Positions 1 through 64,000 of a stretch of DNA of 64,000 nucleotides are shown here, piece by piece. A program made the translations under genes and the position numbers. The stretch's first letter is position 1, and the number at the start of each line of letters is the position of its first letter. Source of the stretch: Bullera alba (Eukaryota > Basidiomycota > Tremellomycetes > Tremellales > Bulleraceae); contig BCIX01000003.1 in NCBI GenBank assembly GCA_001600095.1, positions 1,550,001 through 1,614,000 on the forward strand, read 5' to 3'. Under the pieces are notes generated by a model. That model ran no database searches. It was given only the letters and a program-made list of their open reading frames with translations, and was not told where the DNA came from.

Positions 1-3000
1 CGCCATGAACCGATTGGGCGGAAAGTCCAACACTGGAGAAGGTGGTGAGGATGCTGAGCGATCCGTCCCTATCCCAGGACCCGGAGCAGAGGAGGAGGCT
101 GGACCGTTCACCCATGCCATGGAGCTCAAGCCTGTATGGGACTCGCGCCGATCTGCCATCAAGCAAGTTGCATCTGGTCGATTCGGTGTCACCTCCAACT
201 ACCTCGCCGATGCCGACGAGCTGCAGATCAAGATGGCTCAGGGTGCCAAGCCAGGAGAGGGAGGAGAGTTGCCAGGACACAAGGTGTCTGCTTCTATCGG
301 TCGAACTCGACACTCCACCCCAGGTGTGACTCTTGTGTCTCCACCTCCCCACCACGACATCTACTCGATCGAGGACTTGAAGCAACTCATCTACGATCTC
401 AAGGCTGCCAACCCCCGATCTCGTGTGTCCGTCAAGCTTGTCTCCGAGGTCGGCGTCGGTATCGTCGCATCCGGTGTCGCCAAAGCCAAGGCCGATCACA
501 TTGTCATCTCCGGTCACGACGGTGGTACAGGTGCCGCCAAGTGGACTTCCATCAAGTACGCCGGTCTTCCATGGGAGCTCGGATTGGCGGAAACCCACCA
601 AACTCTGGTCTTGAACAACCTCCGAGGCCGAGTCACCGTCCAGACCGATGGTCAGATCCGAACCGGTCGAGACGTCGCCATTGCTACCCTCCTCGGTGCC
701 GAAGAGTGGGGCTTTGCCACTACTCCACTCATCGCCATGGGCTGTATCATGATGAAGGCATGTCACAAGAACACTTGCCCAGTTGGTATCGCTACCCAGG
801 ACCCAGCTCTGAGAGCCAAATTCGCCGGTCAGCCAGAACAAGTCATCAACTTCTTCTACTACATCATCGAGGAGCTGCGGGGCATCATGGCCAAACTCGG
901 TTTCCGAACCATCAACGAGATGGTTGGTCGATCCGACAAGCTGGTCGTCGACGAGACGCTCCGAACGCCAAAGACCGAGCATCTCGACCTCTCGTGCATC
1001 CTCAAGCCCGCTCACTTGCTCCGAAGCGATGTCGCCACGTACCGAGTTCGCGCCCAGGACCACAAGCTCTACGTCAGACTTGACAACAAGTTCATCGACG
1101 AGGCCGAGCCAGCTCTGCAGAAGGGTCTTCCAGTTGAGATCGACTGTGATGTCGTCAACACCGACCGAGCTCTTGGTACTACCCTCTCGTACCGAGTCTC
1201 CAAGCAGTACGGCGAGGCTGGTCTGCCCCGAGACACGATTCACATCAACATGAAGGGTTCTGCCGGTCAATCTCTCGGTGCCTTCCTCGCTCCTGGTATC
1301 ACCATCGAGCTCGAAGGTGACGCCAACGACTACGTCGGTAAGGGTCTCTCTGGAGGTCGACTCATCGTCTACCCACCCAAGCAGTCCTCGTTCAAGGCCG
1401 AGGAGAACATCATCATCGGTAACGTCTGCTTCTTCGGTGCCACTGGTGGTCAAGCCTTCATCAGAGGTATTGCTGCCGAGCGATTCGCCGTGAGAAACTC
1501 TGGAGCCGTCTGTGTTGTCGAAGGTACCGGTGACCACGGATGTGAATACATGACAGGTGGAAGAGTCGTCGTTCTCGGTCTCACCGGTCGAAACTTCGCC
1601 GCGGGAATGTCTGGTGGTATCGCCTACGTCCTCGACATGGCCCACAACTTTGCTCCAAAGGTCAACAAGGGTACCGTCGAGCTTGGACCAGTCAAGGACC
1701 CACAGGAGATTGCCGAGCTCCGATCTTTGATCGAGGATCACCGACACTACACTGGTTCCGAGATTGCCGACCGTGTGTTGAAGAACTTCCACCGAGTTCT
1801 GCCCATGTTCGTCCGAGTCATGCCACTCGACTACAAGAGGGTCATCGAGGAGGAAGCCGCTCGAGTCGCCGAGGAGAAGAAGAGGCAGTCTGTCATCGAC
1901 CTGATTCCATCTCAGACCGCTTCGCAAGTCGACCTCGTTGCTACAGGCTTCGACCCAATCCTTCCTCGAGACGCCAACGCCTTGACCGTCTCGACTCCCC
2001 GACTCGTCACGCCCAACGGCTCGCCCAAGCAGAAGGCTGCCGAGCCTACCATTGTCGATGTCGAAGATGCCATGATCGACGAGAACACCACCAAGGAGCG
2101 ACTCGCCAAGGTCGACAAGACCAGAGGGTTCATGAAGTACCGACGACTGAACGAGGCCTACAGACCACCCAGGAAGAGAGTCAGAGACTGGAAGGAGATC
2201 TCTGGTCGATTGACCAAATCCGAGCTCAAGTACCAGACCGCTCGGTGCATGGACTGCGGTATCCCCTTCTGTCAGTCCGACACTGGATGCCCCATCGCCA
2301 ACGTCATCCCCAAGTGGAACTCGATGGTGTTCGAGAACAGATGGCAGGACGCTTTGAACCGACTGCTCAAGACCAACAACTTCCCCGAGTTCACCGGTCG
2401 AGTCTGCCCGGCTCCATGCGAGTCAGCATGTGTCTTGGGTATCAACGAAGCACCCGTCGGTATCAAGTCTATCGAGTGCGCCATCATCGACAAGGGATTC
2501 GAGGAGGGTTGGATGGTGCCACGACCACCTACCACGCGGACTGGCAAGAAGGTTGCCATCATTGGCTCTGGACCTGCTGGTCTCGCCGCCGCTGACCAGC
2601 TCAACCGAGCCGGTCACCTTGTCACAGTCTTTGAGCGAGCCGATCGAATTGGAGGTCTTCTCATGTATGGGTGAGTGATAGTTGAAAGTGACTTGGCTGA
2701 CGGTCAGTATTCCCAACATGAAGCTGGACAAGAACGTCGTTCAACGTCGAGTCGACCTCATGGCCGCTGAAGGTGTCAACTTTGTGACCGGAGCTCACGT
2801 CGGAGTCAACACCGACGCTGCTCAGATCAAGTCCGACCACGATGCTGTCATTGTCGCTACCGGTGCCACCTGGCCCCGAGACCTCAAGCTGCCCAACCGA
2901 GAGGTTGACGGCATTCACTTTGCCATGGACTTCCTGCAGCCCAACACCAAGTCCCTGCTCGACTCGGAGCACGCCGACTCGGCTTACATCTCCGCCAAGG

Positions 3001-3731
3001 GCAAAGACGTCATTGTCATTGGTGGTGGTGACACTGGAAACGACTGTATCGGTACCAGTGTCCGACACGGTGCCAAGTCTGTGACCAACTTCGAGCTTCT
3101 TCCCGAGCCACCTGCCCAGCGAGCCGCCAACAACCCTTGGCCACAGTTCGCCCGAGTCAAGAAGACCGACTACGGCCACGCCGAGGTCATGGCCAACTTT
3201 GGCGGTAAAGACCCCCGACAGTACTGCATCTCCACCAAGCGATTCGTCTTGGACGAGGCTGGTGCGCTCAAGGGTCTCGACACTGTGCTCGTCGAATGGA
3301 CCGAGATTGGTGGAAGATGGTCGATGGAGGAGGTCAAGGGATCTGAGAAGTTCTATCCGGCTCAACTTGTCCTCCTCGCTCTTGGTTTCCTCGGCCCACA
3401 AACCGAGTGCATCAAGGCGCTAGAGGTCAAGCAGGACCCGAGATCGAACATCCAGACGCCCAATGGCAAATACTCGACGTCTGTCCCCGGTGTCTTTGCC
3501 GCCGGTGATTGTCGACGAGGTCAATCCCTCGTTGTGTGGGGTATCAAGGAAGGACGACAGGCTGCGGAAGAGGTCGACTCGTACCTCGTCGGCAACACCA
3601 CCCTGGCGCATCAGGGAGGTATCCCCACCCGAAGCTGGCTCGCCCCTCCCGTCAAGAACATCAATGCCATCTCAGAGACTTCGTCCGACCGAGCCGGTAT
3701 GGACTCGGAGACCGTCTCAGTTGCCGCATAG
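1..3731 (+). CDS. GLT1: NADH-dependent glutamate synthase, C-terminal part (5' end outside window)
   Basis: Makes glutamate from glutamine and 2-oxoglutarate with NADH (GS/GOGAT nitrogen assimilation). The frame is open to the left edge, so about 900 N-terminal residues, including the glutaminase domain, are missing. Visible in order: the FMN-site segment ([10 protein letters not shown], nt ~516-545); the 3Fe-4S cysteines in C-x5-C-x4-C spacing (nt ~742-780); the GXGXG beta-helix region (nt ~1260-1620); a linker; the beta-subunit-like part with Cys-rich Fe-S motifs (nt ~2245-2300 and ~2405-2435); an FAD-binding [10 protein letters not shown] motif (nt ~2565-2595); and a second dinucleotide motif GGGDTGND (nt ~3022-3045). 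One 37-nt intron, 2671-2707, splits a Gly codon; splicing joins GLLMYG to IPNMKLDK exactly as expected. Stop TAG is at 3729-3731. Fusion of both subunits in one chain is normal for fungi. Confidence 0.97.
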
Positions 3732-4639
3732 GAGAGCGAAGGCGGAGATGAGGAGAATCGGTGTGAATGTTGTGAATAGAATAATGTGTTTTGTGGAAAA
3801 AGGGCATCACCGCTTCCCCTGTGGATTGGATGCGAGAGACAGCATACCATGGGTTTTGGATATGCTGTCGGGATAACGGGATAGACTGTATTGTTGCATG
3901 CATCTTGTAGACTCTAGACTCGGAGGGCTACAGATCCTGGGCTAAGCTTGTCTGATCGACGGCGCTGGGGTGCGAGCGATCGCGAGCGATCAGCTGGCCT
4001 GGGCCCCTGGGGTGGTTTCACCGTGGAGTTACGTAAGAGATTTCAGGTTGGCGACCGGTTAAGCTCGGCCTGCCAACTTGCCCACACACCACCTTGACAC
4101 CACCTCTCACAAACCTCTCACCACTTCACTTGATTTCGACTTCCCTACACATTCCGCACCTGCGCTACATCGCATCCTACCTCACACCGTTCACCTTCTT
4201 CGCAGCTAGTCAGATCTAGAGCCTGAACCCGAGTCAGAGCAGAACTTTGGCTGTGCAGGGTGACAGAGCATTTGGCGCGACCGTGCCGCCAACCTATCCA
4301 ACTCTTGGCCGACTCCTCTTCGGTCACAGCTCCCCCCTCAGCCGAAGAATACATCCCAGCACTTCGATCCCAGTAGCTCAGACGGATGGGGCATCCAGCG
4401 GAGCTGCTCCCAGCCTGATTCATGGTGGACGTAGTATGGTCTGAGTAGTGTCATCGCTTGAAGTGATTCAGAAGGTGAGTAGTAGCAGCGCTATAACGTC
4501 CAGCATTTGCAGTACAAGATAAGAGAGGAGAAGCTGACTCGCATACTCGTATTAGCTGCTACAGGTACAGAGAAACCATTCAGCCTGGGATTCCTCCTCT
4601 GTGGTATCATACCCTGAGTAGCTCCTATAGCTATTCAGC
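3732..4639. other. Intergenic region between GLT1 and the paralogue array
   Basis: No gene seen. It holds the GLT1 3' flank and the upstream region of array copy 1. A palindrome-like GATCGCGAGCGATC lies near 3977. The element TTACGTA...TTTCAGGTTG at 4029-4051, shared with other array copies, marks the left edge of the array. Possible 5'-UTR splice signals (GTGAGTAG near 4475, TATTAG near 4552) precede the copy 1 start codon. Confidence 0.6.
4029..4051 (+). promoter_or_regulatory. Array upstream element, copy 1
   Basis: TTACGTA followed by GATTTCAGGTTGG, about 610 bp before the copy 1 start codon. The same combination occurs 465-770 bp before several other array genes. It may be a promoter element or only inherited flanking sequence; its function is not shown by the sequence. 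Confidence 0.4.
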
Positions 4640-6099
4640 ATGGTGAGCATTCACAGAAACTTCGATCCCATCCGAAAGCCCTGGCTGATTGATCTTAGCC
4701 CCGACGCCAGATCATCATCCCCGTCACCAACGCCTTTCGCGTCGCTACCCCTGACGTACTTCGCCAGATCCTCCTGTACGCGACAACTTCGACTCTCGCA
4801 TCTTGTGTACGAGTCAGTCAGAACTTCTACCATGTCGCCGCACCGCTCCTATACCAGGATGTGGTGTTTCACAACGACGATTTACACTTCCTCGAGGGTG
4901 TCGACGTCAAGCCGAAGGCTGTATCAACTCGCTCCGCTCCGAAAGTCACCAATCTCAAACTCCCATTGCTGCAACACATAAAGACGGTAACTACCACGAT
5001 TTTTGAACGTCGTCCGCATCCAACCCCATTTTCGACATTCGGTTTCCCATGCGTTCCAATGCCTCGATTTGACACAGTCAGGGTGCGATTCCAGGAGGTC
5101 CGACGGTGCCAGCTCTGTGAATCATATTACTGTGAATACATTTATGCCCTGGAGGACCCAATTTTGACCCGAGCGCCGTTCAAGAAGTTGGTTCTCCTAC
5201 CATCAAAGAATATGTGGTTCTCCCTACTACGATGGCAGATTGCCTGTACCAATTTCGACACCCTCACTGTGGTCGTGTCATCTTCCGACTGGTATCCGAC
5301 GGTGGAAGTAGTCCGAAGCATCTTACGCGGGAGACACACGGTCAAGCTTAGAATCATACTCCGCTCGTGGTACCAACATGAGGAGCTCCGCGCAAGGGAG
5401 CTGGGCGAAGACGAAGACGGTGGACTCAGGTCAACTTCGTTGGAGAGACTCATGCTCTTGGTTCACTATTTTTCGAAGTACATTACCGCAGAAAGCCATG
5501 TGTACCTCATCGAGCCGCGCTGCATCAACACGCACCATTCTTACCAGAAAGCAAAATTCCCCACTAAAGCTTGCGCAGCGGAGCTGTTCAAAGCATTCGA
5601 GGCCAAATGGAGCGATGGGTACAACGGCACAAGCAGCGACAAGGCGACGGTTGTCTTCAAGGACAGGAAGGACTATTTGATGGAAGGTGTGTCGGATGAA
5701 GTCGACCCGGGGGAGCTGGCGAGATGGAAGAGAGTTCAGGACTGGGAGGACCAAGCCGACTTTTACGATCAGTACCACCCGGTGATCCTCGACAAACGAC
5801 GCGAGCAGGTCGACTACTACGCCAATCACCCTGATATCATCCCAGTGGCACAACTCATCGAGGAGTATCAGACCGACCCAGACATCCTGTTTTTGGCTGA
5901 GGAAGAGCGACGTGCCGCAGCTGAGGAGTTGGCGCAATGGATCGACGAGGGAGTCACCATGATATTGGTGCAAGAGCTGGTGTATCGACATCACTTTTAC
6001 AACCTCTTCTACCCCTCACGCAAGCCTCACAAATCTCAAGCCATCACAACGAATTACCCCAACAGGCTACCCGCACCTGAACCCATCACCGACGCATGA
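4640..6099 (+). CDS. F-box-like array protein, copy 1 (467 aa)
   Basis: Unknown function. The first coding exon is the start codon alone (4640-4642); intron 4643-4698 (GTGAGC...CTTAG) precedes exon 2 at 4699, which is open to TGA 6097-6099. The N terminus (after PRRQIIIPVTNAFRVATPD) carries an F-box-like helix motif, P-D-x-L-R-Q-I-L-L-Y-A...V-S-Q-N-F-Y...P-L-L-Y-Q-D-V (residues ~20-57). Next come a central C-x2-C-x4-C motif, a conserved KKLVLLPS block, the family signature VVFKDRKDYLMEGVSDEVD, and one ~72-residue Trp/acid-rich unit ending in WIDEGVTM. The start was chosen because the ATG-plus-donor context recurs in most paralogues. Regulation may involve the element at 4029-4051. The F-box assignment rests on pattern only; substrate-adaptor function is inference. 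Confidence 0.8.
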
Positions 6100-7411
6100 C
6101 CTGCGGATACCTGTTCCAGGGGTCGAAGGTATTACCGGTGATGCAGCGCAAGGTGGTATAGGGAGTATGGCGGACGAGAAGTTGGATTTGTTGAAGCACG
6201 TGGGAAGAAGGATGGGTGGATGGAGACACGGATGCTCACACATGACCAGTGGAGACGTATGATAGAGAAGAGAGGACATGCGGAAACGACCAAACGAACA
6301 CGACCGAACGACCAAACGGCTCAAACGACGGCGAACCAACATGACCACACGATATGACCATACTAGACGACTGCATGAACCAACAACGACCTGACGATAC
6401 CCACAACGCCCCTGATACGACACGACCCGGCATACGACTGTATATGACATGATCACGACTTGCGAGCCGTCCAGCGGCTCTTTATGAATCCCATGACAAG
6501 GCTGAGACCGCTCATCCTACATCACTGCAGACGAGGCCACGAGCAGATTTTACATACGTAACGACCACATCATCGACCTTTATGACTCTCTTGTAGCTAT
6601 ACACCATGCCATGCAGACTTGCAAGACACTCTACCTCGCAGCCTCGCGGCCTCACGCAGCGATAGTTGCTGATAGAGCCTACGGAGGAGCCTTGGAGGAT
6701 TGCGTATGCATCGCATGCTGGGTTTTAGGTACGGTTGAACATTGCCGGGACACGGTCGCTTCGAGCGGTCTACGGCCTTGCTCTTCCCGAACTGTTTCCT
6801 CTATTCAAGTGACTTGACCTCAGCGCCCATGCTTCCGCTTCATTCCTGCCCATGAGACTAGACTCTACACCCGGTGAGTATCTGCATCAAGAGCACTGCA
6901 CATCTCGCGAGTCACAGCTGATCGCGTATGTGACAAAGACCACTTGTACCAGTGCTAGCCTACCACCAACTCTCTCTCCACTGTTCACCACTTCTTTGCA
7001 CCACCATTCGGAGACATTTGCTTCCACTGACTCGGCAGACGAGATCAGGAGAAGAGCATCAGAAGCCTAAAGTGCTAGCTGCCATACCATAGCAACACTC
7101 ATTCCAATTGTCGATCCGACTGGCGGCTGATTCAGCAACCATCAGTCCCGCCGATCCCACCGATGGAATAGCCCCGATTCTCGGATGGGGAGGCTGGAGG
7201 AGCAATAGGAGAGCGTGATTGAGAGAGACAGTGGACTCGTCAAGAAGCGACTGAGTGACACTAGCAGTGAGTGACTACGGACCGGCTTCGATCTGCATGA
7301 AGATCCGGAATGTCCATTGTGAGGTGTTATAAGCGGCAGCTGATTGTGTACCTGATAGCTCTATTGCGCGATCAACCCAGAGCCCTTCAAGAACTCTTAA
7401 CATCGGCCAGC
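6100..7411. other. Flank between copies 1 and 2, no gene recognised
   Basis: The first part (about 6270-6430) is T-poor on the + strand with repeated CGACCAAACG-like words, resembling the 3' flanks of copies 2, 3 and 5. Blocks near 6460-6620 and 6742-6765 (CATTGCCGGGACACG) recur after copy 2 and before copy 5, so whole gene-plus-flank segments were duplicated. Short open stretches near 6611 and 6852 have no family similarity and are not called. Confidence 0.6.
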
Positions 7412-9547
7412 ATGGTAAGAGATATGTACTTGTCTCCCTCGCGTCGACACTAGCTGAATGAAGCCTAGCCTCGACACCAAGTCACCGCACCCGTGACCAC
7501 CGCCTTCCGCGTTGCTAACCCCGATATCCTACGCCAAATCCTGCTCTACGCCACAACTTCCACTCTCGCCGCTTGTGTACGAGTTAGTCAAAACTGCTAC
7601 TACGTCGCCGCACCGATCTTATACCAGGACGTCGAATTCCACAGCGAAAGGTTGCACTTCCTAGAGGGTGTCCATGTCATATCGGATGGTGTGTCAACTC
7701 GCTCCGCGCCCAGAATTGCGAATCTAAAGATCCCGTTGCTACATCACATCAAGACGATGACCGTCAACTACGACAAACATAAGCCTCTGTGGCACCACAA
7801 CGCATTCTCAATCTTCCCCCTGGACACACTACCGCGGATCGAAACGATGAGGGTGAAGTTCCATGGCTTGCATTTCAGCACGCTATGCCAGTGCTACGAT
7901 TGCAACACCTTGGACAGACTACCACTGGCGCTGCTACGTCGATCTTCAGTGAACAAGCTGGTCCTTCTCCCCAGTCCTCACCTCTGCAGAATGCTCTACG
8001 CTTGGCGGCTGCCCCTTGCCACTGCCGAGATCTTGACGGTGATCCTGCCAAGTGATGGGCTCGACATGAGCTTGGGGAAGGCCCTCGCGACCGTAGCACG
8101 GAGCTTTGCGTTCAAGCTGAGGCTTATCATTTCCTCGTGGCCGGATACGGAATGGTGTGAGGTGGAACAGAGCGAAGACGGCGAGGAAGAGCCAATATAC
8201 ATTGCCTCGGAAGATAGCATCATGGCATGGATCCTCAACGCAACAAAGGGAAGCTTGAAGCCAATCGAGGTCTATGTCGTGGAACGTCCATGGAAGCGAT
8301 CCCACGCCCCTCAACAGCCAGTAATTCCACTGAAAGTACGTGCCGCGGCATTATTCGACGCATTCGAGGCCGAAGAGGAAGGTTCGATGGAGCGGGCGGA
8401 GGCGAGGGTGCTCTTCAAGGACAGAAAGGACTACCTGATGGAAGGTATAACGGATGAAGTCGATGGGGAGGAGTTGGCACGATGGAAGAGGGCCCAGGAC
8501 TGGGAGGACCAAGCCAGCTTTTACGAGCAGTATGACTCGGTGATTCTCGACGAACGACGTGAAGAATACAACCATCACACCAATCACCCAGAAACCATCC
8601 AAGAGGCGCAGCTCGTCGAAGAGTTTCAAACCGACCCAGACATCCTGCTTCAAGACTGGGAAGATCGATGCGTTCGAGCCGAGGAGCTGGCGGAGTGGAT
8701 AGTTGAAACCCAGGATTGGGAAGATCAAGCCAATTTCCATGGTCAGTACCGCTCTGTAACCATCTATAAACAAGGCTCAGAGCTCGACTATCGCACCGAC
8801 CACCCCGACGCCATCCCAGAGGCGCAACTCATCGAAGAATATCAAACCTACCCCGACATCCCTCTCCGACATTGGGAACAGAAATGCGTGCCAGCCGAGG
8901 AGCTAGCGGAATGGATAGTCGAGACCCAGGATTGGGAAGATCAAGCCGACTTCTATAATCAGGACCGCGCTGTAACCGTCTGTCAACAAGGCGTGGAGCA
9001 CGACGATCGCATCGATCACCCCGATATCATCCCAGACGCGCAACTTTTCAAAGCGTATCAATCCTACCTCGACATCCTGCTGGAGGACTGGGAACAGTGC
9101 GGCGTCCAAGCTGAGGAATTGGCGGAATGGATTGACGAGGCGCATATTTGGGAAGATCAAGTCGACTTTTACGATCAGTACCACCCGGTCGTCTTCAACC
9201 AACCACGCGAACAGGTCGACTACTACACCAATCACCCTGACACCATCCCAGTGGCTCAACTCATCGTTGAGTATCAAATCGAAGCAAACAACCTCTTTTT
9301 GGCTGAGGAACAACGACACGTCGCAGCCGCGGATTTAGCAGAATGGATCGACGAGGGAGTCACCATGACGTTGGTGCAGGAGCTGATCTATCGACATCAC
9401 TTCGACAACCTCTTCCACCCCTTCCGTAAGGCTCGCGAGTCCTCAACCATCATAACGAACGAGCGCAACATGCTACCGACCTCGGAGCCTACCGCCGAAG
9501 AGCGATCCATGGATCCTTGTTCGACGGGTCGAAGTGATTGCCGGTGA
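7412..9547 (+). CDS. F-box-like array protein, copy 2, with four C-terminal repeats (693 aa)
   Basis: Longest member of the array. Exon 1 is ATG only (7412-7414); intron 7415-7468 (GTAAGA...CCTAG); exon 2 runs 7469-9547, stop TGA. After PRHQVTAPVTTAFRVANPD comes the F-box-like motif (PDILRQILLYATTSTLAACV, then SQNCYYVAAPILYQDV), a C-x-C-x2-C variant of the central cysteine motif near nt 7891-7905, NKLVLLPS, and VLFKDRKDYLMEGITDEVD. The C-terminal unit, single in copies 1 and 5, is present four times in exact tandem (8495-9358), which accounts for the extra ~220 residues. The last unit and tail (WIDEGVTMTLVQEL) resemble copy 1 most. The frame is intact throughout, so the expanded form appears functional at sequence level. 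Biochemical role unknown. Confidence 0.8.
8495..9358 (+). repeat. Four tandem 216-bp (72-residue) coding repeats in copy 2
   Basis: Units begin at 8495, 8711, 8927 and 9143, each exactly 216 bp apart. Each starts with (Q/H)-x-W-E-D-Q-(A/V)-x-F and ends near L-A-E-W-I-(V/D)-E. Internal landmarks are HP-(D/E)-x-I, AQL-(I/V/F) and an acidic DWE motif in the first three units. Units are diverged in sequence but not in length, implying old in-frame duplications kept under length constraint. Confidence 0.95.
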
Positions 9548-10744
9548 TAGTGCGCAAGGCCGTATAAGGCGAATCGTGAACGAGGAGCTGGGGATCACGA
9601 GTCTGAGGGAGGGAGGATAGATACATGGATGGAGACACGGCAGCTGTGTACAGGAGTGGCGATGGATGATGGAGACGAGAGGAAACAGGGGACTCGGAAG
9701 CGACCAGACGACCATACAACAAACGACCAAACGACATGACGATACGAATCGACTGCAGGAGCCGATGACCACCTGAACGATCGACAGATCGGCCCATGTA
9801 CGATACGAAACAGCAGGCGACTGCACACGACATTGGACACGACTTACGAGCTATCGAGCGGCTCGCATGGACGCAACGGAACAACCACGACCACTCTTTC
9901 CAGATCGCCGCAGACGACCACACGAGCACCTTTTCATGACACAATACTGAACAAACGCCCCAAGTGTCTTCCTATATGACTCTCTTGTAGCTACAAATCA
10001 TGCCAATGAAGACTTGCAACACCCTTCCACTCGCAGCCCCAGTGCCCACGCAGCGATACTCGTCCTATGCTGAAAGGGGAGGATAGGAGAGTGTTACGTA
10101 TTCAATTTCATGCTGCGTTTCAGGTTGATGATTGCCGGCCGGGACATCTGGCTTGTTACCTCGTCATCCTACCTCACCTTGACTTTCAACATCTTCGCTC
10201 CATGCCTCCTCATGATTTAATGATCGCCAGACTGTAAGTATATCGCTTATGAGCCGTTCCGTGAGTACTGTCAGCTGATGACCGACGTCCCAGTCGAGGT
10301 GACTCTAGCCGTCAACCATCCTCTACCAATTCCTCACTTCCTCGGCGGCTTGTCCTGGAGCAAGCCATGGGCAGGAGCGCACGCAGCCTACTGTGCTAGC
10401 TTCCAGAAGCTTTCAGCTTTGTCTTTTGCCCTTCAAACAGCGGTCTGGTCAGCAGAGGAAACTCAAGAACAGCCTTGCCTGAGGTATGGAATAGCCTATT
10501 CTCGAATCGGGAGGACCGGGGAGGACCCCTGGTCCCTGTAGCGGGAGAGAGAGGGACACTGGACACTCAAGCGGAGCTCTCAAAGTTACACAGCAGTGAG
10601 TGTTACAGCCTAGCATCGATCTTCACGAGCGTCCAACTGGTTGAGTGTGAGGTTTCGGAGTGTTAACTTACTTGTAGCTGATAGTGACCCAAGACCGACG
10701 GGATCCAACCATAGTCCATCTACGACTTTCCAACATCCGCCATC
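9548..10744. other. Flank between copies 2 and 3, no gene recognised
   Basis: It repeats the layout of 6100-7411: a T-poor stretch with CGACCAAACG words (~9700-9800), a block containing CTCTTGTAGCTACA (~9984), then TTACGTATTC and TTTCAGGTTG (10094-10127). The 10600-10744 segment resembles the region just before copy 2 (GTGAGTG..., AGCTGATAGTG). Open stretches at 10278-10541 and 10475-10666 lack family similarity. Confidence 0.6.
10094..10127 (+). promoter_or_regulatory. Array upstream element, copy 3
   Basis: TTACGTATTCAATTTCA followed by TTTCAGGTTG, about 650 bp before the copy 3 start codon. It matches the elements before copies 1, 5, 6 and 7. Functional status unknown. Confidence 0.4.
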
Positions 10745-11748
10745 ATGGTGAGAGATACCTATCCATATCACTGGTCGGCTACACTAGCTGAACGAGCCCT
10801 AGCCTCGACGGCCGGTTGTCGTACCAGTCACCACCGCCTTTCGCGTCGCCGCCCCCGATACTCTGCGCCAAGTCTTGCTCAACGCGACGCCTTCCACCCT
10901 TGCAGCATGTCTACGAGTCAGTCAGAACTTCTACCACGTCGCCGCACCGATCTTGTATCAGGATGTGGAGTTCTTCAACGACGGGACAAGCTTCCTGGAA
11001 GGTGTGCTAGTCAGGCCCAGGGCTGTCGCAACCCGCTCAGCGCCTAGAGTCGACAACTTCAAAGTCCCGCTGTTGTCAAACATCAAGACGTTGACCGTCA
11101 ATTTTCAGAAAGCTCGCAAAGGAGGAAAACCGGAAGCCGATTTGCCAACCAACTACAATTTGGCTCGACTACCCCAAATCCAAACCCTCCGCCTAAAATT
11201 CCACGACCTGGGATTCTGCACACGCTGCCAGGCGTACAACTGCGACTTCCGCTAAAGATACACACATATGGATCAAATTGTGCTTCGAACGAAGTTCGAG
11301 AAGCTGGTCCTGCTGCCCTCCGCTATCCACTGGCAGCACCACTCCAGATGGCCATGTGCCTCCGCCGGTCTGGAGGCATTGACTATAGTCGTGAACTCTC
11401 ACGAGATTCCTCTAGCTTTGGGGTCAGCCATCGGACACCTGGCGAGAAATCTCGCAGTCAAGCTGCGGCTTATCATCTTTTCGCGATCGGTCCACGCGAA
11501 GCGGAGTCCACCAGGGCACAGCGAGAACATGGGCGGGCCGCGTGCTCCTTCGGTCCTCGAAACGAGTATTGCGAAGACGGTCTATCATTCAACGAAGGAA
11601 TGCTCTGCAGAAACCGAAGTCTACCTTGTGGAAGCTCGATCGGAGACGACCTACGGTTCCTCACACCCTGAGGCATTGCCATCCAAGGCTTGCGCACAGG
11701 AGCTGTTCAGGACATACGAGGCTAAACATGTCGAGATTCACAGGGTCG

Positions 11749-12061
11749 TGAGTCGGCTGCTCTACCGACGGACCAGTGGATCGCTGTTTCTCTCAGTCAG
11801 TCTCTGTGAGAGGCGATTGCATGTACTCACCTGTTTCTCTCAGTCAGTCTCTGTGAGAGGCGATGAGAGAAACAGGACTACAAGTGGTTTGGTATAAGTA
11901 TACTGGCAGCGCGAGGCAGACCCGCGAGTACAATAAGAACAGAGTACAATAAGACTCGAGAACAATAAGGATAGTATCCACTAAGGACAGAGCGTAGGGT
12001 GGAAGCGTCAGGAGAACAATAAGGTATCATGGTCTCAGATTTCGACAAAACAGCTCAGGCT
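11749..12061. mobile_element. ~313-bp insertion in copy 3, possible LTR-type remnant
   Basis: It has no counterpart in any paralogue and is flanked by a 4-bp GTCG on both sides (11745-11748 and 12062-12065), a possible target duplication. It starts with TG and contains a 34-bp direct repeat, a 13-bp inverted repeat and four copies of ACAATAAG (11930, 11946, 11962, 12016). Near its 3' end is TATCATGGTCTCAG (12025-12038), loosely like a primer-binding site complementary to initiator tRNA. It has no coding capacity. The exact ends and the class are uncertain. Confidence 0.45.
11784..11864. repeat. 34-bp direct repeat with overlapping inverted repeat
   Basis: The same 34 bp (CTGTTTCTCTCAGTCAGTCT...GGCGAT) occurs at 11784-11817 and 11831-11864, starts 47 bp apart. 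The CCTGTTTCTCTCA at 11830-11842 is matched in inverse by TGAGAGAAACAGG at 11864-11876. Both lie within the insertion in copy 3. Confidence 0.9.
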
Positions 12062-12515
12062 GTCGGGCTCACCGAAAGACTTGAAGGCGAACGTGGTCTT
12101 CAAGGACAGGAAGGACTACCTAATGGAGGATGTAACGGATGAGATCGATGCGGAGGAACTTGTGAGGTGGAAAAGGGCACAGTATTGGGAGGACCACGTC
12201 AGCTTTTACGACCAATATCACCCCGCGATTATCGGTGAACGACGTAGAGAGTACGACCATTACACCAATCACCCGGAAATCACCCAAGAGGCGCAACTCA
12301 TCGAAGAGTATCAAAACGACCCAGATATCCTGCTCCAAGATTGGGAAGATCGATGCGTTCGAGCCGAGGAGCAGGCGGAATGGATGGATGAGGAAGTTAC
12401 CATGACCTTGGTCGACGAGCTGGTGTAGCGCCACCACTTTTACGATATCCTCTTACCCTTTCGCAGACCTCTTCGTCATCGAACCCTCAAGTCAATCGAG
12501 GCGAAAACCGCATGA

Positions 12516-13594
12516 TCATGGGATGCACGGTCGCGCGGGACAATGGACGGGATCGGGGGCTGTAGGCCATGAGTGTGGAGGAGGGACGGTATGAAGGGGA
12601 TTAAGGAAGACACGGTATGCGTGTAAGATGATCAGTGGAGACGGACCACGGACGATACAGGAGACGACCCAACATGCCCAAACGACAAAACAATTACACG
12701 ACCAAAGTGACCCAAACGGCCCAACGGGCCCACGACTACATGACGAACATGACCAACAGCGAGCAGAACGCCTTCTATGCAACCAACTCAGCATTCAAAT
12801 GTAGATGACATATAACACGACTGATACAATCCAGCAGCTCGCCCATGAACTCAACGACACGACTCGACGCCTCACTCTAGATTGCTGCAAGCGACAGCTC
12901 GAACATGAGCCTATCACGCATTGTACATACATACCATGTTCTCGACCTATGCGACCCCCATGTAGCTATACACCACGCTATTATAGACCCGCCAGAGCTC
13001 TCACCAGGCCTGTATGGCTACTGCTAGTCTGCTTGTGCCCGATAAGAAGGGCTCGAGTGTATCACGTGACCAGCATGCAGCATGCCCAACCTCGCTGCTT
13101 CACAGGCTCACAGCTCACATGTCACAGACATGGTTTCAGGTTGGACGCCGCCAGCTGCTCCGTCCTTCGTACCTCTTCTGACTCAAGGCCGGCAGGCTTC
13201 TGAGCCAACCATCACCCAGCAGCTCATGAGCATCGGTGGGGATCATATGCCCAAGCCTACAATCAGCCCTTCAGCGCTTAGCCTCGAAGGCTTTTCGGAA
13301 TCCAGCCAATCCATCCCTTCTCCGAATATCGAGCGACTCCTGGCATTGTTTGCTACGCTAGACCCTATCGGAGTGGAAGACGTCACGTGAACAGAGGGAG
13401 GGACAAGACAGGAACATACATAAGGTAGACTAGTGGAGACCTGGACAAGAGGGTTGAGCCCCCGCTAGCTACAGTGAGTCACGACGGACTTGCCAGAATG
13501 CTGAGTGCTCGAGCTGACTTTTGACTGACAGTCCTCGTAGGACAGTGCTTCTCCCAAAGTATACTGCGCTGAGGACACTTTGATTATCGCCATT
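12516..13594. other. Flank between copies 3 and 4, no gene recognised
   Basis: It has a T-poor stretch with CGACCAAA words (~12660-12760), as after copies 1 and 2, and a block near 12960 (TGTAGCTATACACCA) matching ~6593. TTTCAGGTTGG at 13134 is a partial version of the array upstream element. No convincing coding sequence. Confidence 0.6.
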
Positions 13595-14806
13595 ATGGTG
13601 AGAGATTGTCACCTCCGACGTCGACGGTCATTTGCAGGGCTGATCCGTGTTCTAGTCGCAAGACCGCCCTGTCATTCCCATCACCCTCGCCCGCCAAATG
13701 ATAGCTCCCGACATCCTACGTCAGGTGCTGGTCTACGTGACAACCCCCACTCTCACAACTTGTCTTCGAGTCTGCCGAGATTTCTATCGAGTCGGCGCAC
13801 CGTTACTATACCGGCATGTGAGATTCTTCAATGACGGGCCCAGCTTTCAAGAGGGTGTGGACGTCGTGCCGAAAGGTATTGCAACTCGCTCCAGGCCCAG
13901 AGTGGAGATCTAAAGGCCGGACTATACCGATACATCAGAACGGTGTCGATCACCAGTCCCGAATCGCCGTACATTGATAAAAGTTGGTTAGGAGAGGTAA
14001 TCGACGAGGTCACTATGTTCCCAATGCCGCAACTCGAAACAGTCAGGGTACGCTACCTCAACGCTCCGTTGGAGTCCGCTGCTTGCCGACCCTGCTGGGC
14101 ACACTACGATCGGGACTATGGTTGTGAATACGGCTCCAGTCTGACTCATTACCTTCTGATGAACTTCGCAGCCAGGAAGCTGGTTTTCCTCCACTACCAA
14201 GGTCCCCCGGTCCACCCATCTCACAGACGGCTAATAGAGCTGGAGCCTGTCGAGACCCTCACTTTGGTCATCTATCCGGACTGCTTCACAGATCTTCTAG
14301 CATTAGCCATGGGTCGAATGCACTGGATCCACCTCCCGACCTTCCGCATCATCTTTTGCTATTTAGACCAGGAAGACCTATGGATTTTCCGCAGTGAGAG
14401 ACACATGAGCCCCGAAGACACTTTTATTCATATGGTATTCTGCGCCACATACGACACATACAGTCGTTCAGCCGAGATCTACCTTATTGGTGATGTCATG
14501 CCACAGACACTCGAGGCAAGGAGAGGTAAATTGCTCCTGAGCAAGGCTCGAGTAGCGGAACTATTCGACACATATGCGGCTCTACGATACGAAGAGCTAA
14601 GGACCCCGATGAGTGAACGGGCCAAGGTGGTGTTCAAAGATAGACGGGACTATTTAGAGGAAGGGGTAATGGATTAAATTGATGCGGAGGAGCTAGCGCG
14701 GTGGAGGGGAGCCCAGGACCGTGAGGATGTCGAGGACCGCGAGTATGCTCAAGACTGTGAGGATGCTCAGGACCGGGGCGTTCAAGCCGACTTCTCCGAC
14801 CAGTAA
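13595..14806 (+). pseudogene. F-box-like array copy 4, frameshifted and nonsense-mutated
   Basis: ATG-only exon 13595-13597, intron 13598-13655, exon 2 from 13656 (SQDRPVIPITLARQMIAPD, then the F-box-like motif). At about 13906 one base is missing compared with copy 2 (GAG-ATCTAAAG against GCGAATCTAAAG), so the frame hits TAA at 13911-13913. The +2 frame then carries the rest of the family pattern, including a C-x2-C motif, RKLVFLHY and VVFKDRRDYLEEGVMD. There a GAA-to-TAA type change (14675-14677) stops it inside the signature. Degenerate ED-rich sequence follows to 14806 with no recognisable terminal unit. The two lesions together make this a clear pseudogene. Confidence 0.88.
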
Positions 14807-16150
14807 GACGAGGTGGTCACTATCGACCCGCGACAAGCTCAGCGACCTCCCCCACCATTCCCAGCCACCCGACCTTCATCTCGGCAGAGCTAGTGATCGA
14901 GGAATCAGGAGTGCCAGCTCGACTTGGTGGACTCGCTACAAACTCGAGGACAGCGTTGCGTTCAAGCTTAGGAGGGCTTGGGGACACTCCCAAATCCAAT
15001 CCATGGACGAGGTGAAGAAGATCTACTAGGTGCAACAGCGTGCGTTGCGCAACCGACAGATACACCATTGGAACATCTCTGTGCTTCCTGAAGTCGTCAT
15101 GAACCTCCACTCGCAACCTCGACGGACAGAGAAGTTGCCGGTCCTTCCGCCCTTGGGATGCAAGCCTAATCGATTATCGCCTAATCGATTATCGCCTCAT
15201 GGCCTTGTGGTGGGTGCTACAGTAGTGCAGGAGTTATGGCGTCGGGAGAAAGCGCATATCACACCGCACATCGCAATTGTACATACCGACTACACAGTCC
15301 TGCCTGCCACATTCATGAGGGCCTCTCGGGATCGATGTATACTTCCCCAGGGTGACATATGTGGGGAGAGCTGGGCAGGTTTACGTACTCGATTTGTTGC
15401 CCTAGCTTATACGGCCGTAGCTGTTTCAGGTTGAACCTGGTCCAAACCTGGTTGAACAATGGTTGAACCTGGTGTAACATTGCCGGGACACTTGCGTGTT
15501 CCCTCCTCGTCTTACACTACCTCGAAGCCATTGCTTTTTTGCATCTAAGCCCTTACCTGACTTGTTAGCTGCGAACCTGGTCGACGTCAAAATCGGCGGA
15601 CCTTAGAGAAACCAATGGTCCTTGAATGGTCCTGGCCGCCGAATAAGGTCAGCGGTCTGCCCTCTCTTTTAAAGTCAGACCACCGGATTGACACTTCCAT
15701 CAACAGCTTACTCTGGGACGGCGAACAGGGTCCACACCAACTGGACTATGATGCTGGTACATGTACAGATGGGATAATCACCAGATTGACCTCTCTAGTC
15801 AACACTCGACATTTAGTCTCGATTCAACAAGTAGATCACAGCCGACAACGAGTCAACCTTGGACAGCGGTCGAGCGTCTCATGGAGATGAATGCAAAATA
15901 CTCGCACGTGCAACAAAGATCCGCAGGAAGGCACAAATACGGGCGTACATGAAGAGAGTCTACCTGAAGTGAGCTGGCGGGTGCTCAAGCTAGTGGGTCG
16001 AGCTGAGTTGCCTGGCCAGGGTGAGTCATCGCGGACTGGTAAACTGCCCTTTGACACTCCAGCTGACTTTCTGGGTGACAGGTCATAGCAAGACGTAATT
16101 CAGTGAGGGCATTGAGGACCCACACTGAGCCTTCAACGTCCATTACCGAT
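14807..16150. other. Flank between copies 4 and 5, no gene recognised
   Basis: It contains a 15-bp perfect tandem duplication (CCTAATCGATTATCG x2, 15165-15194), the TTACGTACTCGATTTG element at 15381-15396, several GGTTGAACCTGG words (15431-15475), and CATTGCCGGGACAC near 15478, which also precedes copy 2. No family-related coding sequence. Confidence 0.6.
15381..15396 (+). promoter_or_regulatory. Array upstream element, copy 5
   Basis: TTACGTACTCGATTTG, about 770 bp upstream of the copy 5 start codon, with GTTTCAGGTTGAACC following at ~15421. Same core as before copies 3, 6 and 7. Confidence 0.4.
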
Positions 16151-17577
16151 ATGGTGAGAGATCGCTTCGTACAACACCTTTGGTTCATGACACCGACTGG
16201 TATGAATTTCAGCCGCGCATACAACCCATCATTCCCCCCGCCGCTGCCTTCCGAGTAACTACCCCCGACATCCTACGCCAAGTGCTCCTCTACGCAACGA
16301 CTGCTACCCTCGGGGCTTGTCTTACAGTTTCCCGGAACTTCTATGAAATCGGAGCACCGCTCCTGTACCAGCATGGCGTACATTGCGACAACAGCACCTT
16401 CGGCTTCCTAGAAGGATTGTTGATAGACACCAATTCAACTCCTTCCGATCTCCAAGCTGTCAATCTCAAAGCACGATTGCTGCAATACACCAAGACGATG
16501 ACAATCATCTTTTACAACTTCGTCTCCCATGAGCGGGCAGGAGCAATCATCGAGGAGCTTACTATATCCCCGACGGTACGTCTTGAGACTGTCAAGATAG
16601 CCTTTCGAGCCGATCAGGAGCAGCTCTCGTGCGAGTGGTGCCGACACAGTTACTGCCAGTGTAGCTATCACTTCGAGCACGGTCCAGAGAAGCTGGTTTT
16701 GCTCCCCAACTTCCTACCCGCGATATCGCTACTGGGATCGATGCTGGGGTACGTGGGGGTGTTGACTGTAATCGTGGACTCTCAGTGTTTTTGGACGTAT
16801 TCGGGCTCGGATCTGTCAATCCTGGCGCCGTATGCACCGATAAGGCTTCGAATAATATTCACCATCGGAATCGACCGTATTCAGTGGAATGACCCGGGTC
16901 AGACCAAACCAGGGACCGATGCGAACATCTTTCCCCCTATCGAGGCAATGGTGATGGACACAATCACATCGGCCATCACATCATCCCAGTGCATCGAGGT
17001 ATACCTCCCAGAACCTCCTAATCACCAATCACACATATCGAGGAGACCTGGATCGATGCCGAATACGGCTCGCGCAAAAGAGCTCTTCGAGGCATATATG
17101 GTCCAGCAGGATGAGACTACAGAAGCAAGCAACCACAGCTTTGCCAAGGTAGTGTTCAAGAGCAGGAGGGAGTACCTGATGGAGGGCGTGACGGACGAGC
17201 TCGATGAGGAGGAGTTATCGAGGTGGAAAAGCGCGCAGGATTGGGAAGACCAAGTCGATTTCTACGATCAGCACCACTCCGTGATCCTCGATCAACAACT
17301 CGCAGAGCTCGACTACCACGCCAATCACCCCGATCCCATCCTAGAAGCGCAAGTCATCGAAGAGTATCAATCCAATCCTGACATCCTGCTCCAAGATTGG
17401 GAACAAAGGGGCGTGCGAGCCGAGGAGTTGGCGGAACGGATTGACGAGACGATCACCATGGCATTGGTGCAAGATCTGGTTTACCGGCATTACTTTTACA
17501 ACGTCTTCTTCCCCCCGCGCCGATCCAATATTCCAACAACCCTCTCTGTCTCCGAAAGCACCACAAAACTTTCCTGA
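16151..17577 (+). CDS. F-box-like array protein, copy 5 (455 aa)
   Basis: ATG-only exon 16151-16153, intron 16154-16212 (GTGAGA...TTTCAG), exon 2 16213-17577 with TGA stop. The N terminus PRIQPIIPPAAAFRVTTPD leads into PDILRQVLLYATTATLGACL...SRNFYEIGAPLLYQ, the F-box-like motif. The central cysteine motif is SCEWCRHSYCQC (C-x2-C-x4-C-x-C), followed by EKLVLLPN and VVFKSRREYLMEGVTDELD, then one C-terminal unit with QDWEDQVDFYDQ and ILLQDWEQRGV. The tail ends in LVYRHYFYNVF, as in copy 1. The frame is intact and the gene appears functional. Function unknown beyond the inferred F-box relationship. Confidence 0.82.
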
Positions 17578-18927
17578 CCCGCAACTATGACGAATACAAG
17601 CTCAAGACTAACCCCTAATCCTTCTCCCCCCTCATCGGGGTGCGAGTCAGCGTTTCAAAATCTGAGGCGTCGATCGATCACAAGACGGAGTCATGAGAAG
17701 GAGGCCGGGCGCGATGGACGGGAGACGTCTATGGCAGGCGAAAGGAGACACAGCATGACTATCCTATCGATTGTCCTTGGAGATCAACGGCAGCCGACTG
17801 AAGGAACGCCCAAGCACTAACGACCAACGATGATACGACCGGACGACCAAGCGACGCACGACTCATGACCCACGACACACAGATGGCACTCCAAGATGAC
17901 TCAGCACCAACATAGAACCCAGCACATGACCATACGAGTCGATGGATACCGCTTCGACCCCGAAGTCGCAACCTCATCATGGAAACAACGAAACGACGAC
18001 GACCACTGCTCACCAAGATAGCAGCGAGGGCACATACACTTTCGAGACCACATCACAATCATATGATAGGTACTATGGGCTATTCTTATGCCACCATCAT
18101 GTGAATGCAGAGGTACACCATACGAGTATCAGATTCGCATGACCCACATAGAGTGCACAGACCCCCTCATCACCAGCTGCGGCCATTGGCCCAAGACGAG
18201 TAGTAGTGCAACTGTTTACGCGACTCATCACATGGAGGACCTGTCTTATTGTCATTGTAATGGCCTCGTCTACCACCGTTGAGCCATGCTGATTGCTGCT
18301 CACTAGCTAGTAGCTAGTCGCAGTGCTAACCGTGACAGGCGAAGACGCTTTGACCGTTTCAAAGTTGGATTACGTACTCGATTTCAGGCCCTGCTACCCT
18401 GCTCCGCATGCAGGCAGTTTCAGATCGAAGTCAGCCGGAGGGGAAAGCTAGTCGGGCAGGATCTATCTTGACTCTATCTTTCCTCCGTGGCCTCGTTCAC
18501 CTGCTCGTCCCCCATACCGGTACATAACTCTTCCAGGGATCTGTTATACACCACCAAAGAAGAATCAAGCTCTTCATTCGACCGGCTTCCAGGTCCAGAC
18601 CATAGTCCGGTCTGACCAGGACCGCTACGCCTAGTCGCCTGGTGGTCGGACCAAAAGAGGAGAAAGGGCTTCCAGCGAAACACTGGCAACTCGAATACAT
18701 CCATGCTATGAGGAAAGGGTCGGAACAGCGCTAGGCAATGGAGACTTCCCTGATTGGGAAGGGAGTCAAGCGAATTTGTAAAGGTGAGTCGGTGCATGTA
18801 GAGGAAGGCATGGTGTCTCGAAGTCGGTGCAGCGGCTGAGTGATGGCTGACCATGTGATTTAGCTGCCTGATACGCATGATAACCAGCATCATAAAGACT
18901 GTCACCAAGTAGCGTTTACGATCCGTC
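17578..18927. other. Flank between copies 5 and 6, no gene recognised
   Basis: A T-poor CGACCAA-rich segment (~17820-17900) follows copy 5, as after copies 1-3. The 48-bp block 18341-18388, ending in TTACGTACTCGATTTCAGG, is 45/48 identical to 20647-20694. A long reverse-strand open stretch from 18474 into copy 6 is antisense to it and is not called. Confidence 0.6.
18341..18388 (+). promoter_or_regulatory. Array upstream element, copy 6 (48-bp block)
   Basis: 48-bp block starting GAAGACGCTTTGACC and ending ATTACGTACTCGATTTCAGG, about 540-590 bp before the copy 6 start codon. It matches 45 of 48 positions of the block ahead of copy 7 and shares its core with the elements of copies 1, 3 and 5. 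That conservation is much higher than in the surrounding flank. Confidence 0.5.
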
Positions 18928-20102
18928 ATGGTGAGTGGTCGCGGTTCTTCATGATCCGTCCCACCAGCTGATCCGAACCTAAGCCACAAGCAAACCCCTC
19001 GCATCCCATGGCCGCTGCCTATAGTGTCACGACACCCGATATCCTCCAACGTATCCTCATCTACGCGACCATTCCAGCCCTCGCAGCATGTCTGCTGGTT
19101 TGCAAGAATTTCTACCAAGTTGCCGGACCAATTCTGTACCGGGATGTCGAGATAGTCGACACCAAATCCACAATCCTCGAGGGCGCCCTTCAGGAACCCA
19201 AGACAGCCGGGTCCTCGGCGGCAGTGCAGAACCTCAAGGTCAAACTGTTGGCCCACGTCAAGACGATGACTTTCATCCTTCACCGACGACATCATTGCAA
19301 GGATCCTTTTGACGAGCCCCCTGCGGTAGACATGCCCGACTGCGACACAATCAAGGTGATTTTTCAGGCACGTCCGCGATCGAATGATGAAATTTGTTTC
19401 GACTGCGACGAAGGGGACTGCGGTTTTGGACTCGGTCCGGCCTACACTCTGCTTCTCAAAACAAGACCGAAGAAGCTAGTCTGGTCGAATTTTCGCCTTT
19501 TTCGAAACGCCATACGTACCTGGGATCTGAAAAGCTTGGAGCCCATACTGGAACAAGTGGAGATATTTACTCTCATACTTCACCCGCGTACCATAATGGA
19601 GGTTCACTGGTGGGATACGACACATTTTCTCGACCGCTTCGAACGCAAACCGATACATCTGCGTATAATCATCTGCCCCTGGGCCCCTTGGGTGATGAAA
19701 GCTTCCGGGGAATCCGTTGACATCGAACAACATGACATAGCCGACCCTCCCGCCACGGAAAAGCGCATTGCGGAGTTCATATGTCGAATGAACCAGCAGT
19801 TTCCTCGACATGGCCAGAAGACTGAGATATACTTGATAGAACAGTGGGGCCCATCAACTGTCTGCCAACAACTTCCGACGAAAGAGCGTGCAGCCGAGCT
19901 TCTTCAGGCCTGGGTCACCGAATATACGGGACATCCGAAATATCCTAAAGAGACTCGATTCTACGTCCCAGGGCGGGTGGTGCTCAAGAACAGAAAGGAC
20001 TACCTGATGGAGGGTGTGGAGGATGAGATCGACTCAGAGGAGCTGGCCAGGTGGAAACGACTTCAGGATATAGAAGATCGGATGGGTGTTATTCAACCTT
20101 GA
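18928..20102 (+). CDS. F-box-like array protein, copy 6, short C terminus (373 aa)
   Basis: ATG-only exon 18928-18930, intron 18931-18983 (GTGAGT...CCTAAG), exon 2 18984-20102. The N terminus PQANPSHPMAAAYSVTTPD leads into PDILQRILIYATIPALAACL...CKNFYQVAGPILYRDV. The central motif is C-x2-C-x4-C (CFDCDEGDC), then KKLVWSNF in place of KKLVLLPS, a change shared with copies 8 and 9. The signature VVLKNRKDYLMEGVEDEID is present. The protein stops shortly after RWKRLQDIEDRM with GVIQP, so the ~72-residue terminal unit is missing. It may be a genuine short form or a recent truncation; nothing downstream to 20160 restores the family sequence. Confidence 0.78.
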
Positions 20103-21429
20103 CATCGACAAATCAAGCGACATGAGCCAACTGCATTCCGAATCCAGAACCCAGTCGGGATGAGGATCGACTTCTTCACCCTATCACAAGGAGGACTACG
20201 AGGTGTCAACAGTCGAAACGATACCTACGGGCGACTTAATCTCTTGACTATGGCTCATACTCTTTACAACCATTCGCGATTCCGCGTTAGGGGGCTGTGC
20301 CTCCTCCTCAACATCGACGGGAACAACGATAATCATGACGAACGAAACGAACGCACTTTCACGATATGCAAGGGCCAGGACTGCCGATTACGATAATTAA
20401 TACAGGACCGACGTCACAGAGCACGAGACTCAGACGAGAGGGGCGGCGGAAGCCTGCGCTGGGACAAGGATACATTCGAGCCGCTTCCCTTTCCCAGGTG
20501 ATACCTTCTCTTGTACATACCGCCGTCCCCTCCATGTGTCCGCTCTCTTCTATATGTATCCCTACTATCACATGCTTGGCTTCGCCTCTGCCCCGACCGA
20601 AGGCAGCCGCAGGCCCGCAGCTGCGTACAGATCAAGGGCAGAATTGGAAGACGCTTGGACCGTTTCAGAGTTGGATTACGTATTCGATTTCAGGTCGTGA
20701 GACGTTGCGCACTGAGCGAGTTGCCCGAGCGATCTCTATTATATCTATGTCTCGCTCTTCTCTCCTCAGCACACCTTTCCTCCTCACCTCCTCCCTCCTT
20801 CAATCCCTCCCTTCTTCGCAGCCTTCTCCTCTCATCCTGTCTCAAGCCTCGTTTCCTTCTTTGTCCGCTGTACAACCCGACGGTCAAGCTGGAGCTGCAA
20901 GCTATCTTCCCCTGGACCAGTACCATTGGGAACCGCCATCACCGACACTGAGGCTGAAAGGCCTCATTGGTTCTCAGAAATCATTCCGACCGTGTTTCAA
21001 TAGGAAAAACTCAGAGTAATCAACTCTCAGTCCACGCAAGAACACAGGTGACAAGACGGCCCTAAACTCTCCAGTATTCCGAGTTTCCGACAGCCTACAG
21101 GTCACCCTGACCTCCGATTTGCGGTCGACCCCCTTGAAGCTCGCCGCTCACGCCGTCCATCATCCGGCCAGACCATCATACGACGGTTGATCAACTTCGC
21201 GGGCAAATGGTGATAAGGGAAGCAAACCGTTGAGGTGCAAAGACTGAAAAGCATTGAGGAAGGGGGAAAGAAAGGTGAGTTGTATAGGCACCAGCTACCC
21301 GATGCCAGTCTCGAGGCTGCCGCCACAGCAACCGAACTGAGGATGGCAACTGACTTGTACATCTAGTATACAGTACATTGCAGCATCCTCCGACCCGACA
21401 AACGGCACACAAGCGTCCAATCCATCACA
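20103..21429. other. Flank between copies 6 and 7, no gene recognised
   Basis: It contains the conserved upstream block 20647-20694, then a C/T-rich stretch (~20750-20860) that could be promoter pyrimidine tract. Open stretches here have low-complexity Ser/Pro composition and no family similarity. Confidence 0.6.
20647..20694 (+). promoter_or_regulatory. Array upstream element, copy 7 (48-bp block)
   Basis: GAAGACGCTTGGACC... ending ATTACGTATTCGATTTCAGG, ~740-780 bp before the copy 7 start codon; 45/48 identical to the block before copy 6. Confidence 0.5.
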
Positions 21430-22928
21430 ATGGTGAGATTCAATATCTCGACTTCGACTGGCCTGGTCCACAACAACGCGACAACAACTTATCGACATTT
21501 TAGACTTCTTCCCAACTCATCGTGGCGAATCATACGAACACCGTCCCCGCAGGTGTCACGACTCCCGCCATACTCCGTCTTATTCTCCTGTACTCGACGA
21601 CATCGGCACTCGGAGCTTGTCTCCAGGTCTGCAGGAGCTTCTACAACATGGTCGCACCAATCTTGTACCGGGAGGTAGAAATCGTCAACTCTGGAACCAA
21701 AATACTGGAGGGCGTCCTCAACAAACACACTCTACCGACACGACTTGCACCCAGGGGACAGAACCCCAAACTCGAATCATTACGCAGAATCCGGACCTTG
21801 ACCATCACACTTCACGATCGCGAACGCAAAAGACCACCAGCTGCTCCCGATACGATATACATTCCAAATCTTGTGACACTCCGATTGCACTTCCTCAAAA
21901 CCCATGGACGGGTATCCGATTGTGACTGTCTCGGGATCGAGTGCATATACGGGTATAGCTACGGCCAAGCGTATCAACTCTTATTCGGATTGCGGCCCCA
22001 GAAGCTGGTGTTGCTACCTTCAGTGCGACTCGCCTCAGAACTGAAACTATGGCGCGAGGTGCTTGCACCCATCAAGATCCTGACGGTCATCCTCTCCCAT
22101 CATCATCTCGACGAAGCCATAGCGCATAGCATCTGTCGATACTCGATTCAAGGCGAATGGATACGCTTGCGTCTCATCATTTGCCCGTGGGCTGATCAAA
22201 TGGAGCACCGCGCCTACATTCCCGAAGAATCCGTCAACATGTCATCGACGAGCCTGTCATTGGAGATGAAGCTTCTACGGTTCGTCTACTCCTTGATCAA
22301 GTGCTACAACACGATCGAGGTGTATCTTATAGGACCGCGAGGAGCTCAGTCGTTCGAGTCAACTGGTCACGACTCGCTGCCTACGAAGGCGCGCGCCACC
22401 GACCTCCTCCACCGCATGGACCACCGGTACAAGGATTACGAATATGACGAGTATGATGAGGAGGATGAAGATGATGAGCATAAGAAGGTCGATAAGGACG
22501 ACGAGGATGATGGCGATGGTGACAACGACGAGGATGATGGGGATGACGAGAATGATGAAGATGAGGAGGACCATGAGAATCATGAGGATGACGAGGATCG
22601 CGAAGATCATGAAGATCACGAAGATGACGAGGACGTCGAGGATGATGCTGAAAATGAGGACGATGACGAAGAGAGCAGACCTGAGGTGGAGAGGGTGATT
22701 TTCAAGGATAGAAAGGACTACCTGTCAGAGGGGGTGACGGACGAGATCGATATGGATGAGTTATTGCGGTGGAAGCAAGCTCAAGATTGGGAGGACGAGA
22801 TGGAGTCTTATGACCGATATCATCCGCTGGTTCTGGCTCAACAGCGACAAGCGGTTCACAATCTCATCGCCCATCCAGACGTCGTCTCAGAGGACCAATT
22901 GATCAAGGAGTATCAAGGGGAGTGGTGA
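21430..22928 (+). CDS. F-box-like array protein, copy 7, with acidic tract (475 aa)
   Basis: ATG-only exon 21430-21432, intron 21433-21503 (GTGAGA...TTTTAG), exon 2 21504-22928. The N terminus reads TSSQLIVANHTNTVPAGVTTPA, then PAILRLILLYSTTSALGACL...CRSFYNMVAPILYREV. The central cysteines are C-x-C-x4-C (CDCLGIEC), followed by QKLVLLPS. Before the signature VIFKDRKDYLSEGVTDEID lies an ~80-residue Asp/Glu tract (22434-22677) absent from the other copies. After it comes a partial terminal unit (QDWEDEMESYDRYHP...QLIKEYQ) ending early at residue 475. The frame is intact. The acidic tract probably grew by slippage of GAD codons; it could form a disordered acidic spacer. Confidence 0.8.
22434..22677 (+). 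repeat. Imperfect GAD-codon repeat coding an Asp/Glu tract
   Basis: About 240 bp made almost only of GAT/GAC/GAG/GAA codons with a few Lys, His, Asn and Gly. It lies in frame inside copy 7. The antisense frames read as hydrophobic Ile/Met strings, an artefact of the repeat. Confidence 0.95.
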
Positions 22929-23790
22929 CGATCCCGCTCGAGGGCTCCGAAACCCAGACACCCTCGTCAAGGTGGAATCCCTATACTGTCTGGTACGACC
23001 ATACCACGAGACCTCAAGATGTACCATCGACACTCGATCGATGTCCCTCCCGTCCTGAAATCTCTCCGCTTCATTAATCATTCACCACTCCTCATCTCTC
23101 GGCCTCAGGCAAAACCGAGTACTCGACCACGATTCCAACACGAGCAGCCTCCGATCGCGACATAGCCTTGGACATAGCCTTGGATTTCAGAACCCTCTTC
23201 ATGTCACTTTACGAACTCCGACACGCTCACGCCCACGCCCACGCCCACGATCGAGCACGAGGTTGAACCGCCAGACTGTTGTAGACTCATACCCGCCCTG
23301 TACTTTGTACCGCCAATTTCGTCATCGTGCCATAGCGTGCACTTCACCCCCTGTGTAGCCCTTGCATCGTAGGCACTTTGTTGTATGTATCTTCCAGACA
23401 CTTGGAGCAGCCCGTTGCCTCAGACTACCATAAGCAGTCAATCGGACCGTCGGACGCACCCTCGCGCACTCCTCGTAGGTGGACGAAGTGCCGCCCACCA
23501 TTAGAGCGCAAGCCGAAATTGTAATGCTTCGCTCCAGGAACAACTACAAACTCGTGCTCAACTCCAGAACGGTTCGTAATGCAGCGCCACCCAAGCTCTA
23601 ATCACTCTACCCCGGCGCACCGCATCAATTCATGCGGCGCACGCAGCCGATTCTCTACCACGCGACACGCGACAGAAAGTGCGATGTCAACATGAGGTCT
23701 TGCTTCTCTACTGGTGCTCGTACAACATGCGCATACCGCTTCATCCTAGTATCCATCCAATCAAACGTTCGCGTTATTGCGACCACAGTC
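22929..23790. other. Flank between copies 7 and 8, no gene recognised
   Basis: It holds small direct repeats (GACATAGCCTTG x2 near 23160-23187; CACGCC-type repeats near 23225-23250). An open stretch from 23632 is in frame with the first copy 8 exon and could extend it upstream, but has no family counterpart. Confidence 0.5.
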
Positions 23791-24104
23791 ATGAGCCAAC
23801 TCTCATATACGAGCTCGCAACTGGAGGAATGGACGACTACTGTGGGTTAGCTTTCGCGGCTCTGGTCTCAGATACATCACTTTTCAACTGACCTCAAATC
23901 TCTAGTCGCACGTCAATGCGCCCGAGCCCACTTCGATGAGTCAGCTTCCGTATTCGAGCTCCCAGCTTGAGGCGTGGACCATCGTCAGTACGCGAGTCTG
24001 AGACCGAGAGAGAAGCTGACCTTAAGACGCAGCCACACGACTCCACGACCACAGCTATCGGTGAACTGCCGTATTCGAAGTCCCAACTCGAGGAATGGAC
24101 GATT
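23791..24104 (+). repeat. Three tandem exon-intron units encoding an SQL..SSQLEEW peptide
   Basis: The peptide core (L-x-Y-(T/S)-(S/K)-S-Q-L-E-(E/A)-W-T) is encoded from 23800, 23945 and 24066. Each core is followed by a donor site and an intron ending in a CTGAC/TTGAC branch site and AG, and each exon keeps phase 0. This looks like duplication of a whole exon plus its intron. Confidence 0.7.
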
Positions 24105-25598
24105 GTAAGTATCTGCAAGATAGTAAAACGAGATATAGCAGCTTTCAGTTGACATAGACCTTTCGCTTTCCAGCCATGGCCTCGGATCGTTGGTCCCGCT
24201 ACAGCAGTCACGACACCTGACATACTGCGGCGCATCCTGGTTCACGCGACCACATCGACCCTCGCCACATGTCTTCGGGTATGCCGGAACTTCTACACCG
24301 TCAGCGGACCAATCCTCTACCGGGACGTCGAGATTGTCGACAAGAAGATCACGATCCTCGAAGGAGCAACGTACGCACCTGTCTCAGGGCCGATCATACC
24401 GAACCTCGAGGAGGAACTCTTGCGCCATATCAAAACGATGACGATCACACTCGATAAGCGCAGCACCTGCGAAGATCGAACTGTAAAAGTACCTGAGGGC
24501 GACATTCCTAACGTCGAAACGGTCAAGGTGAATTACCAAGCTTATACGCAACTGCCAGTCGTTTGCAAGAAATGTCAGCAACACTGTTGCGACTACAGAG
24601 CCGGTTCCGCCTATACGATCCTGTTTCGGACGGCGCCCAAGAAGCTCGTCTGGGTGCCCAGGTTCCATTCGTCGCGTCAGCGGTCGGCTCAGCGGTTGTG
24701 GCGAAGAAGCGCGGCTCCCCTCGAAGCTCTCACCGCCATCTTGTCCTCGCTCCGTGTCGACCAACACGAAATCTTGAACTTATTCTGCGTGGGGTGGTCA
24801 GCGATGTTCGACACGGGGTCGTCAGCGCGAATACTGCCAAACCTGCGAATCGTTATCTGCTCGTGGGCCGAAAAGATGGGCGATGGGATCAGGCAGCGCG
24901 AGAATCCGATAGTGGAACAACAGGTGATTATAAACCTACACAAAGTGACCCGGACGTATTATCGGAAGGTCACGATCTACATCATAGACCCTATCGAAAC
25001 GCTTTCACCGACACCAAACCAAGGAACTTCGATGCTCAGCGTGGTTCGTGCCAAGGAGTTGTTCGAAAAGTACGACCGTGAAGCAGCAAAGGACGGGTCT
25101 CATCAGCCGGAGGTGGTCTTTAAAAGTCGACGGGATTATCTAGCCGAGGGCGTGACGGACGAAATCGACGCGGAGGAACTGGCTAGGTGGAAGCGGACTC
25201 AAGACTTTGAGGACAGAATGGAGTCACTCGACGACTATCGCGAGCAGGCACTCGCTCAACGGAAAGACGAAGCCGGTATCCTCTATCACCAATCGAATCT
25301 GGTCTCACAGACGCAGTTGATCGAAGAATATCGAGTCGCCGCACTCGCAGCACTTCAAGACTGGGAGCAAGATTGCGTTCAGACGGAGGCAATGGCTCAG
25401 AAGCTCGCAAAGGTGAATAACATCTGCGACGTCGTCGGAGATCTCTGGTATCACAACCCGCCAAAACCTTACATGTCGCATATCGCCCGCGACTTCCAGA
25501 CCGACCCTCGAAAGGTGATCTCAGATCTCTATTCCACGACTACACTGCGGTTCGAGAGAAAGTCCTCTTGGACGCTGCCGCGGAGACCGACCGCGTAG
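23791..25598 (+). CDS. F-box-like array protein, copy 8, with three repeated N-terminal exons (541 aa)
   Basis: The only copy without the ATG-only exon. Proposed exons: 23791-23841, 23906-23983, 24033-24104, 24174-25598; introns of 64, 49 and 69 nt, all phase 0. The first three exons encode related peptides with the pattern S-Q-L-x-Y-x-S-S-Q-L-E-x-W-T. Exon 4 begins PWPRIVGPATAVTTPD, then PDILRRILVHATTSTLATCL...CRNFYTVSGPILYRDV. The central motif is C-x2-C-x4-C-C (CKKCQQHCC), then KKLVWVPR and VVFKSRRDYLAEGVTDEID. A diverged terminal unit (QDFEDRMESLDDY...LQDWEQDCVQTEAMAQ) and an extra ~60-residue tail follow. Stop TAG 25596-25598. Start choice is uncertain because the frame is open upstream to 23632; exon 4 is secure by homology. 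Confidence 0.7.
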
Positions 25599-26042
25599 AG
25601 GATGCTAGAGATGCATTGCTTGCTTTCTGGGGGTTTGGCACTATGTAGGATACAATCTCAGCTGTGACAACAGCGCTCTCTGACTTGGTTCGAGTTCAAT
25701 GGTGAGTACTGAGTACTGAGTGCTCTCATGTCACAAGTAGCTAGCTTCGCTTGCACCCGCGAATGCTCGACGCTCGAGCCCGTTCTGGACATTCGGCTTC
25801 AACATCTACTCACGCAAATTTTCGTGTTTCAACATGAACGATCCCGCCTAGGCCCGCCTCCTGACTACCGCTCCAACCTCGCATTCCCTGTCTGGCCAGC
25901 TTGCGAGTTGTATTGACATCCTTCAACAACACCTCTGATCGCTCGTAAACTATCTGCACCTTACAAAGGCCCCGTACCCGCCGACAGTAGCTGATTCGAA
26001 CACCCGCCAACCGTCAACTCGAAGTGATCCCCTGTCGATGAT
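25599..26042. other. Flank between copies 8 and 9 with a second ATG-donor site
   Basis: An ATG directly followed by GTGAGT occurs at 25699-25704, with a possible acceptor CAAGTAG near 25739. It mimics the start of the array genes but leads into a short frame that stops at ~25850. It may be the remnant of another array start or an alternative 5' exon of copy 9. Confidence 0.4.
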
Positions 26043-27675
26043 ATGGTGAGTCTCTGAACCAGCGAGATCGACCGGTCAGCGGTCAACGGCCATCCTCGGC
26101 TGACTCGAAAGCTGCAGCTTGAAGACCATCCCGCACCTCCTCCCACCGCTGCCCATAGGGTCACCATACCCGATATACTCCAACGCATCCTCGTCCATGC
26201 CAGCACCCCGACTCTCGTAGTTTGCCTCCGGGTCTGTCACAACTTCTACAAAGTTCCTTCACTAGTCCTCTACCGACATGTCGAGACCTCAGATACGGAC
26301 TCGGCTATCAATATTTTCGAAGGCGCGCTGGTCGTCACGGACCCCGCGGCAGGTCGCTTCAATCTCAAGCGGGATTTGTTACGCCAAGTGAAGACTATGA
26401 CGGTCACACTAAAACGGCACGAGCACTGCGCATGCGAACAAACACCAGCAATAAGACCAGCGATCGACGTTTTCGAAGTGGAAACAATCAGGTTGAACTT
26501 CGGTCCGCATGCAGGCCCCCATCGGTTGTGCAGGAATTGCCTGAAACTCCAAGGCGATTACAATGCCGGCTCAGCCTGGCAGGTCTTGCTATGGAGTAGA
26601 CCTAAGAAGCTTGTGTGGGCTCGAGGGCCTCACATCCTGCGTATCGCCGAAGGCTTGATCCCAATGACGAAGGGTATGACAACCCTTACCGCAATTGTAT
26701 CTCCGCTATCGGTCGTCGGCTACCGTCTCACGAAGGAGACCGGAATTCAATAGAGGACACTGTCCGAACCTTTCACACCTCCGGCTCATTGTCACCTCAT
26801 GGGCCGACCAGATGGCGGCAATGGAGAGCCCTCCTGCCAGATACAGCCAAAATTGGTGGATGAGCTTACTGATCGAAGAGGACGCGATGGACAATTTGCA
26901 TTCCGCATTCAGGGGGTACCAACACGTTGAAGTCTACCTCGTAGACCCTATACCGATTGCGATAGTAGACGACGACACGGACGATCTCATCTCTTGGGTA
27001 GAGTTCGACCATACTTGTGCCGCCAAGCAATACGGGTTATATGCGGCAGGATTGATCACGACTGGCGATGACCTGCCCCCGGGCCCCAAGGTGGTATTCA
27101 AAAGTAGAAAGGACTACATCCAGGAAGGAATCACGGACGAGATCGACTCGGAGGAGCTAGGGAGGTGGAAGCGAGATCAGGACTTTGTGGACAGGATGGC
27201 GGATTTAGACTCGCACTACGAGCAGGAACTCGATGGACAACACGACCATATCCAGCCTCTCGCCGATCACCCGGATACCATCTCGGAGCCGCAATTAATC
27301 GAAGAGGTCCAGATCTATCAGCTTATCCTACTCGACCATTGGGAGCAGGAATGCGCCAAAACTCAAGCCGAAGCTGAAGAGACCGAAGAGCGTCTGGTCG
27401 ATATCTTGGTGATCAGAGAGATCTGTTTCGAGGAACTACGAGCTCCTAGCTCCTCGGTCCTCGGTCCCGAAATGGTACTCGCCGTACAGAAGGCAGCGCA
27501 AGAGATCCTATCATTTCACGAGCGCTGGCGGAAACTGCGAGGTCGCAAGTCTTCGGGCATCGATCACACATTGTCACCCGACTTTACAAAGGCAGCGCAG
27601 ATGCTCACATCGTTCTTCCAGCTGGACCTGTGGCCCGCGCCAAATTGGAAAGAACCAGAGATGACCACGGCATGA
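26043..27675 (+). pseudogene. F-box-like array copy 9, single frameshift
   Basis: ATG-only exon 26043-26045, intron 26046-26117 (GTGAGT...CTGCAG), exon 2 from 26118 (LEDHPAPPPTAAHRVTIPD, then PDILQRILVHASTPTLVVCL). The cysteine motif (CRNC) and KKLVWARG follow. The frame ends at TAG 26751-26753. Family sequence continues without loss in the +1 frame from RGHCPNLSHLRLIVTSW (~26753) through VVFKSRKDYIQEGITDEID, a terminal unit and a long tail to TGA 27675. Removing one base near 26750 would rejoin both parts; no intron with a usable donor phase was found there. The second part is long and undamaged, so the lesion is recent or a sequencing/assembly error; if so the gene would be intact. Confidence 0.7.
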
Positions 27676-27827
27676 GCAGGCGTGCGGGCTGGGCAAATCG
27701 TGGTCGTGTCCGTACTGTACATACATACATGACCACTAATGTGGACGACATCACGTCGCTCTATGTACTCTCCTCGTACGATATATACGTCATGACCTTG
27801 TCTTGAGTGACTTTCGTCGACTGATTC

Positions 27828-29925
27828 TCAGCGTTGACGCTTAGATGGCCTCTCCTTCTCATCGTCCGTCACGTACCCGTCCACCTCTTCGGATGGTTTG
27901 GAGTCCAACTTGACTGGCGCCTCTATGTCGAGTTTGGCTACCGCCGGGCTCATGCCTTCCACCTCACTTTGGTCTGATTCGTAGCCATCGACACCTTGTC
28001 GCCTGACTTTTTCTTCTGCCTCGTCCGCCTCGGCGTTGGTTGCTAGGAGGTGGACATGGGACCTGGAGCAATGGTCAGCGGAGTCGATGTGAGTGGTGTT
28101 GACTTGACTTACATGTCTCCAACACCGGTGATCCACCGAAGATCCGATATTGACGGCACAGCGCCTTTTGCCGTAACCCCAGACTCGGCATCCTCGGTGG
28201 ACGGTACTGCGACCGGCGGCGGAATTGTCCATCCCAGCTGACCAGACAGCCAAGTGACGATCCTGTCCGCATCTCCCAGCAGGCAGATCTGGTCGTAGAG
28301 TCAGCATATTACTTGCAGGATACCGAGCTTCGCTCACATCAGGCTTGACATGCGACACAGGGGTCATGTTGATGAAGATCTGGGGTATAGAGTGAGGTAT
28401 GTGCGCTATTTTGATGAGTAAGCCTTTTCCCCGAGGATCGCTCTGTCTGGGTACTCACTGAGAACTTCGCTCACAGGAGCGACTTTCAGACTTGTACCGA
28501 TGATGATCAGGAGATCGACCTTTTCTCTATCTTGGAACAGACACTCGTCAAACTCTGAATCCAGCGCCTGACCGAAGAATGTGATATCCGGCTGGCGCCA
28601 GTCAGCAACTTATTACCGAGCCAATATTTACGAAGCAACCCACCTTCATGATGCCTGGCTCGCCGCCTCCCCACTCGTCCATGGGCTCGCTGTCGGATTC
28701 ACTTCCCCAACCCTTCGCTTTTCCTTTGCCCTTGTCTTTGCTCTTCGACTCCTTGTGCGCTTTGATGCGGGAAAGCTCCTTGTCCCGCTCCTCTCGACAG
28801 ATGCCACAGTATGGGATCTGGCTCGACATGATGTATGGTTCAAGGTTCTTTCCCGGAACGCGGGTTTTGCAGCGCTAAATGGTCAGCACGAGGTGACCGG
28901 AAGTCGTACTCACCAAACAAGATGCGGTTTTGAAGGAGCCTTCGAGATTAGCCCCATCACCAGATTGGTAGACTCACCGTGACATTGGAGGACTTTCTCG
29001 ACTCCAGCGAGACTCTCGAGTGTGTCGATATTTTGGGTGTAGTTTCGGAGCAACTACCCGCATCAGCGGGCTTCAACAACCACCACTCACCGAGCCTCTG
29101 TCCTCTAGTAGCTTGATCCATCGGTGACACGGACTTGGCACAAAATTGCTAGGATAGATCTGCTTTGCAAACGAACTCCTTGTCAATACACAAACCTTGG
29201 TTCTTCACTCACTAGAACACCTCGGGATGTTCTCTGAAGAAATGGATGTCGAACATTTGCTGTGGATCGTCCAACTCCCATTTCCCCTCATCTTGCAATT
29301 GGGCATATAGACCATTTGCGGATCTAAAGTCGGGAATGCCACAGGATGTCGATATTCCAGCACCACTGAGCACAATGATATTTTTGGCGTTTCTCAACAG
29401 GTTGACGGCGTCTGAGACGGAGTTGTACTGCGAAAGTTTCTCCCTCCGACGAAGAATGCGCGAGAGAGCGACTTTGGCATAGGGAAGCAAGTCGAGGTTG
29501 TGGGTGTAATTCCGTCTGAGGTGTTCAGGCTCTTTGTCAGTGATGGTAGACCGGACTTTGACATACTGGAATGAATCCCAGTCCAAGTAGCAACTTCCGC
29601 AGTGAGGGCATCTCTCCATCTGGGCCTATGGGCCTTAGGTAGTCTCGGAGGAAATTGACGATTCCCTTCTCCTTCAGATCTGCCAATAGTCCTGCTACTT
29701 CTGCATCGCTGAACCCATTCTCAGCTGCCCCAACTTGTCAGTAACGAGATACGAGTTTCATATATTTTACCCAGATGGGCATGACATACCCTCATCAACG
29801 AGCCTGTCATATTCTTCATCACGGAGCGCCTCCCTGTCCTCGTCGGAATCCCACTCGTCGCTGTCAATCTGGTACGTCTCGCCTGGGGTGATCACGTGGG
29901 AAGCCGCTGGGTCGCCTTCCGCCAT
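27828..29925 (-). CDS. SIR2: Class I sirtuin, NAD-dependent protein deacetylase
   Basis: Removes acetyl groups from lysines, typically histones in silent chromatin, using NAD. Multi-exon gene read from 29925 to TGA 27828. After an acidic N terminus ([14 protein letters not shown]) come a leucine-rich helix, then [15 protein letters not shown] (NAD site, ~29325), TQNID with its catalytic-region Asn/Asp (~29040), HG for the general-base His, a zinc module with two C-x2-C pairs (CLRC and CGIC), [25 protein letters not shown], and a C-terminal [19 protein letters not shown] Lys/Ser-rich insertion of ~45 residues follows the second Cys pair. At least three introns are exactly 37 nt (29054-29090, 29176-29212, 29530-29566). 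The start at 29925 is tentative because the frame is open further upstream without an ATG, so an extra 5' exon is possible. Confidence 0.9.
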
Positions 29926-31003
29926 CGTACTGAGCGGGCTACCTGGACTTGCGGCCAGGCATACAGGCAGTAATTGACCTGATCTAGGTGAAGCGAGAGT
30001 GTAGGTGCTGATATCGATGGCGCCGTCCTCGTCTACGTTATGGACGGAGGCAAGATGGAGGAGCTGCAGCAGTCACCATGCTCGACGGGACGACCACTGG
30101 AGCTCGTGCTAGCGGCGATCTCCGCTGACTTCGATCACATCTGCCGGCCAGCCAAAACAGGCAATGCGATTGCGAGAGAGTGACGGACCGCAAACGAATC
30201 GGAACCGTGAGTGTTACCATTCTCTCCACGACCTGCAGCTTTCGCCTCTTCGTCCCGCGAGAAGAGTAGAGCCGGGCCCTATCGATCACCTTGTCAACCT
30301 ACGGGCTTTCTGAGCGACTAGTATTCGCGGGGTACCCGACGAAAATGGCTGACCGGCTTTCTTTAAGCCGCTGCAATGCGCTCACACGATCCTACCACTA
30401 GTGCCCGACACTCGACCACTTTGCGCTATCTTCTGCTGTAACGAAGCGTTCCGGACTCAACTCCCATCAATTCTAGGCGGTACCACCCAGTGCGACCCCA
30501 AGGACGACGTGAGATGACTACGAAAATCGCTATCCTGTCTTTCCAGACCCTTCGACAATTCTCATACCACAATCCACCAATTCACTTATTCATCGAGACA
30601 TCTTAATGCATCAGCCAGACTACGATGCACTCACCTGCATCTGTCCGAGTCTGCGACTCAAAGCCGTGGCCAATGATCTCGCCGAAGAGTAGCACAAGAT
30701 GAAACGTTGTACGCGTGACGTAATGGCGCTTTGACCGCCCGCGACTGATTTCTCCCACCCATCTCCTTCTCCAACGCTGACTGCTGACCTTGTCATTCTC
30801 CAACTTCGCTCTCCTGACCCCTAGTCTTCTTGTATGCTTGTGCCAAGCACTATATAGCTCTTCTTGTCATCGTCTGGACCGATCGGCAGAGCCCTTTGAC
30901 TCCAGGTAAGTCACACCTCCCGACACCTTCCACCCACTCCTCCTTCCCTCGCCACCTCGTATAGAACCAGCTGATCACTGACATACGTGCATTAACCCAC
31001 GGG
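29926..31003. other. Divergent intergenic region between sirtuin and Pro-rich gene
   Basis: Shared upstream region of two divergent genes. The sirtuin side (30038-30289) has an open reverse-strand stretch starting MIDRARLYSSRG that could be a 5' exon, but no phase-matching splice was found. A possible 5'-UTR intron donor (GGTAAGT at ~30905) precedes the + strand gene. Confidence 0.5.
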
Positions 31004-33506
31004 ATGGAAGTCGACCAACCGGCTGGATTGACGACAGAGAACGTGTCCGCACTTCCGAAGATACCCTCAGGCAGAACGATCTCCGCGTGGATGTACAGCA
31101 TCGTCGAATCTCGTGCATCACAAGGCTACACTCCGCCGCCATTCAACCCGTTCGAGACCTCCCACTTGACCCAGCCCCTTGTCCCGTCCAGTCGACGTGT
31201 CGATATGAACTGCTTGGCTCCACCGACCCAGGAAGACGAACTGGTCGCACCATATGCTATGTTCGAACGAGGTGAGCATGTAAAGTCAACCAAGGCTCGA
31301 GCCAGCTGACAGGTGGCTGTAGCAGTTAGCAGTGTCCCTCGAGACGGGTCCGATGGTCGAAGAAGTCTTGCCTTGCAGGCCAGATCTTGGCACTTCGACC
31401 CCACAGCAGCGGCGGACCTGACCCATGGTCCAGATGAGATGGCTCAATTGTCCAACCAGGCCACCGGGCGACTGGGCGCTTCGACTAGGTACTCCGGTGG
31501 AATTACTCGCAGAAGTCATCCCGGCAGAAGACCTCAAGAGAACACCTCAACATCGAAAGGTCCTGACGAACGAATCTCACGACCTCGACCAGCATCGTTA
31601 GAGAATACCACCAAGCAAGCTCCAAAGCGTAGTCGGAAGGCTCGTAATCAGTCTCCGGAACCGTTTCGACCTGCAAATGTCAACTTCGGTCCTACTGGCA
31701 GGCTCACGGTGAGTCCTGGTCACCAACACTACTCTGCCCCTACTGACCGCCCCACAGCTGCCGCCAAACCTTCGACCGGAAATCCTCAACCCACGTTATG
31801 CGCTAGTCGCCGGACCAAGCACAATCACGCCCGAACATCCAGCAGCCGGTAGTAACGGGAACAACAATCCTACAAGGACGACCAGCCGATACTTCGAAAG
31901 ACCGGGAGGACCAAAGCGGCGTCTGGTCGATGATCCTGTCCCACATTTCCAAGGCCGTCGTGGTCAAACGCCCAGTCTTCCGCGCCTACCAGCGCCAAAA
32001 CACCGGCTCGGCTCTACAGCCCGTCGACGAGCTGCTCATCCATATGCGCGTCCTTCATCCCAGACTCCGACAGTGGAAGCGGATCGTACAAGAGCACCTA
32101 CGCCCCCGGACTCAAGGGAACCGCCCATAGGCAATGCGACACCTGAACGGCAAACGGCGCCGAGCCCTGAGCCAAGACGCATGTTGCCCTCACCTGGGAT
32201 CACAGGATCATCGCCATGGCCAAGTGACCCAGCTTCAGAGGAAGCTGATTCACAGCCGGTCCCGATTGAACGAACAGGCCAGCCTAGTGCGAGTGGTAGC
32301 CGGACTTCGATGCAGATAAACCAACCGATCGACCATTCGACCCTCGAAGTTGATGGTCCACCAGCACTCCAGGAAGCTGTCACTACCGCTGAAAGCTTAG
32401 CGCCCACACCTCTTGAAGCTCCTCCAGCACCTCTGCCCCGCCCAGAAGCCACCTTGCCCTACATCCCCTACGTCCCTCGTTACGATTACGGCTCCGAACC
32501 GACCCCGGTGACAGATCTTCCAGACTTGGTTCCAGATATTCCCGACTATTTGGCACTACCCGATACCTCGTTTCCATACGATTATCACAGGAACATACCC
32601 CAACCATGGATATCACCCACCAGTCCTTCTCGGCCACCAAACTTTGCGCTGCCTCTGCCGGTCAGAATCCCTGTGATAATCGGTGGACCTGCTCGACCAC
32701 TGCCCGATGGACGAGATTTACTCCTATCGTCATCGCGTCCTCCCCCAGTCGGAACCAGGGAGCTCATGTCAGATCACCCTATGACGCTTGACCCAAGGCA
32801 GCTACACTTGTCGACGACCGCCAATGGACCAAGGCAGACACCTGTCACTCCCGGTGGCAGGTTCGAAGCTCCCACCCTTCCACCGAGCATGAACGGACGA
32901 ACCAACACGCCACAACGATACACGGTGCCCCCACGATTCTTGCAGAGCACGCCAGATAGAACCCTCGTGCAAGGGAATCCTTCACCAGCGCCAGCGATCT
33001 ACCCGAACAACCGGAATCCGCCCGGTCAAGACTACGGCTTGGCCACCCGCATAGATCTCGCTCGACTTGGGGTCCGTCTTATCAATCAACGTCGTGGGCA
33101 AGGGCCAAGCCCTAGCGAAGATGAAAGCTACTCCCTCCCCGAAATGGTCGATACGATGCCCTCCCGTCCACCTTCGCGGGTCTTGGCCGCCGCTACACCC
33201 CAGCGTCGAGCAAATGAGGAATATCCCCTGGATCCATTCGCACCTCAGCTCTATCTCACCCCTCAACGACCTCGGCAGGGGGGTACGCATCACATGAGAA
33301 CATTGAGCGAAGAAGCCTTCCCGATCCACGTCACTGTCGGTTCGGCCCAGCGTCGACAGCAGTCCTGGCCAGGTGGACAGGTCACACCCCAGGTCCCGGA
33401 CCCCATACAACGCTTCTCCTACACCACATCACCTGCCGGCGAGGTACCTGGTATCAACGTCTTCATCCCTGGGCGCGACATGAGAGGAGCGTATATCGGA
33501 ATGTAG
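31004..33506 (+). CDS. Proline/serine-rich hypothetical protein
   Basis: Not recognised. Three exons: 31004-31271, 31323-31708, 31758-33506, giving about 800 residues. The start MEVDQPAGLTTENVSALPK is the first ATG of the open frame. The chain is rich in Pro, Arg, Ser and Thr throughout, with many TPxR and RPP stretches and no membrane segment or clear fold, so it is probably disordered and possibly nuclear or scaffold-like. The first intron ends in TAGCAG, a tandem acceptor that would add or drop one Ala/Val-type residue without frame change. Frame continuity across the third exon (over 580 codons) is good evidence that it is coding. Confidence 0.75.
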
Positions 33507-33707
33507 AGTAACTTACGAACCAGTGTTTTGACATATGACTTGTAGCCTGTTGACGGCTCACTCCCGGACACTTTTGTAACTGCTTTCTCGAAGGTGATGC
33601 ATACAACGACATAGGTGCTTGTTCCAATATGATCCCAAATAATCCTGATCTGCTTCCTCCTGTGATTTACAACCGTCTCCCCGTGGAGGAATGTAGTTTA
33701 GGTCGCT

Positions 33708-36538
33708 CTAAAAAGCCGCCCTTTCTGTCTCTTTTGCAATCTCCGCTCTGATCTCCTCCAAGGCCTGACCGAGAGCTTTACTATCCTCGTACTTTCGCTG
33801 CGCATTAGCGTCGGAGATCATGGCTCTGTTGACAAGCGTGATCAGCTCTAGCGTCATGACACGACAGCTTGCAACTCACTCCAATTGCGCTTCTTGCTCC
33901 AATAAGGGCTGTAGCAATATAGCCACGTCGACAGCTTGTGCCTCCTCCACGCCCTCCAGGCGCAACTGTTCCGCTAGGGTAGTCTCTAGTATCGCCGTGC
34001 TCAGACCTTGGCGCTTCATCTCCGCCACCCTCTTCTGCAACTTGGGCAGTGCCTGCATGTACGAGTCAGCTACGAGTGCAAACTTATGTCAGCTGACTTG
34101 CCTGTATTTTGACCATGCCCATGGCTAAAAAGGTGGCCGTAGTCCGGGCCACGGCACCCTGTACAGTCTGCTGATTGCTTCCCTCGGCGGCGGGCAAACT
34201 GGACATCCGCTTAGACAGGTGTTCGTATTGCGCAAAAAGAGCGACGAGCTGTTTGTGTATGGCCAGAACCTCGCGCCCAGGTTCGCCAATCTGCCCAGAA
34301 GACCTGGTAGCGAGTTGATAAGCTAATGTCCTCCCTTTGATTGTACCGGGGAACTGGGCCTCACGTCAGGATCTCCATCTGCTCTTCAAAGTCAGGCATC
34401 ATATCGTCGATCTCGGCCTGTAAGGTTTTGAGAGCCTGATATAGTCTTGCAAAGCCAGTCACCCGAGTTCGATCCGCCATCTTCTGTTTCCGGCTGTCAA
34501 ACACGAGCGTCAGCAGGTGGCCAATCCACACCGTCGAGGCGAAGACTTACGAGACCACCGCCCAGCACTCTCTGCAGACCCTGACGCCTTTGACTTGCAC
34601 TTCCTTCGGCTGCTGGGGCAGCAGGACATCCCGCTTCTCGCCCTCCTCGCCCACAGTCGAAGAAGACGCCGAAGTCATCGCGCTCGCCGTGGACAGCCTG
34701 TTCTTCCGGCGCAGCCCCTTCTTAGCTTCCCCGCTAGGATTGACATCCTCCCCATCTTGCAACTTCATCCATCCAACAAACCCCTCATCCACTTCCTCTC
34801 CCCGGCCGGTCTTCCAATCCGCGACTAAGAGCAGACTGCACTTCTCGGCCCGGGTCCCGGCGGGTATCGACGCCGAAGTGGGGATCCCAGAAGGCGCGGA
34901 TGACGAGTCGGACGAGAATAGCTGCATCTGCACGGCGAGGAGACCAGCAGGTGTAGGCGGAAGGGAACAGACGATTCTGCCGCAAAGTCGACAGTGATGT
35001 TTCCGATTAGATAGATTGAAAGATGATCTAAGATCCTGCTCAGCGATGCTCCTCCCAGGAAGACGTCAGACTTACTGGCAGATACGACACTTTTTCACCT
35101 CCGAGTCGTCTTCCCATTTGACAACAGCTTGTTCCGCGGCTGTAGAGGGTCTTATTAGCCATGGCCCCGAGACTCGCATTTTCGCCGGACCTACCCCTTT
35201 TCCGCGACTCTTCTCCAGCGGGACCGCCTCTGGGGTCGAGATTCGTCTTGACCCCGCGCCAAACGTCTCTCGGTCCTCGCAGAGCGTCCATAGCGCCGTC
35301 GAACGAAAGCAGAGACTTGCGCTTGTCCATGGGGGCGGAGAGGGATGTGTTGGAAGATGTTGACCGTGGAAGCGCTGGGATTATCGAGCTGGAAGCAGTG
35401 GTAGGGTTGAAGTGCAGATCGACAAGCTGTGAGGAGTCAGCCCGGGACCAGCCGAGATACACACCTTTGCCCATCTTCTCCCTAGCCTTCCTTCCTCCTT
35501 ATCCCGCTCCTCTCCCCTCCTAGACCGCTCATCCTGGAATTCCTCTGTCCGATCGTGTCTTACGCCAGCGGGTTGAAATCCAATCTTGTACGGCATCCCT
35601 GCGCTCTTGCCCATCACACTCAATCCGCCGGTAGCTGTCGAGCTCGACCTCGAGAGGCCTGGTGTCCCGTTGCTGGTGTAGGATCCGACATAATGCGTAT
35701 TCTTGCCAAAGCTCTGCGTCCGCGAATGAGAGGCCGAATTTGACCGGACGTGAACAGCATTGGGGTTGAGACCTGACGGCCCATGCAGGTTGGAAGTCGA
35801 TGACGTGGAGTTTGCCATTGGCACCGAAGTCAACGATGTGTTGCCAGAGGATGACGTGCGACGGTTGGTGATGGAAATGCTAGGCTGGGATACCGACGGC
35901 TTTAGACCATTCTCGGGCGGTGGTCCAGGCGAGGGTCCGAGTCGCGATAGGTTGGCCGGCTGAGGGATCTTTCTGCCAGTAGGTAATGCTGACGTCGACA
36001 CTGTATGCTTCGGCCCCGGGGGTGATAATGGTCGCTCTTGCTCCTCGCTGAGACGTCGGTCCAGGTCGATCACGTTGTTGTCATTGCTGCCCGGCCCGGC
36101 ATAACTGTTCGGTCGACTGCCAAGCGGTAATCTCGAGTCTTTGCCAAAGTTCTCATTGAACCCTTTCCCCACTGCCCCGCCTATCCCCTGGGAGACTGTA
36201 CTTGCCACACCGGCGACATTGCTGAATGTACTAGAGATGAATTCTCTCGATCGACCTTCTCCTCGAGGCGCCCAACCTGATAACCACGCTTGCGCTTTGG
36301 TCGCTGCGTCAGCGAACGCCTCTGTTGACGCTTGTGACCCGGATCGTGTCCGCTGCGGCTCGTTCAGAAAGGCGGGACTAGTTGATAACGTAGGTACTGG
36401 AGTAGATGATCCACTGGCGGATGAGGCTACGGAGGAAGGCCGGGGCGTGAGCGATGGGGAAGGTCGAGGGGTCGCAACACCGAAGGACCGGCGGGAGGGT
36501 TCAACCGTGATTGCGGGAGGGGCCGGGACGGTCGTCAT
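33708..36538 (-). CDS. PEP7: FYVE zinc-finger endosomal tethering protein (Pep7/Vac1, rabenosyn-5 type)
   Basis: Likely binds PI3P and Rab5/Vps45 on early endosomes for vacuolar sorting. Exons include 35465-36538, 35175-35426, 35076-35139 and 34551-35027, then at least three more down to TAG 33708. The N-terminal ~440 residues are Ser/Pro-rich and probably disordered. The FYVE motif is assembled across exons: KWEDDSEVKKCRICQ, then NRKHHCRLCGRIVC (R-x-H-H-C-R-x-C-G core, ~34975-35010) and the closing RVCRECW (~34560). A long loop with low-complexity Ser residues separates the second and last Cys pairs. C-terminal coiled coils (residues after MADRTRVTGFARLYQAL) resemble the Rab-binding region. 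Introns are short; 35140-35174 is only 35 nt. The C-terminal splice near 34350 uses a GGGAG acceptor to keep frame. Confidence 0.85.
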
Positions 36539-36928
36539 TGTGGATTTAGAGCCATCTGTGTGTGTCTAGACCGCCATATGAAGATATCCCATCGCCCTAA
36601 GCACTTGTTGATGTTGGTGGAAGTTGACAACGATGAGGACGTCATGCATCATGACGAGCGGGCTGTTGAGCTGCGCCCGGCCGGTAACTGCTGGTGACTG
36701 ACGCGGAATCAGATCCCCACGGTCGGGCCGAGGACGGAGATCGCCGCAAGAGGGAGATTCAGGAACAGCCAACGCACATGGCAGTTGCAGCTGGTGAGAT
36801 TTTGCTGAAGCCGACCAATGCTTCAACGGTCCTCCGCTACATTACCGAGCGACTCCAGTCCACTAAAAACAATTCTACGCAACCTCAGCGACACCCTTAC
36901 AAAGTTATAACCTAGGACACTCGCTACC
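36539..36928. other. Divergent intergenic region, PEP7 / small basic gene
   Basis: 390 bp between divergent starts. No gene or clear element seen; it presumably carries both promoters. Confidence 0.5.
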
Positions 36929-37191
36929 ATGGGACGATCGGCAAAGTTTGCCAAAAGACCCTCCAAGCAGGAAAAAGAGGCCAAGAAGACTTCGAGTGCG
37001 GCAGCGAAGCCAATGCCCAAGCCAGCCCCGAAACAGCGTGAACCGCAACCCGAGCCTTCCGGGGGCAAGAAGCGGAAGATGATGCGAAACAAGGTCGAGA
37101 AGGTCAGTAATGCCATGGTTGCGCTTGATGGATTCCATAGCGTGAGTATGCGGCAGCTGACTTGAACTTCTAGAAATTCGGCAAGGCTTGA
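36929..37191 (+). CDS. Small lysine-rich protein, likely nuclear or nucleolar
   Basis: Two exons: 36929-37102 and 37174-37191, giving 63 residues starting [20 protein letters not shown] and ending KFGKA. Very basic, with KKRK-type nuclear-localisation clusters, and resembling small conserved fungal ribosome-biogenesis-like proteins in style, but no named family is claimed. The intron (71 nt) has a second in-frame donor GTGAGT at 37142 that would add 13 residues and leave a 32-nt intron. The last exon overlaps the 3' end of the opposite-strand TRM140 gene by 18 bp. Confidence 0.65.
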
Positions 37192-38992
37192 GGCAGGACA
37201 AGGCAAATCTTGGTCTTATTCGCTCGACTAGCAGGAAGCCGACTCCGAGCGAAACAACACGGAGGAGGCAGTCGCAAACTTGGGTGCTCAGAAGTATATT
37301 GCATAGCATCTGCTATAGCTTCCTCGCCTTCACTTGCAGCCATATCCGATACATCTGCTTCCTCTCCTTCCGATTCACGAGCTTCACGCACACGCATCAG
37401 CTCGGTGCTGATCCGACGTCGATAGCGACTCACCATCCGGCGATCTTCTCCTAATTGCAACACCTCGAACATCTCCCGTTTGGCAGTCTCCTCCCTCGGA
37501 CTCGCGGTCACCAATCTCTCCAACTCCTCCTTTTCGAAGAAATACACCCTGGTACCGTCGCCTCGGATGTACAAGTGCGGCACGTCCGGATCAAGCAATC
37601 GGTCCTTCTTGATGCGGATTTGGGTCAGGTCATTGCGGCCATAGTCCCGCAATAGCAGCACACCGCCAGGTTTCAGTGCCTATCAGGAGAGTCAGCATCG
37701 GTAGAGGGTATCAAGAGAGCCTGCTTACTGTGTAGAGATTATGAATAGCCTGTTCCCATTCTTTTGGGTGTAGAGCGGATAGGACGTAAATGACCGTGAT
37801 GACATCCACTGTTCCTGGCTCAACGCCCTCTGGCAGCAAGAAGCAATCTGGCGCCGGCCGTTTTGACTCCAAAGACGTAGATGCAAGCTGCTCGCTGAGC
37901 TCATCGCCAGAATCCCGACCTGCAATATCTGGTGTTGCAGTGATATCCCAGACCGATGCTCTCATCTTGCCCTTCCCATGAGGAGGTACAGGGTAGATAG
38001 GATTGGACTAGGCTGAATCAGTCCGAGATCGTGATTGACTGTTTAGAAACCTACCTGAACCACTTTCACTGCTTCAGCTGAGTAATCCGTGGCAAACACG
38101 TTCAACTCGGGGTTTTCATTGTGCCTCATCAAAGTGAACACGCTGTTCCCGGCACCCTGAGCGAGATGAGCCATGTTGTAGATACGGTCAAGTCTGTACT
38201 CACACATCCAACTTCCAGTACCGTTTTTGGCCCAGCCTACACTAAGGCGTCAGTACAATACCTGAAGTGATTGGGTGCACGCACATCTGCCTCACTGCAT
38301 TCTATGAGTTCTGGGAACTCTGACCGCAACCAAGCTCGATCCTTGAAGAAGCTGAATAGGGGGTCAAGGTCCAGTACCAAATTTCATCCTGACCAGACAC
38401 CCACGCTGCTTGATTTTTCTCGTAGAAGCTATCCCAGAACCTGGCAGGTTGCGTGTTATACTCGTCTAGAAGAGGTCAGCAGGGAAATCCCAAAGGATAG
38501 TAGGGGAATGTAGACTCACCTCGTTTGTGCTCGGAGACTGGGTTGGCTTTATGGAACTCCATTCTCTCCTGAGCCTTCTCGAGGTAGTCCTGGGGCAGCT
38601 CCACATGATCCCTGAGTAAAGTCAGCTCAACGAAGCCTGGACCTCGGAAGTCACACTCACCAGGCATTGTGCTCCCAGACGTCCTGCTCTTCGTTCAACT
38701 TTCTCGCTCCGAATGTCACGCCTACAGGAGGACCATTCGCTTTGACCCATTTGTCTGCCGCTCTCACAGATGGTCCAGGGGCACTCAAGTTGTCAGTCGG
38801 ATCCGGAGTGACCTCATGAGCGACCTCTGCTGGCGAGATGACGCTAGTACTGTCGGTAGCCGGGGTAGGTAGAGGACTGAGTGAAGTCGACATTGCTCTT
38901 AAGTTATATCGCGATAAGGAGATACTGCAATACGCGAGCTGTCTTCTCAGCATGGGTCCTCCACCGAGTGAGCGGATCGCTGAGTGAGCCAA
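37170..38992 (-). CDS. TRM140: tRNA 3-methylcytidine methyltransferase (Trm140/METTL2-type)
   Basis: Methylates C32 of certain tRNAs with SAM. About eight exons. Key segments: [21 protein letters not shown] then [18 protein letters not shown] motif I LEVGCGAGNSVF (~38130-38220); ATDYSAEAV; the conserved [13 protein letters not shown] (~37760); [17 protein letters not shown] (~37640) and [10 protein letters not shown] (~37550). The first ATG at 38992 gives an Arg/Ser-rich, acid-free leader ([20 protein letters not shown]) that looks like a mitochondrial presequence. An internal in-frame ATG at 38893 would give a shorter cytosolic form. The C-terminal tail beyond ~37390 is low-complexity, and its stop TAG lies at 37170-37172, so the gene ends inside the neighbour's last intron and exon. 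Confidence 0.92.
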
Positions 38993-39281
38993 TGTGAGCT
39001 GACTATGCTATCACTACACGTATTGCAAGTGAGGTCAAGGGTGGACCTGTAGGGTGGAGGAGCAGCTTTGAAATCTTTGGTAGGTGTTGTTCGGCGGATT
39101 TACCTCGGTTTAAATCGGCCGAGCAACGCCGACAAGTGCTGCTGCAACTTAAACGACCCTGGGCACAAAACCAACACTGCTCTCTCGTCCAGCGAAACAC
39201 CCTCCTACCTACGTCCACACCTCTATACTCCTTGTGCATACTTCACAGTCAGCTCTCATTCTCTATCACCTCCAAACCACG

Positions 39282-41022
39282 ATGATCGGATCAAGCATGA
39301 GGACCACCGCTACCACCGCTCTCAGAAGCGTTGCTGCCAAATCTACCGTGAGTTGCTCCCTATCTCTTTGTCTTGGAGACCGAAGTGAATGTCGACATCG
39401 TCCATTGCGTCGACTCATGGCGAGGTCTTCGAGCCAATCGTTCTGACTTCGTAAGGTCTTGCTGATACCGTTCCTCTAGCGAGCACCCATCGCTCGATCT
39501 ATGGCTACGACCATTGACGAGACTAGAGTGAGTTAGGAAACTGCCTTGGCATCCCACTCTCGCTGACCCTCTTTCCTAGCTGCCATCTAAATTCGGAGGT
39601 GCGCAAAGCTGAGGTGTCTGTCATTCTCCTGAGCTTACTATATATGCAGGCAAATACACCGTCACTCTCGTCCCAGGAGATGGTATCGGAAAGGAGGTCG
39701 CCGACTCTGTCAAGGAGATCTTTGACGCTATCAAAGTCCCCGTCCAGTGGGAGCAGTACGATGTCTCTGGAGAGACCACCGGTGGAGATGAGCTGTTCCA
39801 GGAGGCCATGCAGAGTCTGAAGAGGAACAAGGTCGGACTGAAGGGTGGGTCTTTGCGTTCGCAAGGGCTACCGGGCACACTTTCATGACGATATTGACTA
39901 TTCCTAGGTATTCTCTACACGCCCATCGATCAGACCGGCCACAACTCGTGGAACGTTGCCATCAGGCAGCAGCTCGACATCTACGCCTCGGTCACCGTCT
40001 GCAAGTCCCTGCCAGGCTTCAAGACCAGGCACGACAACGTCGACTTTGCCATCATCCGAGAGAACACCGAGGGAGAGTACTCTGGCCTTGAGCACTCGAG
40101 TTTCCCAGGCGTCGTGGAGAGCTTGAAGGTTTCCACCCGAGCCAAGGCTGAGCGAATCGCCCGATTCGCTTTCGACTTTGCCATCAAGAACAACCGAAAG
40201 GTGGGCTCAGGTCGGCTGCTGTGCGTGGCTATCCGTGCTAATCACCCATTTCGCAGAAAGTCACCTGTGTCCACAAGGCCAACATCATGAAACTCGGTGA
40301 CGGTCTGTTCTTGAACACGTGCAAGCGAATCGCCGAGGAGGAGTACAGCCACACTGGTATCAAGTTCGACAGCATGATCGTCGACAACACCTCGATGCAG
40401 CTCGTCTCGAGGCCACAGCAATTTGACGTCATGGTCATGGTGAGTGACACTTGGTACAGTATAAAATTGGTGCTGACGAACCGTGTAGCCAAACGTAAGA
40501 TGATCCTGGTCTGACCCACTTGCCTTGTACTGACTCCATGCAGTTGTACGGTGCCATCTGCGGTAACATCGGTTCTGCCCTTGTCGGTGGACCAGGTGTC
40601 GTCCCGGGATGCAACTTCGGTCGAGTGAGTGTCGCGTCTTGTTAACTTCCGGCTTCGCTGACCTCTTCACAGGAATACGCTCTGTTCGAGCCAGGATGCA
40701 GACATATCGGAAAGGTGAGTCTTCATACATTTTAGCGGAAACCCCCTGCTAATCCCTCGCAGGACATCATGGGCCAGAACAGCGCCAACCCCACCGCCCT
40801 GATCCTCTCCTCGACGATGCTGCTGAGACACCTCGGTCTGGAGACCCAGGCGAACTTGATCGCCGAGGCTACTTACGATTTGGTCAAGGAGGGTAAAATC
40901 AGGACAGCCGACCTCGGAGGTGAGTAATTAGTCATGAATATCCGTAGTGGTCATTAACTCTGGGCACAGGTAACGCCAGCACGACCGACGTCACAAAGGC
41001 GATCATCAACCGAGTCATGTAA
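39282..41022 (+). CDS. IDH1: NAD-dependent isocitrate dehydrogenase subunit 1, mitochondrial
   Basis: Regulatory subunit of the TCA-cycle enzyme converting isocitrate to 2-oxoglutarate. Eleven exons add up to 1,143 nt (380 aa), all junctions in frame: 39282-39347, 39480-39527, 39580-39598, 39650-39844, 39908-40200, 40257-40439, 40489-40494, 40544-40624, 40673-40714, 40763-40919, 40970-41022. The N terminus ([16 protein letters not shown]...[11 protein letters not shown]) is a mitochondrial presequence. [39 protein letters not shown] and [13 protein letters not shown] are family blocks; overall it resembles the yeast IDH1 rather than IDH2 type. Exon 7 is a 6-nt micro-exon coding only Pro-Asn of MPNLYG. 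Confidence 0.96.
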
Positions 41023-41347
41023 ATGGAGATTCGGCATGGTTGGGGTATGGAGGATAGAAAATGTCGAGACTGTTCATACTGTGCGGCTCGATTGAAACCA
41101 AATGGGCATGTATCAATGCAATGCAAGTCTCATGGGGAGTGACGTTCGAGGTTCGTCGGCTCTGTTAAAGTAGCTCTCCGGAAGGCCTTGATGCCCTCTA
41201 CTTGCATAGGTTGATCGAGTGCCTGAGCGGTTCATGTTGATTTGGTTCACGACTCGAGAACGAGTTTCAGATCCACTTTGTTTTCGGAAATGCCGACCAT
41301 TCACTCGTTCGACATTACCTCTTGACCCAGTCGTTACCTGAGTCATC
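41023..41347. other. Intergenic region IDH1 / sideroflexin
   Basis: 325 bp containing the IDH1 3' flank and the FSF1 promoter. No gene seen. Confidence 0.5.
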
Positions 41348-42944
41348 ATGACAGCAGTTCAGACGAGCCGGGCAGGACTGTACGACATTGGTGCGTCGTC
41401 ACCCTCCAGCTAATCAGACTCCTCTCGTATGGCAGCTGACGTGAGATCTAGCCCAACCCCAGTTCGACCTCGGCACCTACGGTAGGTCGTCATGGAGCTC
41501 TGGCCTGGCTGTGGTCCGGAGTAGTGTTGACGAGACGCAGGCGGTAGACTGGCATACTTCTATTCTACGACATCTCCCCTAACACTCCTCGCCTCGTCAA
41601 AGCAGTTGGAACAAGCTCAGCGAGATGTGACCAAGTACGAGGGTAAAATCAAGGAACAGGGCAAGAATGGCTTATGGGTCGGTCTGGACGAAAGGAATCA
41701 GTACTGGAAAGCCAAGCAGTGTGAGCTGCCTGAAGCATTCGAGATTGCTCCCCTCGAGGAGATTAGCTCACGACCGTGCAGTGGTCAACTCGAGTATACA
41801 CCCCGATACGGGCAAGCCAGTACCCCTGCCATTCAGGATGTCCGCTTTCGTGCCTACGAACTTGATGTGAGAGACTGATGTACGGTGGATCAGGGTTGTA
41901 GCTAACTATTGCATCATAGCATCTGTGTAAGCCCAACTTTAGATCGAGGGCATTGAGACACCGCTCACATCCCCTCAGGCCGGGATGCTCACGCCGAACG
42001 CAACGCTCAGAAGTGCCATCTTCTGGCAATGGGCAAATCAGACACTCAACGTTGCTGTCAGCTGTCTCTCTTTGGACCAGGATTTTCCCACAGCTGACGT
42101 GTCCAAGGTCAACTTCAGCAATGCTAACAAGTCCATCGAGATGACACCGCAGGAGATCGGAACTGGTGGGTCTGCCATAGCGATACTGGCGCTGTGGACG
42201 CCCTGCTGACGTACACTACAGCCTATGCGGCTGCAACTCTGACTTCCGTGGCTATTGCCATGTCCCTGACTCGTTTGGTGCCGAGGTTGAGCGTGTCCGC
42301 CACGACAAAAGACTTGCTGTCGAAACTCGTCCCGTTCGCCAGTGTCGCAAGTGCCGGAGTGGTCAAGTGAGTCTCACGATCTCCTCCCAGAATCATGAAA
42401 GTATGGTCGCTAATTAATGCTAGTATCTCATGTATCAGATGGAAGGAGATGAGGGACGGCGTCGAGGTGTTCAAGTTGAAAAAGAACCCAGTGGACGGTA
42501 CAGAGCAGAAGGAAGTCTTGGGCACATCACCAAAAGCGGGTCAAATGGCAGTCATGCAATCTGCCGCTAGTCGAGTCATGACCAATGTGTAAGTCTCCAT
42601 CCCCTCTTCTTCACCACTGGATATCAAACTGATGAAACGACATTAGACCAACGCTCATCATTCCGCCACTGCTCATGACGGTATTGCAGAAGAGAGGCGC
42701 CTTTTCCGGTCCTCGAGGAAGGGTACTTTCAAACGTGGCCAATCTATCGTTCAGTAAGTCCAGCCGAGTCGGGCACACGACTTCGCTCATGAGCTGACAC
42801 AACCCTCCAGTCGGTCTCGCGTTGGGCCTGTTCCTCCCGCCCGCTATAGCATACTTCCCCCAGAGGGCGAAGACCGAGCCGAAGAAGCTCGAGGACGAGT
42901 ATCAGGCATTCGAGGGTCCGATCTACTTCAACAAGGGCTTATAG
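41348..42944 (+). CDS. FSF1: Sideroflexin, mitochondrial inner-membrane amino-acid carrier
   Basis: Sideroflexins transport serine and other small substrates into mitochondria. About ten exons; the first six are 41348-41390, 41452-41481, 41541-41720, 41782-41866, 41920-41926 and 41979-42056. Family blocks: NQYWKAKQLVNSSIHPDTG, FRMSAFVPTNL, GMLTPN and the NxNKS-type motif NFSNANKS. Hydrophobic segments follow (AYAAATLTSVAIAMSLTR; GLALGLFLPPAIAYFP). Exon 5 is a 7-nt micro-exon (41920-41926) that supplies part of TNLIICAGM. The protein ends EGPIYFNKGL, TAG 42942-42944. No cleavable presequence, as usual for the family. Confidence 0.93.
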
Positions 42945-43090
42945 GGGTCTCACGGACGGGGTATCAGGGGAACGATCCAATGCGCTTCATTATGCATCGA
43001 TGCTTTCGGGGTAGAGCGATGCTACGCCGACTTTGCTCTTCTATGATGATCCCTTCCTCCTTTTGTATTCGCTCATTTTCTAGCTCGAAC

Positions 43091-44437
43091 CTAGATCCTC
43101 GCGATCCTCTCGTGAATCTTGATCATATCCGACTGTAACGCTAATCAGCAGCTACATGGACGATACAGAATTTGTAGCTCTCACCGTGCAGCCCATGGCA
43201 GTAACGTCGGAACCAGCGCCAGCGCCCTGGATGACCAGTGGTCTCGGAGAGTATCTGGGACTGTGTAAGCTGTGCTCTCTTCTCGACCGGGCAGTCCAGC
43301 TTACCTTTTGGTGTGGAAGGAAACGATGTTATCGGATCCCTTAAGAGCGGTAGCAAAGGCGTGGTCGTAGTCGTACCTAAATCGATATCAGTGAGCAACT
43401 CCCCGAGCATGGATCTCTAAGTGGATTTTACCCACTTGTCCAATCTGCACTCGACTTTACCGCTCTTGATGTCAATGACACCGACGTATCTGACAACTTT
43501 ACCCTCCTTCTTGGCCTCTTCACGCAGGTTGCCAAAGTACTCGTCGCCCTTCTCCAGGTTTTCCAAATATTCCTCCTTAGAGGTGACATTGGCCAAGACG
43601 TCCGGAACGAGGGATTGCGTTGGAACCGAGGCGTATCCTTCGGGTAGGGATGGCGATGTTGGGATGAGTCGCGATAGGATGGTGAGCTTTCGGGCGACAT
43701 CGGTTCCAGATAGATCATCTCGTGGGTCGGGCTCCTAGAACATGATTTAGATATGCGCTTCATAAAAAAGCTGCTACTGAGAAATATCATCAGCTTACAG
43801 TGTAACCCTTGTCCTTTGCAATCTTGACAACTTCTGAGAATTTGACATCGCTGCCCTGGGTGTTGCTGAACTCGTTGAAGATGTAGCTCAGCGTTCCACT
43901 GAACACTCCTTCCACTTTCTCAATCTCGTCTCCAGTCTCCACTAGGTCCTTGAGGGTGGAGAGGATGGGCAAACCGGCACCAACGGTGCTTTCGCCATAG
44001 AGCATCGCACTGGTGTTCGGGTAGCTAGCCGCCTGGATCTGCCTGTAGAGCTCTTCGGAGCCACTCGTGGCTTTTTTGTTGGGAGTGACGATGTTGACGC
44101 CCATACTGAGGATCTGGGGGTACATTCCCGGCACGACCTCTGATCCTGTCGAGTCGATGAAGATTCCTGGGGCATCTGGGTTGTTGGCAAGCAAGGAGAC
44201 GATAGAGGGGAGGTCAAGAGGGTTACCGTGTGTCTCCAGGATGGGAAGGTAGTTGGCAGGGGTGATTGGACTAGCGGGTAGAGGTAACGAGAGGGATAGT
44301 CGGGAGTTTGCAATTAGGACCAGGTTGAAGCGGGAAGATAGAGGTGGGGAGAGGATCTGCTGCAGGATGGCCTTTCCAACTCCTCCTAGACCGATCAAGG
44401 CGACGGGCGTTCTTCGGACAACCGGTGCGGCGGACAT
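43091..44437 (-). CDS. HOM6: Homoserine dehydrogenase
   Basis: Reduces aspartate semialdehyde to homoserine for threonine and methionine synthesis in the cytosol. Starts at ATG 44437 (MSAAPVVRRTPVALIGLGGVGKAI, Rossmann GxGxxG). Further blocks: DSTGSEV, VNIVTPNKKA (Lys of the active region), YGESTVGAGLPI, and EGVFSGTLSYIFNEF, followed by EPDPRDDLSGTDVARKL, the substrate-binding Asp/Lys segment. Then YDYDHAFATALKGSDNIVSFHTKR and LVIQGAGAGSDVTAMGC near the C terminus. Five exons; the junction at LDK/YDYD uses donor GTGGGT. The last exon codes SDMIKIHERIARI, TAG 43091-43093. Length (~370 aa) is normal for the fungal monofunctional enzyme. Confidence 0.96.
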
Positions 44438-44783
44438 TGTGGGTGATTGTACTTGTCACGGAAAGTGGTAGCGGGGGTGTGGTCTTTGGCAGGTCGTGCT
44501 GAAGATCGCGGCGAGTCCAAGGTAGAAAGTTGGGATCCGAGGTCGGATCTGGGAGCTCGAAGCTTCGAACATGTTACATGACAAGTCACGGAGTTTGGAG
44601 CAATCTCCGTCTGTTAGCAGCGCTCGACTCGGTTGGCTGGCTATCGTGAATCGTCGATCGTCTCTGGCAGGTCTAAGATCTTTGGTCAGCTCTTGCCAGC
44701 TCCTGCTCTGCTCAATGCAGACTGCATGATCCAGTACACGACCACCGCCATCACTCAATTCTTTGCTCGAGCACGGCGATGAC
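44438..44783. other. Divergent intergenic region HOM6 / oxidoreductase-like gene
   Basis: 346 bp between divergent starts. A long reverse-strand open stretch covers it and the next gene but has no coding pattern of its own. Confidence 0.5.
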
Positions 44784-45701
44784 ATGATCATTGCTCGAAA
44801 TGCTGTACGAAGCATCTCAAGAGGCTGGCTAGCCACAGTGCGGATACCTCGCTTCCAGCCCATTTGGATCGGCAGAAGGGTGTACTCCCGAACTGGGCGC
44901 GATGTACTCGGGGTATACCGCAGGCCGATCGCTTCACCAGCCAAACCCGTGGACTTAGGTGCTCTAATTGCAGATGAACTACATGCGGATGAGGTGTTCC
45001 GGACCGTATCGACATCCCCGGCGGGAAGCAGTATGCAAGAGATTCCTTCGGCTTCGGAGCTACAAGGAGGTAGTCGCCTCGAAACGCCTATACCGGCAAT
45101 GAAGGCACCTGAGGATGTTCTGCCTTCCAAGCGCAAATTGGAGCCGAGCCAATCGAGGAAGGAAATCATTGTGCAGGGCGTGCCGATCCCGCGGAAACCA
45201 GTCGCTCCGGGCGAAGAGGGTGAGTGGGCGTCTGTCTCTAACCCGTCCTGTAGAACGCAATGGCTTCGACAGCCTACTCTGTCAGATGGCCGGTGGTCCC
45301 CGTCAGAGAGGTAAAAGAACGCTGACTTGGTACAGAGTGCTGCATGTCGGGATGCGTACATTGCGTGTATACGATCTACGCGGACGATCTAGAGCTCTAC
45401 ACCGACTCCCTGTCCTCTGCACGTGATGCACTCAAGCGAGCACAGGTCAAGTTGTCCGACTGGCCGGAGGAAGTCCGAGACTTGGAGTCGAAAGACGGCA
45501 AAGGCATGGGTGAACAGGTCGTTCAGGACAAGGAACAGGCAAAAGCACAACAAGGCATGGATCCAAGTATGGCAGCCTTCCTCGCGTAAGTGAAGCTGAG
45601 AGGCAGTTACATCGGTGTCCCGCGGCAGCTGTTGACGATGTCGTAGATTCGAGAATAGCCTGAAGAAGAAGCAAGCGCCAACGAGCAGTGCGGCAAGCTA
45701 A
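44784..45701 (+). CDS. Oxidoreductase-like domain protein, probably mitochondrial (246 aa)
   Basis: Three exons: 44784-45219, 45336-45585, 45647-45701; all junctions keep frame. The start MIIARNAVRSISRGWLATVR is basic and acid-free, consistent with a mitochondrial presequence. The hallmark is GVPIPRKPVAPGEEECCMSG followed by CVHCVYTIYADDLELY, the short Cys-rich oxidoreductase-like domain (as in human OXLD1); four cysteines in CC-x3-C-x2-C spacing are visible and could bind metal. The C terminus is a charged helix ending KKKQAPTSSAAS. Biochemical activity of the family is not established, so only the domain is assigned. Confidence 0.85.
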
Positions 45702-46040
45702 AAGGAGAAGGGTGTTCTTTGTGGGATTGCTTCCCGCCCAGTCCGGCCAATGCGAACCCAAAGTCTGTATATCAGATGACTCCTGCTGTATACGCTTCGT
45801 ATGTAACCAGATGCTCCGCTTGCTCAGCAGGCGCCGGCCTGTCGCAGAGTCTGCTGTACGAGTATAGGCCCTACTGTATAGGTGCAACAGGATGGATTGA
45901 TCCATCCTCGCTTCCGACGGAAAGCCGCCACTCCTTTGAACATTACGGTGACGACACCACAACGACACCATCTTGCTGTCGTGACAGCGATGCCTTCCAC
46001 GATTCTTTGTGGCTATTTAACACTATACTCTACACTTATC
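45702..46040. other. Intergenic region before the MGTSQST gene
   Basis: 339 bp; the last part has TATTTAAC (~46014) about 25 bp before the chosen start. The downstream gene's frame is open back to 45882 (an earlier ATG), so the start could lie there. Confidence 0.5.
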
Positions 46041-47482
46041 ATGGGCACCTCTCAGTCTACTCAGCACGGTGCTAGCGCCCAGCCGCACCAAGTTGAGGCG
46101 GGCACACCTCCAGGAGGATATCCCGTGTCTATCAACCCTTCGAATTTGGCACAGTCTGGGCCAAGCACATCTCGCCACAGGCAGCCCGTTTTGCCTGGCA
46201 TCCAGCCATATCAGCGTCCAGGCTCCACCTCATCTTCCCAGACACCCGGACATGGTCCATCGCTTCGGTGTAATGTTCGACCACAAAATCTGACTAGACC
46301 CTCGTCCTCTTCCACAAGAAGTGCCATTGGTTCCGTTCTGAACTACTTCATACCCATCTCCACCCCGGACATAACTCACGAACACGACACCGTTGCCGAG
46401 GACAGGGACCTTGTCGCACAGTATCTCCTCATCAAAGGGCTGTTGCCGGAATTGGTGCCCAGGGTGTTGGATATACCGCAGTACTGGTCCTGCTGCACAC
46501 GGGGATGTTCGCGAGAAGTGGGCGTTGGGGCGGGGACTATACCCCCTAGGAAGCTGCATGAGATGCGGATCAACGGGACGAAATGGTTGAGTGGGCAGGA
46601 AGATGAGCTGAAGGATGTACTGGAGGCAGAGGGGAGTGATCTGAAGGATGAGGATGGGAAGACTTGGTACCTCGTTTCAGAGCCTATAGGCTGCGGAGAA
46701 GGCTACGTGGAGGTAGATGAAGAAGGCGAGGGTGACGAGGGAAGTCATTTGGGAGGAAGACCGCCAAGTGCAGGATCCTTCGTTATGGTGAATGAGGACG
46801 CAGAGGGTGGTCCATCGCATCAGCCGAATGATCCCGCCACTGTGAAGGACGGTCCGACCGCACCGATATCAGTCCCATCACCGCCCTCGCTTCGGCTGCG
46901 GAAAGCTTGGCTGAGGAGACTGCGAGTGGAGACCCTGTCAAAAGATCAAGGATGGTCTACTAGCGGAACAGAGCATTACGGTGGGTACCGAAGAGCATCT
47001 CATAAGCTTGAGCTACGCTGATTCTCTGCAGGGACTTACGAAGCGTCGTTCACTTGGTTCGAGCTCAGCCTGTTGCGCAATGGCAAGGAAGTAGAGGGCT
47101 CTCGAATTGACTTCCAGCACAATATCCACGGTGAGTAGGAAATGCAGCTTGACTTGAAAATGCGGTGGTTGACTTGGTGCTAGCTGGACAATACTTCAAG
47201 ACGCATGTCAACGTACTCGAAGACGACCACGAGCTGGTCCAGATGTCAAGACCTGGAGATCGGGTCGTCCTGTGGATTCGGGCAAAGTATCCGGTGAGCG
47301 ATTCGTTCCACTCGACGGCTCTGAGCCTTGCACGTGGTGATACGATGAACCGCGCTGATGCATCATAGGGCTGGCGAAACAATTTGAGGTGAGTCGGTGC
47401 TGGTTTCACGCTGTCGGCAACTAAGCTACAGCTAATATTCTGCAGATCCGCGAGTTTGACTCTGTACTGCTCGCCCAATTAG
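46041..47482 (+). CDS. Hypothetical protein with N-myristoylation-type start (401 aa)
   Basis: Function not recognised. Five exons: 46041-46980, 47032-47130, 47184-47293, 47369-47388, 47446-47482; the sum is in frame. The N terminus MGTSQSTQ fits the Gly-2/Ser-6 myristoylation pattern. It is followed by a Ser/Pro-rich region, then a folded-looking part (DLVAQYLLIKGLLPELVPRV; CCTRGCSREVG with clustered cysteines), an acidic patch, and a C-terminal beta-like region (TYEASFTWFELSLLRNG...VLWIRAKYPGWRNNL), which recalls a C-terminal segment common in fungal hypothetical proteins. If the 45882 ATG is used, the myristoylation signal would be lost. Membrane association is inference. Confidence 0.7.
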
Positions 47483-47877
47483 CTCCGTAAGGAGCAACAC
47501 GGTTCTATGGGGTTCGTCTCTAGTGCAGTTGTATCAGTCTGGGATAGATGTTGTATCAAATCTGCTGGTCTTCTCCCCTGCCCCACGAAGCGGTTCTGCC
47601 CATGGCAGACGTCTCTCACACACATCACAACGCACTCGTGCTCTCCGACTCATGATCGTGAACTTCACCCAAGACCATTCTGATCGGTCATCTCCGATGG
47701 TGCGAAAGGGCCGAGGTGGACCGGCTTCGGACTCCGGAAAATGAGAGGATGTCGTCGAGTCGAGATGGTTGACTCGGGTCCAGTGAGAAGCGACACGAAG
47801 AGTTGATTAACACTCGTCTGCTACTGCTCGGCCTCGCGAACATAGTCTGAGCTCCGGACAAACCACAGACCAAAGCG
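47483..47877. other. Intergenic region before the amidase
   Basis: 395 bp holding the previous 3' flank and the amidase promoter; nothing else recognised. Confidence 0.5.
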
Positions 47878-49574
47878 ATGTGCAGCATGGTCGCATCAAA
47901 CTACCTGACCGCGGTGGAGACGCTGGATTTGATCCGCTCTGGAAACTTGTCTGTCCGACAAGTCGCCCAAGATCACATCACACGATTCCAACAACGGGAC
48001 CAGACGGTTCATGCCTGGGCGCATTTCGACCCGGAGAGGATACTGCGAGAAGCGGAGCGACTGGATGCTGTGCCCAAGGATCAAAGAGGCCCACTGCATG
48101 GTGTGACCATTGGCATCAAGGACATGATGAGTGAGTAGTGGCTAGGACTGTTCACAGTATGAGCAACAGCTGATAAGATTCCTGGTCAGATACCAAGGGT
48201 GAGGTTTATGCCAATCACTGACACTTTGACTGACGTCCTGGACCCTCAGACATGCCCACCCAGCATGGTTCAAAGTCGTACCGGGGCCACGAACCGGGTG
48301 AAGACGCTCCGGCGATATCGGTCCTTCGAGCAGCTGGCGCTTTGATCATCGGCAAGACTGTGAGTGTCGAGCTCGGCCAAATACCTCAGGTCAAGAGCCT
48401 CGCTGACGATTGGTAGCACACTACTGAATTTGCAATGTCGCATGTTGGTCCACCGACGACGAACCCCTACGACGCAACGAGGACTCCGGGCGGTTCGTCC
48501 TCGGGATCTGGGGCGGCCGTCAGAGACTTTCAATGTCATCTGGCACTTGGCACACAGACCGGAGGCAGTATGATCCGACCTGCTAGTTTCAATGGCATCT
48601 TTGCACTCAAGCCCACGTGAGTGCAGTTCGAGGTGGAATGGTGGCAGGGAGTGTCGGCTGAGGCTGTCTTCAGATGGGGGAGTATATCCAAAGAGGGACT
48701 CAAAGTCACATCACTACTGCTCGATACTCTAGGCTTCTTCGCGCGCTCGATAGCCGATCTTGAGCTACTTGCCAAAGTGTTCAACCTGGGCGAGGGGCTG
48801 GCCCCAGTCGAGAAACCACTCCGCGAATGTCGATTCTTGTACCTCCAAACGGAAGTATGGGGTTCCATCCCGGACCACACTCCTGAACTCCTTAGAGCCT
48901 GGGAAAAGTCGAAAGAGGCCTTGAGAGCAGCTGGAGCTACTGTCGACGAAGGCCAATTGCCGGAGGAATTCAATGGCATCAGCGTGGATCACAACGGGAA
49001 AGCCGGTTTCGGCTCGACTAGCAAACATCAGACTATCCAGCAATTCGAAGGCAAGATCAACCTCTTGGCAGAGTATCGAAACCCCTCACAGAGGGAGAAC
49101 CTCCACAAAGTCATGCTGGCCTGGTGTGAGGATACGGCGCCGGGCGTACAACGCGGTGGCTTCAGCAAGAAGCAATTTCTCGCAGCGGTCGACTCGATTG
49201 CCGCCCTCAGACCCGTTTTCGACCGTTTGGCTGCTGGGTACGACGCGATAGTGACCCCAAGCACCAAAGGGGCCGCGCCGGAGGGATTGGAGAACACCGG
49301 AGACCCGAGATTTTGCACCCTGTGGACGATCCTGCATACCCCGGTGGTCAATATTCCCGGCTTTGCGAGCGACGATGGAATGCCAATGGGTCTCAGTCTG
49401 GTTGCTCCGAGGTGAGTACGAGGGTCTGTTCGAGATTTTGGCTGACTGAGCAGGTACGACGATGAGCGGCTATTGAGTATCGCCAAAGCCGTGGCGAAAG
49501 TCTGGGTCCCCATCAACGAGGAGAAGTTGCGATCGATACCCGCCCCGGATGGGATCCGTCGCCTAAGTCTGTAG
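47878..49574 (+). CDS. Amidase-signature hydrolase (476 aa)
   Basis: Hydrolyses amides; substrate unknown. Six exons: 47878-48130, 48190-48198, 48250-48359, 48417-48616, 48674-49411, 49454-49574, in frame throughout. The Ser-cisSer-Lys triad can be placed: Lys in [10 protein letters not shown], the first Ser in [11 protein letters not shown] (~48490) and the nucleophile Ser in [11 protein letters not shown] (~48550-48580); this signature is typical of the amidase family. Exon 2 is a 9-nt micro-exon (ATACCAAGG). The start ATG 47878 is followed by a second in-frame ATG at 47887, and either is possible. There is no signal peptide, so it is probably cytosolic. Related enzymes include Asp-tRNA amidotransferase-like and fatty-acid-amide-type hydrolases; this one cannot be subtyped from sequence alone. 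Confidence 0.92.
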
Positions 49575-49678
49575 ACCTCAGTCCAGGTGGGTAACATGCA
49601 TCTCGGGATTAGCCATCACACCAAAATGTGACGCCTGCCAGTGGCACAGATGTGACCGAACTGAGCACCGGCCTAGAT

Positions 49679-51021
49679 TTATCCCTCATCCTCCTCTTCC
49701 CGCCGTATCTGCTCCTCCAGCCGCTCCCGTTCCAGCTGCCGCATCCGTAATAGTGTCATACTTTCGAAATCCTGCCTGGATTGCTTCTCATCCTGCTCCT
49801 GTTGCCGCTTCTTGCCATGTTGCGCCAGTAGGTCCGCCATTGACGTTCCTCCTCCGAGGTCAGGTGCAGATCCAAAAGACGGACCAGTGCCACTCTCCGG
49901 CCCTGAGGTTCCAAGACTGACGTGACCATTCGTCTTCCCATTGGCTGCAGGTGGATTGACTGTAGGCTGGAAGGTCTGTGAGGAGCCGTTCGTCTGATTA
50001 TTGGCCCAAGAGACCCAAGCTGGTTCTTCGCCCTTTGCCCATTTCGCCTTGACTCCAACTTCCACGCTCCGGCCTTGATCGTTCGTGTCCTGGTGATCCT
50101 TCCAGCATGCCCAGCATCCGCCCCAATTACCTCTTTCAAACTCGACGACGGCTTTCTTTCCCTTATCCTTGCCCTTCTTCTTCTTAACCGGAGCAGATTC
50201 GACAGGCGGTGCTGGCTCCTTAAGGATGAGGTGGGATATAGAGCCGTATTTTGCCGCGAGGACAGCTTGGAGCGATGCCGAGGTCGAAGCTAGTGTCGAG
50301 CTCGAAGGGAACTGGAGGACGAGCGTGAGATCTATGGGCGTGATTGGAGGTTGTGTAGTATAGTTGGCTCCATTCGTTACATTGGCTTGACCATTCTGTG
50401 CCGAGTCGTGTGCCGCTTGGGACTGTGCGCTTGCTTTTGCCTTTGCATCCGCCAGTGCCTCGGCTTGCAATTTGGCAGCCCGCTTTTGCGCTTGTTCCAA
50501 CATCTCCCTCCCCCGCTCTTTTATCGATTCCTCCTCTGCAGCCTGCTTCCGCATCTCCGTTTGAGCCACTTTTGCCCGTTTGGCATCCTCCTCTCGGGCG
50601 ACCAAGGCGTCCACCATCTCTTTCCGCTTCTTGTCCATTTCAGCGTACTTTTGCTTCTTTTTCCGATCCGATTCCAGCCTTTGGTCAAGGTAGGACCGCT
50701 TCGAAGGGTCCGATAGCATCTCCACCGCCACACTAATCTGCCGAAACATGACAGCTGACCAACAAGTCAGCGGAGCCTCTAGGCGAATGAGGTGGGATTT
50801 CGAACTCACCAGCTTCAGGCGTTTGGTTCTACAAGACAGCAGTCAGCTCAGGGCGAGCAGCCATTACGACAAAGCCAGCTGGAGCTCACCTTGTCAGGAT
50901 GGTACTTTAGCGACATCTGCCTGTAGGCCTTTTTAATCATCTTCTCGTCCGCCTCGACTGCGACCTGGAGGACGAGGTACGGGTCGAGTGCGGCTTCTTC
51001 TTCGTTGAGTAGCGGCGGCAT
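49679..51021 (-). CDS. J-domain protein of the DNAJC17/Cwf23 type (spliceosome-associated)
   Basis: Exons 50890-51021, 50810-50828 and 49679-50754. The N-terminal J domain begins MPPLLNEEEAALDPYLVLQV and contains MIKKAYRQMSLKYHPDK with the HPD motif; after the small second exon (NQTPEA) it ends AVMFRQISVAVEMLSDPSKRSYLD. A Lys/Glu-rich coiled coil follows (KKKQKYAEMDKKRKEMVDAL...), then a region with RRM-like features (PIDLTLVLQFPSSSTLAS...YGSISHLIL) and an acidic, Arg-rich tail ending EEEDEG. J domain plus RRM-like domain is the architecture of DNAJC17 and Cwf23, which act on pre-mRNA splicing. J domain confidence is high, subfamily moderate. Confidence 0.85.
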
Positions 51022-51365
51022 TTTGGCGACAGCGACAGGGTCACAGGTCCCTAGTTCAGCAGTCGGACTTGCTGGCGGTGTTCAGGTCTTCGCCCTCGTT
51101 TGACGGAGATCTAAGAAGTTGATAGAAGTTGCGGAATAGTTGCAGCAGGCGGCAGTGGTTGCAGCTGGAGTGTTGATTTTGCCACCCCATTCAAGGTTTC
51201 ATACGTGGCATTAGAATCGCATTACAACATGACCTAATGCTATCTTATCAGTGATAACCAATCGAGCTCGGCCTAAAAGTCATCCGATCGCACTCTTCTC
51301 CTCATCAAGACTACTGAACATCAAGCACGAGCATCAAGAGCGACGGTTCCGCCCCGCAATACTTC
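51022..51365. other. Divergent intergenic region, J protein / BolA-like gene
   Basis: 344 bp between divergent starts. No gene seen; an upstream ATG-less open stretch on + belongs to another frame than BolA. Confidence 0.5.
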
Positions 51366-52035
51366 ATGTCCCTCCGATACGGCCTAACACGCGCTTTGAG
51401 CAGCATCCCCAAGTCTACCGTCCGAGCAAGGTCTTTCATCACCGGCCCAATCCTCCAGCACGGGGACTGCAACCCCTACTCCGGCTCAAGCATGTCTCGC
51501 ACACCAACTCGGATACCCGGCCCCGTCGAGCTTTCGATACAGCAAAAGGTGGGTCTTCAACCTCCTGCTCCGAGCCGAGCATATTTTGAGTGGGCGCCCA
51601 TGGCGGTATTGGAAGGGCGAAGCTGACGTTTACAGGTGAATGATAATCTCTCACCGACGTTGTTGCACATCCAAAACGACTCGTCGAAGCATGCGCACCA
51701 TAGAGCGATGAAGGAGATTGGTGGGGGTGGCGGAGAGACCCGTGAGTCAATGTGGATCCTGCATCGATCTCGTTACCCTACTTTCTTCGACCAACATCTT
51801 CACTTTCGAGGTTCAGCAAGCGACGGGACTGACGTTTTGCCCAGACTTCACTCTGACCGTCGTTTCGCCCCAGTTCAACGACCTCACCCGGATCAAACGA
51901 CATAGAATGATAAATACCCTCTTGAAAGAGGAGTTCGATGATAAAGGTCTCCATGCGCTCAGTCTGCAGCTAAAGACGCCAGCGGAGTGGGAGCAGGATA
52001 TAATAGCGGCAGAGGCGAAGATGGTAAAGCAGTAG
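51366..52035 (+). CDS. BolA-like protein, probably mitochondrial (159 aa)
   Basis: Mitochondrial BolA proteins work with monothiol glutaredoxins in Fe-S cluster delivery. Three exons: 51366-51548, 51636-51741, 51845-52035. The N terminus MSLRYGLTRALSSIPKSTVR is rich in Arg/Ser without acids, like a presequence. The BolA fold follows: PVELSIQQKVNDNLSPTLLH, then IQNDSSKHAHHRAM with the conserved HAHH-type loop, GGGGETHFTLTVVSPQF, and RIKRHRMINTLLKEEF and LHALSLQLKTPAEW. The second intron end was set at 51844 because it alone joins GGETH to FTLTVVS, as in the family. Subtype (Bol1-like against others) is not resolved. Confidence 0.93.
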
Positions 52036-52522
52036 GACACGCTCAAGTGCAGTGCCATCCTCATGTGCTTGTCACAGACTTAGAGATGGAGTTCCGCTGT
52101 CTACTTAAAGGGAAAATCACTTGTCAAATTTTTAGTCCTTCATGTATCCATTGTTGTATCATCTGAATCTTGAGAGCAGCGAGGGCGTCGTGGAGCGTCG
52201 AACACTCTGCGCAGCCTGTAGAATCCAGCACGGCACGACCAAGAACTTCCATCAATGCATCGGCCAGCGGTGTCATACACAGATACAAAAACCTCGGGCG
52301 ATAGGGCCTCGCTTGCGTCCCACTCTGAGCTCTACAACCCATGATCGCGAATCCATCTTCTTCAGCGCTCAATTCTCCTATCCCTTCCCTCTATGCGATA
52401 CAACCTTGAATCATAGTTTACACCTTTGTGGACCGAACGTTCTCCTCATTCTCCCTGACCTCGTGGCAGCTTCTCCCAGCTCGATGATTCCCAATATCGT
52501 GAGACCTCTACGCGAAGCCACC
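52036..52522. other. Convergent intergenic region
   Basis: 487 bp between the 3' ends of the BolA-like and ubiquitin-fold genes. Open stretches here have no recognisable pattern. Confidence 0.5.
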
Positions 52523-53557
52523 TCACATGATGACGCATTTACAACCCGACACCTCCTCGTCGGCATTACGACCAGATCGCGAGTTGACGGGATGTAGATT
52601 CGATCCCTTCTTGGGTTCTGAAGACGCAGTCGATGTTAGTGGGACGTGTCATGAGAGTTGGTGTGATTGCTCACCGTCTTCTGCTCTGATGGAGAATGAT
52701 CGGACTGATAGGTGGATGACTGTCGGAGTTGCGGGGGGTAATGCCGCTGGAAGATTGTTTGCTGGTGGGTGAAGTCGGTTCAGCTAATGATCGTAATCAC
52801 TGCCGCTCATCTGACTTACATGATAGCGTCGAGTCGTCAGAAAGTATCCTTCCAGCGTGCAGAATCCTCAAGAACGACGGCGAAGGTGGCTGAGAGGGTT
52901 CTCTCCAATCTGGCAGTCCAACGTCAGCTCAACGTTCGACAGAACAGGCATCGTCCAGGGTGTGTCAAGACAGATACCAGTGGACCAGCTCCGACTCACG
53001 CGATGGCCACATGCTCCATATCAATTCTTTCTACTCGGGGAAGCAGAATTTGATGAGCTTGATGTTCACAGCGGAAATGAAAGTAGCTGATGATGCATAT
53101 ATAGCACTCACCGTCCTGCCGACTGTGGTCTCTGGTTCGAAGGTGAACACATGGCTCTCTCCCGAGATAACGAGCGCTCTCAAGTGGATCTAGAACGACT
53201 AGATCAACTCTTGATTCGGAGACTCCGGAATAGAACCGGACCATTCGGCAAGTCTTGGCTCGGGCAGCCCCTGGCCCTGCGAAGCAGACTCACCATGGGA
53301 ACTGGAGGAGTAACGATGCCCTGTGCATCTGCATTGCTTGTACCGCCTGTCCTCTGGGCTTCGAGACTCGTCGTGTGATGACTCGACGAAGCATCGGCTG
53401 GTGTCGTGCCCGTACTGAGGGGATGCGTCATAGTGTCCGGAGCGGGAGGGCAGATTTGTAGGACGGGCGCGGGTGTGAGGGTAGCTGTTTGGGGGATAGG
53501 TGACCGAGATGGAATCTGAGTGATGGGTTGTGATTGATGGCTATTCGATGTCGACAT
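52523..53557 (-). CDS. Membrane-anchored ubiquitin-fold protein, UBL3/MUB-like, with CaaX box (214 aa)
   Basis: Six exons: 53294-53557, 53112-53189, 53000-53030, 52820-52909, 52675-52761, 52523-52617 (645 nt with stop, in frame). After a Ser/Thr/Pro-rich N terminus comes a ubiquitin-like fold: IHLRALVISGESHVFTFEP then TTVGRTKELIWSMWPSHW, SPSFLRILHAGRILSDDSTL, and VIHLSVRSFSI. The C terminus is GCKCVIM: CVIM is a CaaX prenylation motif with a second Cys two residues before, as in UBL3/MUB proteins that are lipid-anchored rather than conjugated. Family members help sort proteins to membranes or vesicles. The frame is open upstream to 53659, so the start could be earlier. The 31-nt third exon makes this easy to miss in automatic annotation. 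Confidence 0.82.
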
Positions 53558-54969
53558 GGCCGTGAACAAGTTCGCTGGATGGGTGGGTGGGAGAATTCGA
53601 GGGTGAAGTGAAGCGAGGTCGAAGAGTTGGACGGGATTCGGGAAGGCGTAATTTTCCAAGCGCTAGTGTTGGATGGATGACTAGACCAAAATGGATCTTC
53701 GGGTAGTCGTCAGCATGACCAGACCGGTGGAGTATGTAGGAGATGAAGTAGATCAAGGCGAACGCAGTCAAAGCAGATGGTGTCGAGGATGAAGATGAAG
53801 TGGTGGATGGGAGTCGATGACCGCCCGAGTAAGCAGTCTTTCCGGGGCAAGCGGGGCAGTGCCAAGAAAAGCCCAAGTGCCTCGGCCGCGGGAAGGGAGA
53901 AATGCACAGTCGCACAACTCGGCTCACTCACTGGCGATAACGGGCACGGCCAAGACGCTTGTCGATGGTGGGCAAGCTATCTTATCCTTGGACCCAAAGG
54001 TGATCGCTGGATACGATGATATGTCTCGATGACGATTGGAAGATCAAAGGACGATCAAAGAAGCTGACTGTCGAGTTCGAGGTCGTGGCGTAATCTGCCG
54101 AATAGATGCTTCCCGCTTGACCGAGGTGCTCCGAGAATGTGTATTTCGCTGTGGAAGAGAATACAGGCACACGACGTTCGCGTGCTGATCGATCTTTGCG
54201 GCCGTGGACGTTCTTGAGGATGCTCTCGGTGCTATATACCTTGAGTCGACGCTGATGACCTGATAGCCTCCAGTGACTGATGACGGTGACCGAGCTCGCA
54301 ATGAAAGGAATTTCCCAAGTGATGATGTAACCTGAGACTACTAGAACCCGCGGCGAGTGAAAATTAATAAAAGTGCCGGATTCCATTTCGGTATCAGACA
54401 GCGTCAGTAGGCGTCAGTGCCGGGGGGAGCGAGCCGGGAAGGGAGCACGGGAGATCGAGAGTCGCAAGAGCAGCAGCAGGCAGGAGCATCGCAAGCCATG
54501 GACTCGGAGTCAAAGGTTCCCGCAGTCGGCGCTGAGACATGAGACAGGCGACGTCCGCTATACAACGACCCGCTTAGCGGGTGTCATTGTGAGATCTTGA
54601 ACTTTCTAGGACCCATGGGCCGGCCATACAAAGCATGCTCGAAGCTCTGTCTCTCAAGGTCAACTCAACTACAGTCTACATCGGTGACCCGGGGACCCGG
54701 TGATCCTGCGTTGATTGTTCTCACCGGCATGTCGGCGCCAAAGGGGATCAGAGGCGTCGTCTGCTCTGCGACAATGCTTATGCCGCTCTGCCCACTTCCA
54801 GATCGCTCTATCGGCGTAGAGTCGTAGACGAGACTATCATTATATGTTGTACATTTGATATTGACTGAGATACTGTCCGCTCGGCCGAGCTTCACTATTA
54901 TATTTTAGGCCGCCCACGTGTACAATGACCACGACCATGTACCCTGCAGCCAATAGCTGTCCAGATGAC
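53558..54969. other. Gene-poor 1.4-kb region
   Basis: Between the start of the ubiquitin-fold gene and the 3' end of the carboxylesterase. No gene recognised on either strand; open stretches are short, lack splice-linked continuity and have arbitrary composition. It may contain long 5' leader sequence or a noncoding transcript, but nothing in the sequence proves it. Confidence 0.5.
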
Positions 54970-57418
54970 CTAGATGACCTCGCCTAGCTCTCGCTTGTAA
55001 TTGAAGCTCTGCGGTCTGTCCAGGAAGAACTGCATCTGTTCCTGTCGGTAGTCGTCCTTGATGACGGTCACATTGGTGATGTTCATCGCGAGGGTGTTCA
55101 GGTCGCTCTGGTACGTTGGCCACTGAGTCAAGTTGGCACCGGTCGGTCCTCCTGTCGGGTCGGAGTAGTAGGCAAAGTTGAGCCTGGGAGGGGTCAGCTG
55201 GGACCTAGTCTCCTCTGAAGAATAAGCTCACCAGTATGCGATCATCTGCTTGGATAATTGGGCATCTAGGGCAGTGTAATTGGCGCCAGATAGCAGCGCG
55301 GGCGCACCATTGCTTGCAGCACTCAGCCCTGTGCCGCTGATTTGAGGAACGCCAAACACATAGGGGATCTCGGAACCGTGGAAAGCTGGAATAGGGATCA
55401 GTAGGGTTCTCGAAGACTATAGACAGGAAGACACGTACATCCTAGATAGGGTGCTGCTCCGGGAGTGTACGCCTCAAACAAGTATGACCAGGTTTGATCA
55501 AAGCCATTGGCATTGGCTTGTTGCAGGAACCATCGCCTGTTGGCCTGAAAGGCGGCATCTCCGAGGATGGCAGCCAATTGCTTGAAACTGCCAAGGGGTC
55601 AACAAGGGCTGCACAGGTATGCGCTGCGATTGCACTCACCCAGGGCTGAGACCGAAAGTCGCATTACCGGTGCCGAAAGGTCTAAGACGACGTCAGCATC
55701 AATACAACCCGGTAGCCTCGCCACTCACGATCCGAGAGCCGGGACTGGTGGATAGATCTCAGTCAAGAGCTGGGTAATGACTTCCTGGCTTGGGGGAATC
55801 GGCTCGATGGTTCCGAGAGCAAGTCCAACGATGGCGGCGTTGTCGAGAGGGAGACCTGTAGGCACAAATCCGGTACCCCTAGCACCCATTTAGCACTGAT
55901 CTGAAGTGCTTTTTGGCCCACAGTAAACTTACTCGTCGGCGTTGTTACCGGAGATGAATGGGATTCGAGCAAATTGCCCCTGAGCCAACAAGTCATGCGG
56001 CGAAGCGGGAATGAGATCACCGTCGATCGAGGGAGAGAATACGAAGCTGGACATGATTTCAGCTTGGCTCAGGCGATTCAACGTCACCGGCACTCACGCA
56101 GCGGCATATTGAGTAATGTTTCTAACCTGCTCCTGGGCAGCGAGTAGCCTCTCCGTGGGAATATTGGCCAAGCAGTCGAATGTGGAAGAGTAAGCGGTGG
56201 CATTTCCAGCAGCCGAGCCATTTGCGGCGGACGCAGAGGCATTACATCCGGCGAATTGGACGACGAGGTCGAAGGGTCGCTCCCAAGTGGTCGCGGTAGG
56301 GCCAATGGGTGCGGTAGATTGAGCACCAGATTCCATGATCTGTGTCTGGGTCAGCGGTAGTCCAGCGGCTTTGCAGGTTTCGCTCACAGCAGATCGGAAC
56401 AGATTCTGCTCTGGGTTCAGGTACAGTAGCGAGATCAAGATGGCGCCCGCCGACTCTCCAAAGATGGTCACTCTGTCTGGGTCACCACCAAAGCCCCAAA
56501 TGTTGGCTTTCACCCATTCGAGAGACTTGATGACGTCCTTCAACCCCAGGTTGGCGGCACCATTGGTCAGAGCCTCGTCTCCTTGCCTATAAAACATCAG
56601 TAACGTATTACGGCTGCAGCAGGTCGACACTCACGGGAAACCGAAGACTCCAAGTCGGTAGTTGATGGTGACCAAGACGAACGGCTGGTCCTACACAATT
56701 GATAAGCTTCGATGTCAAGCCCACTAAGCCGATCAGCTTACCGACTGGATACCCTGGCCGAGGAGGAAGGTACCGTTGTAAATACTGGCAGCACCGTTGA
56801 CGAAGGAGCCACCGTGTCTGAGACAGTGATCAGCTTCCGAGACAGCGCCGGATTCAGTATAGCACTCACACCCAGAGCATAACTGGGAGGAAAGCAGTCT
56901 CGCTATTGGCGCCCTGTGGGGTGAGGATGTTGAGGAACAGGCAGTCCTCGGACACGCCGTACAGCCTGGTATTGGCATTGGCCGGCTGAGGGCATGCTGG
57001 TGGCATTGTTGTCGCGGAGAACGAGGAGGTGTTCCATACCGAGTCCTGGGGAGGGGCGAATCGGGTCACTGAGGTATTGTTAGCACTTGGATCGAGACGA
57101 TGGCCGGCATGCCGAAACTGCGCAAAGAGCTCTCCCCTTCGGGCGTGATGTATTCGCCAGCGACGTGGCCAGTTGTAGAAGCACGGTCGTTCACCACTCA
57201 CCCGGGTTGGCGTAAGGGATACCGAGGTAGGCATCATGGCCGAAAGAGGGGTATCTCGTTCCAGTGATCTCTACCGGTCCGCCAGTCTCGCTGAACGGGT
57301 TGATCGTCACCTTGGCCTCGGAAGTTGAAGCGGTGGTGGTAGCATTGGCATCCTGTCTGCGGACCGGAGTCGCGAGCGCTGGGACGAGGAGCGATAGAAG
57401 GGCGAGTGACACCAGCAT
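54970..57418 (-). CDS. Secreted type-B carboxylesterase/lipase
   Basis: Multi-exon gene starting at 57418 with the signal peptide MLVSLALLSLLVPALATPV, then RR (possible Kex2-type site). Alpha/beta-hydrolase blocks: GIPYANP (~57200); EDCLFLNILTP; HGGSF oxyanion segment (~56790-56830); VTINYRLGVFGFP; the GLKDVIKSLEWVKANIWGFG block; the nucleophile elbow GESAGA (Ser, ~56447-56465); GNNADEG with the acid region (~55930); and FHGSEIPYVFG with the catalytic-region His (~55360-55390). Several Asn-x-Ser/Thr sites fit a secreted glycoprotein. Stop TAG 54970-54972. Likely hydrolyses esters or lipids outside the cell; true substrate unknown. The Cys pattern (ACPQP, EDCLF) resembles fungal lipases of the Candida rugosa group. 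Confidence 0.93.
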
Positions 57419-58174
57419 AGTATAGGGATCTATGCTGAGGGGACCAGGGAGGATAAGAGGAAGAGGTTGAATGAGGAAAGGCAAAGTCGCTTTCAACCCC
57501 GATTCTACTTTCCACTTTTAGGTGACGCACTCTTGCACCGGTCATCCTCCACCCGAGACAGCGATATTCAGGGTAAAAGATGCCCGACCCCGTGGGTCAT
57601 CAGAAGCTGGCCACGTGGGAAAGTCCGGAGAAAACGGGAAGATGCGGAAGCAGATCGTCCTCGACCGTCCACCGTGAGCCAACAAGTCGCAACCAAAGAC
57701 GAGGCGGACAGAGATAGGCCATCCTATCGCCACGCTCACCTGGGGGGAAGGGTCCCACACCAACTTCCTCCCGCCACCTCTCCACTCCTCTCACTTCCCT
57801 GTCACCGGCCACGTGGGCCATCGACAGGCCGATGTCTTCACTCAACCTGCTCTGCGGGCTGAAGGTCTGGAGACCTTGGCCGCTGGCAGCTCCTATCCCG
57901 CTATGACACACCCTCATACTCGCCAAACATACAACAGTCGTTCTCGAGCGCTATCAGAGTAATCGTGAGATCCAGGGTCTATACTGTGCATGTCAGATAA
58001 GATGGTTGACACAACCTCCCCCTTTGCGGCTCAGGGCATCGCTATGAAGTCGCCAGACCGATCACGCCGGAGAGACGCAGCGCGTCGTCGAAGCGGACTC
58101 GTCGCGAGTCTCAAGAACTCGCGATGTCGCTCCCTGCCTCCTCCTCATATATCCTCCTACTCCGGAGATTCCGA
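57419..58174. other. Intergenic region upstream of the carboxylesterase
   Basis: 756 bp: carboxylesterase promoter side plus the 3' end of the next reverse-strand gene. No gene recognised. Confidence 0.5.
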
Positions 58175-59588
58175 TCACTCCCCACTCTCCGGGCTGTCCT
58201 TCTGAGGGGCTTCCGAATCCAAGGGCTGGACGTCGCGCTGGAACTTCTTGATCTTGTTGAGGGCTTTCTCCCAATATCCACCGGCCCGTACTAGGTGCAT
58301 CTCACAGTCGAGAACGTATTCCTTCTCCTTGTCCGTGAGTTTGATCTCCCACATGCGCATGTCCTTGCCGGCATTGTTGTAGATGTGCTTGACGTGCTCT
58401 GCCGAAGCGTCCACTTGGGCATATCTCAATTTTGGCGGCTTGCCTTGGTCTTGGGGATGGATTTTGCCAATGGCGAAGGCTGCCAGTTTATCCTGGTGCA
58501 GAAGTGCGCTCAATCGGACGATAGCCACCACGGGGGTCATTGTAATCCCAGGGCGGGGAGGGCTGATTGGTGTGGGGTGCCGAACGGTCTTTAAGTTCTG
58601 ATAGAGGTGAAATTGGGAGCGCGGTGTCAAGCCCGGAAGACCGTCTGATTCGAGAACAAGACATCAGTACGCGCATCTTACCGTACGAATCGCACGGCGG
58701 ACCGGCACTTGCGCTAAACTCACATCTTATGGGATCCGTGTCAAGCTCCAGAGGGATGTCTGGCCGACCAACTGAACAGCATCGCCCTGAACGTCGTCAG
58801 CATAAAATCCCTCGGCCAAACATTGATCTCTTCGTCATCGGTCATCCAGTACGCGACGCCGTCCAAGCTCTTCCTTATCTCTCACTTTCTCTTTTGCGTC
58901 TCCCTGCTGTCTACACCACCGAGTCCGTCGAAGCATACCGTATCTAACCGCATCAAGTCCATGACTCACCAACTAGTTCCAGCTGCACCTGGTCCGTCAC
59001 CCTAAGTTTCAACATTCTCCACGTTTGGAAGATCGTCTTGAGCTCCTCTGCCTCATCCGCTGTCGCAGTGTTCCGGACAATCCATTTCAACATCCCCTTG
59101 CGCATAGTCATCTGCAACCCTGTGGCTTCTTTCCGATCCTCCATCGTGAGAAGCGAATTGAGGAATGCGACCCATTCCTGTCTCGATTCCGCCTTGGCTT
59201 GTTTCGTCGCAGCTTTAGCGGCTGCTTTAGGGCCAATGGTGCCGCCCTTGGATTTTAACACTCGGGAGCTTGCCGTTTCCGCGGCAGGGGGGACAGGTGT
59301 CGAATCGGAAACCGAAAACAGATCCTCATCCTCCTCGTCGTGCTCCTCGGGCTCCTCTTCGAATGAATCTCCCACCCTCCGATCTAGGGTCGTCCGGCCG
59401 ACTTGATTCGAGACTGAAAGGCGCAGATCAGCATCGTCTCGTTCGTGCAAGATCGGTATCGACGTACATGAGGAAGAGACGTGGAGAGCCCGGGATGAAG
59501 TTTGAACGGGCATGATCCTGGCCATGTTTCGCGCAGCAGCCACAGATCGCAGCATGTTTCTGGCTGAGCCAGCTATCGAGGAGGCCAT
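58175..59588 (-). CDS. Mitochondrial protein of unknown function
   Basis: The N terminus MASSIAGSARNMLRSVAAARNMARIMPV is Arg/Ser/Ala-rich without acids, a strong mitochondrial presequence pattern, with a second in-frame ATG at residue 12. An acidic stretch (EEEPEEHDEEDEDLF) and Lys/Ala-rich helices follow (SKGGTIGPKAAAKAATKQAK), then TMRKGMLKWIVRN and TWRMLKLRVTDQVQLELVG. Introns join this to GRPDIPLELDTDPIRYGLPG and a C-terminal domain (VRLSALLHQDKLAAFAIGKI, LRYAQVDASAEHVKHIYNNA, YWEKALNKIKKFQRD). Joining the two halves needs two introns (donors GTGAGT, near 58947 and 58727), both frame-preserving. No family name is claimed; a ribosome- or assembly-factor-like role would be a guess. Confidence 0.72.
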
Positions 59589-60146
59589 AATGTGTTGATA
59601 CTAGAGTGTTCCGCAGGTTCGATAGCAAACGAAGCTTGTCAACGTTCAACTTTCAACGACTTGTAGCGAAGAGCGAGAACACATTCGACTTGCATTCGAC
59701 ATTTTGGACATTTATGACGGAACCAAAATTGCCACGTGGCCGAGGTCGTCGTCCGCTATGATACGAGCTGCCGACGTCGCCAGGGTTGTCACTGGTTGTC
59801 AGCAGTCCGTCCGCATTCTCAGAGTCGTGTCTGCACGTTCAGGCCTTGGGGACGACACGCGGTGGCTCCCAACACTACTGATAGTGGCAGGTTTTGCATG
59901 CTTTTTATGAGGTTTTTCAGTTTTACGTCTGTCACCTCCTAAGCGCAAGAACACCAGCCCACAGTAGAGCCGATGGCCTTGAGACTCAGAGTGCCCCTCC
60001 CCTTCTCTCGCATACAGCATCCTCAGCACAAGCAGTATACCGACTCCCCATCTCTACTCATTGTCATGCGGCAGGTTTGACCTGACTATCGGTGCATCAA
60101 GAGTCCTCTTGCACCACCCGAGTTCCGCAACTCGCTAGAAGACTAA
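59589..60146. other. Intergenic region
   Basis: 558 bp between the mitochondrial gene start and the PAN3 3' end. No gene or element recognised. Confidence 0.5.
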
Positions 60147-62961
60147 TCAGCGCGTGAACGTATCTTGGGTTTCCCTGTTGCCATACCTGTAGGCAGCCTC
60201 GATACAAGCCTTGATTTCCCGATACGTTACAACAAGACAAGATTGATCGTCCCGGGATACCAGCATGATCTTCTCGTCCAAGCCCGCGTCGAGCTAACAA
60301 AATAGGTTAGATCAAGTTTCAGCTTGGCCTAGGTAGCAGCTACCCACCTTGTTCAGACTGGTAAGAACGTGCGAGAGATCGAGCACGGGAGAGCCGTCTA
60401 CACCGATCGAATGGAAGACATAGTCTCGGAACAGCTTCAGGATGTATCTGGAGTGAAAATCAGCGACCTGGCTTCTATCGGTATCGCTCACCTGTCGCCC
60501 GTCTCCGACCATCGTGTATCCAGTTCAAACCTAGTCACAGACGTCAGCAGCGATCCTCTTCGTGGGACTGACACTACTCACTCTGCTCTTTCGTTGATGA
60601 ACCCGAGCTTGATGAGTAATCTCGCGATCCGGCCGTTCTCCACCTCAGTTCCCAGCTCAGCCTCCAAGACATCTGAATAGCTAATACAGATGAGCTCGAG
60701 CCAGCCTGTACGCAGTGACGTCTCACATTTGCATCGCGTCGAACTCATTCAGCATCCTGGTTCCGATCATCCGAATGACCTCGTCGATCGACTTGCTTGG
60801 TCCAGGGCGGCTGATGAGGTACAGCACCAGATTCTTGACGTCGGGCGAATACATCCGCTTTATGTGTTCCACTGGTTCTGCAGGGTGTTGGCCAGGTGTG
60901 AAAAAGTCGCAAGCCATAGAGATGACCAATTTGCCAAACGAAACAAGATCTTCTTGCTGAAATGATAGGATCAGCTTCAGAAGATGGTCCGCTAATTTTA
61001 GCTATAGACCTACCTGAAAGGCACTGATGGGCGTAACAGAGTCATGAGCTAGCACGTCCAGAATCCCCAATCCATTCAACCGGATTCTAGAAATGATCAT
61101 CAGCATTTTGCCCTCGATAGCGACAGGGAAGCTGATAGCACACCTGTTCTTGCCGGTGATGAGGATCTTGCTTGGATCCAGATTGCGTGCCGACTGGCCA
61201 GCATTGTGGATGGCTTTGATGGCATTGGCGATCTGAGTTACAAAGCTCCAAAGCTGTCGCTCCTGTATCGGCATGCCCGCCCGGCCTCTCCCCAGTGGCA
61301 TCATATTCGACGCCTGCACTGCAGGATCTGGATGTGGATTCAGATGCTCATCCCATAGCGTTTTGGAATCGGGGTGAAAGTCGAAGATGAAGATCAGAGC
61401 TGGGAATCGTTGGTTATCATGGTGTATATCACCGGCGGGCAACTCACAATTATCATTGAAGGCTTTGGTAGTGAACGCCTCCCGTAATCCGACGATGTTG
61501 GGGTGCTTCATCCGCCTCCAGGTTTCGATTGCTCCGAAAGCGGCTTCATTGACAAGTTTGAAACCTACGTCGCTCCTTATTAGCCCCTGAGAGTCAAGAG
61601 GATTTGTATCATTCCTCACCCTCTACTCTTCGCATGGCGTAGACGTTGCCGTCAACCGTGCTGGTTGCTCTATACACATGACACGGGTGTCCATACACTC
61701 TACCCATGCCGACCGGTGGCTGACCTAAAGGCAGCAGGCTGTGGTACACACCAACTTCTGCGGGCAGACCCGTTGGCATTTGCGGCGAGATGTATGTTGC
61801 TTCATGTCGCGAGGTGAGCGTCCGTCTCAGGTCGTCCGGGATGAAGAACGAATGCAGTGGATGCGAGCTGATCGGGGGATTGGCGACGTGGGGCAGGGGT
61901 GCGGTGTACAAGTGATAGTCTAGCTGCAAGATGGGCAAAGTAAGATCACTGAGACTATTGACTACCACTGAGGGGGCACTTACTGTCTGTCGCACAGGAT
62001 GATGAGGCATGTACATTCCATTGTCCATTTGCGAACCTCCCATGCTGAATGAAGAACTGTCAAAGCCATGCCCAACCTATCACAAACATCAGCTCTGTTG
62101 CGATCCAGTGCACTTTTATCCATTTGAGCTTACCGGCTGCTGGAGACTAGTGTCAGGGCCGAAGAGACCTCCTTGCCCTGGCTCCGGCCATCCTTGGTCC
62201 CCTTCGTCTCTAGCTGGTGGTACGGGCGTCGTGGCTCTGCAAGCTGTCAGATCGCACCTCCTAGTAGCTGACTAGATGAGACTCACCTTGGAGACGCTGC
62301 CTCAGCCATAGGAGTTTTCGGGACAAAGACCGGAGCCGAAAGGTGTTCAGCACCCAGTTCCGATGTAAGGCCTTTCGAGTCTTTCAACACCGGAGTCTGC
62401 AAGGTCGGGGTGGGACTGCGAATACGAGTCAGCTTATCGCCCGAGACCACAGAAGGGTCAGCTTGCACTCACGCTTGGCTGCCGTTTATCGACAACGCAG
62501 CCATGTCCGCTCCAGGCTATATCGAATGTCAGCTTAAAGTCATCCGTGCTCGCTGTCGCCGACTTACTGGAGGGTGATAGTACACACACTGAGCAAGAAT
62601 AGAAAGTCAGTTAGAGTCGGAAGCTGCACTGTACCACAGATATTACCCACTCCGTTGTCTTGAAACTTGCAAGCACTGTTATCAGGGTCAGCTTCACCAG
62701 TCATCTCACGGCAAGATGGTCGTCACCCGTAGATAGCCACATTTCTACATATCCTCTGTGTTGTGTCTGCCATCACAGCCTCATCAGCTCCTGCCTCAAT
62801 GACCTACAGCCCATCCTTGACCCACCTTTTCTTTTGTCCTTGTCGACATTTGTGGTCAGACTAGGTTGAGCTTGGCCGGGAGCCTTTGGACTGGGCACCG
62901 TTTGAGCTGTTGGCGGCCGAACGATTTGTATCGCCGCAGAGGGCCTTGCTGGCGCTGCCAT
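60147..62961 (-). CDS. PAN3: PAN3, regulatory subunit of the PAN2-PAN3 poly(A) nuclease
   Basis: Brings the PAN2 deadenylase to mRNA poly(A) tails. The start was set at ATG 62961 (MAAPARPSAAIQIVRPP): exon 1 62826-62961 joins DKDKRK to DTTQRICRNVAIYG with exact phase, better than the nearer ATG at 62773. A CCCH-type zinc finger follows (CRNVAIYG...CKFQDNG...CVYYHP). After a long linker with poly(A)-binding-protein-interaction-like character comes the pseudokinase: NVYAMRRVEG, KHPNIVGLREAFTTKAFND, LIFIFDFHPDSKTLWDEHL, IKAIHNAGQSARNLDPSKIL and LNGLGILDVL, lacking canonical kinase HRD/DFG motifs as expected. It ends in a C-terminal knob: DAGLDEKIMLVSRDDQSCLV and IKACIEAAYRYG. Stop TGA 60147-60149. 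Many short introns. Confidence 0.93.
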
Positions 62962-63390
62962 AGGACCCTGTGGACGCTGGGGCCGTCGCTCCTTGATCCT
63001 CTCGAGCGCGACTCGGGGGGTCGACAACGCGCTGAACACAAGAATGATGAAAGGGAGAAGATAGTGGTGGACTTTGCGCTGGATGACTGCGTTATAAACA
63101 GGGATCGCGGAATCGTAATATGGCAATTCAGCCGACGCGATTTGGAAATCGTACACGTCCACCGTCACGTCTACAACTACAACATTGGAAACTCCTACCT
63201 GCGGCCTGTGTCATTAGCCTTGACACTAGGAGAGTGGGATCCTCCTGTGCATGGACAGGATGGAGTGGAGTCTAGAGATATGATATATGCATACATTTAG
63301 TGTAGTGTACAACGCCAGAGATGATGTTGTATTGGAGTTGTAGAGACGCGCTCCTTCAGCCGGCCGAGCCGCCTAGAGTGGGATAGTCTT
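62962..63390. other. Intergenic region PAN3 / deoxyhypusine synthase
   Basis: 429 bp. The PAN3 frame is open upstream to 63168 with an earlier ATG, but that segment is hydrophobic and unlike the family; treated as noncoding. Confidence 0.5.
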
Positions 63391-64000
63391 TCACGCGGCA
63401 GAATCTCCATCCCGCTTCTCAGCCTGCTGCCAGTGGGCTTTGGCGAATGTCGCCGCGACTATCAACGGGAATACCAGGGTCGCATCCGCATAGACCTGGG
63501 GCCGAAAGCAGATCAGCCGCGCGGCTGACAAGGGGGGCAGCGGAAGACTCACCTTGACGCTCTCTGCGCCCGCCCTGATCTTGCCCCAGGAGACAGCTTC
63601 GTCAGGTCGCGCGCCAGAGTCAGATCCATCGTACTGTCGATCACACAATCAGTCGCACTCTACTGAAGGTCAATAACGGACTGACCTCTTGGCCGGTGTT
63701 GACGTATACGGCGTAATCCGCACCGTTCCTCTACGATGCCGAAGGAGTCAGCATGGTCCAGTCTAGAAAGAGGGATACTCACAAAAAGCATTGCATTGGC
63801 AATTTGGTGCTTGCAGACTCCTCCTCCCAAAATGATCATGCCCGCTTTCTTGGCTTTGACGCTCATGTCATTCAATCTCCGTATGTCCGATACAATGTCG
63901 ATGTTGAGTTGCAAAGGTGACGATTTGTACGTGTGGAAGTAGATCATGTCTCCAAGGGAGCCATCAGTCAATGCTGGACAGAAGACGGGTATGTCGTTCT
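63391..64000 (-). CDS. DYS1: Deoxyhypusine synthase, C-terminal part (5' end outside window)
   Basis: Transfers the butylamine group of spermidine to eIF5A lysine. Only the C-terminal exons are present; the frame runs off the right edge at [18 protein letters not shown]. Family blocks: [69 protein letters not shown], with the Lys of SWGKI being the expected active-site lysine. The C terminus [20 protein letters not shown] ends [12 protein letters not shown] 63391-63393. At least three introns are visible; the one after ANAMLF ends CGTAG before AGGAACGG. No abnormality in the visible part. Confidence 0.95.

Follow-up and report, generated by a model that had tools for sequence, protein, structure and literature searches.

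How nine related genes came to stand side by side in a small fungal genome, and what their products may do, is the question raised by this locus. The window, that is, the whole stretch of 64,000 nucleotides analysed here (C3:1,550,001-1,614,000), belongs to a genome of 19.4 Mb in seven contigs, and nine members of one family (g1 to g9) occupy positions 4,640-27,675 of its forward strand (Table 1). The original prediction had placed nine same-strand genes, six intact and three broken, between GLT1 and a sirtuin. Its coordinates were borne out by searches of the organism's own genome, and its flanks by PF01645 and PF01493 (GLT1) and PF02146 (sirtuin); the main frames are indeed open in six copies and broken in g3, g4 and g9. 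The signature, KLV block and Cys motif it described as shared can be aligned in all nine copies, g4 stopping inside the signature. The Cys motif takes the form C-x2-C-x4-C or a variant of it, with a different spacing in g2, g4 and g7 and the last Cys missing in g9.

Table 1. Positions (within the window) of the nine gene copies, their internal features and the two neighbouring genes
Feature	Position	Strand	Details
GLT1 (glutamate synthase) coding pieces, left neighbour	2..3728	+	PF01645, PF01493
g1, open	4640..6099	+	ATG-only exon 4640-4642; 56-nt intron 4643-4698; main exon from 4699 (466 codons); splicing inferred from sequence
g2, open	7412..9547	+	ATG-only exon; 54-nt intron; main exon 7469-9547 (692 codons)
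g2 tail repeats	8495-9357		four 216-bp (72-aa) copies
g3, broken	10745..12428	+	in-frame stop 11253-11255 and solo LTR
Solo LTR in g3	11729..12047	+	319 bp; TG...CA ends; AAACA at 11724-11728 and 12048-12052
g4, broken	13595..14750	+	frameshift near 13.9 kb; stop 14675-14677 within signature
g5, open	16151..17577	+	ATG-only exon; 59-nt intron 16154-16212; main exon from 16213
g6, open	18928..20102	+	ATG-only exon; 53-nt intron; short tail, end soon after signature
g7, open	21430..22928	+	ATG-only exon; 71-nt intron
g7 acidic low-complexity insert	about 22453-22666		about 210 bp, before signature
57-bp repeat upstream of g8, three copies	23780..24102	+	at 23780, 23925 and 24046
g8, main exon open	24153..25598	+	only copy without ATG-GTRAG start; 5' end unsure
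g9, broken	26043..27675	+	one frameshift near 26.7 kb; ATG-only exon; 72-nt intron
Sirtuin exon, right neighbour	29215..29625	-	PF02146, 52.6 bits

Six-frame searches of the genome with g5 gave 18 matches, every one within the array and together touching all nine copies, while g8 gave 16 matches and the C-terminal piece of g5 gave 12, again none outside the array; as these are the best candidates only, the counts are lower bounds. Since all of these matches lie inside the array, these searches place the family at a single site in the genome. An Rfam scan of positions 4,000-29,000 gave no match, and a search of the assembly for 5.8S rRNA came back empty.

The copies share a peculiar gene start. 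Judged from the splice sites, a lone start codon forms the first coding exon in eight of the nine copies (all but g8), followed by GTRAG and by a phase 0 intron of 53-72 nt. Of the 13 ATGGTRAG strings in the window (11 on the forward strand and 2 on the reverse), eight are starts of the family; we infer that the ATG-only exon is spliced in all eight. The 57-bp unit repeated upstream of g8 likewise reads like a short exon and may be one. The start-codon-only exon, the 216-bp repeats of g2 and the solo LTR of g3 had no place in the original prediction. The g2 repeats have a counterpart in P0003, a relative of g2 at 78% identity.

What kind of protein the family encodes depends above all on its N terminus, for which an F-box link had been proposed, and the profile check speaks for that link. 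An F-box is a motif of about 45 residues that folds into three helices. At E<=1, the N-terminal pieces of all nine copies match PF12937 (F-box-like; best 4.9e-6, with g1 at 22.2 bits), eight match PF00646 and five match PF12586 (DUF3760), whereas none of the nine shuffled pieces matches any of the three; four shuffled pieces each had a single match below threshold, to families unrelated to these. When whole ORFs were scanned, PF12937 was matched at E<=1 in eight of nine genes (g2 excepted), one of them over the curated cut-off, and a genome-wide search with the same profile listed seven array copies, four over the cut-off, of which one passes only with its neighbours in frame. That profile also gave below-cut-off matches in 2 of 14 bacterial control genomes, thus sub-threshold matches can be chance.

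This leads to the reading that a short helical stretch resembles an F-box by chance, in which case the family would have some other function. Most copies miss the curated cut-off, and no array copy is among the genome-wide PF00646 hits at E<=0.1. The comparison with other F-box stretches of the same genome, read at 21 places in six further clusters (the F-box-holding ORF only, without later exons), is also weak: hhalign returned an E of 0.019 with a probability of 2.4%, and a model built from 14 of the 21 stretches could, at the 5% level, tell only six of the nine copies apart from their shuffled versions. A PDB search with a full-length profile of six copies listed no F-box, its matches being two troponin C chains and one FYVE chain at E of at least 0.24. 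Against chance stand the nine pieces themselves, all of which match the same profile while their shuffles do not, and a PDB search with the nine-piece N-terminal profile (E<=10), which listed two matches, both F-boxes (KDM2B at 1.3 and KDM2A at 2.2), each insignificant alone. We therefore hold a chance likeness to be very improbable and an N-terminal F-box, in divergent form, to be likely. A Skp1 gene is present in the genome, and the array probably encodes one family of F-box proteins that would serve as substrate receptors of an SCF ubiquitin ligase.

Conservation along the protein gives this proposal its shape. Across the 36 pairs, the copies are identical at 43-82% of amino-acid positions in the F-box, 18-37% in the middle and 56-79% in the C-terminal signature (g4 over 17 codons only); in the tail beyond the signature, identity is 22-72% (21 comparable pairs). 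Constrained Skp1 docking together with diverging target binding would give such a pattern, and the variable middle fits the variable substrates that had been suggested. As SCF receptors, the proteins would dock on Skp1 through the N-terminal F-box and bind their target through the divergent middle of about 250 residues, with ubiquitination via the SCF to follow, and the charged signature near the C terminus may act as a shared structural cap or as a second contact. The tail behind the signature is more variable, with repeats in g2 and little length in g6, and this variability counts against the proposal.

What is unusual in this family is how strongly its C-terminal signature is constrained. 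The signature has no Pfam match, and neither middle nor tail reaches the cut-off of any Pfam family; their few matches at E<=1, in g2 and g9, score 12-13 bits where the cut-offs are 22-27. In only two of six copies does the middle hold more LxxLxL-like motifs than its shuffles (5% level), so an LRR middle is not demonstrated. The family could be imagined as Skp1-binding F-box proteins that act outside ubiquitination, with the signature as their working part: it is about as conserved as the F-box, g2 repeats the segment behind it, and no known substrate-binding domain over its cut-off is found in the middle. A set of receptors, on the other hand, predicts a variable middle between conserved parts, and although the observations made here fit either role, we consider a non-SCF role unlikely. 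We offer with considerable doubt the more specific suggestion that the diversified middle lies between two fixed parts, the F-box and the new charged signature at the C terminus, in which case the array may be a small inherited repertoire for target recognition with the signature as a second common docking site.

Gene conversion was also tried as the cause of the conserved parts and rejected: among the 36 pairs the lowest uncorrected p was 0.037, and none was significant after correction. Against this, silent differences between g2 and g3 are few in the tail (pS 0.28 vs 0.64 in the middle), and a local exchange is possible there.

The age of the array bears on another explanation, namely that it is a fast-turnover recognition array in which copies are quickly born and lost under pressure from variable targets, e.g. 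selfish or foreign proteins. Several features would suit it: three of nine copies are broken, the solo LTR of g3 is missing from a close relative, and the middle is the most diverged part of the protein. Likewise P0003 differs from g2 by 22%, and P0004, which is closest to g1 (97%), carries a 9-residue duplication relative to it. However, there is no recent duplicate in the array. None of the 36 pairs has a whole-length dS below 1.05, and in four it lies beyond correction, which makes the array duplications old; dN never exceeds dS in any pair or region with a computable dS.

The relatives, which come from other sequence sets, point the same way. Besides P0003 and P0004, P0006 best matches g3 (97-98%) and P0001 best matches g6 (96%). 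Each of them matches one copy best, hence at least g1, g2, g3 and g6 predate the split from those lineages and a recent rapid birth is not supported. The proteins of P0002, P0004, P0005 and P0006 were called from an internal start. In the tree (11 rows), three of the eight inner branches reach the tool's mark for good support. It splits g6, g8 and g9 from the rest with good support, and among the remaining copies g7 stands at the base, followed by g4 and g5 and then by g1, g2 and g3 (moderate support), so that tree order follows map order except for g6 and g7. Fast turnover, which the original prediction had suggested, is thus not supported, given dS values of at least 1.05 throughout and relatives that each match a single copy (g1, g2, g3 or g6) at 78-98%, and we regard it as distinctly unlikely. 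Protein searches for distant homologues returned only the window's own P0002 and P0005 and the close relatives P0001, P0003, P0004 and P0006; each search scored just the 8000 candidates with the most words in common, and they say nothing on absence from other fungi.

Decay of single copies continues, as seen in g3, g4 and g9. Introns were considered as the reason for the breaks by eye, carefully for g9 only, where no fitting splice pair was found, and the idea was dropped; the g9 frameshift could be an assembly error instead of a real break. The 319-bp insert in g3 is a solo LTR, the remnant of an LTR retrotransposon: it has TG...CA ends and target-site duplications, an identical 319-bp copy with AAGTG on either side lies on contig C5, and P0006, the close relative of g3, is without the insert. 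The identity of the two LTR copies suggests recent movement. For the SCF receptors proposed here, the history may be pictured as an old tandem duplication after which the middle diverged and single copies decayed, leaving the present set.

It had further been proposed that a large tandem family of this kind is unusual in compact yeast genomes. The large array stands, but six further F-box-like clusters are present in the same genome. At E<=0.1, PF12937 gives 57 hits genome-wide (38 over the cut-off) and PF00646 gives 37 in a six-frame search (23 over the cut-off). Under a gap rule of 7 kb, seven clusters take up 27 of the 57 PF12937 hits, 6 of those 27 lying in the array. In comparison, 1000 random placements gave 2.4 clustered hits on average and 12 at most; they were made on one line of genome length, ignoring contig ends and gene density. 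The largest other cluster, at 4.08-4.10 Mb of contig C1, has seven hits. Like the array, these clusters consist of neighbouring F-box-like copies in one genome, and none of the six was picked up with g5, g8 or the C-terminal piece of g5 as query. Several F-box-like clusters thus exist in this genome, and the array, as the largest among them, is not a lone oddity.

Tandem F-box genes are known from other systems. F-box genes of Caenorhabditis are reported to have arisen by tandem duplication, with a constrained N-terminal F-box and a more diverged remainder, and to number 39 to 1426 per species through species-specific expansion (PMC8665587). The array resembles them in its tandem order and constrained F-box and differs in being nine old copies at one place; its C-terminal signature is conserved, whereas the remainder in Caenorhabditis has diverged (PMC8665587). 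F-box gene sets of basidiomycetes vary in size among lineages (PMC4469406, PMC8893723), and in the former PF00646 counts are 3-18 in nine non-agaric species and 43 in the Agaricomycetes column (PMC4469406). The 23 over-cut-off PF00646 hits in the present genome come from a six-frame search and are not directly comparable with those counts. No tandem array is described in the available parts of these repertoire papers (PMC4469406, PMC8893723), nor was one in a basidiomycete yeast found among titles and abstract openings of the literature, which is weak evidence. With the SCF substrate receptors of PF12937 and PF00646 the array shares the N-terminal match and its near-N-terminal position, and it differs from them in falling mostly under the curated cut-off and in having no Pfam family over its cut-off behind the F-box.

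The array is a new family of a type already known, of interest for its conserved C-terminal signature and its shared start-codon-only exon. If its products are SCF receptors as proposed, one compact and mapped locus would offer nine receptor paralogues, six with open frames, and experiments could address the conserved signature independently of the variable middle. It would also mean that F-box genes can build up a large tandem array in a small fungal genome, here one with further F-box-like clusters, and that arrays of this sort may be of old instead of recent origin.

Features of the tandem array g1 to g9 and of other loci elsewhere in the genome of B. alba (C1 and C5, other contigs of its assembly; L013, L014 and L023, loci).
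Feature	Coordinates	Position or strand	Remarks
57-bp exon-like unit	window 23780-24102	upstream of g8	three copies
62-bp intergenic repeat	window 18341-18402; 20647-20708	upstream of g6; g7	85% identity
58-bp intergenic repeat	window 6555-6612; 9949-10006; 12924-12981	downstream of g1; g2; g3	
F-box-like cluster (L013, L014)	C1:4,080,142-4,095,918	6/7 matches on - strand	seven matches
Solo LTR, 319 bp	window 11729-12047	in g3	second copy at C5:1,563,506-1,563,823 (L023)

The F-box-like cluster on C1 belongs to a different family from that of g1 to g9. The two solo LTRs are identical over their 319 bp and are flanked by different 5-bp target-site duplications, and no third copy was found among the matches listed in the DNA search. 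Since 5.8S rRNA gave no match at E<=0.001, rDNA may be absent from this assembly.

Within the array, g8 is the sole copy without the ATG-only exon, and the 57-bp units located upstream of it possibly represent an exon triplication. The 58-bp repeat follows each of the first three copies, which suggests that the duplicated unit took in 3' flank.
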